Positions 1 through 64,000 of a stretch of 64,000 nt of DNA are shown piece by piece; positions within the stretch are counted from its first letter, which is position 1, and each line of letters begins with the position of its first letter. The stretch is from Bolinopsis microptera. Taxonomy: Eukaryota; Ctenophora; Tentaculata; Lobata; Bolinopsidae. The stretch spans positions 5,599,230 through 5,663,229 of the forward strand of contig NC_087079.1 in the NCBI RefSeq assembly GCF_026151205.1, in the 5' to 3' direction. The notes under the pieces were generated by a model. That model saw only the letters and a program-made list of their open reading frames with translations, made no database searches and was not told where the DNA came from. The translations under genes and the position numbers were made by a program.

Positions 1-1
1 T

Positions 2-442
2 AAACTAAAAACTGACCTACACTCTGTTCCATCCCCATCTATTATTTATATTATGACAGGAACTAATAATGTGAACACAGTCTATTTTGGCTCAAAGTCA
101 CTGAAGGATGCAGCGGGTGACTTTAGTAATCTCTTAAATTATCTCAAGTCAGTGTATCCGAATGCAACAATTAATGTTCTCAATATTCTTCCCAGGAGTA
201 CAAAAGGCCGCAATGATGTTGTGGCAGAGCTGAATAAGGTTATTAAGGATATATGTAGCAAAGATTCTTGTTTTAATTACATTAGCACCCATAATTTATT
301 TAACTATAATAGAAGTGGATTCAGGAAAGAATTTTATTTTGCCAGACCATCTACAAAAATATCTGATAACTGTCACCTCAATACAAGCGGTGTTATTCGA
401 CTTGCTAAATTTCTGAAGTATTGGGCCCATAAGCAAGTTTGA
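2..442 (+). CDS. CR1-like LINE ORF1, SGNH/GDSL-esterase domain (5' cut by window edge)
   Basis: The frame is open from base 2, so the protein begins before this window. It reads into IIYIMTGTNNVN, which fits SGNH block III (the G-x-N element), and near the end has DNCHLN, which fits the D-x-x-H block V that carries the catalytic Asp and His. CR1-clade LINEs often encode such an esterase in ORF1, thought to help the ribonucleoprotein interact with lipids or nucleic acid. The position 160 bp upstream of a LINE ORF2 on the same strand supports this. The ATG at 53 lies inside the conserved block and is not a plausible start. The block I serine lies outside the window, so catalytic competence cannot be judged. 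Confidence 0.75.
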   Translation, partial: KLKTDLHSVPSPSIIYIMTGTNNVNTVYFGSKSLKDAAGDFSNLLNYLKSVYPNATINVLNILPRSTKGRNDVVAELNKVIKDICSKDSCFNYISTHNLFNYNRSGFRKEFYFARPSTKISDNCHLNTSGVIRLAKFLKYWAHKQV

Positions 443-601
443 ATTTTCAGAAAGATTGTTAACATTTATTTCATCTAGATAAGGGATAATTACACATTGT
501 TCCTCATGTTTATTGAAGTTTTAGAAAGTTTTGTTATTATCTCATACAAATTTGCCAGTTCTGCAATTTATCTTATTCTGACAAGTTTATAGCAGCATAA
601 A

Positions 602-3600
602 TTGGAAAAATTTTCATGCTCTCACAGCAGTTCTTGCATTAACCCGTGCATTAGTAAAATCACAGTTTCATACCATGCCAAAAAGCTTGCAGTGGGACAT
701 TGCAACATGCAGGGAGGACTAACAGGTATGCCAAAATGTCTTGAAATCCAAGATCTAATCTGGAAAGAGAAATTAGATGTTTTATGCCTGAATGAAACAA
801 ATCTTAAGTCGGATATTGACTCAGCCAGTCTAAACCTACCCAAGAATTTTACTTTTATCCGCAAAGACCGTCCTAACGACAATGGTCATGGGGGATGTGG
901 CATTCTCATCAGTGAGCACATAAAGTTTAAAATGATTCAACTAAACTTAGTTTTGCAATATGACCAAATCGAGGCTATTTGGATCCATCTTACAGATTGC
1001 AATATTTTCATCTGCTGTTTCTACAGATCTGAGTTGTTTAGTCCTCTTGACAAATTTTTAGATTATATGACAGACTGCATGATGAGTATAGGAAGTAAGA
1101 ATGTTATTTGGCTGGGTGATGTAAATGTAGACCAAAACAACATCAGCAGTATGAACTATAAGAAATTAGACATTACAATGAAAATGTTTGGAATGGTACA
1201 GGTAGTTCAGGATATTACCCGCATTGCTAAACTAGGAAACAGAATCACAAAGACCACAATCGATGTTGTCATAACAAACACTTACTCCAAGTTTCTTGAC
1301 TGCAAAGTCCTTGATGATTGTATAGGAGATCATCAGGTCGTAAAGTTCATTGTCGATTTCAATGTGCATAAGGCCTCAAAATTCAAGAAGTTACTAATAA
1401 GAGATCACAGCAAAATGAATGTTACTGCTCTTAAAGAATTTTTGGAAACTTGTGATTATAGACCAATAATAGATTCAACTAGTCTGAATGATGCAGTTGA
1501 TGGTTTAAACGAACATATTGATCACTACTATGATCACTTCTGTCCAATTAAACAAATTAAGTGCCATAGTGATTACATCCATAAGCCATCTCCAGAATTT
1601 TTAGAAAGTAAGAAATTGAAAGGGAAACTTTACCGTAAATTTTTAACACACAACAAGAACAGACGTATACATCCAAATGGTCTTATACACTGTAATAAAT
1701 GTGACTCATTATGGATGGCATATAAACGGCAGAGAAACTATTCAACCTATTTGTCTAGAATTAATAGGAAGACTAACTTAGCAACAGAACTGAAAGCCAA
1801 GTGTGCCATGAATGATCTAAAGGGTGTATGGAAAACGATAAAGACAGCATCAAATCTGCCTGTTAAAGCTAACAATATCAATAACAATCTTGATGCTGAA
1901 ACCACCAATAAATATTTTGCTGAAATAGGTCCAAAGATCCAAGCAGAAGTGCAGCTGGAAAATGAAAATGAATTTCTATCTTATCTACAAAATGAGCAGA
2001 TTGACAACGAGACCAGCTTGAATAGCTTTACTGAAATAACTGAGTCCAATATCTTAGACTATGTGGCAAGTATCCCTTGTAGCAAATCCACTAATGATCA
2101 TATACCATTGAGAGTGTTTAGACAAATTTTACCTGCATTTATTGCTCCATTAACACATCTTGTAAATTTGAGTTTATCCAGTGGCATCATGCCAAACAGC
2201 TGCAAGGTTGCAAAAGTCACCCCAATCCATAAGGATGGTGATACTGAGAATCCTAGTAATTATCGACCAATCTCAATTTTACCGATTCTTGGAAAGTGCA
2301 TCGAATTTTGTGTGAACTCCCAACTGACTCAATATCTTGATGAAAAGGGAATACTTTCAGAGCATCAATATGGTTTCCGTAAAGATCACTCTACAACTTA
2401 TCTCATGTTAGATCTGTTTGATCGTATATTTACTGCTAAGAACAGTGCCAAGCATCCTGCAATTATCTTCCTGGACATCAGAAAGGCATTTGATACTGTT
2501 AACCATGATATTCTCATTCAAAAGCTGAAGCATTATGGAATAAAAGATACTGCATTGAGCTGGTTTAGGAGCTTCCTCACAGATAGATTACAGCAAACTA
2601 GAGTTGGGAGTAGGATAAGCAGTTTACATTCATTGAACTCTGGAGTGCCTCAAGGAAGTATATTAGGACCAATTCTATTCAGCATTTTTATCAATGACCT
2701 GCCTAATGCATGCCTATTTTCTAAACCTTATCTATTTGCTGATGACGGTGCATTATATTTTGACAATATATCTAGAGGAAACTATGGTAACATCAAACAA
2801 GAGTTGAAATTAGTTATCAGATGGCTTCAGGCTAATAAACTATCCCTGAATAATGAAAAAACAAAACTAATGATCCTTGACTCTAAGCCTAACCTTGATG
2901 CCATCCTTGTTGAAATTTGTGATGACCTTACTTTGGTAATCTGTGAAACTAAATCCCATAAGTACCTTGGACTTATAGTTGACAGCAGATTGACATTTAA
3001 TGAACATATTGATAACATTAAGAAAAAGATATCCAAAAGAATTGGTGCTATGTATAGATCAAAAAAACTTCTCCCTCTTAAGTTCAGGAAGATGTTTGCT
3101 AATGCACTTATGTTGCCACATTTTGACTACTTAGACACCATCTGGTCAAGAACATATAAAAATCGACTAGGAGAGTTAGATATCATGTACAAAAAGGTTG
3201 CTAAAATAGCCCTAGATGTAAACATCAGAGAGAGGTCGGTTAATGTATACAAAAATATGGGATGGCTTCCTCTCCATTTGAGACGACAGGTTCATCTTAG
3301 CTCATATATGTACCGTATAATCAATGAAACATGTCCAAAGCATTTTATCGGGAAATTCTCGTATATTTCTGGTGGATCACGTGAGGCAGAAAACTGCAAT
3401 CTTTATACTCCTAAATCAAGATCTCACAAGGAGTTTAACTATCTAGGAACTAAGGCCTGGAACATATTACCAAAGTCCCTTAGAGAGTGTGACGACGTTA
3501 AGAAATTTTCTAAGTTATACAAAGAAACTCTTATGAATATGGTGCTAACTGATGAGAATTACCAAGGGGATAACTCTTACGATAAATTCATGATCCCACC

Positions 3601-3622
3601 CGACACTAGCCAATGTATCTAG
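602..3622 (+). CDS. LINE ORF2: AP-type endonuclease plus reverse transcriptase (CR1/L2-like)
   Basis: This 1006-residue open frame is uninterrupted. Residues about 25-250 are an exonuclease-endonuclease-phosphatase domain: HCNMQGG (Asn), LNETNL (Glu), GDVNVD and GDHQVV (the terminal D-H pair). Residues about 535-800 are the reverse transcriptase: KVTPIHKDGD, NYRPIS, FLDIRKAFDT (motif A Asp), GVPQGSILGP and LFADDGALY (motif C, both Asp present). The remainder is the thumb and C-terminal region. The protein nicks target DNA and copies the element's RNA in place. The frame is open from 593 but the first codon at 602 is TTG. The first in-frame ATG falls inside the endonuclease Asn motif, so translation would need a non-AUG start or re-initiation after ORF1. 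The intact frame suggests a young copy. Confidence 0.93.
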   Translation: MEKFSCSHSSSCINPCISKITVSYHAKKLAVGHCNMQGGLTGMPKCLEIQDLIWKEKLDVLCLNETNLKSDIDSASLNLPKNFTFIRKDRPNDNGHGGCGILISEHIKFKMIQLNLVLQYDQIEAIWIHLTDCNIFICCFYRSELFSPLDKFLDYMTDCMMSIGSKNVIWLGDVNVDQNNISSMNYKKLDITMKMFGMVQVVQDITRIAKLGNRITKTTIDVVITNTYSKFLDCKVLDDCIGDHQVVKFIVDFNVHKASKFKKLLIRDHSKMNVTALKEFLETCDYRPIIDSTSLNDAVDGLNEHIDHYYDHFCPIKQIKCHSDYIHKPSPEFLESKKLKGKLYRKFLTHNKNRRIHPNGLIHCNKCDSLWMAYKRQRNYSTYLSRINRKTNLATELKAKCAMNDLKGVWKTIKTASNLPVKANNINNNLDAETTNKYFAEIGPKIQAEVQLENENEFLSYLQNEQIDNETSLNSFTEITESNILDYVASIPCSKSTNDHIPLRVFRQILPAFIAPLTHLVNLSLSSGIMPNSCKVAKVTPIHKDGDTENPSNYRPISILPILGKCIEFCVNSQLTQYLDEKGILSEHQYGFRKDHSTTYLMLDLFDRIFTAKNSAKHPAIIFLDIRKAFDTVNHDILIQKLKHYGIKDTALSWFRSFLTDRLQQTRVGSRISSLHSLNSGVPQGSILGPILFSIFINDLPNACLFSKPYLFADDGALYFDNISRGNYGNIKQELKLVIRWLQANKLSLNNEKTKLMILDSKPNLDAILVEICDDLTLVICETKSHKYLGLIVDSRLTFNEHIDNIKKKISKRIGAMYRSKKLLPLKFRKMFANALMLPHFDYLDTIWSRTYKNRLGELDIMYKKVAKIALDVNIRERSVNVYKNMGWLPLHLRRQVHLSSYMYRIINETCPKHFIGKFSYISGGSREAENCNLYTPKSRSHKEFNYLGTKAWNILPKSLRECDDVKKFSKLYKETLMNMVLTDENYQGDNSYDKFMIPPDTSQCI

Positions 3623-4242
3623 GCAGTTATGTTATTTCGGTTAAGTTATCTCAGTACATAAGTGAATCCAATCTATCCCCTGCAATCAAAGTATTTCCAT
3701 GCCTATTAAGCTATTACAGGAAATTAGGAACATCAGTGGAAAGGTGCACTGTCAATCATTATTGCTCCATACCTCCAGTCCTCCTGTTATGTGCAATTCT
3801 CACTGCTATGTATGCTCCTCATTTGTATCAATTATATTGATGCTACATTGTTATTGAATATGAAATAATTTTCAACCGTATTAATTTATTAACTTATTGT
3901 AAATAGCAAGTTTGACAAAGGGATTACGTTTATTTTACCCGGAGTTCGTTTAAGTTTAGTATTGTAAATAGTTAATTTGACGAAGGGAATACGTCTATTT
4001 TACCCTGAGTTATGTTTTAGTTCAATCTTGACACAATTTTAAAATTATAATTTAATTATTTTATATATATGTATTGTCCATAACTAGGGTGGCCTGCTAA
4101 CAGAACCATGATCTGCCTTGATTCATCCTTCAGCACAGAGAAAAGCTCCTTTTTATACATTATGATTACAGAGGAAATGATATTTAGATATATATTGCTG
4201 TGCTGTAAAAATTGACTTTATTTATTTATTTATTTATTTAGT
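3623..4242 (+). repeat. LINE 3' UTR with tandem duplication and TTTA tail
   Basis: Downstream of ORF2 the 3' UTR contains two adjacent diverged copies of a roughly 65-bp segment (3895-3959 and 3960-4023). Each holds the core TGTAAATAG...TTTGACRAAGGGA...ACGT...TATTTTACCC. At about 4217-4241 there is a run of TTTA units. CR1/L2-type elements commonly end in a short microsatellite rather than poly(A), so this run is the likely 3' end of the insertion. Confidence 0.55.
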
Positions 4243-4470
4243 CTACTTCATTGTTAGATTTAGATCTGGTTTTCATCATTTCCAACCCAAAAACGGGGAC
4301 CATCACTGTTTTCCGAGTCGATTACCAGCAGGAGCTGTAGCTTACCGCTGACAGTCCCTACTGGATGCGGGTCTCCTTAACAGTAGTGGATCCGAATTTG
4401 GGATCTGATGGAGTAAACTCGACACCAGAGGGTTTTACAGAATATTTAAAATCTACCCTGTCATTGTACT

Positions 4471-5612
4471 TTTTAGAGAGAAAAAAATTTTGTCAAACAG
4501 TATATATACAATAAATTAAATCAAGTGATGCAATTGGCAGAGCACAATCGTAAATCCTGAGCAATAGATATCATCTATCCCTCATAGCTCTTCTCCTCAG
4601 GTATCAGGTTGAAGGAGACATTGGATATAGGGGCAGTCCATGCCTTCTTTGCCTTTCCACGTACACCTCTAACTGATACTAGCACACTCCTCATTATATC
4701 CATGCTCAGGCGTGTCCTGATGTTACACATCACCTGGCTGTAGTCCTCCTTTGTCTTGGTGGCTATCAACACAGCAAGTCTCCTTATGAAACGCTTGGCC
4801 TCCGGTGCCATTCCTCCTGTAGTGGTAAATACAAGGGGGACGAATGACCCTTTCTCCAATTGTAGCACTCGGTTCATGTACTGGTTCTTTTTCTCATTCT
4901 CGTGCAGAGTGTAGAGCTGTGGCATGGTCTTTCCTTGATATGTAGGCGATTTAGGATTGAAAATGCGCACATCAAAGAAAGTCCTCTCAAATGTGCTCCA
5001 TACTCCTCTAGCTGATATATCAAGCCTAGCCTTATCAGCATTGTTGCCCTTTTGTTGGAAGTTGGCCGATTCTATAGGTGTTAAAAGGGGCTCAATCCTC
5101 ACATCCTTGGTCACCAGCCTAAGGTATTCAGCAACGGAGTCTCTCACGTTGTTATGACGGTAGTTCACATACCCCCCTCTCTTACAGTTGAGGATGTGAT
5201 TGTGATCATTCTTGGCTCCACAATCGCAGAATCTTGGGGTGTTAGGGATGTCCCAACCATACCGGAGATGAACAGCATCTCTGAAGTCTTGCTTGCTGTA
5301 AGCATACCCTAGCTGTTGAATGGGGAGACATGTTAGCCAAGCTCCTGACCCATGCTCTTGTACCAGCTGCAATGACTCCCTGGTATTCTCATCCACTTCA
5401 CTCATTATCTCAGCAAGCTCCTTCTTCAAGCGTAATTCTTTAACTAACTTGAGGCAATCTACTCTGCCCTTTATCTTAATTTTATCCAACTTCATCAGGG
5501 ATGTCTCCTGGTGATAGATAAGGTCAACCAGCTCCTCTGTTATCTTGAGTGACGTCTGGTATTCCTTCTCCGCGATCTCTACTGGATTAACAATACCAAG
5601 CCCCCCCCCCCC
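4471..5612 (-). mobile_element. 5'-truncated retroelement insertion bounded by 15-bp direct repeats
   Basis: The same 15 bp (CCCTGTCATTGTACT on the + strand) flanks the segment at 4456-4470 and 5613-5627, as expected for a target-site duplication. On the minus strand the element begins just inside a 15-nt G run, enters an open frame immediately, and ends in TCTCTCTAAAA before the second repeat. This is the form of a 5'-truncated product of target-primed reverse transcription. Confidence 0.6.
4575..5612 (-). CDS. C-terminal part of a retroelement protein with zinc-binding and nuclease-like regions
   Basis: The open frame nominally starts at 5696, but the first 30 or so codons lie in flanking DNA and the G run, so the element-encoded part probably starts near 5612. 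About residue 155 there is CDCG...HNHILNC, a C-x-C/H/H/C zinc-ribbon-like cluster. Around residues 223-245 the acidic motifs RLDISARG and FFDVRIFNP have the spacing of a PD-(D/E)XK-like nuclease core, followed by FVPLVFTTTGG. I recall this conserved block as the C-terminus of retroelement polyproteins widespread in cnidarians, but cannot name the clade. No reverse transcriptase is present, which fits 5' truncation. The nuclease reading is an inference from motif shape. Confidence 0.6.
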   Translation of the reverse strand, partial: GGGGLGIVNPVEIAEKEYQTSLKITEELVDLIYHQETSLMKLDKIKIKGRVDCLKLVKELRLKKELAEIMSEVDENTRESLQLVQEHGSGAWLTCLPIQQLGYAYSKQDFRDAVHLRYGWDIPNTPRFCDCGAKNDHNHILNCKRGGYVNYRHNNVRDSVAEYLRLVTKDVRIEPLLTPIESANFQQKGNNADKARLDISARGVWSTFERTFFDVRIFNPKSPTYQGKTMPQLYTLHENEKKNQYMNRVLQLEKGSFVPLVFTTTGGMAPEAKRFIRRLAVLIATKTKEDYSQVMCNIRTRLSMDIMRSVLVSVRGVRGKAKKAWTAPISNVSFNLIPEEKSYEG

Positions 5613-5627
5613 CCCTGTCATTGTACT

Positions 5628-6163
5628 CACGTTTTTTGTTTTTCTCGTGAGATTTGAATTGGTTGTCACCTTAAATGGAGGATCCACTAATCCCAACTAC
5701 AAAGCAACTAAACTGGAAAACCAAAAAAATTATGTAACTCCTAACATTGAAATAAACACATTGATGTGAATTGCTTTGCATTTTTAAGTACACTAACAAA
5801 AGTTTTAATCAGCTTAATGATTTACAAATTTTGGAAATGATATTGCATTGTTTGATTTACAATTTACAATAACTCAAACACAGACATAGATCATGATGAA
5901 TGAATTTTTAATTTATTGTTTAATTTGACTATTCGAATAATGTAAATTTGTGCACTAATTCAAATAATAAACCATAAAGTTTAATTTCAACCGACAAATG
6001 TTATTTGTTTAAATTTCTAGTCTTCGAAGTAGCTCGCGCCAATTCCTTCTCGAAATATATAGCCCGAGGCGAGTGCTCCGAAGTAGCGAGCGCTGGGTCA
6101 GTCCATATTTAACAACTGACAAGATTATTTTTAATTTAGTTTATTTACTCAATACTAAGCGCC
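5628..6163. other. AT-rich non-coding stretch with CGAAGTAGC motifs at its end
   Basis: No gene is visible. From about 6018 to 6100 two copies of CGAAGTAGCnCGCGC/CGAAGTAGCGAGCGC lie about 50 bp apart around a CTCGAAAT...GCCCGA core. The same arrangement recurs in direct orientation at 7093-7170. Confidence 0.5.
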
Positions 6164-7766
6164 TTGTCATACGTTGTATGACCCGCCGCGCACGGGTGCG
6201 CGGCTCCCCTGTATCGTTGAAACTCTACTATAGTGAAGCGACAGTGGGCGTCACCACGTGATACAATTTGCTCTAACCAGAGCCCTCTCGCTTGCAGTAG
6301 CGCACGACCGCCGGAGTTGTGAAACAAGCGCGTCACGCAGTACGCGTATACACATGGCTATGTGAATGATACAATAAGCACCATGAGTTGGCACAACATT
6401 TTTTTCCGATCTTGACAAATTTGGTACCAAAAATTGTTTAAAAATGCGAATAAAACAATTCCACCGTGCAGCAATTGTTGTTTAAAAATACTACGGTGCG
6501 CTTGGTCACAGGGGGAGCTGAAACCAGGTTTTCGATCAAACGCTGCCATGTGTAGTCAAACGTTGCCAAAAGTTGCTCTCGTCCAATGAAATCGCTGCAT
6601 TATGTAAGCCAAGCTCCGCAAATGAATATATGTAATTCAATTATGCATACTGACTTGCAAAATGCAGCGATTTCATTGGACGAGAGCAAACTGTTGGCGA
6701 CGTTTGACTACAAATGGCAGCATTTGATCGAAAACCTGGTTTCAGCCCCCCCCTGTGTGGTCTGTGGTCGCCGCGCGTACTTTTTTGTGCAATTTTGCAG
6801 TTTTTATAATATTTGGCATACAGTTTCAATTATTTTGAATTAACAGTTATGACGTTGCAATCAGCGAAACTTTATTTTTTGTATTAATGTTTAAAGATTT
6901 AAAAGATTTTTAAAAAATTCCGAACCTCAATTGCGTAAATTTTTAAATTTTGTTTGAATTTAGCTTTCATTTTAGACTTCACGTCTCCCGAAATAAAATT
7001 GCGAACAAAGTGAAACAAGGAACTAAGTAAACTGTAAAACCAAATTTTCGTCACGCATTGGACTTTATTTTGACGGATGTTACTCGTCTAAATTTCTTCG
7101 AAGTAGCGCGCGCCGCTTTTTTCTCGAAATGGCCCGATGGCAAGTGCTACGAAGTAGCGCGCGCAGGGCCAGACCATTAACAATGGTCAAACTTTATCAA
7201 GGTTACACTGAAAAGGGGAGGTTTGATCTCTGAACCAGAGAGTGTGGTAATTGGGTTAGGAAAGTAAACATACATGCGACAAAGATCAGGGCTACCATTA
7301 GGAAGAAATTTCAGCAAAATTTATAGAAAAGAGTGCACACATACATGCGAAAAAAATCGGGTTACCAATAAGAAAAAATCACAACAGAAAAGTTTACAAC
7401 CCTCAGATCAGCGTAGTAAAAGTGTACTAGAAAATTAGTCTGTAAAACCGTTTCCACGCATGTTATTGATTTTCGGTTTAGTGCGTTCTATTGCTAAGCC
7501 TTCTCTTATAAAGGTATTTAGGGTATCCTTACATTGTTCTGATATGCTAAATTCGAAATTTTGTTTGAAAAATTTGGTCCATCAAATATTATAGTTGTTG
7601 CTCTATCCAGTTGTATCACGTCGTGACCCCCACGGTCGTTTTTCACTATATGGTGGTGAACTTTATGGTGGTGGAGGACTATGGTGGTGAACTCTACCCC
7701 CTGTAGAGTTCTACGATACAGGGGCGAACCACCGCATCATGTCGGCGGGTCATACACGTATGACAA
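6164..7766. repeat. Inverted-repeat-bounded element (~1.6 kb)
   Basis: Bases 6164-6266 and the reverse complement of 7611-7766 share, in order, TTGTCATACGT, TATGACCCGCCG, CCCCTGTATCGT, AACTCTAC, TATAGTGAA and ACGTGATACAA. The right arm carries an extra insertion with three TATGGTGGTGAAC-like units. This looks like diverged terminal inverted repeats of a non-autonomous DNA transposon, or a foldback element. There is no transposase frame between the arms. No target-site duplication was identified. Confidence 0.45.
6507..6757. repeat. Hairpin element, ~95-bp inverted arms
   Basis: Bases 6507-6601 and 6661-6757 are near reverse complements with a loop of about 60 bp. Arms include GCTGAAACCAGGTTTTCGATC and CGTCCAATGAAATCGCTGCA. 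It sits inside the larger inverted-repeat element, so it is either a nested MITE or that element's own internal foldback. No coding capacity. Confidence 0.7.
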
Positions 7767-10000
7767 CATATCCAAATAGGCATAAGAGCCCTGGCTCTTC
7801 GCAGTAGCTATAGCGGTTGCGCCCACTCACTTGTGAATACAACGCGCCGCGCTTGCAGTTGGCGCGAAGCACATGGTTGACTTATTAATTGTAACATTCA
7901 AAAGTTGTTTTCGACAAAGTTATTATGATCTAGATCTTTTAAAAAAATTATTTGAAAATATTTGCTTTCGAGAAGTTAAAGATATTAAGCAAACAATTAA
8001 CAATTTTTGTCCCAACGCGAAGCTGGACTACTCAGAATGCGCGAGAACGTCAACATAAAATTTTCGCGCCTACAAACTTCGGTAGACCTTATAATTTGCA
8101 ACTGAACGCTTGCGTATGTCGTAGTTCAAGCTGCGCGCCGCGGTCATGGTTTTATTTTATTGCATCATACAACATTACATTATCGGATTATTAGTATAAA
8201 GCTATTTGTACAGCGATTTTCCTCCATCGATTACTTTAAATGGGACTAATCTTTAAAAACAAGGTCGATTCTTATACAATACATATATTTTGCATATGCG
8301 CGTTAAATCAATTCGTTATCATGTAATAAATGTGTGTCATAATTAAACGCTAGGAATATTTTGTGTAATATGGATTTTCATTCTAAAACCATTGGAAAGA
8401 TTTCATAATTAATGTAATTGGTACCTTATGGTTTATTTGATATTTATGTATCGATTTATATAAGTTTACCGTTTATCGTGAATCATGTATTGATTAGTAT
8501 TCCATTATTATATACACCGAGTCCCTCCTTTTAGGCGCGCGTTTTGGTGTTATAAAACTACAAATTATTATCCTGATAAAACTCCAAGTATTATACATCA
8601 ACGGAATATAATCTATTGTATAGTCACATAACATGTTCCATGACTTTAAATTGTTGACAAATGTGCTAAGCTCTTGACAAAAATTATAACCTGTAAAAGT
8701 CATAAAATGATAAACTTCCATAATCGGGTTGGAAATCATGCTTTTTCAAAATTTTGCACGAACGTTTTATTTAACAGCATCATAGTGTTTATCACATTTT
8801 TTTTACACAAGATTTGAATCATGTTGTAATTTGTATTTCCATATTTTGATCAAAAATAATTTTTTACTTTGGTTTCAAAGTACGCACTACGCCGCGCAGT
8901 TAGAAATCGTAATTGTCTGAACAAGGAGCTATGAGATTTAAATCAATATTTGCACAGTGAGTCGCATTATTGCAATCCCATCTCTTTTCGTTGCTGCTCA
9001 CAGCCTAGCGTTCAATTGCTCAAAAACCGTTATTCTAGTTGATAGTAAAGTAGTATAGAAGTAGTAACGTAGTATAGAGCTGTTTCGTTGACATTGGATG
9101 AAATACAGATATTACTAAATGATCTGAGAGGTTATTTAATGTAATCGATTAGTGTTACTGCCTTTAAGCTGTGTTGATGTGCTGGAGACTACTAAAACTT
9201 TTCTAGTATAGAAAAGCACAGCGGCTTTTGCTATATGTTACACTTTTTGTAGATCATGATCGATTTGACGTATTACTCCTAAACAGATTATTACAATCTG
9301 CATTAAATGGAAAATCTCGAAAACCCATTCGAGCCTTTTTTTAAATGTGTTTATGTTTTGAAAAAGTATTTGTTGTGATACTTCATGTATTAATCGTTTG
9401 AAATGGTATGGGTATAGAGACAGTACACAGATACTTATTCTTTGATATGCCCCGAAACAATTCCTAGTTCTAGATCTGCCTTACATTTCAATAATGGCTC
9501 TTTCATCACATTAGCTGATAAACCGCTGATTTGTAAATTTTACTAAAATTGATCCCACCAGTTTGACTATCTAGGTTAGCTGTAATATCGACTCGACAGT
9601 AGCTTCTCTGTCATGTCGGAGATTCTCAGGAGCGACTTGGTATTTTGTGTCAAGAAGAGTTAACTCCCACTTAACAAGATAAACATCAAAATTCATAGGT
9701 TTGTCTCTATTTTGATGGTTACTGTTACAGCAGTTCATGTGTTTAAATATGTATGGGTTAAATTATAATAAAATTCGGTAATAAATATAACTGCAATGTT
9801 GTAAACGGGAAAAACCATTGTGTATAAGGACAGTCCAATTATCTCAGGAGTGCCAAAAAGGTACGGTTAATCGAGAGGGACTTCACTGATGACAGAGAGT
9901 GGAAAAGGACTACGTCCTTCTCTGGAAAATACAAGGATAAAATACACCTTCTTCGGGAAAAGTCCATCTATGCGAAAGGTAACTCGTTTATTTTTGACAA
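7767..10000. other. Non-coding interval
   Basis: I see no supported gene. The sequence is AT-rich with scattered GC-rich patches (for example near 7845 and 8130) and only short open frames without domain motifs. Confidence 0.5.
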
Positions 10001-10119
10001 ACGATCACGATCAAAGCATATCCAATTTGGGCCTGTCCCAGCAAACTTAAGCCGAAAATCTGGCTTTGAAATCTTTAATTTGAAAACACCAAAACATGTA
10101 GTTAGATATACCCTCCACC

Positions 10120-10890
10120 ATACAGATCGATTTTAAGTCAGCCCAAGGCATAATTAACTTGACCAAACAGCCTCCTGTTTCCAAATTAGTCTATTCTTGT
10201 TCCAGAATCCCACCTTTCTCTGAAACAAAAGAAAGGGGAAACATTGCCACAACGCCTTTGTCTGAGGATGTAGGGCCACCAAACTTTTCAAGGGACCACT
10301 CCTGGTATCGATACCAATCGATTCTGAATCGCCTTCAACTCAGTTTAGGCGATTTTTAGTGTAAAGTCATTTTTGTTCATTTTCATGAACAGGGGATCAT
10401 TTTGCACTAAAGGTTTTTTTAAAGTTGAACAAAAAATGGTCACCAATTTGATCGTGTGAAACTAGTGCTTTACGGATGTGAATGAAATGGATGATTCTTG
10501 ACGCACCTATCCCTTCGGTGGAAGATTAAATTTCAAAAGAAAAAAAACTTCTGAGTTGCTGAACAATGTTAAGTAAACAATATGCCCCTTACCATACCAT
10601 ATCGATTCCATGCCAGTCCAGGCTAAATTACCGCTAAAAAGGCATGTTTCTAAATTTGTGGTCAATTGGTTTCCACCATCTCAAACTACTCTGAAACCAA
10701 ATAGAAACATTGCCCCAGAGCCCTTTTGAAACATGCTAGGCACACCAAACTTCTCAGGGACACTCCTGGTGCAATACCGACCGATTCAATTGGTTTTAGC
10801 CCAATTCAGGGGATTCTAGGAAAAATGTTCATTTTGTGTTTCTATTTCATTCATTCATGAACCCGGGGAGTATTTTTGCAAGTCTAAGTG
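10120..10890. repeat. Two diverged direct repeats of ~290 bp
   Basis: Segments about 10120-10405 and 10595-10885 share order and content: a CCATAC..ATCGATT start, GAAACATTGCC, CACCAAACTT.TCA.GGGA, CACTCCTGGT, a TTCATGAAC block, and an A/T-rich end. Looser relatives occur near 12930-13380. They look like an old dispersed non-coding repeat. Confidence 0.45.
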
Positions 10891-11136
10891 GCTGGAAAGT
10901 TTAGTCCATGTTTCCGTCTACCATACCCAGATAGATTCCAAGTGGATACACGTTCAAAAAAAGGTGGCACTAGAGATTGATTTTTTTTTAAAATGGTTTA
11001 AAAATGGTCATTGCTCTTTGTTGGCATGATATATCTATTATACCTTTAGAAATTCGATTAAATTTTCGTGATCCTGAATTCACGGACGGTCTGTAGTGCT
11101 CTTTATATCAAAGGAGTTATCGTTATTTGTGTGCAA

Positions 11137-12410
11137 ATGATTCAAAAATCACTCAATTAGGAAATGCAAGATGACCTCAACACTAGTAACTCTGATAAAG
11201 TACTATTCACAAGACGCCAAATAGATATGGTGGACTATAATGATGTAAGGAATAAAATGTCTATCTGAATTGTTTAATGGTGCCAAAATGATTCAAAAAT
11301 CACAAACTTAAACATGGGAAATGAGCCTATTGTGAGCAGTGATTATTGAATCATCTTACGTTGTTATGGTTTCTATCATTTCCTTAGGTACAAAATAGTA
11401 TTAAACTAGTATTAATACCAGTTAATATGATTAAAAATCACAATTTTCGTTATTGGTGCGCTATTAAGTCTCACTATTAGTAAGCCTTAAATTAAGTGCA
11501 CAATATGACAACTATATCCTTCTATGTTCTCTATATGTGATTTTTGAATCCATGTCTAAGTCTTATACATATTGAAAGGCCTTTGCGCGATAATTTTGAT
11601 CTGGGTGGTTAAATGATTCAAAATCACACAAAATCTGGCTTACCAACTATGTAATTTTCTTTAAAGTCTGGCCATTGAATCATTGTATGTTCAAGTTGTA
11701 ATGAATTTTGAAAAGAAGTAAGAATCGATATTCACATTTCAAAATTCATTTAGTTTATTACGTAACTGATTTGATTCCTTGGTAACAGTATGGAGACAAA
11801 ATTATCATGCTTGAGTGTAAAAGTACTTGGCCTGTTTAATCAGTTTAATATCAGGGTTTTGGTGATTATTGATTCCACTATTACTCTAATAACGAATCTC
11901 CATGACCATAAAACAAGTGCAGTGTCACAACAAATTACTGCAGATTTACTTGATACCAACCTGATATAGAGCCAAAAAGTGATGTTTGTCAGTTGTGAAA
12001 CCAGTAATTCTGGTACCCATACGGGGGATTTGAAAATCAACTTGATAAATCCAAATTGTCAATCTCAAAGTATCCATAAATCAAACCCCGGGCGACGTCC
12101 AAAATTAGACACCTGAGTTATTGATTCATAATGAATATGAATATCTCTTAACGTAAAATTTCCTGAACCAGATCTGACTCGCTATGTCTGTTCAGACATT
12201 GTTGTCTCGGCCAGATCGTGGTAACCTTTGAGTCCCTTCATTGCCGGCATTGCATCACCCAATAACCACCCAAAGCTAGATGACGGAAATCGAATTCATC
12301 GCTTTTTCATCGGAGTTACTAATGGACCAGTGTTCAATGGACAGAGTACATTCCCCCTGGATACACAGCATAATTTCAATACCTGCTCATTTATGTGATT
12401 TTTGACTCAT
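11137..12410. repeat. Recurrent motif ATGATTCAAAAATCAC, both orientations
   Basis: The 16-mer is exact at 11137-11152 and 11288-11303. One-mismatch or shortened forms occur at 11427 and 11613, and reverse-complement forms at 11537 and 12395. Shorter ATTGAATCAT forms lie between. The interval has no gene. The motif is partly palindromic (GATT...AATC). Confidence 0.5.
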
Positions 12411-15400
12411 TATGGCACTATTAACCATCTAATTCTCTAAATCTTAGTTCTGCATGATATATTGACATTGATAGAGTTCATTGTTACAAATCATTCCGGT
12501 GATAATTCATCTCACATTCATCTTCTAAAAAACTTAGTTCGAATTCACCCTGTATGTGATCATTGCCATCGTAAACTCCACATTTAAACGGTGATTCTTT
12601 GCACTTTTAACCTCAGCTATCTCAAAAAGTTCAATAATCAACATTGAGAAGCCAGGACACACTCACAGAATGTAAATCATGATTAGAGGTTGCAAGAAAT
12701 GAAATATTTTGTGCTTTCTGGTTTTCATTATCTGCACAATTAACAGATATAAAGAGATGAATGACTTTATTATGTGACATTGATCTTTTTGGACACATTA
12801 AAATTTGGTTAACTTTCATAGCATACCTCCTTGAGTACAAGTATTTTAAATGCTTCACACAATGTTGGCAGTGAAAAATCAAATCCTCTAGTGCACCTTT
12901 GTAAGAACTTGTCCAAGTCAGTACAAGCTCATACGGCTGTAAAAGCATGTTCCAAAAATTGTATCAAATGTTTCCACCATCTCAACTACTATTTCATTTT
13001 TGTTCAGTTTCCATACATTCTTGAACTGGGTAATGTAATTTCGAGTTTGATGGCTCTTAGGCCTAGTTTTACCTAATCCATCTTAGAAACCGAATGAGGC
13101 TTCCAGCACTTAAATACAGCCAATTACTTTCTGTGCCCATGTTCCAAAATCTGGATTCTCAGGAGGATTATGTGCCAAAATTGGGACATTTTGGAAACCA
13201 TTGGTAACATCGGTTCTAGACCTGTAATGATTCTCAACTGGTTTGAGTTGTCTAAGGACTAATATAAACCTTTTCCGGACCCATTTTAAACCATTTGAGC
13301 TTTTGAGGAAGAATGTTCATTTTCGTCATTTCTGGTCATTATGGGTAGTTTTATACGACTTTTTTATGGTTCCTAGGGCCTGCTAACGGCTATATCTCTT
13401 AGAAATCCGAAAACTGAGCTTCCAGCCACTCAAATACGGCCAATACTGTGTCGAGTCCGTGGCTAAATCACTTACAGTCGATCTTCCGGATTGTTCTTAA
13501 AGGGCCAGATGGTTGAAACCAACTTCAATAGATGTATTTTTCGGAACGCTGATTTCCGAACTCACCCCCCATGACATAGGTTTAAAATGCTCTCCTGACG
13601 AGATATTGGCGAAAAACAGTATCGATCCGCTCACGTGATATGACCGTATAAGGACGTTAGTCTATTTCTCGTTAGGGTTGGTTCCAGCATATGTTTTTGT
13701 TAAGGATTGGGTTAGGGTTTGGGTTGGGTCAGAATTAGAGGCTTAGTGTTTCGAAAGGTCGTTCAGGAACCCGCTAGAGGAAGAGTTAAAAAGTACGTGA
13801 CAGTCTGAGTGTAGAGTGATTAATTAATCATTATCCATACTGTGACTGTGTGCCCATGTTTCCAAAATTTAGAATCCTCTACTGCATCTTTTGATGGCGG
13901 CTGCCAATTCGATTTTCGGTAAAAAACCCATCAGTTTTCAAGCATTTGAGATATTTTTAAGATTTACGCGCGGCGCCGCGCACTGCGTGTTAAATTTTAA
14001 ATTTACGCCAGCTAGCAGGTGTCAGATTTACTGGTTATAATTTTATAATTGTGGGAAGTCCTCTATGTTTATTATTAATATTTTTTGGTTGAACTATTTA
14101 TCTTTCCCCAGGAACTTATCACGAGCGAAAGACGAACTCTAAGAATTGGAGAATAACGCAGTTAGACAGCAGCTAACTTCCCCTGTACTCAACGACATTG
14201 AACAAATAGACATGAAATGACTCGCTGGACCCTACAAAGTACTTGTGCTCGGAGGCAGAATTGGGCCATCGTTTGGGTCGAGCGATTTCGCCAAGGGTTA
14301 ATGATTAACAGTTAAAACTGTATAAAAATACCTCTCTAAACAACCTTCTCCTGGTCGGGCCCATGTGTCCTCATCCTGCATTGACCTCAGAGGTCACAAG
14401 AACATCGGAGCACCAAATGAGCGAGAAACGGGAAGCCTTAGCTTCGGCGTCAAGGACTGCATCACTAGCACCTACCTATTGACCTATCTGATAGGTTTAA
14501 AAGTAGGCATTTCACGCAATCTGCGGACACCTTCCTAGCTGCGAAATACGGATATAACTCCTATACCATGCGTTCACCGGCACCGAACCACCCGCTGTTT
14601 CTTGGACACAACTTCCCCAATAAACCTAAAATTCATGTCCTGTCGCACCAACTGCATGGCAAGTGGCGAACTGTGTAGACTCACCCTGACGCTTGATCAG
14701 AATCTTCAGTCACAAAACCTGACACCGTTTCGGGGTTGCCATACGGTTTTCTGTCAGGCTCCCATGCAGTTTCTCTTGGACCACCATCTCATCTGACACT
14801 CAACGAGGATACCTGCCAGAGCTCGCAATTTACGACGAGTTAGTTATGCCCTTGGCTGTTAAGTGAAGTCATAAAGCTCAAAACAGCTCTCATCTCCCAT
14901 TCTCTCTTCCTAGACAGCAGACTGGGAGAAACTCCTTTCTAGCCGGAAACGTCACGCGTGATGTACGGAGAAATGGACGGTGTGTACCTATACTTTTTAA
15001 ACATTTAAACATTTCGTCTGGATTGTGATTCCACTGCAAAACAAGTCGCAGGTTCATAGTAGTAGAACTATAAAATTTTAATAATTCATGGTTGATTATT
15101 TAGCCGAAGCGGTTATACAAATAAAGCGTTCTTAATATTATTGCCTCTAATTCCTCAGGGTACTCCTACTTGCGTGCGAAGACAAAGGCAGCAAGGAATC
15201 GAAGAACAGAACCCCGACACATGCTTGGAGAAAGAACAGCGCACGCTCTTTGATCTAGGACAAAAAACTTTCTTCTGTTTCATATTAAAACGGGTTACGT
15301 GTATATTACACAAACTTTTGATTATAATACGAAACTTTATACCTAAAAGTATGATATTTAAACAGAAAATTACATTCTGAACTTGGTATCTATAGTGTAC

Positions 15401-15757
15401 CTTTAACTGTACTTCAACTTTCATCGTAGCTTTTTTCAAAAATATTCTTCAGTGCCATCAACAAACAGGTTTTTTCATTTGACTTGAACTGTGCCATATT
15501 TGATATTGCCTCTGTATTTTATAGGGAAAAATTTTTTAAATCTTGCAAGTCGCATGTAATTAAGTTTTAAGTTACGTATTATAGATATGTTAACAACTAG
15601 TTTAATGTTCAGTATTTAAATAGTTTCCATTTATAGTTTAACCGCTCCCTGTTGTAGGTTATCAGCTCTTTACTTAGATAAACTATATAATATGAAGTTC
15701 GATATAATATTAATAACAATAATTGTTTCGTATTCACTGTTTTCTAGTCAATCAAAA
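12411..15757. other. Non-coding interval with a GC-richer block
   Basis: No gene is supported. Degenerate TTAGGG-like words occur near 13670-13740, and a short GC-rich patch at about 13968-13985. Bases about 14100-15000 are visibly richer in GC and less repetitive than their surroundings, but contain no long frame and no RNA gene I can recognise. Confidence 0.45.
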
Positions 15758-15765
15758 CTTAGATC

Positions 15766-16588
15766 AGGAGGTGACCGGGACATTGATTTTAGGCTGACCG
15801 GGACGGGGGACCGGGATAAAAAATGTGACTTGACCGGGACCGGGACTGAGATTATCAATTACGTGGACGGGACCGGGACCAATAATTTCTGGGATTTCTA
15901 TCTTACCGGGACCAGGACCGGGACCAGGACCGGACCCAACAATAACAATTTTTTTTTTTTCGGGATGACCGGGATTTTACCGGGATGCCGGGACCAAATT
16001 GTATTCTTTCATATTGAAAGCTGCACTTTCATTTAAATTACAATTGAACAATTTGAAAGAAAGTTATAACTAGAATATTAATTAGAAAAAAAAAAATAGA
16101 AACACCGTCAATATGGGGCATGGGCCTTAATGTACTACACCAATAATGTTTATGTACTGATTCCTCAAGTTCACCCTCATTCCTCTGTCAATGATCCCTC
16201 ATTATTCAAACAGTTTCATTCTCCAATTGACAAATGGGCGTAGGCGGAGTTGAAAACTGTTAGGTTGCACTTTGAGTTATGTAAACGATTTAGTTACCTC
16301 AACTTGTTTAGCAATTTATAAACATTGTTTTATTTGGCTCAGAGGATGTTTTAAGATGAAAATTCACACTGAATGAAAGTAAAAAACTTAAAATCTCAGT
16401 GATAAATTAAGTAAAAGATCACGGTCAAAATCCCGCAAATTTGGGTGATTGACCGGGCCGGGACCAAGAATCCTGATTGGACCGGGAATCATACAATCAG
16501 GCATTTGGACCGCGACCGGGATGAAAATGTGACTGACCCGGTTGCCCGGGACCGGGATAACTCAAAATTGCATAACGGTCACCTCCTG
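15766..16588. mobile_element. Non-autonomous hAT-like element with GACCGGGA subterminal clusters
   Basis: The left end AGGAGGTGACCG (15766) is matched by CGGTCACCTCCT(G) at the right end (to 16588). The flanks CTTAGATC (15758-15765) and CTTCGATC (16589-16596) agree at 7 of 8 bases, which fits the 8-bp target duplication of hAT transposons. Inside each end lies a cluster of (T)GACCGGGA/GGGACCGGGAC words, at about 15770-15990 and 16445-16560. Such clusters resemble subterminal transposase-binding sites. There is no transposase gene between the clusters. Confidence 0.6.
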
Positions 16589-17949
16589 CTTCGATCGGGG
16601 TAATATATTTATAAAGTACAAAACTGATACGCTACCCTTCTTTTCCTCACCTTCGCATCTTTGATCTTGTTAAGGAAACACATAGTAGGGTTTCCCCGAA
16701 ATGTCCTGTAATCTTGACTTTTTTTTTATTATAGGCCGGTAAAAAACCCACAACAGACTGAGGTTTCGAAATACAGCCAAGAACTCAGGATATTGACACA
16801 ATCAATGTTATGTGTTTAAGAAACATAATTTTCAACTGTCTGGGCGGCGATCAGCATGTCCATATGACTAACTCTAATCGGTTTATTGAAAAATTAATCC
16901 GGTTCATGAAAGCGTAGCCTGGAGTTCCCGCTCCCAGGTAAAATACATACATAAATGAGGACCGGCCAAGCAAGGAATGAAGAACGAATTAATGGATTAT
17001 ATCTTATCTAATCGGACAAATCTGCAGATTCCTGAAAATTAAATGTAAAATGCAGCTACAACACGATGCTCTAATAATAAAATGACAATATGCTAGAAAT
17101 TGTAATAATGCTACATGCTACGCGCGCTAAAGATGAATCTAATCTATATCTAGTAAGTAACCATATCAACGCGCAGTAACCCTTAGTAACGGCTCCGATT
17201 CAATTCCAGTATATTGCGACGAGAGTTTACATCACTAATTAGCTGTACATTGTGGGATTATGGGACGATCGTGCTAAATTTAAGGGCGCTGTGGCTAAAA
17301 TCGTCCACTGAACCAACAGTAAAATTTCAGAGAGATTCGTCCCAGCGCTATTTTCCCTCGCGAATGATCAGCTCGCAGTGGTCTTTTTCCAAACTTAAAA
17401 AAGGTGGGAGGACCCTGCAAACCAACAATGTAGCTAAGGGACACTATACAACCCTCGCCTCAGCGGACACTACATAGTCAGTCTCTGACTTGTCGTGGAA
17501 ACGGTGTATACTGCATCAATTACCTGCCGAAGCGGTGGGTTGGTATTTCATTTGGGCTCTTTTCCAATTTCGTCATTAAAACTGCATACAATCAAATGTA
17601 CGTTAAAAATACTTACAAAAATTTGCATTCAAAAAATCGAGGAGACTTCAAAGTCTTCTTCTGAGGGATGAGGTAGGAAAGTAACAAATTGCAATAATGC
17701 AATGGAGGCCAAATGTAAGTTATGCCACTGGAATCATCAAAAATTCTTTAGCACCTTGCTGGAGAAGGTCAGCTTAAGAAGACCAAGTTTATCAAGAAAA
17801 CAACAATTTCAAGAAAACAACATTATATTAGTATACTGCTCGGATGTAAGTGTCGCAGGTGTGACAATGGTGACAAATCTTGTCAACTCACTGAAAGGAC
17901 TTTGGGGACCTTAACGTGATCAAACCACGTAGTGTACTCCTTGATCGGG

Positions 17950-19250
17950 ATCATAAAAAGTCAGGATGCTGCGACTGGCTCTGGTCGAGGGATACCCCTC
18001 AACTGCCTTGTTGTTAGTGATGCCACGGGCTAATTTGTGGGAATGCCATTTTTAGTGACCATTTTTTATATGCAACACCACGAATCCATACGACATCTTG
18101 ATAACTATTGAACAAGGAAAACTAAAGTTGTCTTTAACTTCTAGATTTGAGTGCTGCCTTTTGATTACTGTCAATCACCCAAGATTAATCCAAGAAACGC
18201 TAGATCTGCTTATGCATTACAGGCATTGCTTCTTCAGGATCAGGTTCCTACTTGGCTTAACCGTTCATTTTGTGTCAAAGTTCAAGGATTCGTCTCCTCA
18301 GCAACTGTTCTTGAGGATAGGTGTTGCACATGGTTCCAATCTTGGCCCCCTGCTATTCATATTGTACACCAAAGGATTCTTGAGAACATTAGCAAGTATG
18401 CATGGGTGCTGATTCATGTATGCTGATGACACCAGCTGTTATTTCACTCTTGATTCTGATGACCATCACAGCTAGAGCACAATATGGAAAACTGTAATGT
18501 CTGATATCAAGAAATGGATGACAAACAATTTCCTTCAACTGATTCTTCTAAGACTGAAGTATCGTTATATCCTCTTAAATATGACTCACAAAATAATTCC
18601 AGCCTCCTACAGCTTGTTAAGGATCAAGGCGCCACATTGTTTTTTAGTGGAAACAGTGAAGAGTCTTGGGCTTATTTGGTCAGGTATCTTTCAATGAGTG
18701 ATCAGATTACGTCAGTGGTTCAAAATCATGTAATATTCAGATCAGAAATTTGTGGTTTATTGCATCAAAGCTGTCTTTTAACCTTAAGATCAGCATGTTC
18801 CTGCTCTAGTTCTCTCTAGAAAATGGATTATTGCAATAGCGTATATTGGGACTGAGCTCTTATGATTTAAAGTTCGTTTACAGAAGGTGCAAACTTCTGC
18901 TTGTATGTAAACGATTATTTTCGGAGAGGAAGAAAGGCACACACTACTCTACTACATAAGAAAGTTCATTTTCTACAGTAGATTTAGAATGATTTTAAGA
19001 TTGCCCTACTTGCCTACAATGTTTAAATTAATATAGCTCCGCCTTACTTAAAGAGTTGATATTCTCCAAGGCAGCAAAAGTTTTAAAAAAAGTTAAGTCT
19101 TGATAATGAATATTTTTACCTTAGTTTTCCGCCCTCTCTAAACTATGTAAACACAGAGACAGCTTTTATTCACTGTGCAGTTAAAGTATTAATTCCTTGC
19201 CCTACGACATAAGATCAGCTGAGACAAGATTACATCTACAGACAAACATA
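17950..19250 (+). pseudogene. Decayed LINE reverse transcriptase
   Basis: Pieces of a non-LTR reverse transcriptase follow in order but in different frames. A QVPTWLNRSFCVKVQG-like piece near 18240-18290 fits the region before RT motif B. GVAHGSNLGPLLFILYT near 18320-18370 is the degenerate GVPQGSxLGPLLFxLY block. ADDTSCYF at about 18421 is motif C. DIKKWMTNNFLQL follows at about 18500. A weak thumb/C-terminal part runs from DYCNSVY at about 18825 toward 19200. Several shifts and stops break the frame. The style differs from the intact LINE at 602-3622, so it belongs to another LINE lineage, perhaps Rex/L2-like. Confidence 0.7.
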
Positions 19251-20858
19251 AAAAACATACTTCTTTCTCTAGCATTTGATTGAATTTGCATTTTTACATA
19301 AGGTAAAAATGAACATGTCATGTCTAATTTTCAATTAAACTAAGCTCAGTTAATGTTAAGAGCCGCTTTAGAAAGCCACTGGAGTTTATCTCCAGGGATT
19401 AAAATTATATCGAGTTAATATGATTTAGCTATAAGGCGGTTTATAAAATGTTGTATTTATTTTTTTATTATTATATTATTAGAAAGGTTTTATAAAACAT
19501 AATTGATGATTTATAAAACCATCAGCTGTATTATCACTTAAATTAAATAAGTATTAAAACAAAAACCATCATGTGCTGTTAAGCAGTAGGACGCGGCTCC
19601 ATGGGATCCAATGAGCAAATCGGCGAAAATGAGTTCGTAAAAGCTACTAATGGCACTCGAGTCCTTGATCTTGGCCGATGATGCAGACTGGGCCTTTTGA
19701 GCTGCAGTCCTTCAGCTTCTGTCAATTGAACTTACAGCTTTACCCCACAACACACACCCAAAGCGTTCATACCCTTTGACCAATTTCCATTTTCGATTCC
19801 CTGGCAAATCTACGGGCCATCCCAGAATCCAGATCCCTGTGGTTCACGTAGTACCTAATTCATACCCAATTTCAGACTAAACTAGATTGAGGCTGGGTGT
19901 GTATTATCTTCCAGTTCGACTTCAGTTCTCTGTTCTTGAATTGGACAAACAAAGATTTCGAAAATGCTCTAATTTAAATTTTTTGACACCAAGTTCTTAC
20001 CCTGGGTCCACACCATCCAAAAATGAATCTTGAAATGAAAAAATTAGATGGGGTGGCATTTTCCTTTTGCCTTACTAAGTGTGTGAGCGCAGTGTAGTTG
20101 TAGTGAGAAAGTGTTTTTAATTAGGATTACGATTTATGATTTTGAACTATTACATTGATAGATTATTTTTGAATGGGTTACTTAATAAAGTGATGAATTC
20201 CCCTCCCTTATTAAAATTTTAAAAATAATTTAGTGAAAATTGATAAACGAAGATTCTAGATTAGATATGATACTATTATTGACCCAAAACATTGCTTATC
20301 TCTGCCTTGTTAACAAAGAGCAAATTTTCTTAATGCCTTCTCCTGTCCTTAAAACCCAAACTCATTCTATTAAAGTAAAGGCCTGTTGTTACCACAGTAT
20401 TATACAGTCCCTCTCAAAAAACATGCCTCACCCCCCTCCATCAAAAACAATTTTAGTTTCAGTCCTTCTGTTTCCAAAAAAATGTACCGAGCTAGTGTTC
20501 TGGTGTGCACAAAAGCCCCAAAGCCCGGGCATTCCTAGCCCCGCTAGCTGCCAGTCCTTGGCAATTTTTCAATAGCAAAGATAACTAGTCATTTACAAAT
20601 TGAGCACTACCGTATACAATTTTAAATGTTTTTAAATATTTGACTTTGTAAAATGAGCTAAAACATGATTTATTTGTTTCATTGATTTTATTACTTTCGT
20701 TGATTATGTGCTTGGATGGCCTCTGTACACATATTTTTTAATTAATTTTCGCAAATATAATTTACAAGTTATCGCATACAAAAATTCTTGTGTGTTTTCA
20801 GTTCTTAGCTGAAATGTTTCGGAGATCTTCTGTGTCAAATTTCTAATATGGTCTCCAG
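19251..20858. other. Non-coding interval upstream of the first recognised ASPG exon
   Basis: Nothing is identifiable apart from AT-rich DNA. The first coding exon(s) and promoter of the ASPG-like gene should lie here or further left, but I could not place them. Confidence 0.4.
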
Positions 20859-22690
20859 GGATACTAATATCTACACTGGAGGAAACTATTGCATGAGCAG
20901 AAACCCTGAGACAAAAGGTTGGCATTATTTAAGTACACAATAGTACATGTGGCATGGTTTGTAATTATTATTTGGTAAGAAATCAAAGGCTTTCATATTG
21001 TAGTAGTAGCAGCCTATATCTTACTGTATTACTGAAGCCTTACGCCGCGCCTGTGCACATGGGATATTGAGGAAAAATAAAGACTTTTGCATCATTGTAT
21101 GATTTCTGAGTACGAAGTCTTGTGAGGGTGATATACTTACAGACATGAACGAGAGCTACTCGTGAGTATACTACCACTTCTCCTTATGATGGCTGTTCAG
21201 TGAATGAAGTAATTTGTACCTTTACAGCCTATGGTTTTTTTAAGTTAATTAAAAAAATTGTAAGATTATACATGATACTTTGGAAACACTGCAATATTTG
21301 AAACAATTTTTATCAACTTCGATTTTATGTACATAATTTTTAGGAAATAACATGTACGGGCGACGTATAATTTACGGTATCGAAGAGTTTAGAGGATTCG
21401 GTTGACAGTGCAAACATGAGTCTGCATGATTGGGCTAACATTGCAAAAGTAATTGAAAAAGTAAGTGCCTTTTATTTCATTTTTGTTGCCGCTCTGACAT
21501 GGTTAACCCACCTTCCTTGTGTTGTTGGTAATCTTGATGAGTAGGATATAAAACATCATTTCATATTTTAACTAAAATATCGTGTTGGTATATATATCTG
21601 TCATGGTTATTGCTGTGTTAATTATTTCTATGTCGTAATTTTACTGATGTTTACAGTATTAGTGTTTACTCAGGGTACTACACAAATTTCGACGGTTTGT
21701 GGTTGTTCATGGTACTGACACAATGTCTTACCTGCATCAGCACTTAGTTTCCATGCTAGAAAAACTGGGAAAAGACTGTCATTTTGGACAGGCTTCAGGT
21801 AAAAGAAAAAAACAACGGCTGCTAAGATGTTTCTATTCTATCTAAAGAGCTAATCATAGTATTATTTCTTGTTCTTGGTATCGAAATTTATGAACTGGAA
21901 AGTGGGATAGCACATTGTATTGAATTTCTGAATGGAACCAATTCCCTAGATACCTTTGTGCGAGCAGAGAAACGGACGCAGTTTACAATTATTGGGATCC
22001 TAATATTCGCCGTCTCACTTTATCATACCCCAAACAAAACCCGAAGGTTGTAAAGCATGCTTAGTTTAACTTATAAATTAGTTATTATTTCATTGATTGA
22101 TAACTTAATTACCCCTCGTTTTATAACCGTTCATACAATGGTTAAATTAAGTTGACAAAGAATCACCGGTAGCAATATACTTCAACAACAAGCTGTTTCG
22201 TGGTAAACCGCTCCTAAAGGCAAAGTTGTGAGGATATTGGACCGCGTTTGATGCCCAATATGTCACCTTTAGCTGTGATGGGAACACACATTATAGTAAT
22301 TTACTGTGCTTTTAAAGATGTATTGCCTATTTAAATTCCCACCAGTTTTATAAATCATATCAATTCTTAAATCATTATAACATTTTTTATAAGGAGATCT
22401 GCTCTAAATAAGGAAATTATTTGCTGAGGAATTGAGGAACAACATTTAGGTATTACGATATAATTATAAATTATTAATTCCCTTTGTTCAGTTGAACTGG
22501 AAGAGTGTAGCAGACTCGACAAGTTCTCGCTGCCGTTCTTGTGTACAAATCAGATATGTGTAGCGAAGTGGTTATGTTGCGCCTTTCCCTGGCATGACTT
22601 GCTCCACGGGTTCGTTGTTTGGAATTATTGTTTCTACTGTTCTATTGCTGTCTCTTGAGTACTTATTGCACAAAACCAAACAGGGCACAG
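20859..22690 (+). pseudogene. ASPG: ASPG-like L-asparaginase/lysophospholipase, catalytic-domain exons (frames shifted)
   Basis: Six exon-like blocks in the order of type-I L-asparaginase. 20859-20917: YTGGTIGM plus RNPETK, with the nucleophile Thr. 21344-21460: RRIIYGIEEF, then DSANMSLHDWANIAKVIEK, donor GTAAGT. 21674-21798: YYTNFDG then the HGTDTM active-site block. 21950-22046: IPLCEQRN. 22173-22295: YFNNKLFRG, then PNMSPLAVMG. 22492-22690: LNWKSV, then an MLRLFPG-like stretch. Most are bounded by AG and GT. The enzyme hydrolyses L-asparagine in the cytosol, and animal forms carry C-terminal ankyrin repeats. Nearly every block needs one or more single-base insertions or deletions to stay in frame, often in short homopolymers. 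It is therefore either a pseudogene or poorly corrected consensus. The exon(s) before the 33.4-kb exon were not found. Confidence 0.8.
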
Positions 22691-23072
22691 GTATCAATGC
22701 TGATGTTTTCTATTTTCTATGAATATAAACTGTAATACATTGATGTAAAGTTATTTGAATTTTGCAATTTAAATAGAGGCTCTGTAATATTTCGCTTTAA
22801 AACCAAATTAAGAGGTTGGCACTTCTCAAGAGTCAAGGCTTCAAAAAATAAATCAAAAATATAGTTTCCAGTTTTTTAGACACTCATTGACCTACAGGTT
22901 ACTTAAATTTAAATGCGCCATGCACCCATTTACCAAACACCTTTAATATTACTTTCCACATTACCTCATATATTCCTCTATTAATATCCTACTTAAAATT
23001 CCACAGCTGCACCACTTCCTTGCTTCCTCCTATAAAAGGAGCAGTCTGCTAAGTTCGGGGCGGGAAATGGCC

Positions 23073-23450
23073 AAATTTAGGCACATTTTTCGTTTTTAAT
23101 ATTTACTGATTTTTCTAAAATTTTGATAGGAATGTGCTAGTGACTTTTTGAAGGGTGCAAAATAACCGCAACTAGCACATTTATATATGAGTTATGAACA
23201 ACAAAACACCCTAAAATGCTTCCCTTTGAAGTTATGGGAGAAAATGTGATTTTTTATCTGCAAAGTCAAAAAATCACATTTTCTCCCATAACTTCAAAGG
23301 GAAGCATTTTAGGGTGTTTTGTTGTTCATAAATCATATATAAATGTGCTAGTTGCGGTTATGTTGCACCCTTCAAAAAGTCACTAGCACATTCCTATCAA
23401 AATTTTAGAAAAATCAGTAAATATTAAAAACGAAAAATGTGCCTAAATTT
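23073..23450. repeat. Near-perfect palindrome, 183-bp arms with 12-nt loop
   Basis: Bases 23073-23255 and 23268-23450 are reverse complements with only about two mismatches and no indels by eye, around a loop at 23256-23267. A transcript in either direction would fold into a 183-bp hairpin. It lies in the ASPG intron and antisense-gene interval. It has the form of a foldback or MITE element. No target-site duplication is evident. Confidence 0.93.
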
Positions 23451-24034
23451 GTTGTTTGGCTTTGAGGTCCAATAGATCAGAAGGTGAATGAGTAAGAACA
23501 TTTTTGAGGGCATCAAAAACTGCGCCAGAATTCAGAGAACAATTTGATGTCAAGCATCAAATAATCCGATCTTCCCTGACTGACTTTTTGTTAAAATAAG
23601 CCTGAAAAGGACAATTTTAGCTTTTTGACTTTAAAAATTCATAACACACCAGCCTTTTTAGATACGATATCAAGATTTTACACACACCTTGACATAGATG
23701 TGAATAAACGGCGAGCAAAATTTCAACCCGATACCGCAAGAAATGATTAACTTATAGCGTCTCAACCACAAAATAATTTTTTCCGAAAATTGCACTCTTA
23801 ACCAGGAAATGCTCGATTACAAAAATGGGAATATTCAAAATAATTTTTTTTTGGTGTGGAAACGGTGCGCTAGAAGGTCACTGAACTGCCTATGAGGTCA
23901 TTTGGTCTGGACAGATTTGGGGTATGCCCCCTTAAGTGATGCAATGGAACACACACTACACTTAACTACTTAATGAACGAGCCTACTATCTACATTTAGC
24001 AACATTAAGTAAAGTTATCACTTATCAGTTGTAC

Positions 24035-24299
24035 CTGTGATGGAGAGAATGGTGAGAACTTCATTGATAAGGGGAACAAAGAAAAGGAAAGCCACCCCAA
24101 AACACAGCACCTCCCCCAGTACCCATCTCTTAGAGCACAACACAATAAACATGGGCAGGTAGAGAAGGAGGGAGACCAGTATGTCGGACACTGCTAGGTT
24201 GTGTACAAACATCAGGGAGATGGGGTCTAGTTTCAGAGCCTTGTGTACCAGGGACAGGTACAGGACTGCAGAGTTCCCTACCACTCCCACTATCACTAC
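24035..24299 (-). CDS. Class A GPCR exon 2 (TM1-TM3)
   Basis: Read on the minus strand, an AG acceptor (CCCACAG) precedes base 24299. The 265-nt exon encodes TM1 with GNSAVLYLS (the GN of TM1), the first intracellular loop, TM2 with HNLAVSDILVSLLLYLP (the LAxxD motif), the first extracellular loop with the conserved Trp (KRWVLGE) and Cys, and TM3 ending LTILSIT. It stops at CAG|GTACAA, just where the D/E-R-Y motif should follow. Phase 0 in, phase 1 out. This is a rhodopsin-family receptor, ligand unknown. Exons for TM4-TM7 were not found at lower coordinates, so the gene may be truncated or have further distant exons. Confidence 0.85.
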
Positions 24300-27200
24300 C
24301 TGTGGGGTTAGTGTTAGAGTCTAGTTTCAGAGCCTTGTGTACCAGGGACAGGTACAGGACTGCAGAGTTCCCTACCACTCCCACTATCACTACCTGTGGG
24401 ATTAGTTTTAGAGTCTAGTTTCAGAGCCTTGTGTACCAGGGACAGGTACAGGACTGCAGAGTTCCCTGCCACTCCCACTATCACTACCTGTGGGGTTAGT
24501 GTTAGGGTCTAGTTTCAGAGCCTTGTGTACCAGGGACAGGTACAGGACTGCAGAGTTCCCTACCACTCCCACTATCACTACCTGTGGGGTTACTGTTAGA
24601 GTCTAGTTTCAGAGCCTTGTGTACCAGTGACAGGTACAGGACTGCAGAGTTCCCTACCACTCCCACTATCACTACCTGTGGGGTTAGTGTTAGAGTTTAG
24701 TTTCAGAGCCTTGTGTACCAGGGACAGGTACAGTACTGCAGAGTTCCCTACCACTCCCACTATCACTACCTGTGGGGTTAGTGTTAGAGTCTAGTTTCAG
24801 AGCCTTGTGTACCAGGGACAGGTACAGTACTGCAGAGTTCCCTACCACTCCCACTATCACTACCTGTGGGGTTAGTGTTAGAGTCTAGTTTCAGAGCCTT
24901 GTGTACCAGGGACAGGTACAGGACTGCAGAGTTCCCTACCACTCCCACTATCACTACCTGTGGGGTTAGTGTTAGAGTCTAGTTTCAGAGCCTTGTGTAC
25001 CAGGGACAGGTACAGGACTGCAGAGTTCCCTACCACTCCCACTATCACTACCTGTGGGGTTAGTGTTAGAGTCTAGTTTCAGAGCCTTGTGTACCAGGGA
25101 CAGGTACAGGACTGCAGAGTTCCCTACCACTCCCACTATCACTACCTGTGGGGTTAGTGTTAGAGTCTAGTTTCAGAGCCTTGTGTACCAGGGACAGGTA
25201 TAGGACTGCAGAGTTCCCTACCACTCCCACTATCACTACCTGTGGGGTTAGTGTTAGAGTCTAGTTTCAGAGCCTTGTGTACCAGGGACAGGTATAGGAC
25301 TGCAGAGTTCCCTACCACTCCCACTATCACTACCTGTGGGGTTAGTGTTAGAGTCTAGTTTCAGAGCCTTGTGTACTAGGGACAGGTACAGGACTGCAGA
25401 GTTCCCTACCACTCCCACTATCACTACCTGTGGGGTTAGTGTAAGAGTCTAGTTTCAGAGCCTTGTGTACCAGGGACAGGTACAGGACTGCAGAGTTCCC
25501 TACCACTCCCACTATCACTACCTGTGGGGTTAGTGTTAGAGTCTAGTTTCAGAGCCTTGTGTACCAGGGACAGGTACAGGACTGCAGAGTTCCCTACCAC
25601 TCCCACTATCACTACCTGTGGGGTTAGTGTTAGAGTCTAGTTTCAGAGCCTTGTGTACCAGGGACAGGTATAGGACTGCAGAGTTCCCTACCACTCCCAC
25701 TATCACTACCTGTGGGGTTAGTGTTAGAGTCTAGTTTCAGAGCCTTGTGTACCAGGGACAGGTACAGGACTGCAGAGTTCCCTACCACTCCCACTATCAC
25801 TACCTGTGGGGTTAGTGTTAGAGTCTAGTTTCAGAGCCTTGTGTACCAGGGACAGGTACAGGACTGCAGAGTTCCCTACCACTCCCACTATCACTACCTG
25901 TGGGGTTAGTGTTAGAGTCTAGTTTCAGAGCCTTGTGTACCAGGGACAGGTACAGGACTGCAGAGTTCCCTACCACTCCCACTATCACTACCTGTGGGGT
26001 TAGTGTTAGAGTCTAGTTTCAGAGCCTTGTGTACCAGGGACAGGTACAGGACTGCAGAGTTCCCTACCACTCCCACTATCACTACCTGTGGGGTTAGTGT
26101 TAGAGTCTAGTTTCAGAGCCTTGTGTACCAGGGACAGGTACAGGACTGCAGAGTTCCCTACCACTCCCACTATCACTACCTGTGGGGTTAGTGTTAGAGT
26201 CTAGTTTCAGAGCCTTGTGTACCAGGGACAGGTATAGGACTGCAGAGTTCCCTACCACTCCCACTATCACTACCTGTGGGGTTAGTGTTAGAGTATAGTT
26301 TCAGAGCCTTGTGTACCAGGGACAGGTATAGGACTGCAGAGTTCCCTACCACTCCCACTATCACTACCTGTGGGGTTAGTGTTAGAGTCTAGTTTCAGAG
26401 CCTTGTGTACCAGGGACAGGTACAGGACTGCAGAGTTCCCTACCACTCCCACTATCACTACCTGTGGGGTTAGTGTTAGAGTCTAGTTTCAGAGCCTTGT
26501 GTACCAGGGACAGGTACAGGACTGCAGAGTTCCCTACCACTCCCACTATCACGACCTGTGGGGTTAGTGTTAGGGTCTAGTTTCAGAGCCTTGTGTACCA
26601 GGGACAGGTACAGGACTGCAGAGTTCCCTACCACTCCCACTATCACTACCTGTGGGGTTAGTGTTAGAGTTTAGTTTCAGAGCCTTGTGTACCAGGGACA
26701 GGTACAGGACTGCAGAGTTCCCTACCACTCCCACTATCACTACCTGTGGGGTTAGTTTTAGAGTCTAGTTTCAGAGCCTTGTGTACCAGGGACAGGTACA
26801 GGACTGCAGAGTTCCCTACCACTCCCACTATCACTACCTGTGGGGTTAGTGTTAGGGTCTAGTTTCAGAGCCTTGTGTACCAGGGACAGGTACAGGACTG
26901 CAGAGTTCCCTACCACTCCCACTATCACTACCTGTGGGGTTAGTGTTAGAGTCTAGTTTCAGAGCCTTGTGTACCAGGGACAGGTACAGGACTGCAGAGT
27001 TCCCTACCACTCCCACTATCACTACCTGTGGGGTTAGTGTTAGAGTCTAGTTTCAGAGCCTTGTGTACCAGGGACAGGTATAGGACTGCAGAGTTCCCTA
27101 CCACTCCCACTATCACTACCTGTGGGGTTAATGTTAGAGTCTAGTTTCAGAGCCTTGTGTACCAGGGACAGGTACAGGACTGCAGAGTTCCCTACCACTC

Positions 27201-28350
27201 CCACTATCACTACCTGTGGGGTTAGTGTTAGAGTCTAGTTTCAGAGCCTTGTGTACCAGGGACAGGTACAGTACTGCAGAGTTCCCTACCACTCCCACTA
27301 TCACTACCTGTGGGGTTAGTGTTAGAGTCTAGTTTCAGAGCCTTGTGTACCAGGGACAGGTACAGGACTGCAGAGTTCCCTACCACTCCCACTATCACTA
27401 CCTGTGGGGTTAGTGTTAGAGTCTAGTTTCAGAGCCTTGTGTACCAGGGACAGGTACAGGACTGCAGAGTTCCCTACCACTCCCACTATCACTACCTGTG
27501 GGGTTAATGTTAGAGTCTAGTTTCAGAGCCTTGTGTACCAGGGACAGGTACAGGACTGCAGAGTTCCCTACCACTCCCACTATCACTACCTGTGGGGTTA
27601 GTGTTAGAGTCTAGTTTCAGAGCCTTGTGTACCAGGGACAGGTACAGGACTGCAGAGTTCCCTACCACTCCCACTATCACTACCTGTGGGGTTAGTGTTA
27701 GAGTCTAGTTTCAGAGCCTTGTGTACCAGGGACAGGTACAGGACTGCAGAGTTCCCTGCCACTCCCACTATCACTACCTGTGGGGTTAGTGTTAGAGTCT
27801 AGTTTCAGAGCCTTGTGTACCAGGGACAGGTACAGCACAGGACTGCAGAGTTCCCTGCCACTCCCACTATCACTACCTGTGGGGTTAGTGTTAGAGTCTA
27901 GTTTCAGAGCCTTGTGTACCAGGGACAGGTACAGGACTGCAGAGTTCCCTGCCACTCCCACTATCACTACCTGTGGGGTTAGTGTTAGAGTCTAGTTTCA
28001 GAGCCTTGTGTACCAGGGACAGGTACAGGACTGCAGAGTTCCCTGCCACTCCCACTATCACTACCTGTGGGGTTAGTGTTAGAGTTTAGTTTCAGAGCCT
28101 TGTGTACCAGGGACAGGTACAGTACTGCAGAGTTCCCTACCACTCCCACTATCACTACCTGTGGGGTTAGTGTTAGAGTCTAGTTTCAGAGCCTTGTGTA
28201 CCAGGGACAGGTACAGGACTGCAGAGTTCCCTACCACTCCCACTATCACTACCTGTGGGGTTAGTGTTAGGGTCTAGTTTCAGAGCCTTGTGTACCAGGG
28301 ACAGGTACAGGACTGCAGAGTTCCCTACCACTCCCACTATCACTACCTGT
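24300..28350. repeat. 94-bp minisatellite, ~43 copies, each carrying the GPCR exon-2 start and its splice acceptor
   Basis: The array is a head-to-tail run of a 94-bp unit. On the minus strand each unit is 19 bp of intron tail (TCTAACACTAACCCCACAG) plus the first 75 bp of GPCR exon 2, up to the codons KLD. Units differ by few substitutions (for example GGTACAGGACT versus GGTATAGGACT or GGTACAGTACT). One unit near 27830 has a 5-bp insertion. The real exon lies at the left end. The right end joins different intron sequence (CTACAAACCCCACAG). Because 94 is not a multiple of 3, reading through successive units shifts frame. Confidence 0.96.
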
Positions 28351-28945
28351 GGGGTTTGTAGAACACTTTATCAAATTTGCTTCTTTTGTGTCTCATTAAA
28401 GACAATGTTGTTATAAATTAATCATGTTGTTTGGATCTGGAAGATCTTCACCACTCTCCAAATTCTAAATAGTCGATGGCGATCGACTATACTGTATCCA
28501 ATATTAATACGACTTTGCCAGAAAGTTGAGAACATTGGTTGTTATGCTTGATATGAAATTGAATAATTATACATGACAACAGGAGATATTGGCGTGCAGC
28601 TGATCGGCAAAACATAATTAGCGAAAACAAAACAAACAAGCGAATGAAATGATTAGAAGGTTGAATTGTGGCTATAGTGCAACGATTTAGAATTGGCTGT
28701 CGAGATTTGCAGTTGTAATTTAAATAGATGGCATAACGGTGTTTCCACTTGAAACGCTAGGAAATCGGAACATACTTTACTTAACTTATGTTTACTGTAG
28801 AATTAAAAACGGTTAAACGTGGTCTGGTAATGAATGTTTTTCTATTTTGATTGGCTGACCTTACCGACGATTTCTTAAAAACAGCAGCTCTTAATTGCTG
28901 CACTATAAAGCTATAAACTAGTCACTCTTCATGACGTTAAAATAC

Positions 28946-29056
28946 CAGTAAATTGTAGAGGAGAAGTATGGGCCTTGTTGTTGAGGTGAGGGCGTATCCC
29001 GGAGTCTCAAGAATATCAGATATATTTGTTATATTCGTCCCATCCACTGTAAACAT
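28946..29056 (-). CDS. Probable GPCR exon 1 (extracellular N-terminus and start of TM1)
   Basis: On the minus strand an ATG at 29056 begins 37 codons. They include MFTVDGTNITNISDI, with two N-glycosylation sequons (NIT, NIS), and end in a hydrophobic PILLLYNLL before a GTATTT donor at 28945. Phase 0 matches exon 2 exactly, and LLYNLL|VVIVGVVGNS would form a continuous TM1. The open frame extends further upstream to an ATG at 29131. Fits the extracellular tail of a class A receptor. The pairing with exon 2 across the 94-bp array is an inference from phase, content and order. Confidence 0.6.
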
Positions 29057-29952
29057 GATATTGTGCCCTGGAGTTCGAGGTTGGTTAGTCAAAATAAAGT
29101 GAAGTGAAAGGAGAGGCTGTTCCAAAAACAATATTATTTACCGCCACATTCAAACAAATAACAAAGCAAACAACATTAACTAATACGTGGTATCTATCTG
29201 CTAATAATCGTACGCGTGCCAAGTTATCCGCATATCCTTGACCGGCTCACTTTTCTAGAATGAGCGTTATAAACTAAATACACTATTGTCTTACCAAAAC
29301 TTCTTAATTATACAACATAACATAATTCTGATTCTAGGCTGTTTGCTAGCAGTGTGGCACTCCTATCCAAATATACTACAAAGAAAAACCTAAACATTTG
29401 ACTTTTACTCTCTAAGTAGTATTATCAAGAACAAAAATGGAAAATTACCCGTTTCTAAATAGTCAACTTTATGAAACAGGTGACTCTATTGAGCAATCTG
29501 TAATATGAATAATATAAAGGAGCAATGAACCATACTATGTATATAATGTATATAATAAACGATATGGCACATCAATGACAAATAGCAAACGTCATACCAT
29601 CATGGTAGTCCTTAGTCTGATGTAACTATAGTATTTTATATTGCATTGAAGAAATGTCTTGAACGAGGGAGGAATGTTAATTAAACATGGAGATCAAGGG
29701 GCCATCAAGAGCCTGATTATAGAATACATCTAATTCTAATGAGAACTAGGTCTGAATATATTGTGTACTAATTATTCATATTGGGACGATGGAGTCCGGA
29801 CGGCTGCTGGCCCAATAATTTACTGATATTAAAGAAAAGTTGGCTTTCAATATATTATTTATTGATAAAAGCGTCCGTGTGATCCACCATCCTTTCCGAC
29901 GAAGTAGGTATAATAAGGTAGCGTATATAATTAAGAAAGCAAACCCACACAT

Positions 29953-31076
29953 AGCCTCGGGTATAGGATACTAGGGCGTAGGAAACAAAGGCGGTAGACG
30001 CAAGAGCGGAGGACACTAGGGCGTAGGAAACAAAGGCGGTAGACGCAAGAGCGGAGGACACGAGGGCGTAGGAAACAAAGGTGGTAGACGCAAGAGCGGA
30101 GGACACTAGGGCGTAGGAAACAAAGGTGGTAGACGCAAGAGCGGAGGACACTAGGGCGTAGGAAACAAAGGCGGTAGACGCAAGAGCGGAGGACACTAGG
30201 GCGTAGGAAACAAAGGTGGTAGACGCAAGAGCGGAGGACACTAGGGCGTAGGAAACAAAGGTGGTAGACGCAAGAGCGGAGGACACTAGGGCGTAGGAAA
30301 CAAAGGCGGTAGACGCAAGAGCGGAGGACACGAGGGCGTAGGAAACAAAGGCGGTAGACGCAAGAGCGGAGGACACGAGGGCGTAGGAAACAAAGGCGGT
30401 AGACGCAAGAGCGGAGGACACTAGGGCGTAGGAAACAAAGGCGGTAGACGCAAGAGCGGAGGACACTAGGGCGTAGGAAACAAAGGCGGTAGACGCAAGA
30501 GCGGAGGACACTAGGGCGTAGGAAACAAAGGTGGTAGACACAAGAGCGGAGGACACTAGGGCGTAGGAAACAAAGGCGGTAGACGCAAGAGCGGAGGACA
30601 CGAGGGCGTAGGAAACAAAGGCGGTAGACGCAAGAGCGGAGGACACGAGGGCGTAGGAAACAAAGGCGGTAGACGCAAGAGCGGAGGACACTAGGGCGTA
30701 GGAAACAAAGGCGGTAGACGCAAGAGCGGAGGACACTAGGGCGTAGGAAACAAAGGCGGTAGACGCAAGAGCGGAGGACACTAGGGCGTAGGAAACAAAG
30801 GCGGTAGACGCAAGAGCGGAGGACACTAGGGCGTAGGAAACAAAGGCGGTAGACGCAAGAGCGGAGGACACGAGGGCGTAGGAAACAAAGGTGGTAGACG
30901 CAAGAGCGGAGGACACGAGGGCGTAGGAAACAAAGGCGGTAGACGCAAGAGCGGAGGACACTAGGGCGTAGGAAACAAAGGCGGTAGACGCAAGAGCGGA
31001 GGACACTAGGGCGTAGGAAACAAAGGTGGTAGACGCAAGAGCGGAGGACACGAGGGCGTAGGAAACAAGGGCGTTA
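29953..31076. repeat. 45-bp minisatellite, ~25 copies, built from 15-bp subunits
   Basis: The unit is GGACACKAGGGCGTA + GGAAACAAAGGYGGT + AGACGCAAGAGCGGA, three diverged 15-mers. Because 45 is a multiple of 3, the minus strand stays open for 398 codons (29855-31051) as repeats of YALVS/SALAS/TAFVS. That frame has no start context or domain and I regard it as non-coding. The right end runs into a sequence repeated in inverted orientation at 31585-31662. Confidence 0.95.
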
Positions 31077-31662
31077 CTTTCCTTAAAGGGTGCAGGTGGA
31101 TAAAAGGGCGAATCACATGATTCATTTTAGTATGAACACGAAGGCGGAAGAAAAAACGTCCTTAATGATGGTCGTTTTAACAGTTTAACTGAGAGGATTG
31201 ATGGTTTGAAATTGAGTGAACACACCTCAGTGAAATTTGTCTACCCAAAGTAAATACCCGTTTTGGTACGTACTACCCCTGATTTAAACCCGGGTAACCG
31301 TAGCGTCAGCGACTGCGATATTTTGAATGCCAAGTTTGTCACATGAACACCTAGGCATTGTTTGATTGGTCTAAGCACGTTACCAAACCCCAAAATCTGC
31401 TGCTGAGTTGACTGAGATATTTAAGGAAAATCTCTCAATGTTTGGCTCGCTTAAATCTGGGTGATTATTTGTGACATCACTATGTTTTGTTTCAAATTTA
31501 AACGTGAGTAGATCCAATTCTTCGAGCTAAGCTTTACCTCAACCAGACTGTTGAGAACATCAAAAAACCCGTTTATACATGTTAAAGTGATTCATGTGAT
31601 TCGCCCTCGTGTCCACCCTTTTAAGAAAGTACCGCCCTTGTGTCGTACGCCCTCGTGTCCGG
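31050..31662. mobile_element. TIR element whose left terminus expanded into the 45-bp array
   Basis: Bases 31050-31125 (GGACACGAGGGCGTA..., TACTTTCCTTAAAGGGTG, AGGGCGAATCACATGATTCA) match the reverse complement of 31585-31662 over about 80 bp with a few mismatches. The outer 15 bp of the terminal inverted repeat is the same 15-mer that forms the adjacent minisatellite. About 460 bp of non-coding DNA lies between the arms. No transposase and no clear target duplication. Superfamily unknown. Confidence 0.7.
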
Positions 31663-31879
31663 TTCCCATAGTCTATTCGTGGACAGAACCAAAATCTCAT
31701 CGAAAGTAACCGCTCAATTTGGAGAGACGCTGAAGGGAATTTCTAATCAGGATCTAATTATGAATATAAACATCTTGATTGATTTCAGGATTTACTTATT
31801 AATATTATGTAAAGAGAGTTCCGGATTAGGTAAAAGATGAATTCTTGAAATCTTAGGAGTCATTCACAATTCACATAAT

Positions 31880-32023
31880 ATTACGTTATCAGCCGAGGGG
31901 GAGGAGGGGGGGGGGGGTTTCCAAATGATTACGCTAGTATAATTTTTACACAATAGCTCTGTGTAAAAATTATTACGGAGGGGGGAGGGGGGTTAAAAAT
32001 GTGCCAAAAAGTGATTACGTAAT
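31880..32023. repeat. G-run-containing MITE-like repeat with internal 13-bp stem
   Basis: The segment starts TTACGTTATCAGCCGAGGG and ends GTGATTACGTAA. It holds two G-rich runs (about 31897-31917 and 31978-31992) and a perfect stem TAATTTTTACACA / TGTGTAAAAATTA around ATAGCTC. A reverse-complement relative of its left half, with a longer C run, lies at 36283-36350. Confidence 0.55.
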
Positions 32024-32493
32024 ATATAAACGACCCCGTATAACCAAAACTGACCGCATCAAAACCCTAAAAATGTAAGCCTTCTGGATGTATGAAAAAC
32101 AAAAAAGCTAGTATTGGACAGTGGGCATATTACAAGAATAATAAACACTTAAACAGATTGTTTAATAACAAAATGTTCCATATATTTGAGATAAAAGAGC
32201 AGTCCTGAGGACCGCTATTTTATCCGCTATACAAGTACAACAACTGAGTAGTGTCTTTACTGTGTGAATATCTGAAGCAGTATGTTTCACAGTATATAAT
32301 AAATAATAAGTTCAGCAAAACATTTGTGATGCCGAAAAGGTACAAAGTTATCCAGACTGAATAACTGTTTAGACTGATTTTGAGCGATCTTATATCCACC
32401 TGGTGAATCAAGGAATACATGAACGTAATTCTTAAGACAATAAGCTCATTGTTTTTGGAACATAATATGTAAAGGTAGAGTGTGTAGAGATAG

Positions 32494-32642
32494 CAGGGAC
32501 AAAAGGATTTCGCGGCATGTACGAAATCGCGAAATTTCCCATTCTCCGCGACAAATTTTATGTGTAGTTTAATGTATAGCCTGTTAAATTTCGCGGTACC
32601 GCGAAATTTGGCCAAAATAATCGCGAAATCCTTTTGTCCCTG
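32494..32642. mobile_element. hAT-type MITE, 149 bp, perfect 8-bp target duplication
   Basis: Ends are CAGGGACAAAAGGATTTCGC and its reverse complement. The element is flanked on both sides by AGAGATAG (32486-32493 and 32643-32650), an exact 8-bp duplication, and CAGGG termini are typical of hAT. Inner copies of CGCGAAATTT in both orientations lie near the ends. Too short to encode anything, so it was mobilised by a transposase elsewhere. Confidence 0.93.
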
Positions 32643-33388
32643 AGAGATAGTGACTAGTTAATCAGGTGGTATCTGACCAGACAAAAGAAGTAAATATTAG
32701 CAACAGACAAGTTGAGATCCGAATGATATAGAAATTTAATGGAATCATAAATCAGAGTGTGCCAGATGCATCATTGTCATCGTACGAAATAAAATGAAAT
32801 GTGAAATTGAACTTTTCGTTATATTTAAAAAATCGCAGCTGGTGAAAAAATATAGACGTCTTCTTCCCTTCATACGAGCCACCATGTTCCATATTAATCT
32901 TTAATCCAGTATTATCAGTTACAGTTCGTGTGGTAGCAGCTGTTCATTGTCTTATTCTAACAGCAGCCTGCCCTCCGTAATCTGTTCCTAACTGGATACT
33001 TGGATAGTGGATAAGGGGTCGTTCACATTACACATATGAATGACCCCTAAATCAGTAATCTGTCAAGTAAAGAGTTTACACTAAATACTCCTGTGTTTTT
33101 CCTCAGCCTACATCAAACTTTGATGAGTTAAGGTCAATCAATATTTAAATAATATAAGTCGTTTAATAATATAAGACATTTAATAATATGAGTCATAAAA
33201 CTTAAACTTAACAGTGGCCATTACACGCCCTTTAGTTTATGTTATAAGACAACGGATAAGTTATCTTTCAATAATTGTCTGAGAAGCTGTAAAAGTTGAT
33301 GATTTTGCTTCTTTAATGAAATTATTAATCAATTAAAATAACTTTATCCTCTAATTGATTAACTAATTACTCAATTACCTTTCCTCAG

Positions 33389-33481
33389 ATGATGGTGACC
33401 AACCTGCGGGGTGAGATGACAGTGGAAGTTTCTCCGAACGTATCAGATCTCTTCCTTGACAGCGACAGTTACTTGTCAAAG
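33389..33481 (+). CDS. ASPG: ASPG-like gene, single internal exon
   Basis: A 93-nt exon between CCTTTCCTCAG and GTAATT encodes 31 residues in one clean frame. It contains MMVTNLRGEMTVEV, which corresponds to the conserved LRGEMT segment at the end of the asparaginase domain of animal ASPG, just before the ankyrin repeats. Unlike the exons at 20.9-22.7 kb it needs no frame correction. It is on the same strand, about 10.7 kb further on, with the GPCR fragment and both minisatellites in between. Confidence 0.75.
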
Positions 33482-33753
33482 GTAATTATCATTAATTCAT
33501 TAATTATATATTCGTTAATTGTTAATTAAGTATTTATTAATTATTATACAGAGGAATTTGTTTCCCTTTGAATCAATCAAACTAGATGAATTGTTGTAAA
33601 TACTGAGATCAAACTATCAATCTACAGGCTATCGTCAAACATGTTGCAAGGCGTCATCTTCAGTGACATAAGCCCTAGAAATTGTAAAAAGTTAGTAAAA
33701 CCCAAAATTCCTTTAAAAATCTGAACACTCTTAAAACGGTTATAAAGTTAAAA

Positions 33754-35754
33754 TTAAGATGTTAGGAGTAATGGAAGGCCAAAAGGATTTATAGTGTTAA
33801 TTCCCAAAGGTTTTAAAGTCTTGAGTAGTTGAATATATTTATGTTCACGGACATCCAAAGTTTTAGGACTAGAATTATCAATAATTGACACATTAAAAAT
33901 TTTGTTAAAATCTTCCCTTTGTCTAAAACCATGATCCAACAAATGTAAACCCAAACTATATTCATCACTTGTTTCATCTACCTTATCACCATTTAAAAGT
34001 TTATAATATTTGACCCTATGTTCTCCAGTCCTAACCCGTAGAGATCGAGTTGTGCGACCGACGTAAGCCTTTCCACAGACACTACATTGGAACAGATAAA
34101 TGATGTTGTAGCTCTGGCAGTTTCCAGGGGAAGCTTTAACCTTCTTGCCGTTCACTTTGAATTCACGGGTGCCTTTGACAAGTTCACAACATTTGCATCT
34201 TGGCACATTGCATTTGCTGGTTGGGCCATGTTGAGCTCCTAAAGCAAGTTCTTTCAATTTGACGAGGCGAGATTTTAGGCTTGGCCCTGTTTTCTTTGTG
34301 TAACTGAAAATTGTCTTCCTAGGCGTGGTGGATGTTGAGGAGGTCTCTTGGGATGTTCCAGCAGTGTCACTTTCACTGAAACTCCTCGTTCTTGAGAGGT
34401 GTTCTTCATACTTCTTAGTCACAGACACCAGATCATCATCACTACCATAAGTAGATATGACCCTGATTGGGAGATGTAATGATGTCTGGTCATCAGGAGC
34501 CTGAACTTTGCGTGACAGTGATCTTGCTGTGTTGAGGACCTTATTACTGATGTTCTCAATCATTTTTCTAGGGTAACATGCGGCAAGGAAGGCTTTTTTG
34601 AGGTTGTTGAGATGTTCTTTCAGGCGTTCTTGGCAGTTGATGATCCTTCTGAGTCTTAGGCATTGAGAGTACACGATACCGGAATAGATATGGTTAGGGT
34701 GGGAGCTTTTAAAATGTAGATATGAACGAGAGTCTGTTGGCTTTATGAACAAATCCGTTTGGAGGGATCCTAAGGAATCGAAGGTGAACATTATGTCAAG
34801 GAAAGATACGTATTTACCAGGATCTTCTATTTGGTATTCATCAATGATTAGGCCATGGGAGAGGAGTGCTTTGTTAACATCTGCAATCCAAATTTTGAAC
34901 TCATCTGTAGTTCCCTCAAACAAACCTGCTCCGTCGTCAATGTAACGCCTGGCTGATACGATCTTATTCATGAGCTCTGGGTTACTATAAACACATTTGT
35001 TCATTAGGTAGTAGACTGCTATGTTTGCGATTTGGACACATAGTGATCCACCCGTAGGGATACCGATGAGCTGTATGAACCAATTTTGATCGAACACCCC
35101 AGCAGAGGATCGAAGGCTCAATTCCACCAATTTGGTGAGCCATTTGCAGAAATCTTCAGACCAATCTTCTCTGCATGATGACATAGCGGAATTCAGGGCC
35201 TCTATGACGAGGGGTGGTGTTAGAGAATCATAGAGGGCCTTAAAGTCGTAGGTAAATGATCTGAAGCCTTTCTTCTGTACTGGGGAATGTTCACTATCCA
35301 CGAAATCCAACCATTGAAGGGCATCAGTGCTATCAGTCAAAAGGTCAGAGCAGAAATCTTTTTCAAGATCCTTCAGGTATTGGCTAGCGAGGAAAACATC
35401 ACTGCGTTTTGTGATTCCATCCTGGAGTGCCGTGATGAGCCTGAAGGGGGGTTCGACTCCTGGTTTAAGGTCTTCCTTTTGAAGTTTGTGGATCTTTAGG
35501 GTGGGGTAGAAATAAGCTTTACCAGGTTTGAAGTGGGAAGAAGTACTCTTGTTGTTAGTAACTGTACCATCACTGTTTAGATTGTTGGTAATACCCATGA
35601 TGTCTTTAGCTTCTTTTGGTGTAACAAAGTTTTTCTTTTTTCCCTCGATCCATAAATCAAATAGTTCCTGGTGTAGGTCTTGCGTAGGGTCTTTAGCGAG
35701 CTTTTTATACAATAGGGGGTTGTCGAGCTTTTCCTGTGTTCTTCGCTTTAGCAT
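33754..35754 (-). CDS. Penelope-like element: reverse transcriptase plus GIY-YIG endonuclease
   Basis: An uninterrupted 666-codon frame. Residues about 75-400 are the Penelope-type RT: AYFYPTLKIHK, TYDFKALYDSL (motif A Asp), GIPTGGSLCVQIAN and ARRYIDDGAG (motif C YIDD), then KYVSFLDIMF. A Ser/Thr-rich linker follows, then CNVPRCKCC (zinc-binding linker). The C-terminal GIY-YIG nuclease starts at about residue 550 (YNIIYLFQC, AYVGRTTRSLRVRTGEHR) and ends before GINTINPFG. Penelope elements prime at nicked or exposed 3' ends using this nuclease. The frame is intact and may encode active enzyme. It has inserted just 3' of an ASPG exon. Confidence 0.95.
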   Translation of the reverse strand: MLKRRTQEKLDNPLLYKKLAKDPTQDLHQELFDLWIEGKKKNFVTPKEAKDIMGITNNLNSDGTVTNNKSTSSHFKPGKAYFYPTLKIHKLQKEDLKPGVEPPFRLITALQDGITKRSDVFLASQYLKDLEKDFCSDLLTDSTDALQWLDFVDSEHSPVQKKGFRSFTYDFKALYDSLTPPLVIEALNSAMSSCREDWSEDFCKWLTKLVELSLRSSAGVFDQNWFIQLIGIPTGGSLCVQIANIAVYYLMNKCVYSNPELMNKIVSARRYIDDGAGLFEGTTDEFKIWIADVNKALLSHGLIIDEYQIEDPGKYVSFLDIMFTFDSLGSLQTDLFIKPTDSRSYLHFKSSHPNHIYSGIVYSQCLRLRRIINCQERLKEHLNNLKKAFLAACYPRKMIENISNKVLNTARSLSRKVQAPDDQTSLHLPIRVISTYGSDDDLVSVTKKYEEHLSRTRSFSESDTAGTSQETSSTSTTPRKTIFSYTKKTGPSLKSRLVKLKELALGAQHGPTSKCNVPRCKCCELVKGTREFKVNGKKVKASPGNCQSYNIIYLFQCSVCGKAYVGRTTRSLRVRTGEHRVKYYKLLNGDKVDETSDEYSLGLHLLDHGFRQREDFNKIFNVSIIDNSSPKTLDVREHKYIQLLKTLKPLGINTINPFGLPLLLTS

Positions 35755-35940
35755 AGCATATTAATTATTATCACTTATTAATTTAATATTCATAAATTAA
35801 TAATCAATTAAATATTCATTAATAATTGAATAATTGATATTTTTGATAGCAAAGTGATAGTCTCCACTCAGTTTTTTTCTAACAAGTTGTCGACGTTTCG
35901 GCCCACGCCTTTGTCATGGACGACTGACGAGACGTTACAA
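35755..35940 (-). other. Penelope 5' region with hammerhead-ribozyme-like core
   Basis: On the minus strand, 35932-35888 reads through GTCCATGACAAAGGCG, then GGGCCGAAACGTCGAC. GAAACGTC following a short GC stem is the conserved core of hammerhead ribozymes reported in Penelope elements. A related motif, CTGAAGATGACGCC...TTTGACG, lies at the other end (about 33665-33630). Both depart from the consensus, so self-cleavage is uncertain. Confidence 0.4.
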
Positions 35941-36282
35941 TTACGTTAAAAATTAATAAAGCTCAATAAATGTAATAGATTTGTAGTGTTGTAATTAGTT
36001 TAAAGGTAACTTACAAATGTCGGTTAACGTTTAACAGAGTAACACGTTGCATTTTTTCGAAAAACCGTTGCTCTGGGATTTTACAGTAGCCGGGATACTT
36101 CGTGAGGATGTCACGTATATTTGATATTGGAAGTTGTCTTTATCAATAGTTTATTCTTTCAATTTTACCTTACACCATACAACTATTTTTTCGTCGTTGC
36201 TCCACAACGATTCTTGGCTGGCGACTAACTAACAGGTTACCACAGAAACTAACAGGTTACCACAGTAACTATTGTGTCAAAA

Positions 36283-36350
36283 TTACACAAGCGTAATCAT
36301 TTGGAAACCCCCCCCCCCCCCCCCCCCCCCCCCTCGGCTGATTACGTGAA
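36283..36350. repeat. C-run repeat (26 C), partner of the 31.9-kb repeat
   Basis: GCGTAATCATTTGGAAA, then 26 C (36308-36333), then TCGGCTGATTACGT: the reverse complement of the left half of the repeat at 31880-32023. The C tract is expected to vary in length. Confidence 0.6.
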
Positions 36351-36852
36351 TATATATAACGACAATATGTGTAATTGTATTGCGCGAGCGATTTTCAATC
36401 GCGTTCTGAAAATCGAGTCTAATAATCTATCTTCTCCTACATTTTTTGAGCAATCACCCTCAAACTTTCAGGATATGTTCTTAGGATCAGTTAGAAGAGA
36501 ACTCTAGAGCTAGAATTTTGGGATAGGCCTTTAAAGATTTTGTTTTCGATTTTTTAAATCTTGGACCTCTAATAATCGACAAGAAACGAGGTCTGTCACT
36601 CTTCTCTATTAAAAACAAACTATAAAGTAGATTTCGGGAGAAATTTGATGAAGACCCCCTTAACGCAGCTGTTGAATTCCTACAGTAAGATCAACCCATT
36701 TAGCTCACAAGAATGGGTCATCTGCAAAGAATCACAATCTAGCTTACTTCTGCAACGTAATTAATGTTAGCATGCCCACTCAGAGAGAACTGAAGGTCTT
36801 GAGATGGTGTGACTGGTTCTCCTCCACTATTACAAACTAATGTATCAGTATG

Positions 36853-37540
36853 AATGAAATTTAATGAGAATTACAGATCAAGAATTTTCCATTTCCACAG
36901 CTGTTCAGTGGTGACAATCTAATTCGTCAATTTAAATGGCCATCTGTCAAATATAACCATGTTACTACTACCACTTAATTTAATAAGCACTGTTCGAGGG
37001 GACATATAGGCTGAGCGGAACTAGCTCTGAATAGTGAATAATTTTATCTTTAGCAACGTGTTCCAACTATTTTTATGATGAAGCTGCTAAGTTTTCTGTT
37101 AGTTTTAGCTAACCCCACTCTGAGTGAGCTGAAGCTTTTAAATACTCCTGACGGTGTAGCTGGTCCCCCACCCTGTGCAATTACTTGTTCTGGTGTCGCG
37201 CGACACACCGACAACAGATGGAGAGAATGGAAAAGGAACGCGTACAGACGGATAAACTTTGCAGAGTCTGGATTTGTATCTATACCAGTTGTTACTGCTA
37301 CCATGGGTGGTAGTGACATGTGTCCTTCTATCTACATACGGAATGTGTTTAGTACGAACAGTTTGTTTTATGTACATTCGGTGGAAGAGGCAACACCCAG
37401 CCAAATGGTTAACAACAAATGTGACGTTTATTGGATTGCAGCAGGGTACAACTGTTGAAGATGAGAAGGAAGAGATAACGAAATGAATTTAGGTGTTTGC
37501 TTTTTAAAGATGCTAATTTTAGTTAAATCTCAGATTGTTT
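36853..37540 (+). repeat. Direct repeat copy 1 (contains secreted gene 1)
   Basis: About 690 bp, nearly identical to 39860-40640: GAATTACAGATCAAGAATTT, upstream region, gene and 3' flank. The second copy has extra bases, including a roughly 115-bp insertion near 40672-40788 in its 3' flank. Together they show a tandem or segmental duplication of one small gene with its promoter. The gene pair at 38170-39827 sits between the copies. Confidence 0.8.
37075..37458 (+). CDS. Small secreted cysteine protein, paralogue 1
   Basis: 127 residues. MMKLLSFLLVLANPTLS is a signal peptide, with likely cleavage near residue 18 before ELK. The mature part of about 110 residues has the family pattern PPCAITCSGVAR, FVSIPVVTATMGG, CPSIYIRN, ATPSQMVNNKCDVYWIA and GYNC. 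The family looks like a compact beta-sandwich, and F-V-x-x-P-V-V-T-x-x-x-G faintly recalls H-type lectins. Function unknown. Paralogues 2 and 3 have six mature cysteines. Here the Cys of the CGF triplet is Ser (AESGF), leaving five, so one disulfide should be lost. A TTTATCTTTAG acceptor-like site lies 21 nt upstream of the ATG. Confidence 0.85.
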   Translation: MMKLLSFLLVLANPTLSELKLLNTPDGVAGPPPCAITCSGVARHTDNRWREWKRNAYRRINFAESGFVSIPVVTATMGGSDMCPSIYIRNVFSTNSLFYVHSVEEATPSQMVNNKCDVYWIAAGYNC

Positions 37541-38169
37541 TCTTCGTTGTCACAAACTTGAAGCTTAACGAAGACAGATAAGATCGTTACAATATCTTAT
37601 TTAACAGATATTATTCCACGTCTGAGTTAACAATTAGCTCGCCCAGTAGACTTAATTATCTGCTACTCAATTTAATTAGTGCATATAACTATATAATAAT
37701 ATCATAAATATCAGACGTTTTACTTAAAGGACGAGTTATTTAGAATTTTGACTTGTTAGTAATGAGTAGCCACTCCTAGAAATTAGGGAGGACACTCACC
37801 CCTGTAATAACACCAAAGAACGAAACTCATAGCACTCTCACACCCCAAGATATCACCTAAACACTAAAATTAGATCATACGCAAGTCTCGCCCCGCTGTG
37901 AGAGCAGGGCGAGAGATGCACGTTGATTTCTATTGTGCCAGTCTCTTGTTTATTTGGTTTTTGTCTTGTAATTGCTGTTTGAACCGTTACCTACACATTT
38001 GATAGAACAAAGCATTGAGAATGAAGTATTTTAAATTTCATAAAATGTCACATGATATCAATATAAGGTAATAATTTGAATAAAAAGTGTGGATTGAGAA
38101 AGTTTCGTTGGCTGCCATATGGACAAGTTAAAGTAGGGCTTTAAGACTTAGAACTACGTCTTACGGAAC
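37541..38169. other. 3' flank of gene 1 and intergenic DNA
   Basis: No gene. The first part matches the 3' flank of paralogue 2. The rest is AT-rich and reappears, inverted, at about 62830-63470. Confidence 0.5.
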
Positions 38170-38847
38170 TCATATTCTTGAATCAATGTACCCTGGCACA
38201 AAGTCTGTGTATTTTCCATTCGGTGATGGAAACATAGCACGAATACGTGAAACCACACAGGATGGCACCACATAACGTCGTCCTTTCCCACAAAATCGTA
38301 GGGTGCACATCTGCAGGAAAGTCGTATATGCGATAAATCTGTACCCCTCCGGTTTGATCGTGCCCTCACTGTCCCTGCTCACTGTTCGTATGCCACTCCC
38401 TTGTAGTTCAAGAACATGTTTTTCTTCAACAGTTTTCTTGAAAATGGGCAGTTCCGTTACACACGTCGCGTCTTTTCTCGACAGCAGGAAGTCGGAAATA
38501 ATAGTGCTCTCCTGGCAAAAGTAGCACTCCAATTCTGATTCCATAGTTTTGCAGTTACCGCATGTACACCAAGTCGAGACATCTTTATCAAGTCTTGAAA
38601 TGCAGTTCTGAGTTTCTGAATCCGATTGTTGATGTTCTGCCCCTTCATCACTGTCATAGTCATTATAGCCTACTGTACTCGGCTCATCATCGCTGCTATG
38701 ATCACTAGCTGGCAGTTTTGGATCGGCGCTAATATCCTGATAGTTATTCGTTGCTCCTATTCTATCAAAATCTAGCATGTAGTCTTCCGTTTCACTATTT
38801 TCCGAATCATCGTCAATTCCAACTGTTGTTTCGGGATCAAAATCCAT
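38170..38847 (-). CDS. Stand-alone P2X7-tail ('ballast')-like domain protein
   Basis: 225 residues in one frame. Residues 1-90 are acidic and low complexity (many D, E, S). From about residue 93 there is WCTCGNC, CYFCQE, CVTELPIFKKTV, EKHVLELQ, YRFIAYTTFLQM, RRYVVPSCVVSRIRAMFPS and GKYTDFVPGY. This follows the cysteine-rich cytosolic C-terminal domain of P2X7 receptors, which binds zinc and guanine nucleotides. There are no transmembrane segments or channel domain, so this is the isolated domain, which is common in invertebrate genomes. Its ATG lies 152 bp from that of the divergent THAP gene. A broken inverted copy is at 62113-62826. Confidence 0.75.
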   Translation of the reverse strand: MDFDPETTVGIDDDSENSETEDYMLDFDRIGATNNYQDISADPKLPASDHSSDDEPSTVGYNDYDSDEGAEHQQSDSETQNCISRLDKDVSTWCTCGNCKTMESELECYFCQESTIISDFLLSRKDATCVTELPIFKKTVEEKHVLELQGSGIRTVSRDSEGTIKPEGYRFIAYTTFLQMCTLRFCGKGRRYVVPSCVVSRIRAMFPSPNGKYTDFVPGYIDSRI

Positions 38848-38999
38848 ACTCGTAATGTAAGAATTGTCGAATTACGCGAGCTAAAAAGATATTATCAATT
38901 AACAAGTAATCAGCGCCAACTAAACTAACCATACACGAGTCATAAAATAATGGCTATTTAGTTTATCAACTAAAAATTCTGTGATAACAGCTAAAGACT
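38848..38999. promoter_or_regulatory. Shared 152-bp divergent promoter
   Basis: The start codons of the P2X7-tail-like gene (minus) and the THAP gene (plus) are only 152 bp apart, so one short AT-rich region must serve both. I see no clear TATA box that would assign direction. Confidence 0.5.
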
Positions 39000-39827
39000 A
39001 TGGTGTCCTGTGCTGAAGGAAACTGTCCTAACAACACAAAGGTTAAATTCAAGAAGCAACCGTTCATATCCAAATGGCCTGGACGGAAGTTTTTACGATT
39101 TTATAAAATACCTGATCCTGAAACGAAGAAAGAACTTTTCATGAAGTGGAGATTACGGATTCGACGGAGACCTGAAGACGTAACTAAGCATACACAGATT
39201 TGTTCGGAGCACTTTGCAGATGAAGATTTCAATTCTTACGACTTCGATAGTGCAAAACGAGCGGAGTCGGTGACAAATATGTGGGTGAGACTGAAACCGG
39301 ATTCAATTCCAAATACTGATAGGGTGACTGGTGAAATCAAGATTCATCTGCAGTTAAACTTCGATATTGATGGCGGAAATTTTGATCAGCCAGGACGCAA
39401 GAGGGTAAGGAGAGACATCGGTTATATTGATCAGTTAGTCGAAGAGAATGAAGGAATACTTGACCGTTGCTCTCTAATAAGTACCTCCATTAAAGTCGGA
39501 GAAGCATCACAATCTCAAGAATTGATAGCCACCGAAGAACCCAACTTTGAAATAATCCCGAACAGATATCTATCTGTCCTGATATCAGCTGACACAAACA
39601 ATGACAAAGGTGTCCAATGCAGTCCTCGTACTACCAATAGCTCGATGCAGACTGGACTATCTTCATTGGTACAATGTTCTGGTCCCCAATCTGAAGCTGG
39701 CCCATTTACTCAGGATCTGCCAGAGGAAATTCTAGCAGAAGAAACTGACAGTGATGACTGTGACGACAGCGATGAAGATTACACTCCAGGAACTGCACTT
39801 TTACAGTCAAGTTCTCGCGGAAAAAAG
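39000..39827 (+). CDS. THAP zinc-finger protein, first exon
   Basis: Residues 1-90 are a THAP domain, a C2CH zinc-dependent DNA-binding fold. It shows C4-x4-C9, then W and FYKIPDP, then ICSEHFADEDF giving the C-x2-H pair. The rest is acidic and ends DSDDCDDSDEDYTPGTALLQ. The open frame runs to 39863, but AAAAAAG|GTAATA at 39827/39828 is a good donor and ends exactly at codon 276, so later exons are expected. They are not visible, because the duplicated secreted-gene segment begins about 30 bp downstream and may have truncated the gene. THAP domains occur in transcription factors and domesticated P-element transposases. A broken inverted copy is at 61105-61953. Confidence 0.85.
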
Positions 39828-39859
39828 GTAATATATTACGTTTTATTAATTATGTATGG

Positions 39860-40640
39860 ATGAAATTTAATAAGAATTACAGATCAAGAATTTTCCATTT
39901 CCACAGCTGTTTAGTGCTGACAATCTAATTCGTCAATTTAGCCGGTTTAAATGGCCATCTGTCAAATATAACCATGTTACTACTACCACTTAATTTAATA
40001 AGCACTGTTCGAGGGGACATATAGGTTGAGCCGATCATTTAAAATCACCACTAGCTCTGAATGGTGAACAATTTTGTCTTTAGCAACGTGTCTCATTGTC
40101 CCAACCCTTTCTATGATGAAGCTGCTAAGTTTTCTGTTAGTCGTGATAGTTTTAGCTAACCCTACTCTTAGTGAGGTGAAGATTTTAAATACTCCTGACG
40201 GTGTAGCTGGTCCCCCACCCTGTGCAATTACTTGTTCTGGTGTCGCGCGGTACACTGATACAGGCGACATTTACAACAACTACAGATGGAGGTATTATAA
40301 AGGGAACACGTACAGACGGATTAACTTTGCGGAGTGTGGATTTGTATCTATACCAGTTGTTACTGCTACCATGGGTGGTAGTAACAGCTGTCCTTCTATC
40401 TACATACGGAACGTGCTTAGTACGAACAGTTGGTTTTATGTACATGCGGTGGAAGAGGCAACACCCAGCCAAATGGTTAACAACAAATGTGACGTTTATT
40501 GGATTGCAGCAGGGTACAACTGTTGAAGATGAGAAGGAAGAGATAATGAAATGAATTTAGGTGTTTGCTTTATAAAGATGCTAATTTTAGTTAAATCTCA
40601 GATTGTTTTCTTCGTTGTCACAAACTTTAAGCTTCACAAA
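39860..40640 (+). repeat. Direct repeat copy 2 (contains secreted gene 2)
   Basis: Second copy of the segment at 36853-37540, with small extra stretches (for example GCCGGTTT near 39940, and GATCATTTAAAATCACCA near 40034). The 3' flank is interrupted near 40672-40788 by about 115 bp absent from copy 1, bordered by TTATTT on both sides, possibly a small insertion. Confidence 0.75.
40113..40526 (+). CDS. Small secreted cysteine protein, paralogue 2
   Basis: 138 residues from the MM start. A longer frame opens at 40074, but I chose 40113 because it matches paralogue 1 and puts MMKLLSFLLVVIVLANPTLS, a typical signal peptide, at the N-terminus. The mature protein has six cysteines: PPC, ITC, ECGF, SCPS, NKC, YNC. 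The central YNNYRWRYYKGN stretch is longer than in paralogue 1. About 85% identical to paralogue 1 by eye. An acceptor-like TTTGTCTTTAG ends at 40083, 30 nt upstream of the ATG. Function unknown; perhaps an extracellular lectin-like or defence protein, but that is a guess. Confidence 0.87.
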   Translation: MMKLLSFLLVVIVLANPTLSEVKILNTPDGVAGPPPCAITCSGVARYTDTGDIYNNYRWRYYKGNTYRRINFAECGFVSIPVVTATMGGSNSCPSIYIRNVLSTNSWFYVHAVEEATPSQMVNNKCDVYWIAAGYNC

Positions 40641-40984
40641 GAGAGATAAGATCGTTACAATATCTTATTTGGGAGCCGTCAGTTGAGCTTGCTCTCTGAC
40701 TCGTGGGTTGAAAACATCGTGTACAGTACTTCGTGAGTAGTACAGTACTTCACAACGATAATCCGCCTCCCCAATCGCAAATTATTTAGCAGATATTATT
40801 CCACGTCCAAGTTAACAATTAGCTCGCCCAGTAGAACTACTTCACAAGAACAACCTCCGACTTTAATTAATTTACCACTTCTCTTGACCTCCGTCTAGAA
40901 ATTGAATAATTATCTGCTTCTAAATTTTCTTAGCGCATATAATATCATAAAGGCCTTTTTACATCTTTTGTAACACCTTAAATT

Positions 40985-41075
40985 ATAACATCGTTTATAA
41001 CATCTTTTATAACATCTTTTATAACATCTTTTATAACATCTTTTATAACACCTTTTAACAGCTTTTGACTTTGTA
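40985..41075. repeat. 12-bp tandem repeat (TTATAACATCTT)
   Basis: Units of TTTATAACATCT, with CACC variants at the edges, recur about seven times. An inverted, indel-disturbed version lies at about 59770-59920. Confidence 0.8.
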
Positions 41076-41608
41076 AAACCTTTTGTAACACCTTTTGTAG
41101 CACCTTTTATGAAGCAGCTTTAACACCTATTATAGTCTCGCGGTTCATGTTGAAATTGAATCAAGCGGTAAAAATTTGAGTAAATCCTACTAATTAGAAC
41201 TTAAGTTTTATCTCTTCTAACTTAATCAAGTTAAAGTCCTTATCAAAATGGAGCTGCTCAGTATCCAGTGCAAGAACGATCATCTGTTTAAATCAACCAT
41301 CCAAAATTAGATTTATTCATTTTGATAAGCTTGACACCGAAATTTAATTTCTCCATTTTTATGAGCTGGAATGATAAATAGACTTGATTTTAAATGACCG
41401 CAGGCCGCAGATGTTGAGTACTGACAATAGAATTGACTAATTTAGTCACTAATAAGATTGAGCCATCTGTAAATTTTTACGGTCTAGACCATTTTATGTT
41501 AGGGAGTGTGAGAATGGATATAAAGGTTTAACTTATCTCTAAAAATCATCATTATCTTTAAAACTCAAATAAGTTTGTTTTTAGTAGCGTTTATCATATC
41601 GTTTGAAG

Positions 41609-42013
41609 ATGAAACTAATCGGATGTCTGGTCACTGTGATGATAGTTAGCCACACTCTCTCGAGTGAACTGAAGATATTGAATCTTCCAGAGGGTCAAAC
41701 TGGTCCTGCACCCTGTGCCCTGACCTGCTCTGGCGTGTCAAGATACAGCGAAAGTGGTGGCTACGGATGGCGGAATTATGCTGACAGTAAAGCACTCAAG
41801 ATTGCTGACATGAAAGGATGTGGATTTGTCTCCGTACCTGTAGTAACTGTTTCAGTCAGAGGATCTCACTATAGTTATAACTGTCCCTCCATCAGCATAA
41901 TTGGTGCCGACAGCGCAATGTTGTATGTAACTGCGGTGGGGAACGCAACACCCAGTCAAATGGTGAGTGAGCAATGTGACGTGTACTGGACTGCAAACGG
42001 CTACAACTGTTGA
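41609..42013 (+). CDS. Small secreted cysteine protein, paralogue 3
   Basis: 134 residues. MKLIGCLVTVMIVSHTLSS is a signal peptide. The mature part keeps all family landmarks: APCALTCSGVSR, YGWRNY, GCGFVSVPVVTVSVRG, NCPSISI, ATPSQMVSEQCDVYW and GYNC, with six cysteines. It is the most diverged of the three intact copies (roughly half identical to 1 and 2 by eye). The start is the ATG at 41609, preceded in frame by TTG at 41603. A TTGTTTTTAG acceptor-like site ends at 41584, 24 nt upstream of the ATG, as in the paralogues. Confidence 0.87.
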   Translation: MKLIGCLVTVMIVSHTLSSELKILNLPEGQTGPAPCALTCSGVSRYSESGGYGWRNYADSKALKIADMKGCGFVSVPVVTVSVRGSHYSYNCPSISIIGADSAMLYVTAVGNATPSQMVSEQCDVYWTANGYNC

Positions 42014-42830
42014 AAAGAAATGCGGGATTATATTCTAGTTACTTTAAAAGTTGTTAAATTTAAAATGGATTTATCTTGTAAACCATCAATACAGTGTTTT
42101 ATTATTGTTCCGTGCACTAAAGCATTTTTTAAACATAAATAAACTAGTAACATCCTGTCTAAGAACTGACAGGTTGGTTACCATGGAAATCAAACCATCA
42201 CCCCAATTCTAGAGGTATTAGCTTTTTTAAAAAGATATCGAGCTCACAAGAATGGGTCATCTGTAAAGAATGACTCTAAGAGGAGCTGACATTAACTCCT
42301 TACCTACCCCCCCCCCCCCCCCCTCCCCTCCTTATCACATCTTACAATTAGCAGGCCCAACAGCTGAACAAGATAGCAGGTGCTTCAAAATAATTTGTTC
42401 AGACAATGTTGAAAATCATACACTTGTGACATTTGATTCTGATACTCTATTTCAGATCATCACCATCTAGATCTGGATTTTTATTCTTTATCACTCTATA
42501 CATTTCACTCCTATAGTCGACATCCATTGGTATTTCTATTCAATGCATACTCCCTATTTGCAGCAATCCCTCTTCAAGAGGAGTCAAATCCTGGAACAGA
42601 TTCAAGATATCATAAAGTTATATTTCTATCATTTTATTCCCATCCTCCAAAAATGTTTCTTAGATTTTCCTCAGATGTTTTTGTTACACCTTCATCATCA
42701 GGACATCATTGTAAAAACAAATACCCCCCACGATTTTGGTCTGAACTTCGAGTCTGATTCAAGAAACTCTGGTAAGCTAAGCATTTCGCATGCTTGACAT
42801 AAACAGTGCGATTTCCTGTTACAACGGAAA
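42014..42830. other. 3' flank of gene 3, 17-C tract, repeat fragment
   Basis: No gene. AGCTCACAAGAATGGGTCAT at 42240 also occurs near 36703, so a dispersed repeat brackets the secreted-gene cluster. A 17-nt C run lies at about 42307-42323. Inverted homology to the right arm ends near 42420. Confidence 0.55.
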
Positions 42831-42859
42831 CTTCACCCATAGGGAACTGTTTGCAATGT

Positions 42860-45620
42860 TGTTAACTACAGAAACATCTTTTGCTCGTGTTGTGATATTC
42901 CGACCATTGTGCATTAGCTTCCCTTTTTAATATATGTAATCGTAAAAAGTCCTTTGGCTGTGGTGGTATATTAAAATTTATGGGACCATCATTGAATAAT
43001 TTTGTTACGGCCATACTTTCAAATATAAGTCTTTGAATCGAAAATTGTGTTGGTGTGTATTCCATAGAAGGGAGACGATGACAATGAATCACTAGAGTGT
43101 AAATTCGCCATTCTTCTTTTACGCTTGGTGTGGTGTTTATGTGTCACTTGTGGATTAGCTAAACGTTTTAGCTTTTTTGCTCCTTGTTTTGCTCCAGCGG
43201 TAAGTAGTTCTTTACCAGCAGCACTGCGATCGCTTTGCAGTTTTAGTACTGCTTTTATAGCCTGACCAGGGTGCGTACGCTTTCTTTAGTAAGGAACCAG
43301 AAAGCTTCCAACCCCTCTCCCTGCATACCGTAAATATATCGATCCATCCTGTAGATCCCCCTTGCTGTACTAATAAGCTCGGTACGGTTACTTCTTGATA
43401 GCTAGAGTTAAATTCCTCCATTTTAAAGTTTCTTCCTCTCAATTGCCGCTCCTTATATGTGTAGAAGGACGTACACTCAGGAGTTAGAATTGTCTTGAAA
43501 CTGGGATTGAAATGCCAGAATTTACATTAATATCTCTTAGCTTCAATCAGGATTTTTGAGGAAATTCTTTACATTTATCGAAACAAAATATACGCGGAGA
43601 GTGCTTGATGATGATCGAGCCCCTCTCCGCGATGTATCTAACTGAATTTGTTTTTATAGGACTTAGTCAGAAAGCTCTATAGAGAGAGTGTGAGAGTGTG
43701 TACTCTCGATGTAGAGTTTTCGATAATGTTAATGTAAAAAATGCAGGAAGTGTATTCCCCTTCAAACGAAGCATTCTGAAGCTCATGTGTATTATACAAA
43801 TCAGTTTCTATACGAGAAGCTCCCTGGTGAATCTTTTCCGTTCGTTATAATAAGATTATCAAAATGTAAACAGATGAGAGTACATTTTCGCTCTCTGCTT
43901 ATCAAGTCGTTACAGTGATAGGTTATGTATCTCTTTGGTAAGTTTAATCACTAGAGATTTGTTCATTCTATGCAAGGACATATAGCATGAATTGAATGTA
44001 AACCCTGGTGGGATGTAACTGTCTCAATTCAATATCAACATCACCAAAATTTATCATTGCATTGTACTTCGATGGCAGTAAAACATATCCGTTATCTTCA
44101 ACCGTATTGTAACAAGTGCTCAGCCTTGTTGTTATACATTACTTATATTGAACACTTGACCATGAAAAATCGATGTCTGCATCTCAGCTATCTTTTTTTA
44201 TTTTAACAGGGTTAATTCGAGTTACAAATATCGATTGATTGCTTCATAACCCCAACAGCAATGATGTTGTGAATGTGGGTGGTGGCTATCCCATTTTGCT
44301 AAAACAAGTAAAAAAAAACTCCTCTCTTTTATAGTTAAAATGTTATTTCCACAATCTCTAAGATTTCAGAAAATAGGTTGTCATAATGTGTTTTAAAATC
44401 ACCATTACAACAGTCATTGACAAATCATCATATATTAAATTAATCGGGTTTATTTTCTAATCAAATCAGTCCATCTTTGGATCGTCGTACATCTGCTTTT
44501 GAAGTTTAATTAATAACTATTATAGTTAAAATCGGGAAGATGCCTATTTGGGAAGTTCAATAGTTTTGATTTGTTCTGAGATCCCTCTGACGGTAAGAGC
44601 ATGTACACATCTTTACAAGTGAGAGGGTGATACAATTATATCAGAGGACATGTTAGATAATGACTTTAGTATTCCTCGAGTATTGGAGAACGGTGCTTAA
44701 TATTGTAGCTAATGCTCCACCACGCTGTGCAACTAGTTTCCGTTTATACCTGTCCTTTTAAACCACTCGTGTGATCGAATTAGACGTCTATGTTTTTTCA
44801 AGTTTGATGGTGGTTTGTTATCTAAATCCAGGTTTCGTATTTGCCAAAGATTGAATACGATTCCAAGACTTTGAAAGTTCTGGAGGTGAATTTTCCAAGA
44901 TGATTTTACGTTTTTTTATTACTAGTGGTAACTTCTCGAGTATATATCTATGTTTATTTAACATATCTGCTTGCTTTAGAGATAAACGCTTGGCACCATT
45001 CCAAAAATCTGTTGTTACAGTTAGCTCTGTGTAACTTGGTGCGGACTAGTAGAATGAAGCCTCTATCCATGTTTTGACGTTCTTTTAAAGGCGTTAGTGA
45101 CACGCCTCAAATCCATCACCACAAAACATCTGTCTTGCCAATGTGTTAATTTGTCTAAAATGACGCTGACTTTTAAAGAGAACAAAATAGTGCTGTTAGA
45201 ACTCATGGTCAAAAACAAGGGACATTTTGGGAATAGGTTTTGTGTTATGTAGAATGTAGATATTGATTTGTGATGTGAGCCTAAAATGAAACATTCTGCC
45301 ATTTCTTTGTTTCACTGGAATTAAATCATCAACAATAGGCATGCTAGGTTCGAAGTAATCCATTTTATCAATATACAAAGTCCCTTGATAAAATGTTATG
45401 GCACAACCTCTATCTCATTCCACGTCTTCATGAAACTCTGTTCGTTTTGTACATGTAAAAGATTCGTTAGGCCATGGGTGAACTAGGTTTTTGTCGAATA
45501 ATTTACTATGAACTGAGTTTTACCGGCTCTTGTCGGTCCGAATATTATACAATTGTGAGAGGCAAGGAATTTAATAGAGCAATACAAATTACAGAGAAAT
45601 CGAATGAGTTATCCAAGAGT
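42860..45620 (-). pseudogene. Decayed Polinton/Maverick (virus-like DNA transposon)
   Basis: Minus-strand fragments in Polinton-like order, with shifts and stops between them. Near 45540-45515 there is a Walker A motif (GPTRAGKT) after a hydrophobic strand, fitting the genome-packaging ATPase, with further fragments to about 45060. Near 45030-44790 is a basic helical segment (KRLSLKQADMLNKHR). At 43442-43110 are a glycine-poor small-protein piece and a basic AAGKELLTAGAKQG-type piece, like the small Polinton PX/PY proteins. At 43092-42862 is YTPTQFSIQRL...LFNDGPINFNIP, like the N-terminus of a conserved Polinton structural protein. No intact gene remains, and polymerase and integrase were not identified. 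Assignment rests on motif memory. Confidence 0.5.
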
Positions 45621-46638
45621 TCGCCTCGTCTGGATATCCTTGCCACTTAACAAGATACTCGGTTTGACCGCCGTATGCTGCGTTTATTGAGAACTTTTTC
45701 AATTTGATAAATATTCAATTAGATTATCAATCAACTGTATTTCATGGGTGTAAAATGAACCCTTGATTTCTTCCCCTTTATAGTCCTTCAACATGTATGT
45801 GTAGGATAGTCTTTTTGATTTCACTGAATGACGTGATCTAAAGACACCTTCACGCTGTAGTGACTTCCGTTTGTTCATACCCTTTGAAACGTTCTTTTTG
45901 TCTTGGTATTCTCACACTATCACCAATTTAAAATGTTTTTTGGTAAATTTTTTTTTTTTTCACTTTTGGAAACAAAATTTTTCTCACCCGCTTCATTTGC
46001 CGTTGATAACGTTAATAGGAGTGTGTTGTATAGATCTGTGTTTGTATTATGTAACCATCAACCAAATCTCTTGAAGCACATTGTGTGTAGCGCATAGAGT
46101 GCCACACCGCGTGGTACCTTTAGAAGTACAATATCGTTACTTAAAACATCCGTGTTTTTAAAGTTCTATTGAATCGTTCAACTATAGCTCCCTTTTTATC
46201 ACTAAAAACCAACTATAATGTTTTATTTATAATTTTTCTAGAAGATTTAAAAAACTTTTTGTTGTAAATTCCGTTCCTGATCAAATTGCATCTTTTGAGG
46301 TGTAGCTTCTGTCTGCTGATATCGATATAGAGCGAGTTGTACCTCATGTATCGATAGTTTACAACACAGATGTCTCATCTGTGGCCCAGGATTTGTTTAT
46401 TCATCGCTTGAAGCTACAGCCCATGCTTTTTTGCATAAATGTGTCAATAATTGAATTATCATCCATTGTATAAATATATTTTTTTATTAATCATTGTTAT
46501 GTTTGTGCAAACTCGTAAATCAACTAGATCACATTGGTACAAGTAATTGATTCCCTTTGTCATATCCTACGATATAAAGTAGGTTTTTTCTCTGGTTTGT
46601 GTAGTGTTAGCTATGCGATTGTTTTAACACACAATTAT

Positions 46639-46695
<57 letters not shown>

Positions 46696-49600
46696 ATTTA
46701 ATTTTTCTGTAACAGTTTTGGACTAACAGATATCCTCCTTTCGAAGTTCTTGGTTAAAAACGATTTTTCCACTAAAGATCCGGGAAGCTGGGATCCTCAT
46801 ACGGGTTTTCAAATTCATTATGGGTTTTGTGTTTATTTTCTGCCTATAAATACACGATTGGTTATTAGTTTCTAAAAATGAGTTGACAATGCGATAAGTG
46901 CGGTAAGTCTTACCCAACAAACACATCTTATATCAACACAACATTTAGCACATCCTGAGCCAAAACTAATGTGGTTAACCATTCTCATGATGGAGCAAAT
47001 CTTCTAAACGACCTAGAAGCTATAATTTTACCACACAAACCAAAAAAAACGTGAGATGCTCCCTCCTATAAACAAACTCAAGACAACTAGAGAAAAACCT
47101 AGAGTTTAAGAAATTAAACCTAACCCAGATCCTCAAAATATGTCGGGCAGGGTTGACGAGGGTCTAAAGGTTGTTGACAGTTATGGTGATGACGAACGGG
47201 AGATGATGGGTTAAGAGTTGTTGATAGTTATGATGATGATGGCCAGGGAGATATCAACTCAAGATAATTGATAGCTATGATGATGAGGGTCAGTCGATGT
47301 TATTTAACGTAATTGATAGTTTTTGACACTTTTGATTACAAGAAATTGTATGAAAGATTGTTTAGAGTCTAAAAGATTGTAAAGAAAGATTACCAGCAAA
47401 CACTTGATAACATCAAAAGGAAGTACGAAGAAAAAATATCTGATCTTAAAGAAGGTTATAGAAGTAGATTAGTGAATTTGTGATAAAATGAAGATGAATA
47501 TGAGAAAGAATCCAAAAAATGCGGGATGCACATGGTAAAACATCCAAACTTACGAGATGCAACATGATAAGGTATGGAGGACTACGAACAGAGTGTAGAG
47601 AAAGATAAACTCCTCTCAGTCAACTCCAAGCAGTAAAAGATGATGATGAGGATTTGGAGTAATCTCCACAAAGCAATCTTTATACGCACGACGATGGAGG
47701 AAATTTTTCAAATTCGAAATAGTTAAAAATCATCAAATTGATGAGTTGGTTCAAAAAACCACCTTACCATACACTTCAAAATTCTATTTTTGAGTTTGTC
47801 ATTTGGTATTTTACGATTTTGCCAACACAAGCGATCCAAGATAACAGTTGAACAACGTCGTGTTGTTTGAGCAATACAGGTAGCCTCACAATCAAGTGCT
47901 AAAAATATTCTCAAAAAAAAAGAGGTGAAGTAATTAAACCTTTCACAATCATAAGAGACTCCATTAAGTTAGCTAGAGATGCATATAACAGGTATGGGCC
48001 TCTGTGTACGCTATAAAAAAGCATTAAATACTACGTGAAATAAGACATGAAATTGCCAAGTTGGTATTCAAAGTTATGCATCTCTAACCTTTGCGTTTAA
48101 ATTACCTCTCAATCTTAATACCCAACAAGTTATTTCTATTTTGAAGGTGAAAATCAACATGCAATATTTTTCAAGGAACAAATAACACCTAGTTCTATAC
48201 ATGGAGCAGGGAGCAAAACTTTTTCTCACTATTTCTAAAACAGTAAATCAATCAACATTTTATTTTTCTGGAGGGGTTTGAAGTTGATGGTGCACCATGA
48301 ACAAGTTCATTCTGAGGGAAAAGTCTTCAAGTTCGATTACATTAACCTTCTTTTCATGTATATTTTGAATGAACTAGAATCATCTACTTATCAGAGAAGT
48401 TTGTATTACATATGGTTGTAAATTATTGGTATATCATCTTAATTTGTGTTAGTTGCGGGAATTACATATGACTCAAAAAGAAAGAGGAGGCAGCTTAATG
48501 AAAACAGTTTCATAGCTTTACCAATATCAGGATTTTCAGATTACCTCAAACTGATACTATAAAATACCAATGCTGAGTGATTGAATCATTTCCATCGACT
48601 TGTTTTTGTTCTGTTTGTGAAATTAGTAAAGAAAAACAGTTTTTTGGTTTTTGCAGAATGACGTTTTATGATAAAATTGTAGATTGGGTTGTTTTCTTGT
48701 TGAAAACATTATAAGAAATGCGTGTCTTTGACAGCTACAGAATGTTCCGGGAGTAAGATGATATGAAGATATGACATACTTTCACTTGCATCATCAACTA
48801 TCACTTCCTCAGATAAAGTACAGATTTCATTTTGAAAAACTCGTGGTGAAGTTTTGGGTCTTTACAAAACATTATATAAAAACTTTGAATCAAAGCTACC
48901 TTATAGTCGATATCAAGAAGGTATGATTATTTACTGTACTGTGGTAGATCTTTCCTGCTAACATGCTCACCGCAAGCTATTATAACGGTCGCTATGTTAA
49001 TGAATGAATCAATCTGTTATCGCAGAAAGTTTTAAGCTCAACAGCCGATAAAAATCGTAAAAAAGGGTTACTTAATCAGCGGGAGATGGACAAAATCATT
49101 TCATACTATTTTACAACTTAGCATACGTTGCAAATATGAAGTTTTACATTGCTACCTCTGGGTACAGATTACCTAGCGGTTTAATAGTTAAGGAAATCTG
49201 TTGTTTGTTTCCTAACGAAGAGTACTAACCACCTACATTCTAAACTCCAGACGAATGGGGATTTGAGTGATGTTGATAAAGAACAATTCGCTTTGCAATG
49301 AAGAACCTCAATCAGCCTTTCTATCACGACGGAAGATTTCCTACGAGAGCATAGAAACAATCTTTTACGAGATATCAAGAGTATCAAGTATACACTTACA
49401 GTCGTGTTACATTTTAAATTACTTCAAAAATATCTTTACAACATCTATCATGTTAATGTCAAAGTTTAGATATCGGATGCCAAGTGAATTACCAACCCCA
49501 AGTGTTGTAGGGTACAAACACAAGGTACTGCGCTAAGCAAAATCTATTGCTATCAAAACCTTTATGGAATCTTAATTGTTTGAAATTGAAAGTTTTTATT

Positions 49601-49800
49601 AATATGAGTTCGGATAAAAGTATTTACTTTAAAGTTGTAATGTAACTACATTTTAATAATTTTAAGCGATTTTGAGTTTTATTTTTTCACCTAATATTGA
49701 GATCGGATAAATGTATTTTCTTTTAAGTTGTAATGTAACTACATTTAATAATTTTAAGCGATTTCTGAGTTTTATGAGATACGGGGCGCGCGCATCAAAT
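45621..49800. other. Low-information interval with a 53-nt C tract
   Basis: No intact gene. A run of 53 C occupies 46643-46695. Around 47155-47310 a GTTGATAGTTATGATGATGA-like phrase recurs about four times. Around 47380-47480 a short plus-strand frame (DNIKRKYEEKISDLKEGY) looks coiled-coil. At 49267-49536 there is a short plus-strand frame. These may be further Polinton debris, but I cannot show it. Confidence 0.35.
46643..46695. repeat. Homopolymer run of 53 C
   Basis: Uninterrupted C run between ATTTAA and ATTTAA. Expected to be length-variable, capable of i-motif/G-quadruplex folding, and hard to sequence accurately. Confidence 0.97.
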
Positions 49801-51980
49801 AATGCTTCTCGCAGATCGGCGAGATGCACCACTGTGCCTCACCGAGCTGCGAAGGATTGACATCGTGAATCAAAAACCACGCTAAAATATTTGTGAAGTA
49901 CGACCAGGAAGCCAATAATAAAACGGCATGAGCACACACGTACAGTATGAGAAGGGGAAAGTAATACTAATAGTAATAGTAATAGTATCTGTTAAACATT
50001 TTTAAAGGCTAGGGCCAGGTTGTGATCATAGTTGTTTCAAGCAAAGAATTTTAAAACGGTCAATACGCAATATGATTTTGTTAGAAAAATATGATTTCTT
50101 AACAATCTTTATACGTTTGGACAATGATTCCGAATCATCCCCCACCCCTTCACTTAACCATGTTACAGGGTAATAAAACGATAATTCGATTGTTTAAAAA
50201 AGTGTTTAAGTAATAGTCACGTGATATAATAACAATTTATTAATCGTCATCTAGTTAAATCTTAGGAATGCATAACACACCAGCCGTCCAGCCACTTGCT
50301 ACACGTTGTGTACCTGAACCTTTTATCTTATCTTATCGGCGGCGAAAAGGGGTTGCAACGTGTGTCAACCAGCCGCACGGCTCATCTCAAACCCATTTTA
50401 TCAACAACTGTGGATGTGATCATTGCTCTGAGCAAGTCAGATCATGCGAACATGGCCCGAGTAACTTGTTTTATAATTTGTTTGCTCTGAGTGTATCACT
50501 ATCAGCACGATTAACCAGTATAGTGACGCGACGCGTTTAGGAATAGGATTACCGAATCATCAAATATTCGATATTCGATATTCGGTACCGAATATGTTAC
50601 GTCGGTGACCTTAAAAATTAGTGAAAACTGTTATGGGATAATAGTAATACTCATAGAGATAAACCAGAGTTTTGATGCCACTGCCAGTACAAATGAAAAA
50701 AAAAAGCATTTTTCCTAAATAAAATCATGCATGATACAATTACAAACATCCAGATATATATAGATTATAGTCCAACTCCAAGCATTATTCTGTAAGGTAC
50801 AAACAGTTTTACAGATATCATAACGGAGTAAAAATAAGTTCATATATACAGTAAAAGTTTATTTAAAAATTCTAGAAGTAGTCTTAGTTACCTCTCGGAG
50901 ATTATTTCGTCGGTTATATATAATGTAAAAAATTTGATTTTAAATTTTTTTGAAATTCATGTATGTTCAGACTTCAGATAATCGAAAATAGCGAATACCT
51001 TATTTTGAGGCGACAAATACAACACAATGTTAAATAACGACCGACGTTTCGTTATAATTATCTTAGTCCATAAATATTAAATAGGTATAATCTTTAGGAC
51101 AGTCCAAAGTTAAGAGTAAGACACAAAGGACAAATTAACAACAGCGCACATAATAAGGCCACAAACTTAAAAACAACTCAACAAGATGAGAGTTGTCCAG
51201 TACATGCGTCGTCATTAATACCACCATTATTTAAACTAATGTAGCGTAACGTTTAAGACGGTTGATTACAATTACATGATGCTTACTATTTTATCATCTT
51301 TTCATATTATTGTGATCGTATTTATCATATCATGATCGTATTAAGCTAGTTTGATAATAAAATAAGTCACTGATTATGTAATATGGATAATATGGACACC
51401 AAACATACTCTCCAGCAATTTGATCAATCACTAAAATAGGGACTCTTTAAAATACTAAAATAGGGTCTTAACGCCATCATAGACAATGGAGCGGGAGGAA
51501 AATGTTCCCGTTTGTCTATCTGTATTAAACTATGTAATCATGACCGTTTTATCGCAATATTTTTACAATTTCGGCTTTTAATTCTATCATCATGCAGATT
51601 ACAGAGTTGTCTGTAACTGTATAAGTTAATAAATATTTTATGTTACTTTAAACAGTCGCCGTATTTAGTTATTTGTAGGTTTAAAATAACAACGATATTA
51701 AATGTTTTGACCGACGAACGATGATCCCTGAAAGAACAGCAAATGGTTGTTTAGTCACTCGTCCTTACATACCTGCTCATTACATAGTGCAGTATCGTAA
51801 ATTAAAATCTACGTTCATAACTTTCATTTAATACAAGTTCAGCACTTAAACACACGTAACATAATTTCCTACGTAAAAATATCATAAATCGCATGCAGTG
51901 TATAAAAGTTAATAGTAAAATTCGCCATACTGACTTAGTCATAGTGACCTTTTACTATTTCCTATCCGTGACAAACATTC
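49801..51980. other. Non-coding interval
   Basis: No supported gene. Only short features are visible, such as a palindromic AATATTCGATATTCGATATT-type patch near 50565 and microsatellite-like TAATAG near 49965. Confidence 0.45.
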
Positions 51981-52105
51981 AACCAAGATTGGACCAATTT
52001 TGAACTAGAGTAAACCAGTTTCGCACAAGATTAGACCAATTTTGTGCAAGATTACAGCGGTTTTGTTCATGGTCGGACCAATGCTGCACAAGATTAGACC
52101 AATCG
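51981..52105. repeat. Imperfect repeat AAGATTAGACCAAT (~4 copies)
   Basis: AAGATTGGACCAATTTTG, AAGATTAGACCAATTTTG, a diverged GGTCGGACCAATGCTG and AAGATTAGACCAATCG follow at about 35-bp spacing. It lies just beyond the stop codon of the ASPG C-terminal exon, so probably in its 3' UTR. Confidence 0.6.
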
Positions 52106-52198
52106 TGGTTATAAGTTTGTCGCAGCCGTACTCCGTTATATTGCGTATTCGTTAGCTAGGTGAATATCCTAAAGAGTTTCCAGACTGTCAGAAGACTA

Positions 52199-55100
52199 TC
52201 ACGAGAAACCGGTTCTATTAAGGACTGAGATCATATCCTCAGCAGTCAGCCCACCTAAATCCTTCAACTGAAATAAGATTATCGTCAGCAATTCAGAGAA
52301 ATAACTTATTTCTTAATATTATAATAGGTGCTTTGTACAATCATAAACTAGGGTTTGAAACTAGTTTTTGATATTCTTTGGTGCACAAATATCCAATTGT
52401 TGTAAAACATGATAAAACCATACCGTTCGGTCGGCTCCACATTCAAGTAGTTTCTTGTAGCATTCCACCGAATTGAACATCACACTCTGCAGTGAGATTT
52501 ATTACATTACATTTAATATAATTTTGAACAGATATATAGTTGATGCAGAATTATACCCAGTATTCCCGAGTGAATGATGCCCAGTGAAACCCCCTCCAAA
52601 ACAAGCTCACAAGTTATCGACTCAGACGAACACTTTAACTCAACACAATTATTTAAAAAAGGTTAAGAAACAATTAATAAGTTAAATCAATAAACAAGTT
52701 AAATAGATTGGTAAGCTAAATTAATTAACAAGTAACAACATACCATGTGTAAAGGGGTGCATTTTCCGGACCCTATTGCGTTAAGGTTGGCTTTTGCGAG
52801 CACCCACAGATCTAACTGTTCTGGATCATTCTCCATAACGGACCTGGCGGGGAATACATTGGTCAGAGGTCTATAATGCACTTGTCAACGATGAGCGAAA
52901 CAACGTACATAATATACAGTTACACATTTAAAGAAAATAGCTGATATAATACAAAAGTATAGCGATTACTTGAAAATTCCTAGTTTTCTGTCAAACAGCC
53001 AACTGAACTGTAACCGAGATTGCATTTCGACGGTCAATATTACATGTGTGATATGCATTGTATCTTTATAGTTTATCATTAGTTTTGTGTAACAGCACCC
53101 ATCAATTATACACGCGTGAAGCCGAAAAATACTTCTCGCTAGCTAGCTAGCTAGCTCACTCGTTCGTTCGATCGATTCGTTCATTCTGTTATTGACGTTC
53201 ATACCATCAAGTTACTTTAAATATAAATTAATGATTCGGCGTTAGCGCGCTACGTTTAAGAATATATTTCTAGAAAATACGTTCGAATTCTCTAGAAGTT
53301 ACGTTTGCTTGCCAGAAAATAGCTGTGTTTCCAGAAAATAGTGGATTGATAATTACTGTTGATCTAATTACACTTAGTTTGTTTTCTGACGCGCTTTATA
53401 AAGACAAAGCCTTGAAATGAAAAAAAATTAAAGACGGCAAGGCTTCAAATTGACAAATTAAAGACGCCACAATAGGTCTCAAAATAGATCGGACGCGGAT
53501 GTAATAGAACACATTTCACACACTGACCATACTTCTACCAGCAAAGACGGGTTGCGCTGATTTAAAGATGGTGAAGCCTTTAAAATGGTGAAAATTAAAG
53601 GCGCTGAAGCCTTCGCCAAAGTGAACCGTCTTTATATAACGAACTGAGTTGTTGATCTAATTGTTGATTTTGCTCCTTAGATAACAACATCAGTCAACAG
53701 ATCTATTGTATGCCGATTGTTGCATAATGAAAACTCTCAGCTCGACTTGAGATCTGTGGCGATGTTTCAAAGTCATCAGAAGAGCAAATAACTGTACCAC
53801 GAAACTAATATCTTGCTCCAGGCTGCGAATCGATTGTTTAATTATATTGTGTCTTTTGTTCTTTCGTGGAGCATTTTACTAACAAATAGCTATTGATTAT
53901 CGCTTCTATCATTAAGATACTAACAATTTACTACTTACTAAAGTTACAAGTTGCTAACAAGTTACTGCATTACTTACGAGCACATATTACTTATTAGCAT
54001 TACTTACAAGCACAAGGCATCTGCTATCTGTATATCTGAATACTGAAGGTGAGCCCCCGCCTTTAGCATCAACTTTACCACATCTGTACGTCTGAAGAAG
54101 TTAAATAATGTTGATTGTTATGTTATGTAAGGTTATGTAAGGTTATGTAAGGTTATGTAAGGTTATGTAAGGTTATGTAAGGTTATGTAATGTTATGTAA
54201 TGTTAATTGTAATGTTATGTAATGTTAATTGTAATGTTATGTAAGGTTATGTAATGTTTAATGTAAGGTAATGTGTAACCTAGAAAGTATATAAAAGATG
54301 TAAAATGTACGTACTCTTCTTCGTTGGCAGGATTGACAAGCACAGAATTGTACAGAATAATTTTTATTGAGATGAGGGGCGAGGGTGAGCTAATTTAGAA
54401 AAATTCCGCACTTTTTAGCAGAAACCCATACTCTGTAGAAACAGAGACTTAATCGGAAGCTTCTCAAAAAACTGGGGTGAATTGGTCAGTGTATTTTGCC
54501 GTCGTGCGGGTAGGACGTTATGGGGTATATTATAATCACATCTCGAATTTTTTTACATTTTAGAAAAATGTAGAAAAATATAATCACGTTTACGTTTGCA
54601 TGGTCCTGAAAAAGTGAAAAAGCCTTGATCATGGTATGTTGATTGTAACACACGGGTATAAAGTTAGGATATAAATATTAGATCACGCTCATCACGGATA
54701 CATTTTTTAGATCGATAAATTTGGGAACTCGATCAACGGAGCGGTAATCTGTTTCGGTGACCATGAGTTTGATAGTTTAACACGCTTTACCGCTTAATTT
54801 ATTTAACAGAGAAAATTAAATTAAAATTCTGATGCAAATGACAAATCTAACTAGAATTCAGTCCACGAGCAGAGAAGGTGCAATGAATGGGGTTTAAAGA
54901 CATCGTAAATCCTCAAGTAAATTTCTACCTTTCTACACTCGAAAAGAAACCTTAAAAAACGCTCGGCAAAAGATAACGGTTATATTCTAAATATAATTAA
55001 ATACAATTAAATATACGATGATGGAAGATAAACTGTATCGGAAGATTGATATTAACTTATCTGTAACAGCAGCTGTAAAGCGTAAGTTAAAGTACAAACT

Positions 55101-55315
55101 TGTTTTTGTAAGTTAAAGTACAAACTTGTTTTTGTAAGTTAAAGTACAAACTTGTTTTTGATAGCGTCCACCAGGGGAGTATTACCAGCTCTGTCCTTAC
55201 AATGAACTATAGCTCCGTTCTTGAGGAGGAACTCTGCAGCCTCACAGTGCCCCTCGCAGGCAGCCAGGTGCAGTGGGGTCCTGCCATCGTAGTCTGCCTT
55301 GTTTACTGACACGCA
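52199..55315 (-). CDS. ASPG: ASPG-like gene, ankyrin-repeat C-terminal exons (five exons)
   Basis: Minus-strand exons whose phases join without correction. 55315-55152: KADYDGRTPLHLAACEGH, FLLKNGAIVHCKDRAGNTPL. 54091-54008: RTDVVKLMLKAGAHL, IQIADALC. 52843-52744: SVMENDPEQLDLWVLAKANL, CTPLHM. 52486-52424: NSVECYKKLLECGADRT. 52267-52199: LKDLGGLTAEDMISVLN, then the TGA stop. Acceptors are TTACCTGCAG, ACTTCTTCAG, CCCCGCCAG, CTCACTGCAG and TTATTTCAG. Donors are GTTTGT, GTAAGT, GTATGT and GTATGG. These are ankyrin repeats in the order and spacing of the ASPG C-terminus, about 159 residues. Exons upstream of 55315 were not securely found. The strand is opposite to the catalytic half at 20.9-33.5 kb. 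Confidence 0.85.
53136..53175. repeat. GCTA and CGTT tetranucleotide microsatellites
   Basis: A short (GCTA)n run is followed by CGTTCGTTCGATCGATTCGTTC, inside an intron of the ASPG C-terminal half. Confidence 0.8.
54118..54255. repeat. 10-bp repeat (GGTTATGTAA)
   Basis: About six exact GGTTATGTAA decamers are followed by diverged TGTTATGTAA and TGTTAATTGTAA units, in the intron just upstream (gene sense) of exon 54091-54008. Confidence 0.9.
55082..55159. repeat. Three exact 26-bp units spanning the exon 55315-55152 splice donor
   Basis: 55082-55107, 55108-55133 and 55134-55159 are identical. In gene sense each unit contains AAAAACAA|GTTTGT, the donor used at 55152/55151, so the 5' splice site is present three times in a row at 26-nt spacing. 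Confidence 0.95.
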
Positions 55316-55319
55316 CTGC

Positions 55320-57770
55320 AGGTAAAGTACAGGGCTTAAGTTCTGTGGTAAAGTAATGGCTGAACAGTTAACTGTGGTAAACGGTGGTAATCAAACAGCG
55401 TTTCTTAAACAGAGTTTTACTGATTTATATTTTTTTGATAGATTTTCCTACGTGGTTAAACACTGACATCATTTCTTTTCCTGTCCTTCAGTCATAACCA
55501 CTGCTTTATTTTATTGCACTATTTCTTGTAAGTTACTTAACCTTTATTTCTGAAACCCAGAAATTCTTATCAATAATTATAACCATTTAGCTCTACTTGA
55601 AACGATGTACGATCAGTAGTATTAATACTTTTCATACAAGTTATAACAAAATCTTCATGTTATGTATCCTGGGTTTGGACAGGACATTACCCGCTTAAAA
55701 TATTTCCATCGCGATACATAATAACTGAAATATAATATATTTTTCAATAAATTATGCAATCAACAACATTAAATCACCAAACAGTACGGACTCTGGAATG
55801 CTGGACGTTTACAAAAATATCTCCCACAAAAGGAACATGATCTGGTTTATTTCGTCATAAAATATTTCACACCAACCTATCCACTTAGCAACACAGATAT
55901 AAGCATAGAGCTGGAATTCCCATCATTGTAAACTTAATTATGTCGCGTGCAAAATGATATACAAGGATCGCCCCAGTAATTTGTGAAAAGAGCCTAAGGT
56001 TAGGAACTGCAATACAAACAGTGTTAAAATGTACATTGAAAATACACATGTCCGATATTTGGTGATTAGTTATGGCCCTTATCTCTCAAGAAATCAGATG
56101 TGGATTGTTCCTGCTTTAAAAAAAATTTCTTTAGAATTTAAATAGTTGACCAATAATGTCAGGGAATCAAAAACTCGAAGTGAGTGGAGTGACTGGGTTG
56201 TAGTTTAGGCGGGCTTGTTTAAGGACACAAGAAAAATTGTTTTAAGGGGGACTATGCGTTGCAATTAAATTATTTACGAGATTTATTGTTATTCAGTCAG
56301 ACTTTTAACTCAATTCATGGTATCTTTTTATTTTAAATCTGGTCTTTCTTTGCTAACCCACAGACGAAGTTTTTTTGCAAGATACATACATATCACAGCA
56401 GGACATTAGCCACCATGTGATGTTTTAGAATTATGGGCAGAACTGATGAGTGGTTGTTAAAAACTAAGATAACTATAAAAAAATTGTTAAAATGGACAGG
56501 ACAATCTAAAGCTTCCTGGAATAACGTGTTTCTAAACAATTTTCGCATTATTAAAGTGTAAATAAAAAACAAATATTCAGTCTTTTCTACAATTCCATTG
56601 AACGATTACAGTTTAATTGAAGGTAAGGGCAGCTAAAAGCTACAAATAATAAGGCTTACGTTCTTCATTTACCTTGTACTCCGTAATGTACGTTACCCCA
56701 AAACACAATTCAAACTTGAGATTGTAAGTTCACCCTGGAACCCAATTAAACTTTGAGATCGCGTGTGAAAACTTCCATTTAATTCTGGACTGACTGGAGT
56801 ATCTCGGCGAGAAACTCACGTGCAAAGATTAGAAGATATATGTGGTATTTTAAAATATGTAATAGTACTAATCAGGGAGTAAATTACAAGGCTACCCTGC
56901 TTGTAACAGCCTCGGTGGAGTTTTATCCAGTCTTTTACCCAATCCGGCTGCATTACAATAACAGTAGGTTAGTATAGCTTCAGGTAAGAGCCTGATTCTC
57001 CTTCTGAGAGAAAACCTCCAGGCGAGATAACCGGGTGAGGATGGGTGTTAGTTTCCAAGGTAACACTTAGACAGGTAACACCGTGGACAGATAACACGTG
57101 GACAGATAACCGTGAACAGAGCGGAGATAACCTGGGAGAGGAAGGGAGTAGTTTCCAAGGTAAAACCAGTGACAGTTAACACGTGACAGATAAACACGTG
57201 ACAGGTAACACGTGGACAGCGTAGTGATTAACCAATCAGCCTTCCATAGGTTGCAAGCTTTTAAACATAGAATCGCTGTCACGGTGGTCCAAATTTGATA
57301 TGCGTTCATCACCAGAACCTCCCGGTATATGATAGATACACTTCTGGGGTGGACATGACGTGACAGCTTCAGGCGGACGGACCAAATAATGTCTCACATC
57401 GTGTCCTTCATCCAAAAAAAATATACTTAAAAACAGTATTTAAGTCCACCCTCCGGCGCCCAGTAGTCAATATATCGAGACATAAATCTGGGTGGTTCTG
57501 ACGGGGGGGGGGGGGCGTTCTGAGTAAACCCTTAATATGATCCATTGGTGTGCGTGACAATTTTATAGACACTACTTTTTACGACAAGGAACGGGGGAAA
57601 TTTATAAAAACCACTAAAAATAATGTTACCATCAACCTTAAACAGCTCAACACATTTACACTAAATTTTGAAAAATTGTTTCTGCTTAATTTAAACGAGG
57701 GAAACTAAAACTCTTCTTAATTTTATGACAGACATTTCTTCTTAAAATTTGTTGAGAACCCTGTGTTCTT
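55320..57770. other. Intronic or intergenic DNA upstream (gene sense) of the ankyrin exons
   Basis: No gene placed with confidence. A minus-strand stretch near 56985-56885 reads CNAAGLG...RLLQAG, which could be part of a missing ankyrin exon, but it lacks clear borders. About 57060-57230 holds an imperfect ACACGTGGACAGATAACAC-type repeat. Confidence 0.35.
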
Positions 57771-58187
57771 CTTAACTGTCATACCCGAAGCGCTCCAAAA
57801 CACGTCACATTTCACCTGATCATGCGCTCAGGCGTTACCGCTGCTGTCGTGACTCATCAAACCAAACATCCTTTGCTGGCCCCATTATACGGAGGGTGCG
57901 GACAGGTTTTGATTGTCAAGGTGGCACCTCGCACTGTCGGACGGTTACAAACTGGCGAGGAAACCAAATCCACAGTCCGTAATTGTTGACTAATATCTGC
58001 CTGCTTGGCCAGTCCACTCTCTCCAGCTGTAGGCGTCAGTATCGTTGATCTGGCAACACCAGGAGGCAGGTCCAAGGGCACATGGAGGAGAACCGGTTAC
58101 ACCGTCGGGGGTACTCAAGCTCTTCAGTTTATTTGGTGGGTATGGCTTAGTAAATCAAGGCAAAACAAAACAGCCGAGCAGTTTCAT
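57770..58187 (-). pseudogene. Broken secreted-cysteine-protein paralogue
   Basis: On the minus strand from 58187 the landmarks of the secreted family appear in order but in shifting frames: a signal-peptide start, STPDGVTGSPPCAL, YSWREWTG, DCGF and, near the end, KCDVFWSAS. There are in-frame stops and at least two shifts. It differs from paralogues 1-3 and is therefore a fourth family member, not part of the inverted copy. Confidence 0.65.
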
Positions 58188-58831
58188 CTTGAAATTTGCT
58201 AGAAAAGTAAGTCCCATTTCTGGTTGTTATTCCTAATATTATATATTATAATATATGCGCTAAAAAAAGTTAACCAGATGATATTCGATTTCAGCACGAC
58301 CGAATATATTATGTTAAATCAATTTAAGTCGAAGTTGGCTTATTTACAAGCTGTTTTGTGGCACAGGGCCAGCTGTCTGGAGAATTCAATTATTTTACTC
58401 TAATTTATATGAATTTTTCAAACAGTGTCTGAAAAAATATTTTGAAGGGCATCCTGCTATCTTGTTCAGCTGTTGGGTGCTAATTGTAAGATATGATAAG
58501 GGTGGGGAAGGGGGGGGGGGAGGCGCGAGGGTAGGTAATGAGTTAATGTCAGCTCTCTTAGGAGTCAGTATTTACAGATGACCATTCTTGTTCGAGCTCG
58601 AAATTCTTGTTTAAACAAGCTAATACCTCTAGAATTGGGGTGATTGTTTGATTTTCCATTGGTAAACCAACTGTAGTTCTAGGGACAGGATGTTACTAGT
58701 TTATTTTTTTTAAATAAATGCTTAAGTGCACGGAACAATAATTAAAAAACATGTATTGAGGTTACAAGATAAAAATCCATTTTAAATTTAACAACTTTTA
58801 AAGTAACTAGTATATAATCCCGCATTTTCTT

Positions 58832-59249
58832 TTCAACAGTTGTAAGCCGGTTTGCAGTCAGTACACGCCACAGTGTCACTCACCATTTGACCTGGGTGTT
58901 GCGTTTTCCCCACCGCAGATACATACAAACATTGCGCTGTCGGCACCAATTAAGCTGATGGAGGGACAGTTAATAATATAGTGAGATCCTCTGACTGAAA
59001 GTTTACTTCAGGTACGGAGACAAAAAATCCACTCTTTAATTGTAGCAATTCTTGAGTGCTTTATGTCAGCTTATTCTTTCGCTCATCAGTAGCCCACCAC
59101 TTTCGCTGTATCTTGACTCGCCAGAGGAAGGTAGGGCACAGGGTTGCAGGGGACCTGTTTGACCCTTGGAAGATTCAATATCTTCAGTTCACTCGAGAGG
59201 TGTGGCTAATATCCTCACAGTGGGGACCAAGGACATCCGATTAGTTTCA
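58832..59249 (-). pseudogene. Disrupted copy of secreted paralogue 3
   Basis: Reverse complement follows 41609-42013 from the start codon region to the CAACTGTTGA end. Most differences are short insertions or deletions, for example in the signal-peptide region and around CGF. Confidence 0.85.
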
Positions 59250-60366
59250 TCTTCAAAACGATTGATAAACGCTACTAAAAAACAAATTATTTGAGTTTTA
59301 AAAGATAATGATGTTTTTTAGAGATAAGTTAAACCCTTTATATCCATTCCTAACTCCCCTAACATAAAATGCGTCTAGACCGTAAAAAATTTACAGATGG
59401 CTCAAATCTTATTAGTGACCTAAATAGTCAAGTCTCTTGTCAGTAACTCAACATTGCGGCATGCGGTCATTTAAAATTTCAAGGTCTATTTATATTCCAG
59501 CTCATAAAAATGGAGAAATTTAAATTTTTGGTGTCAAGCTTATCAAAATGAATATCTTAATTTTGGATGGTTGATTTAAACAGAATGATCGTTCTTTGCA
59601 CTGGATACTGAGCCAGCTCCATTTTGATAAAAGGGGACTTTAACTTGCTTAAGTTAGAAAGAGATAAAACTTAAGTTCTAATTTTAGTAGGATTTACTCC
59701 AAATTTTTACCGCTTGATTCATTTTCAACATGAACCGCGGAGTCTTTAATAGGTAGTTAAAGCTGCTTCATAAAAGGTGCTACAAAGGTGTTACAAAAGG
59801 TTTTACAAAGTCAAAAACGCATGTTAAAAGGTGTTATAAAAGTTTATAAAAGATGTTATAAAAGATTGTTATAAAAACAGATGTTATAAACGTTTATAAT
59901 GATAGGTGTTACAAACGATGTAAAAGGCCTTTTTGATACTATATGCGCTAAGAAAAATTAGAAGCAGACAATTATTCATTTCTAGACGGAAGGTCAAGAG
60001 AAGTGGTAAAATTAATTAAAAGTCGGAGGTTGTTCTTGATGGAAGTAGTTTACTGGGCGAGCTAATTGTTAAACTTGGGACGTGGGAAGAATATCTGCTA
60101 AATAATTTGGATTGGGGAGGGGATTATCGTTGCGAAGTACTGTACTACTCACGAAGTACTGTACACGATGTTTTTCAAACCCACGAGTCAGAGAGCACAG
60201 TCAACTGACGGCTCCCAAAATAAGATATTGTAACGATCTTATTCTCTTTGTGAAGCTTAAAGGTTTGTGACAAAACGAAGAACAACATCTGAGATTTAAC
60301 TAAAATTAGCATCTTTATAAAAGCAAACACCTAATTCATTTCATTATCTCTTCCGTTCTCATTCTT

Positions 60367-60810
60367 TTCAACTGTTGTACCCTGCTGCAATTCCAATAAA
60401 AATCGTCCCAATTTGTTGTTAACCATTTGGCGGGGTGTTGCCTTCATTCCACCGCATGTACATAAAAATACCAAACTGTTCGTACTAAGCACGTTCCGTA
60501 TGTAGATAGAAGGGAACAGGCTGTTATACCACCCATGGTTAGCAGTAACAACTGGTATAGATACAAAATCCACATCCAGCAAAAAGTTAATCCGTCTGTA
60601 ACGTGTTTTCCCTTAATAATTACATCATCTGTAGTGTTCGTAAATGTCGCCTGTATCAGTGTACCGCGCGGACACCAGAACAAGTCATTGACAGGGTGGG
60701 GGAACCAGCTACCCACCGTCAGGAGTATTTAAAAAACGTCTTCAACCTCACTAGAGTAGGGTTGGCTAAAACTATCCACGATAACAAGAAAACTTTAGAA
60801 GGCTTCATTC
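60367..60810 (-). pseudogene. Disrupted copy of secreted paralogue 2
   Basis: Reverse complement follows 40113-40526. FVSIPVVTA and PSIYIRNVLSTNS remain readable in one frame, with shifts on both sides. Confidence 0.85.
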
Positions 60811-61104
60811 ATAGAAAGGGTTGGGACCAATGGACACGTTGCTTAAAGACACAAACATTGTTCACCCTTCAGAGCTAGTGGTGATTTTAAATGATCGGTC
60901 AACCTATATGTTCCCCTCGAAACAGTGCTTATTAAATTAAGTGGTAGTAGTAACATGGTTTTATTTGACAGGTTGGCCAATTTAAACCGGCTAAATTGGA
61001 CGAATTTGATGGTCAGCACTAAACAGCTGTGGAAATGGAAAATTCTGCTCTGTAAATCTTCTTAAATTTCTTCAATACAAAATTACTAAAAACGTAAATA
61101 TATT

Positions 61105-61953
61105 ACCCTTTTATCCGCGAGAAACTTGACTGCTTAAAAGTGCAGTTCCTGGAGTCGTAATCTTCATCGCGCGTCACAGTCATCCACTGTCAGTTTCTTC
61201 TGCTGAATTTCCTCTGGCATATCCTGAGTAAAATGGCCAGCTTCAGATTGGGGGGCCAGAAAATTTGTACCAATGAAGATAGTCCAGTCTGCATCGAGCT
61301 ATTGGGTAGTACGAGGACTGCATTGACCCTTTGTCATTGTTTGTGTCAGCTGAGATCAGGGACAGATAGATATCTGTTCGGGGATTATTTCAAAGTTGGG
61401 TTCTTCGGTGGGCTATCAATTCTTGCAGATGTGTGCTTCTCCGATTTTAATGGAGTTACTTATTGAGAGCAACGGCCAAGTATTCCTACATTCTCTTGGA
61501 CTAACTGATCAATATAACGAATGTCTCTCCTTACCTCTTGCGTCCTGGCTGATCAAAAATTTCCGCCATCAATATCGAAGTTTAAACTGCGATGAATCTT
61601 GGATTTCACCAGTAACCCCTATCAGTATTTGGAATTGAATCCGGTTCAGTTTCACCCCATATTTGTCACCGACTACGCTCGTTTTGCACTATCGAAGTCG
61701 TACAAGAAATTGGAAATCTTCATTGCAAAGGCTCCGAACAAAATCTGTGTATGCTTAGTCTTACGTCTATCAGGTCTCCGTCGAATCCGTAATCTCATTT
61801 CATGAAAAGTTCTTTTCTTTGTTTCAGGATCAGGTATTTTATTTTAAACTCGTAATAAACTTCCGTCCAGGCCATATGGAAATGAACGGTTGCTTTCTTG
61901 AATTATAACCTTTGTGTTGTTAGGACAGTTTCCTTCTGGCACAGGGACACCAT
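61105..61953 (-). pseudogene. Disrupted copy of the THAP exon
   Basis: Reverse complement follows 39000-39827, from CATAGTTCTC at the start to the GCGAGAA...GACTG donor end. The frame is broken several times. Confidence 0.85.
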
Positions 61954-62112
61954 AGTTCTCGTTAGCTGTTATCACAGAATTTGGAGTTGATAAACTAAAT
62001 AGCCCATTATTTTTATGACTCGTGTATGGTTAGTTTTAGTTGGGCGCTGAATTACTTGTTAATTGATAATATCTTTTTAGCTCGAGTAATTCGACAATTC
62101 TTAATTAGAGTA

Positions 62113-62826
62113 ATGGATTTTGATCCCGAAGACAAAACAGTTGGAATTGGGACGACTGATTCGGGAAAATAGTGAAAACGGAAGACTACTGCTAGATTGT
62201 GATAGAATAGGAGCAACCGAAAATAACTATTCGGGATAATAAGCGCCGATCCAAATGGCCAGCTAGTGCTATAGCAACGATGATGAGCCGCGACACGTAG
62301 GCTTAATTGACTATGAAAGTGAATGAAGGGCAGAAACAACAATCGGATTCAGAAACTCAGAACTGGCATTTCAAGACTTGATAAAGATGTCTTGACTTTG
62401 GTGTAATGCGGTAACTGCAAAAACTTATGGAATCAGACTTGGGAGTGCTACTTTTGCAAGGGAGAGCACTATAAAATAAATTTACCGACTTCCTGCTGTC
62501 GAGAAAAGAGCGGACGTGTGTAACGGAACTGCCCATTTTCAAGAAAAAAAAAAACTGTTGAAGAACAAAACATGTTCTTGAAACTACAAGGGAGTGGCAT
62601 AGAACAGTGAGCAGGGACAGTGAGGGCACGATCAAACAGGAGGGGTACAGATTTATCGCATAATACGACTTTCCTGCAGATGTGCACCTTACGGATTTTG
62701 TGGGGAAAAGGAGACGTTATGTGGTGCATCCTGTGTGGTTTCACGTATTTCGTGCTCTGTTTTCCATCAACCGAATGGAAAAATCACACAGACTTTGTGC
62801 CAGGGTACATTGATTCAAGGAATATG
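62113..62826 (+). pseudogene. Disrupted copy of the P2X7-tail-like gene
   Basis: Plus-strand copy of the gene at 38847-38170. It begins ATGGATTTTGATCCCGAAG and ends near GTACATTGATTCAAGGAATA. Many one-base changes in length, for example a lengthened A run near 62545, break the frame. Confidence 0.85.
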
Positions 62827-63582
62827 GAGTTCCGTAAGACGTAAGTTCTAAGTCTTAAAGCCCTCTTTAATAACTTGTGCCATAATGGCAGCCACACGAA
62901 ATTTCTCAATCCACACTTTTTATTCAAATATTACCTTAATATTGATATCATGTGACATTTTATGAGAATTTAAAATCTTCATTCTCAATGCTTTGTTCTA
63001 TCAAAGGGTTAGGTAACGCGTATCAAACAGCAATTACAAAGTCAAACAAACCAAATAAAACAAGCAGACTGGCTACAATAGGAAATCAACGTGCATCTCT
63101 CGCCCCCTGCCTCTCACAGGGGGCGGCGCTCGCGTATGATCTAAATTTTAGTGTTTAGGTGATATTCTTGGGGTGTGAAGATGCTATGAGTTTCGTTCTT
63201 TGGTGTTAATTACAGGGGTGGTGGGTCCTCATAGAATTTCTAGGAGTGGCTACTCATTACTGTTAACAAAGTCAAAATTCTAAATAACTCGTCCTTTAAG
63301 TTAAAAAAACGTATGATATTTTTGAGATTATTATATGTTAAATGCCTAATTCAAATCTGACGTAGCCAGATAATTAAGTTTACTGGGGCGAGGGCTAATT
63401 GTTAACCTCAGACGTGGAATAATATCTGTTAAAATAAGATATTGTAACGAATATTATCTGTCTTGTTAGCTTCAAGTTTGTGACAAACGAAGAAAACAAT
63501 CTGAGATTTAGAAAATAAAAATTCGGCATCTTTAAAAAAGAAAACACTAAATTCATATCGTTATCTCTTCCTTCTCATCTTA

Positions 63583-63985
63583 TAACAGTTGTACCCTGTG
63601 CCAAGACAAATATAAAGTCACAATTTGTTGTTTAAACATTAGGCTGGGGTTTGCCTCTTCCACCGAGTGTACATAAAACAAACTGTTCGTATAAAAAACA
63701 ATTCCCGTATGTAGATAGGAAGGACACATGTCAACTTACAACCCATGGTCAGCAGCTAACAAAATGGTATAGATACAAATCCAGACTCTGCCACAGTTTT
63801 TATACGTCTGTACGTGTTCCTTTTCCATTATTATCCATCTGTTGTAGGTGTGTCGCGCGACACCAGAAACAAGTAATTGCACGGGTGGGGGGCCAGCTTA
63901 CCACCGTCAGGAGTATTTTAAAAGCTTCAGCTCACTCAGAGTGGGGTTAGTAAAATTAAACAGAAAATTAAGCAGCTTATCATAA
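63583..63985 (-). pseudogene. Disrupted copy of secreted paralogue 1
   Basis: Reverse complement follows 37075-37458. AACAGTTGTACCCTG marks its 3' end and CAGCTTATCAT its start. Several deletions and insertions interrupt the frame. Confidence 0.85.
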
Positions 63986-64000
63986 AACATAGTTGGAACA

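Follow-up and report, generated by a model that had tools for sequence, protein, structure and literature searches.

Assembly artefact as the probable origin of an apparently split and inverted asparaginase gene in the ctenophore Bolinopsis microptera

In a stretch of 64,000 nucleotides of the Bolinopsis microptera genome, the gene for the asparaginase ASPG appears as two halves that face in opposite directions, and the question that this arrangement raises is whether it belongs to the animal or to its assembly. The initial annotation had left both answers standing: either exchange between the arms of a large inverted repeat had really inverted the segment, or the middle segment had been reversed during assembly. 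With a probability of roughly 0.93, judged from the sequence itself, we consider the split gene to be an assembly artefact at one locus and not a biological feature; the second answer would then be right in its main point, and the first very unlikely. On this reading the split gene and the inverted repeat are both false and can be struck out. Left as it stands, the locus would be annotated as fragments or pseudogenes of an enzyme that is probably single-copy.

The window is the whole of that stretch (contig NC_087079.1, positions 5599230-5663229), and the region read around it covers positions 5535001-5703229 of the same contig. Coordinates are those of the window unless marked reg (reg = contig position minus 5535000; window position = reg minus 64229), numbers below 1 or above 64000 lying outside the window. 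The genome used for the whole-genome searches comprises 264.65 Mb in 232 contigs.

Four renderings of the ASPG block

The locus encodes ASPG, the 60-kDa asparaginase with an ankyrin C-terminus, in which N and C domains are followed by ankyrin repeats: the concatenated exon peptides of copy A and of the clean piece K3 score above the cut-off for PF00710, PF17763 and ankyrin families; they also align along PDB 5dnc, an L-asparaginase whose C-terminus is ankyrin-like. Among the candidate matches listed in the whole-genome searches there was no ASPG exon elsewhere, the other hits being weak, generic ankyrin ones (E of at least 0.02). Within about 160 kb the ASPG block is present as four renderings (A to D), and clean sequence is found in four pieces (K1 to K4):

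reg 6443-37841, plus strand: copy A, clean over all exons from the first up to the first ankyrin exon (window -55501 to -27251)
17.4-42.42 kb, plus strand: copy B, with noisy asparaginase exons, two exons unmatched and a clean LRGEMT exon
75.2 to 52.2 kb, minus strand: copy C, with a noisy LRGEMT exon and clean sequence from the exon ANK1 to the stop
75.2-99.7 kb, plus strand: copy D, noisy except in the last three exon pieces, which are clean or almost clean
K1, identical with copy A: clean, ASPG 5′ part up to the first ankyrin exon
23072-42420, plus strand: K2, the clean piece in copy B, including the LRGEMT exon (33386-33481); assigned to haplotype 2
about 49800-55800, minus strand: K3, clean, the ASPG 3′ end, apparently reversed in the assembly (borders at about 49.8-50.2 kb and 55.75-55.83 kb)
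from about 99 kb: K4, clean, a second ASPG 3′ part

The exons that had suggested a split gene lie in the window as follows:

19472-23072, plus strand: noisy rendering of the ASPG 5′ part, 89% identical to copy A
20848-20922, 21074-21144, 21383-21460, 21684-21773 and 22169-22292: asparaginase exon matches in this noisy 5′ part
21708-21725, 22181-22195 and 33404-33418, plus strand: the motifs HGTDTM, FNNKL and LRGEM
55315-55151, minus strand: ANK1, clean
54090-54010, minus strand: ANK2, clean
52848-52744, 52483-52421 and 52264-52202, minus strand: later and terminal ASPG exons, clean, the last closed by a stop

The ankyrin C-terminus and stop codon that had been read on the minus strand are thus borne out, by clean exons from 55315 to 52202. 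The asparaginase exons reported on the plus strand are there in so far as HGTDTM, FNNKL and LRGEM can be located, whereas TGGTIG is unreadable in frame in the window (TGGNYC). The N-terminal exons in the window are riddled with small indels, the exons in B, C and D bear frameshifts, and two asparaginase exons (copy A, reg 10871-11032 and 12344-12457), expected near the join at 23,072, have no match in the window. Where the clean sets overlap the encoded residues are identical, 32 of 32 between the LRGEMT exon of B and that of copy A, and 55 of 55 in ANK1.

The two sets of exons had also been described as sharing no protein content, which holds no further than the window end at 64 kb: beyond it the minus-strand copy continues to about 75.2 kb and includes, at about 67.9-68.0 kb, an LRGEMT exon that is noisy. 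A second complete ASPG locus, named beforehand as evidence against a disrupted gene, is found by half, in that copy A, which lies 27-56 kb before the window begins, is clean to the first ankyrin exon and has no match to the last four ASPG exon pieces.

Small errors and alleles in the inverted arms

The supposed arms are an inverted match between 37059-42420 and 64000-58408, with 88.8% identity over 5.67 kb, which extends beyond the end of the window:

37059-42420, plus strand: left arm, clean sequence, assigned to haplotype 2
58408-64000, minus strand: right arm, apparently an uncorrected rendering of the left, with the left arm's allele and independent errors
55800-64000 and onward to about 75.23 kb, minus strand: noisy tract, pass C, in a tract with 64-91 small indels per kb
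about 75.23 to about 98.9 kb, plus strand: pass D, noisy

The nature of the differences was examined with one aligner and one setting throughout, counting indels of 1-2 bases. Five clean pairs (A/B in three stretches, A/K3 and K4/K3) have 16-39 mismatches per kb and only 0.4-4.5 small indels per kb, the whole of this range coming from K2 against copy A in its three stretches, with 1.8-3.0 for K3 against K4 and A. Against this, B and C differ by 67 small indels per kb in each of two stretches (in the arm, 46.6 insertions and 20.4 deletions), B and D by 64 and 69, and K3 and D by 91 and 77. In this right tract insertions outnumber deletions 2.3-4.0 times and most inserted bases adjoin an identical base, an excess that resembles older PacBio reads; and the array, whose unit has 94 bp in A and in B, shows units of 96-100 bp in the centre of C/D, as expected from insertions. 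The noise has sharp borders, at about 55.75-55.83 kb and 98.85-99.05 kb, which enclose a tract of some 43 kb. Both borders, at about 55.8 and 98.9 kb, lie inside the gene, and the noise ceases there over a span of a few hundred bases. A third alignment setting gave higher mismatch, at most 4.4% for A/B outside the noisy 5′ part and 22.6% for C against D.

The alleles point in the same direction. In a strict test, restricted to A/B differences with both neighbouring bases matching (158 sites in five aligned blocks), C has the base of B at 151 sites, that of A at 1 and another at 6, and D has that of B at 150, of A at 1 and another at 7. Among 7082 sites with the same base in A and B, 350 are altered in C and 405 in D, 13 of these being altered in both, when 20 would be expected if the deviations were independent. 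A looser multiple alignment (179 sites, four blocks) was less clean, C following B at 151, A at 15 and neither at 13, D following B at 152, A at 10 and neither at 17, with 118 shared C/D errors against about 77 expected, which we put down to alignment noise. In addition, a reverse-transcriptase-like frame with a weak GIY-YIG match (33757-35760, minus strand) is present in B, C and D and has no match in A, and would be a structural marker of haplotype 2, while the insert of A (reg 20084-24267) has no match in C or D. C and D, in short, are B with independent errors.

Because C and D carry the left arm's allele with errors of their own, the arms are one stretch of DNA rendered several times. The large inverted repeat thus exists as an inverted match and, by its error spectrum and allele identity, not as a true repeat; a diverged real repeat, a candidate that passes if the 64 kb are taken alone, was ruled out by the indel spectrum and the flanks. 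This also offers a test that needs the assembly only: where the arms of an inverted repeat agree in allele when set against a third copy, and nothing but small, independent errors separates them, one stretch of DNA has been rendered more than once.

The same comparison reaches the other end of the gene. At 29 isolated A/K3 differences in the tail, D has the base of K3 at 27, that of A at 1 and another at 1 (28, 7 and 21 in the unrestricted form, of 56 sites), and D is colinear from the arm to the gene end, with breaks only at masked arrays and short unmatched stretches. Since D carries the allele of K3 in its tail, one uncorrected pass links B with K3 in the order LRGEMT, arm, ankyrin, stop. 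Both passes run through these elements one way and carry the K3 allele, which supports the view that K3 has been placed backwards in the assembly.

A folded tract and the fillers between clean pieces

The array flips from minus to plus at about 75,230, where the arms overlap by a couple of bases and leave no spacer. The features of a foldback are accordingly those found here: (i) the same locus lies on opposite strands in the two arms, C and D both having allele B; (ii) both arms have the error spectrum of uncorrected reads; (iii) and finally, the fold lies about 5% of the tract length from the midpoint, inside the 10% used in a survey of such reads (PMC12870357), with the proviso that the true read ends may differ from the tract ends. 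The foldback artefacts of that survey (Heinz, Meyerson and Li, 2026; PMC12870357) similarly consist of one locus on two strands with an optional spacer, and can cause tangles in the assembly graph; they differ from the present case, which lies inside a finished assembly and was recognised by its error spectrum and alleles. They also came mainly from Nanopore, with virtually none in three PacBio sets (PMC12870357). According to the Pacasus paper (PMC6218980), palindromic PacBio reads arise from missed adapters or whole-genome amplification, and artificial inverted duplications are carried into assemblies, as in the gorilla Y case; the tract studied here is alike in this last respect and unlike in that no adapter remnant was found at its fold, where the best score was 21 against 22-25 in six other stretches, a search with a presumed adapter sequence and relevant to the missed-adapter form only. 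In contrast to the predominantly Nanopore foldbacks of the survey, the insertion excess of this tract is more like older PacBio data, which, like the missing adapter remnant, counts against our reading.

Further uncorrected sequence lies elsewhere in the window, with the following features:

8013-17382: copy of a dispersed repeat (about 9.4 kb) with raw-read-like errors, within the left noisy tract
23072-23936: portion of a dispersed, palindromic repeat with which K2 opens on its 5′ side
42420/42421: putative false join of clean K2 to uncorrected sequence that starts in the middle of a dispersed repeat
42421-49800: uncorrected filler, with dispersed repeat content from 42421 to about 49775

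The left noisy tract was tested at 9.4-11.7, 17.4-18.1 and 19.5-23.07 kb, and its remainder, from about 7.7 kb, would be of the same kind. The repeat at 8013-17382 is 85-91% identical to its larger matches along both halves; three genomic copies have a mutual identity of 99.0-99.5%, with 0-2 small gaps in 1.7-1.8 kb, whereas the window copy shows 102-105 gaps of 1-2 bases against each of them in about 2.07 kb. In the ASPG exons at 19.5-23.07 kb, insertions of 1-2 bases number 28.9 per kb and deletions of that size 24.8, about 54 in total, and the asparaginase exons at 20.8-22.3 kb thus lie in uncorrected sequence as well. At 23,072 the noise gives way to the palindromic repeat, for which most of the 81 matches listed span from 23072 to near 23936, at 95-98% identity and usually as overlapping pairs on both strands.

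On the other side of K2, the small indels of the filler number about 50 per kb when it is aligned to the nearest genomic copy of its repeat (two 2-kb samples), as opposed to 2.5 between the nearest and the second copy and 0 between the second and the third. It had at one point been considered that the whole of 42.42-55.8 kb was clean, which was rejected, since by indel density the part from 42.42 to about 49.8 kb is uncorrected. The join itself falls in mid-repeat: of the 8 other places that match from the first base of the repeat 7 were sampled, and all 7 copies extend at least 455-600 bases past the join (600 being the full length fetched), so that a transposon boundary at 42,421 was ruled out; moreover, A, C and D continue through the position where B stops. 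Both this stretch and that before 23.07 kb have an insertion to deletion ratio of about 0.6-1.2, which suggests that they came from other reads than the right tract or were differently corrected.

If we accept these observations, the history of the locus could be as follows. About 43 kb of uncorrected long-read sequence, perhaps a single foldback read, would have been placed between K3 and K4 by gap filling, folded at about 75.23 kb, and its two passes would be opposite readings of a single stretch from the K2/K3 haplotype. Such a molecule would fit only between allelic pieces standing head to head, and K3 would have been turned round to receive it. The two further uncorrected stretches, before 23.07 kb and from 42.42 to about 49.8 kb, would fill other gaps, and the gaps that lack clean sequence could be of about 1.3 and 2.6 kb. 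LR_Gapcloser (PMC6324547) and TGS-GapCloser (PMC7476103) close gaps with raw long reads, which would likewise leave uncorrected sequence between clean pieces ending at or near repeats; the use of tools of this kind in the present genome is possible.

As for the middle segment proposed to be reversed, the part that appears to be reversed is K3, from about 50 to 55.8 kb, with which the same-haplotype passes are colinear, the rest being uncorrected filler. Flipping 42,421-58,408 does put the end of B beside its own continuation, as had been foreseen, and nevertheless leaves the gene in the window incomplete, because two asparaginase exons are missing near 23,072 and the first exons lie in uncorrected sequence.

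Haplotypes, paralogs and other alternatives

The clean pieces fall into two sets, K1 with K4 and K2 with K3, because the overlapping pairs (K1/K2, K1/K3 and K3/K4) differ by 1.6-3.9% substitutions. Most simply, the animal would be heterozygous, with K1+K4 as one haplotype, K2+K3 (K3 reversed) as the other, and a single colinear ASPG on each; the clean 5′ version upstream and the clean 3′ end at about 99 kb probably represent the former. Two clean versions, no third among the matches listed and a divergence of a few percent agree with a haplotypic duplication. Pieces that end at or near repeats, in two versions a few percent apart, are the usual look of unpurged haplotigs, and the present case resembles such unpurged duplication, with two versions of a locus, a few percent divergent, set in a row.

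The alternative that survives best is a variant of this explanation and compatible with its main point: the noise and the reversal would be artefacts, and K1/K4 and K2/K3 neighbouring recent paralogs. It is favored by the fact that both sets are clean and their overlapping exons identical in protein, and that K2 has an insertion relative to K1 and vice versa. We hold it to be rather unlikely, firstly, because there are two clean versions of each part with a similar divergence throughout, and further, because among the matches listed a third copy was not found in the genome and the pieces end at or near repeats.

It could also be supposed that ASPG underwent real tandem and inverted duplications, A being intact and B, C and D decaying pseudogenes, as four renderings of the block in about 160 kb and the frameshifts in the exons of B, C and D would suggest. 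However, the differences of C and D from B show no excess in common (13 observed against 20 expected); the noise breaks off abruptly within the gene, near 55.8 and 98.9 kb; and two unrelated dispersed repeats in the window have indel noise of the same kind against genomic copies that are mutually clean. Pseudogene decay of B, C and D is rejected because of these independent errors and abrupt borders, and duplications as a whole have very little probability.

If exchange between inverted repeats had really inverted the segment of about 42.4-58.4 kb, perhaps as a polymorphism, this would explain why the 88.8% match flanks it and why its clean ankyrin exons and the clean LRGEMT exon face opposite ways. 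The filler at 42.42-49.8 kb, moreover, must stem from some read; if that read truly spanned K2 and the far side of K3, it may be a witness for the present orientation. A repeat-led misjoin at 42,420 seems likelier than a spanning read, because the filler starts in mid-repeat. Recombination between inverted repeats requires two repeats on one chromosome, and here the right arm repeats the allele of the left with independent errors added, so that a second arm is not established; besides, the two noisy passes, which belong to the same haplotype, show the gene in uninverted order, and the left break lies in mid-repeat with uncorrected sequence beyond it. The inversion, one of the two answers offered initially, is therefore very improbable. 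Also very improbable is that three or more haplotypes were sequenced together, of which one has lost the ankyrin part of ASPG to a true inversion, while another, uninverted and with the same alleles, gave rise to the foldback read.

We had also considered that the 3′ end of A was lost by recombination, in an exchange of tails between A and C, and dropped this candidate, given that D has the allele of K3 and that A ends as a contig would: its match stops where the 10-bp array of K3 starts, and a dispersed repeat begins about 75 bases further on.

Further uncorrected tracts

Two additional stretches carry, where sampled, 1-2-base indels like those of raw reads:

~7.7-23.07 kb, uncorrected tract
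42.42-49.8 kb, uncorrected tract

Their insertion:deletion ratio is ~0.6-1.2, in contrast to 2.3-4.0 in the right tract (the uncorrected ~55.8-98.9 kb), and because of this difference they probably derive from other reads, or from another correction step, than the right tract.

A reverse-transcriptase-like frame and a tandem array

Between these tracts lie two features:

33757-35760 (-), open frame of 668 residues, reverse-transcriptase-like by eye
24225-28356, tandem array of a 94-bp unit, adjoining a reading frame at 24021-24320 (-)

The open frame ends in a weak GIY-YIG match, under Pfam's cut-off, and we take it to be Penelope-like. It is found in copy B (17.4-42.42 kb) and in C and D, the two error-laden, oppositely oriented passes of the foldback tract, which carry B's allele, while A, the clean copy upstream of the window, has no match; the element is thus probably a heterozygous insertion. 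The array counts 43.9 copies in the window vs 38 in A. Read on the minus strand, its unit presumably looks like transmembrane segment 1 of a rhodopsin-like receptor, and the adjoining frame, as we read it, runs on in the manner of a second such segment. The array is possibly an exon-derived satellite.

Short proteins and dispersed repeats

37054-37455, ~40.2 kb and 41588-42010, mutually related short secreted-looking proteins, inside the arm (37059-42420, left half of the apparent inverted repeat)
23072-23936, partial palindromic dispersed repeat, from genome matches
42421 to ~49775, long dispersed repeat, uncorrected copy

Neither of the two short proteins examined from the related set has a Pfam match. 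Among the matches listed, the palindromic repeat has many genomic copies at 95-98%, and its complete length, estimated from paired matches, is ~1.36 kb. The copy of the long repeat found here contains a run of 53 C (46643-46695), and seven contigs besides this one match it over 2.6 kb. A separate palindrome of ~250 bases lies at 6507-6757, its two strands aligning at 85%.
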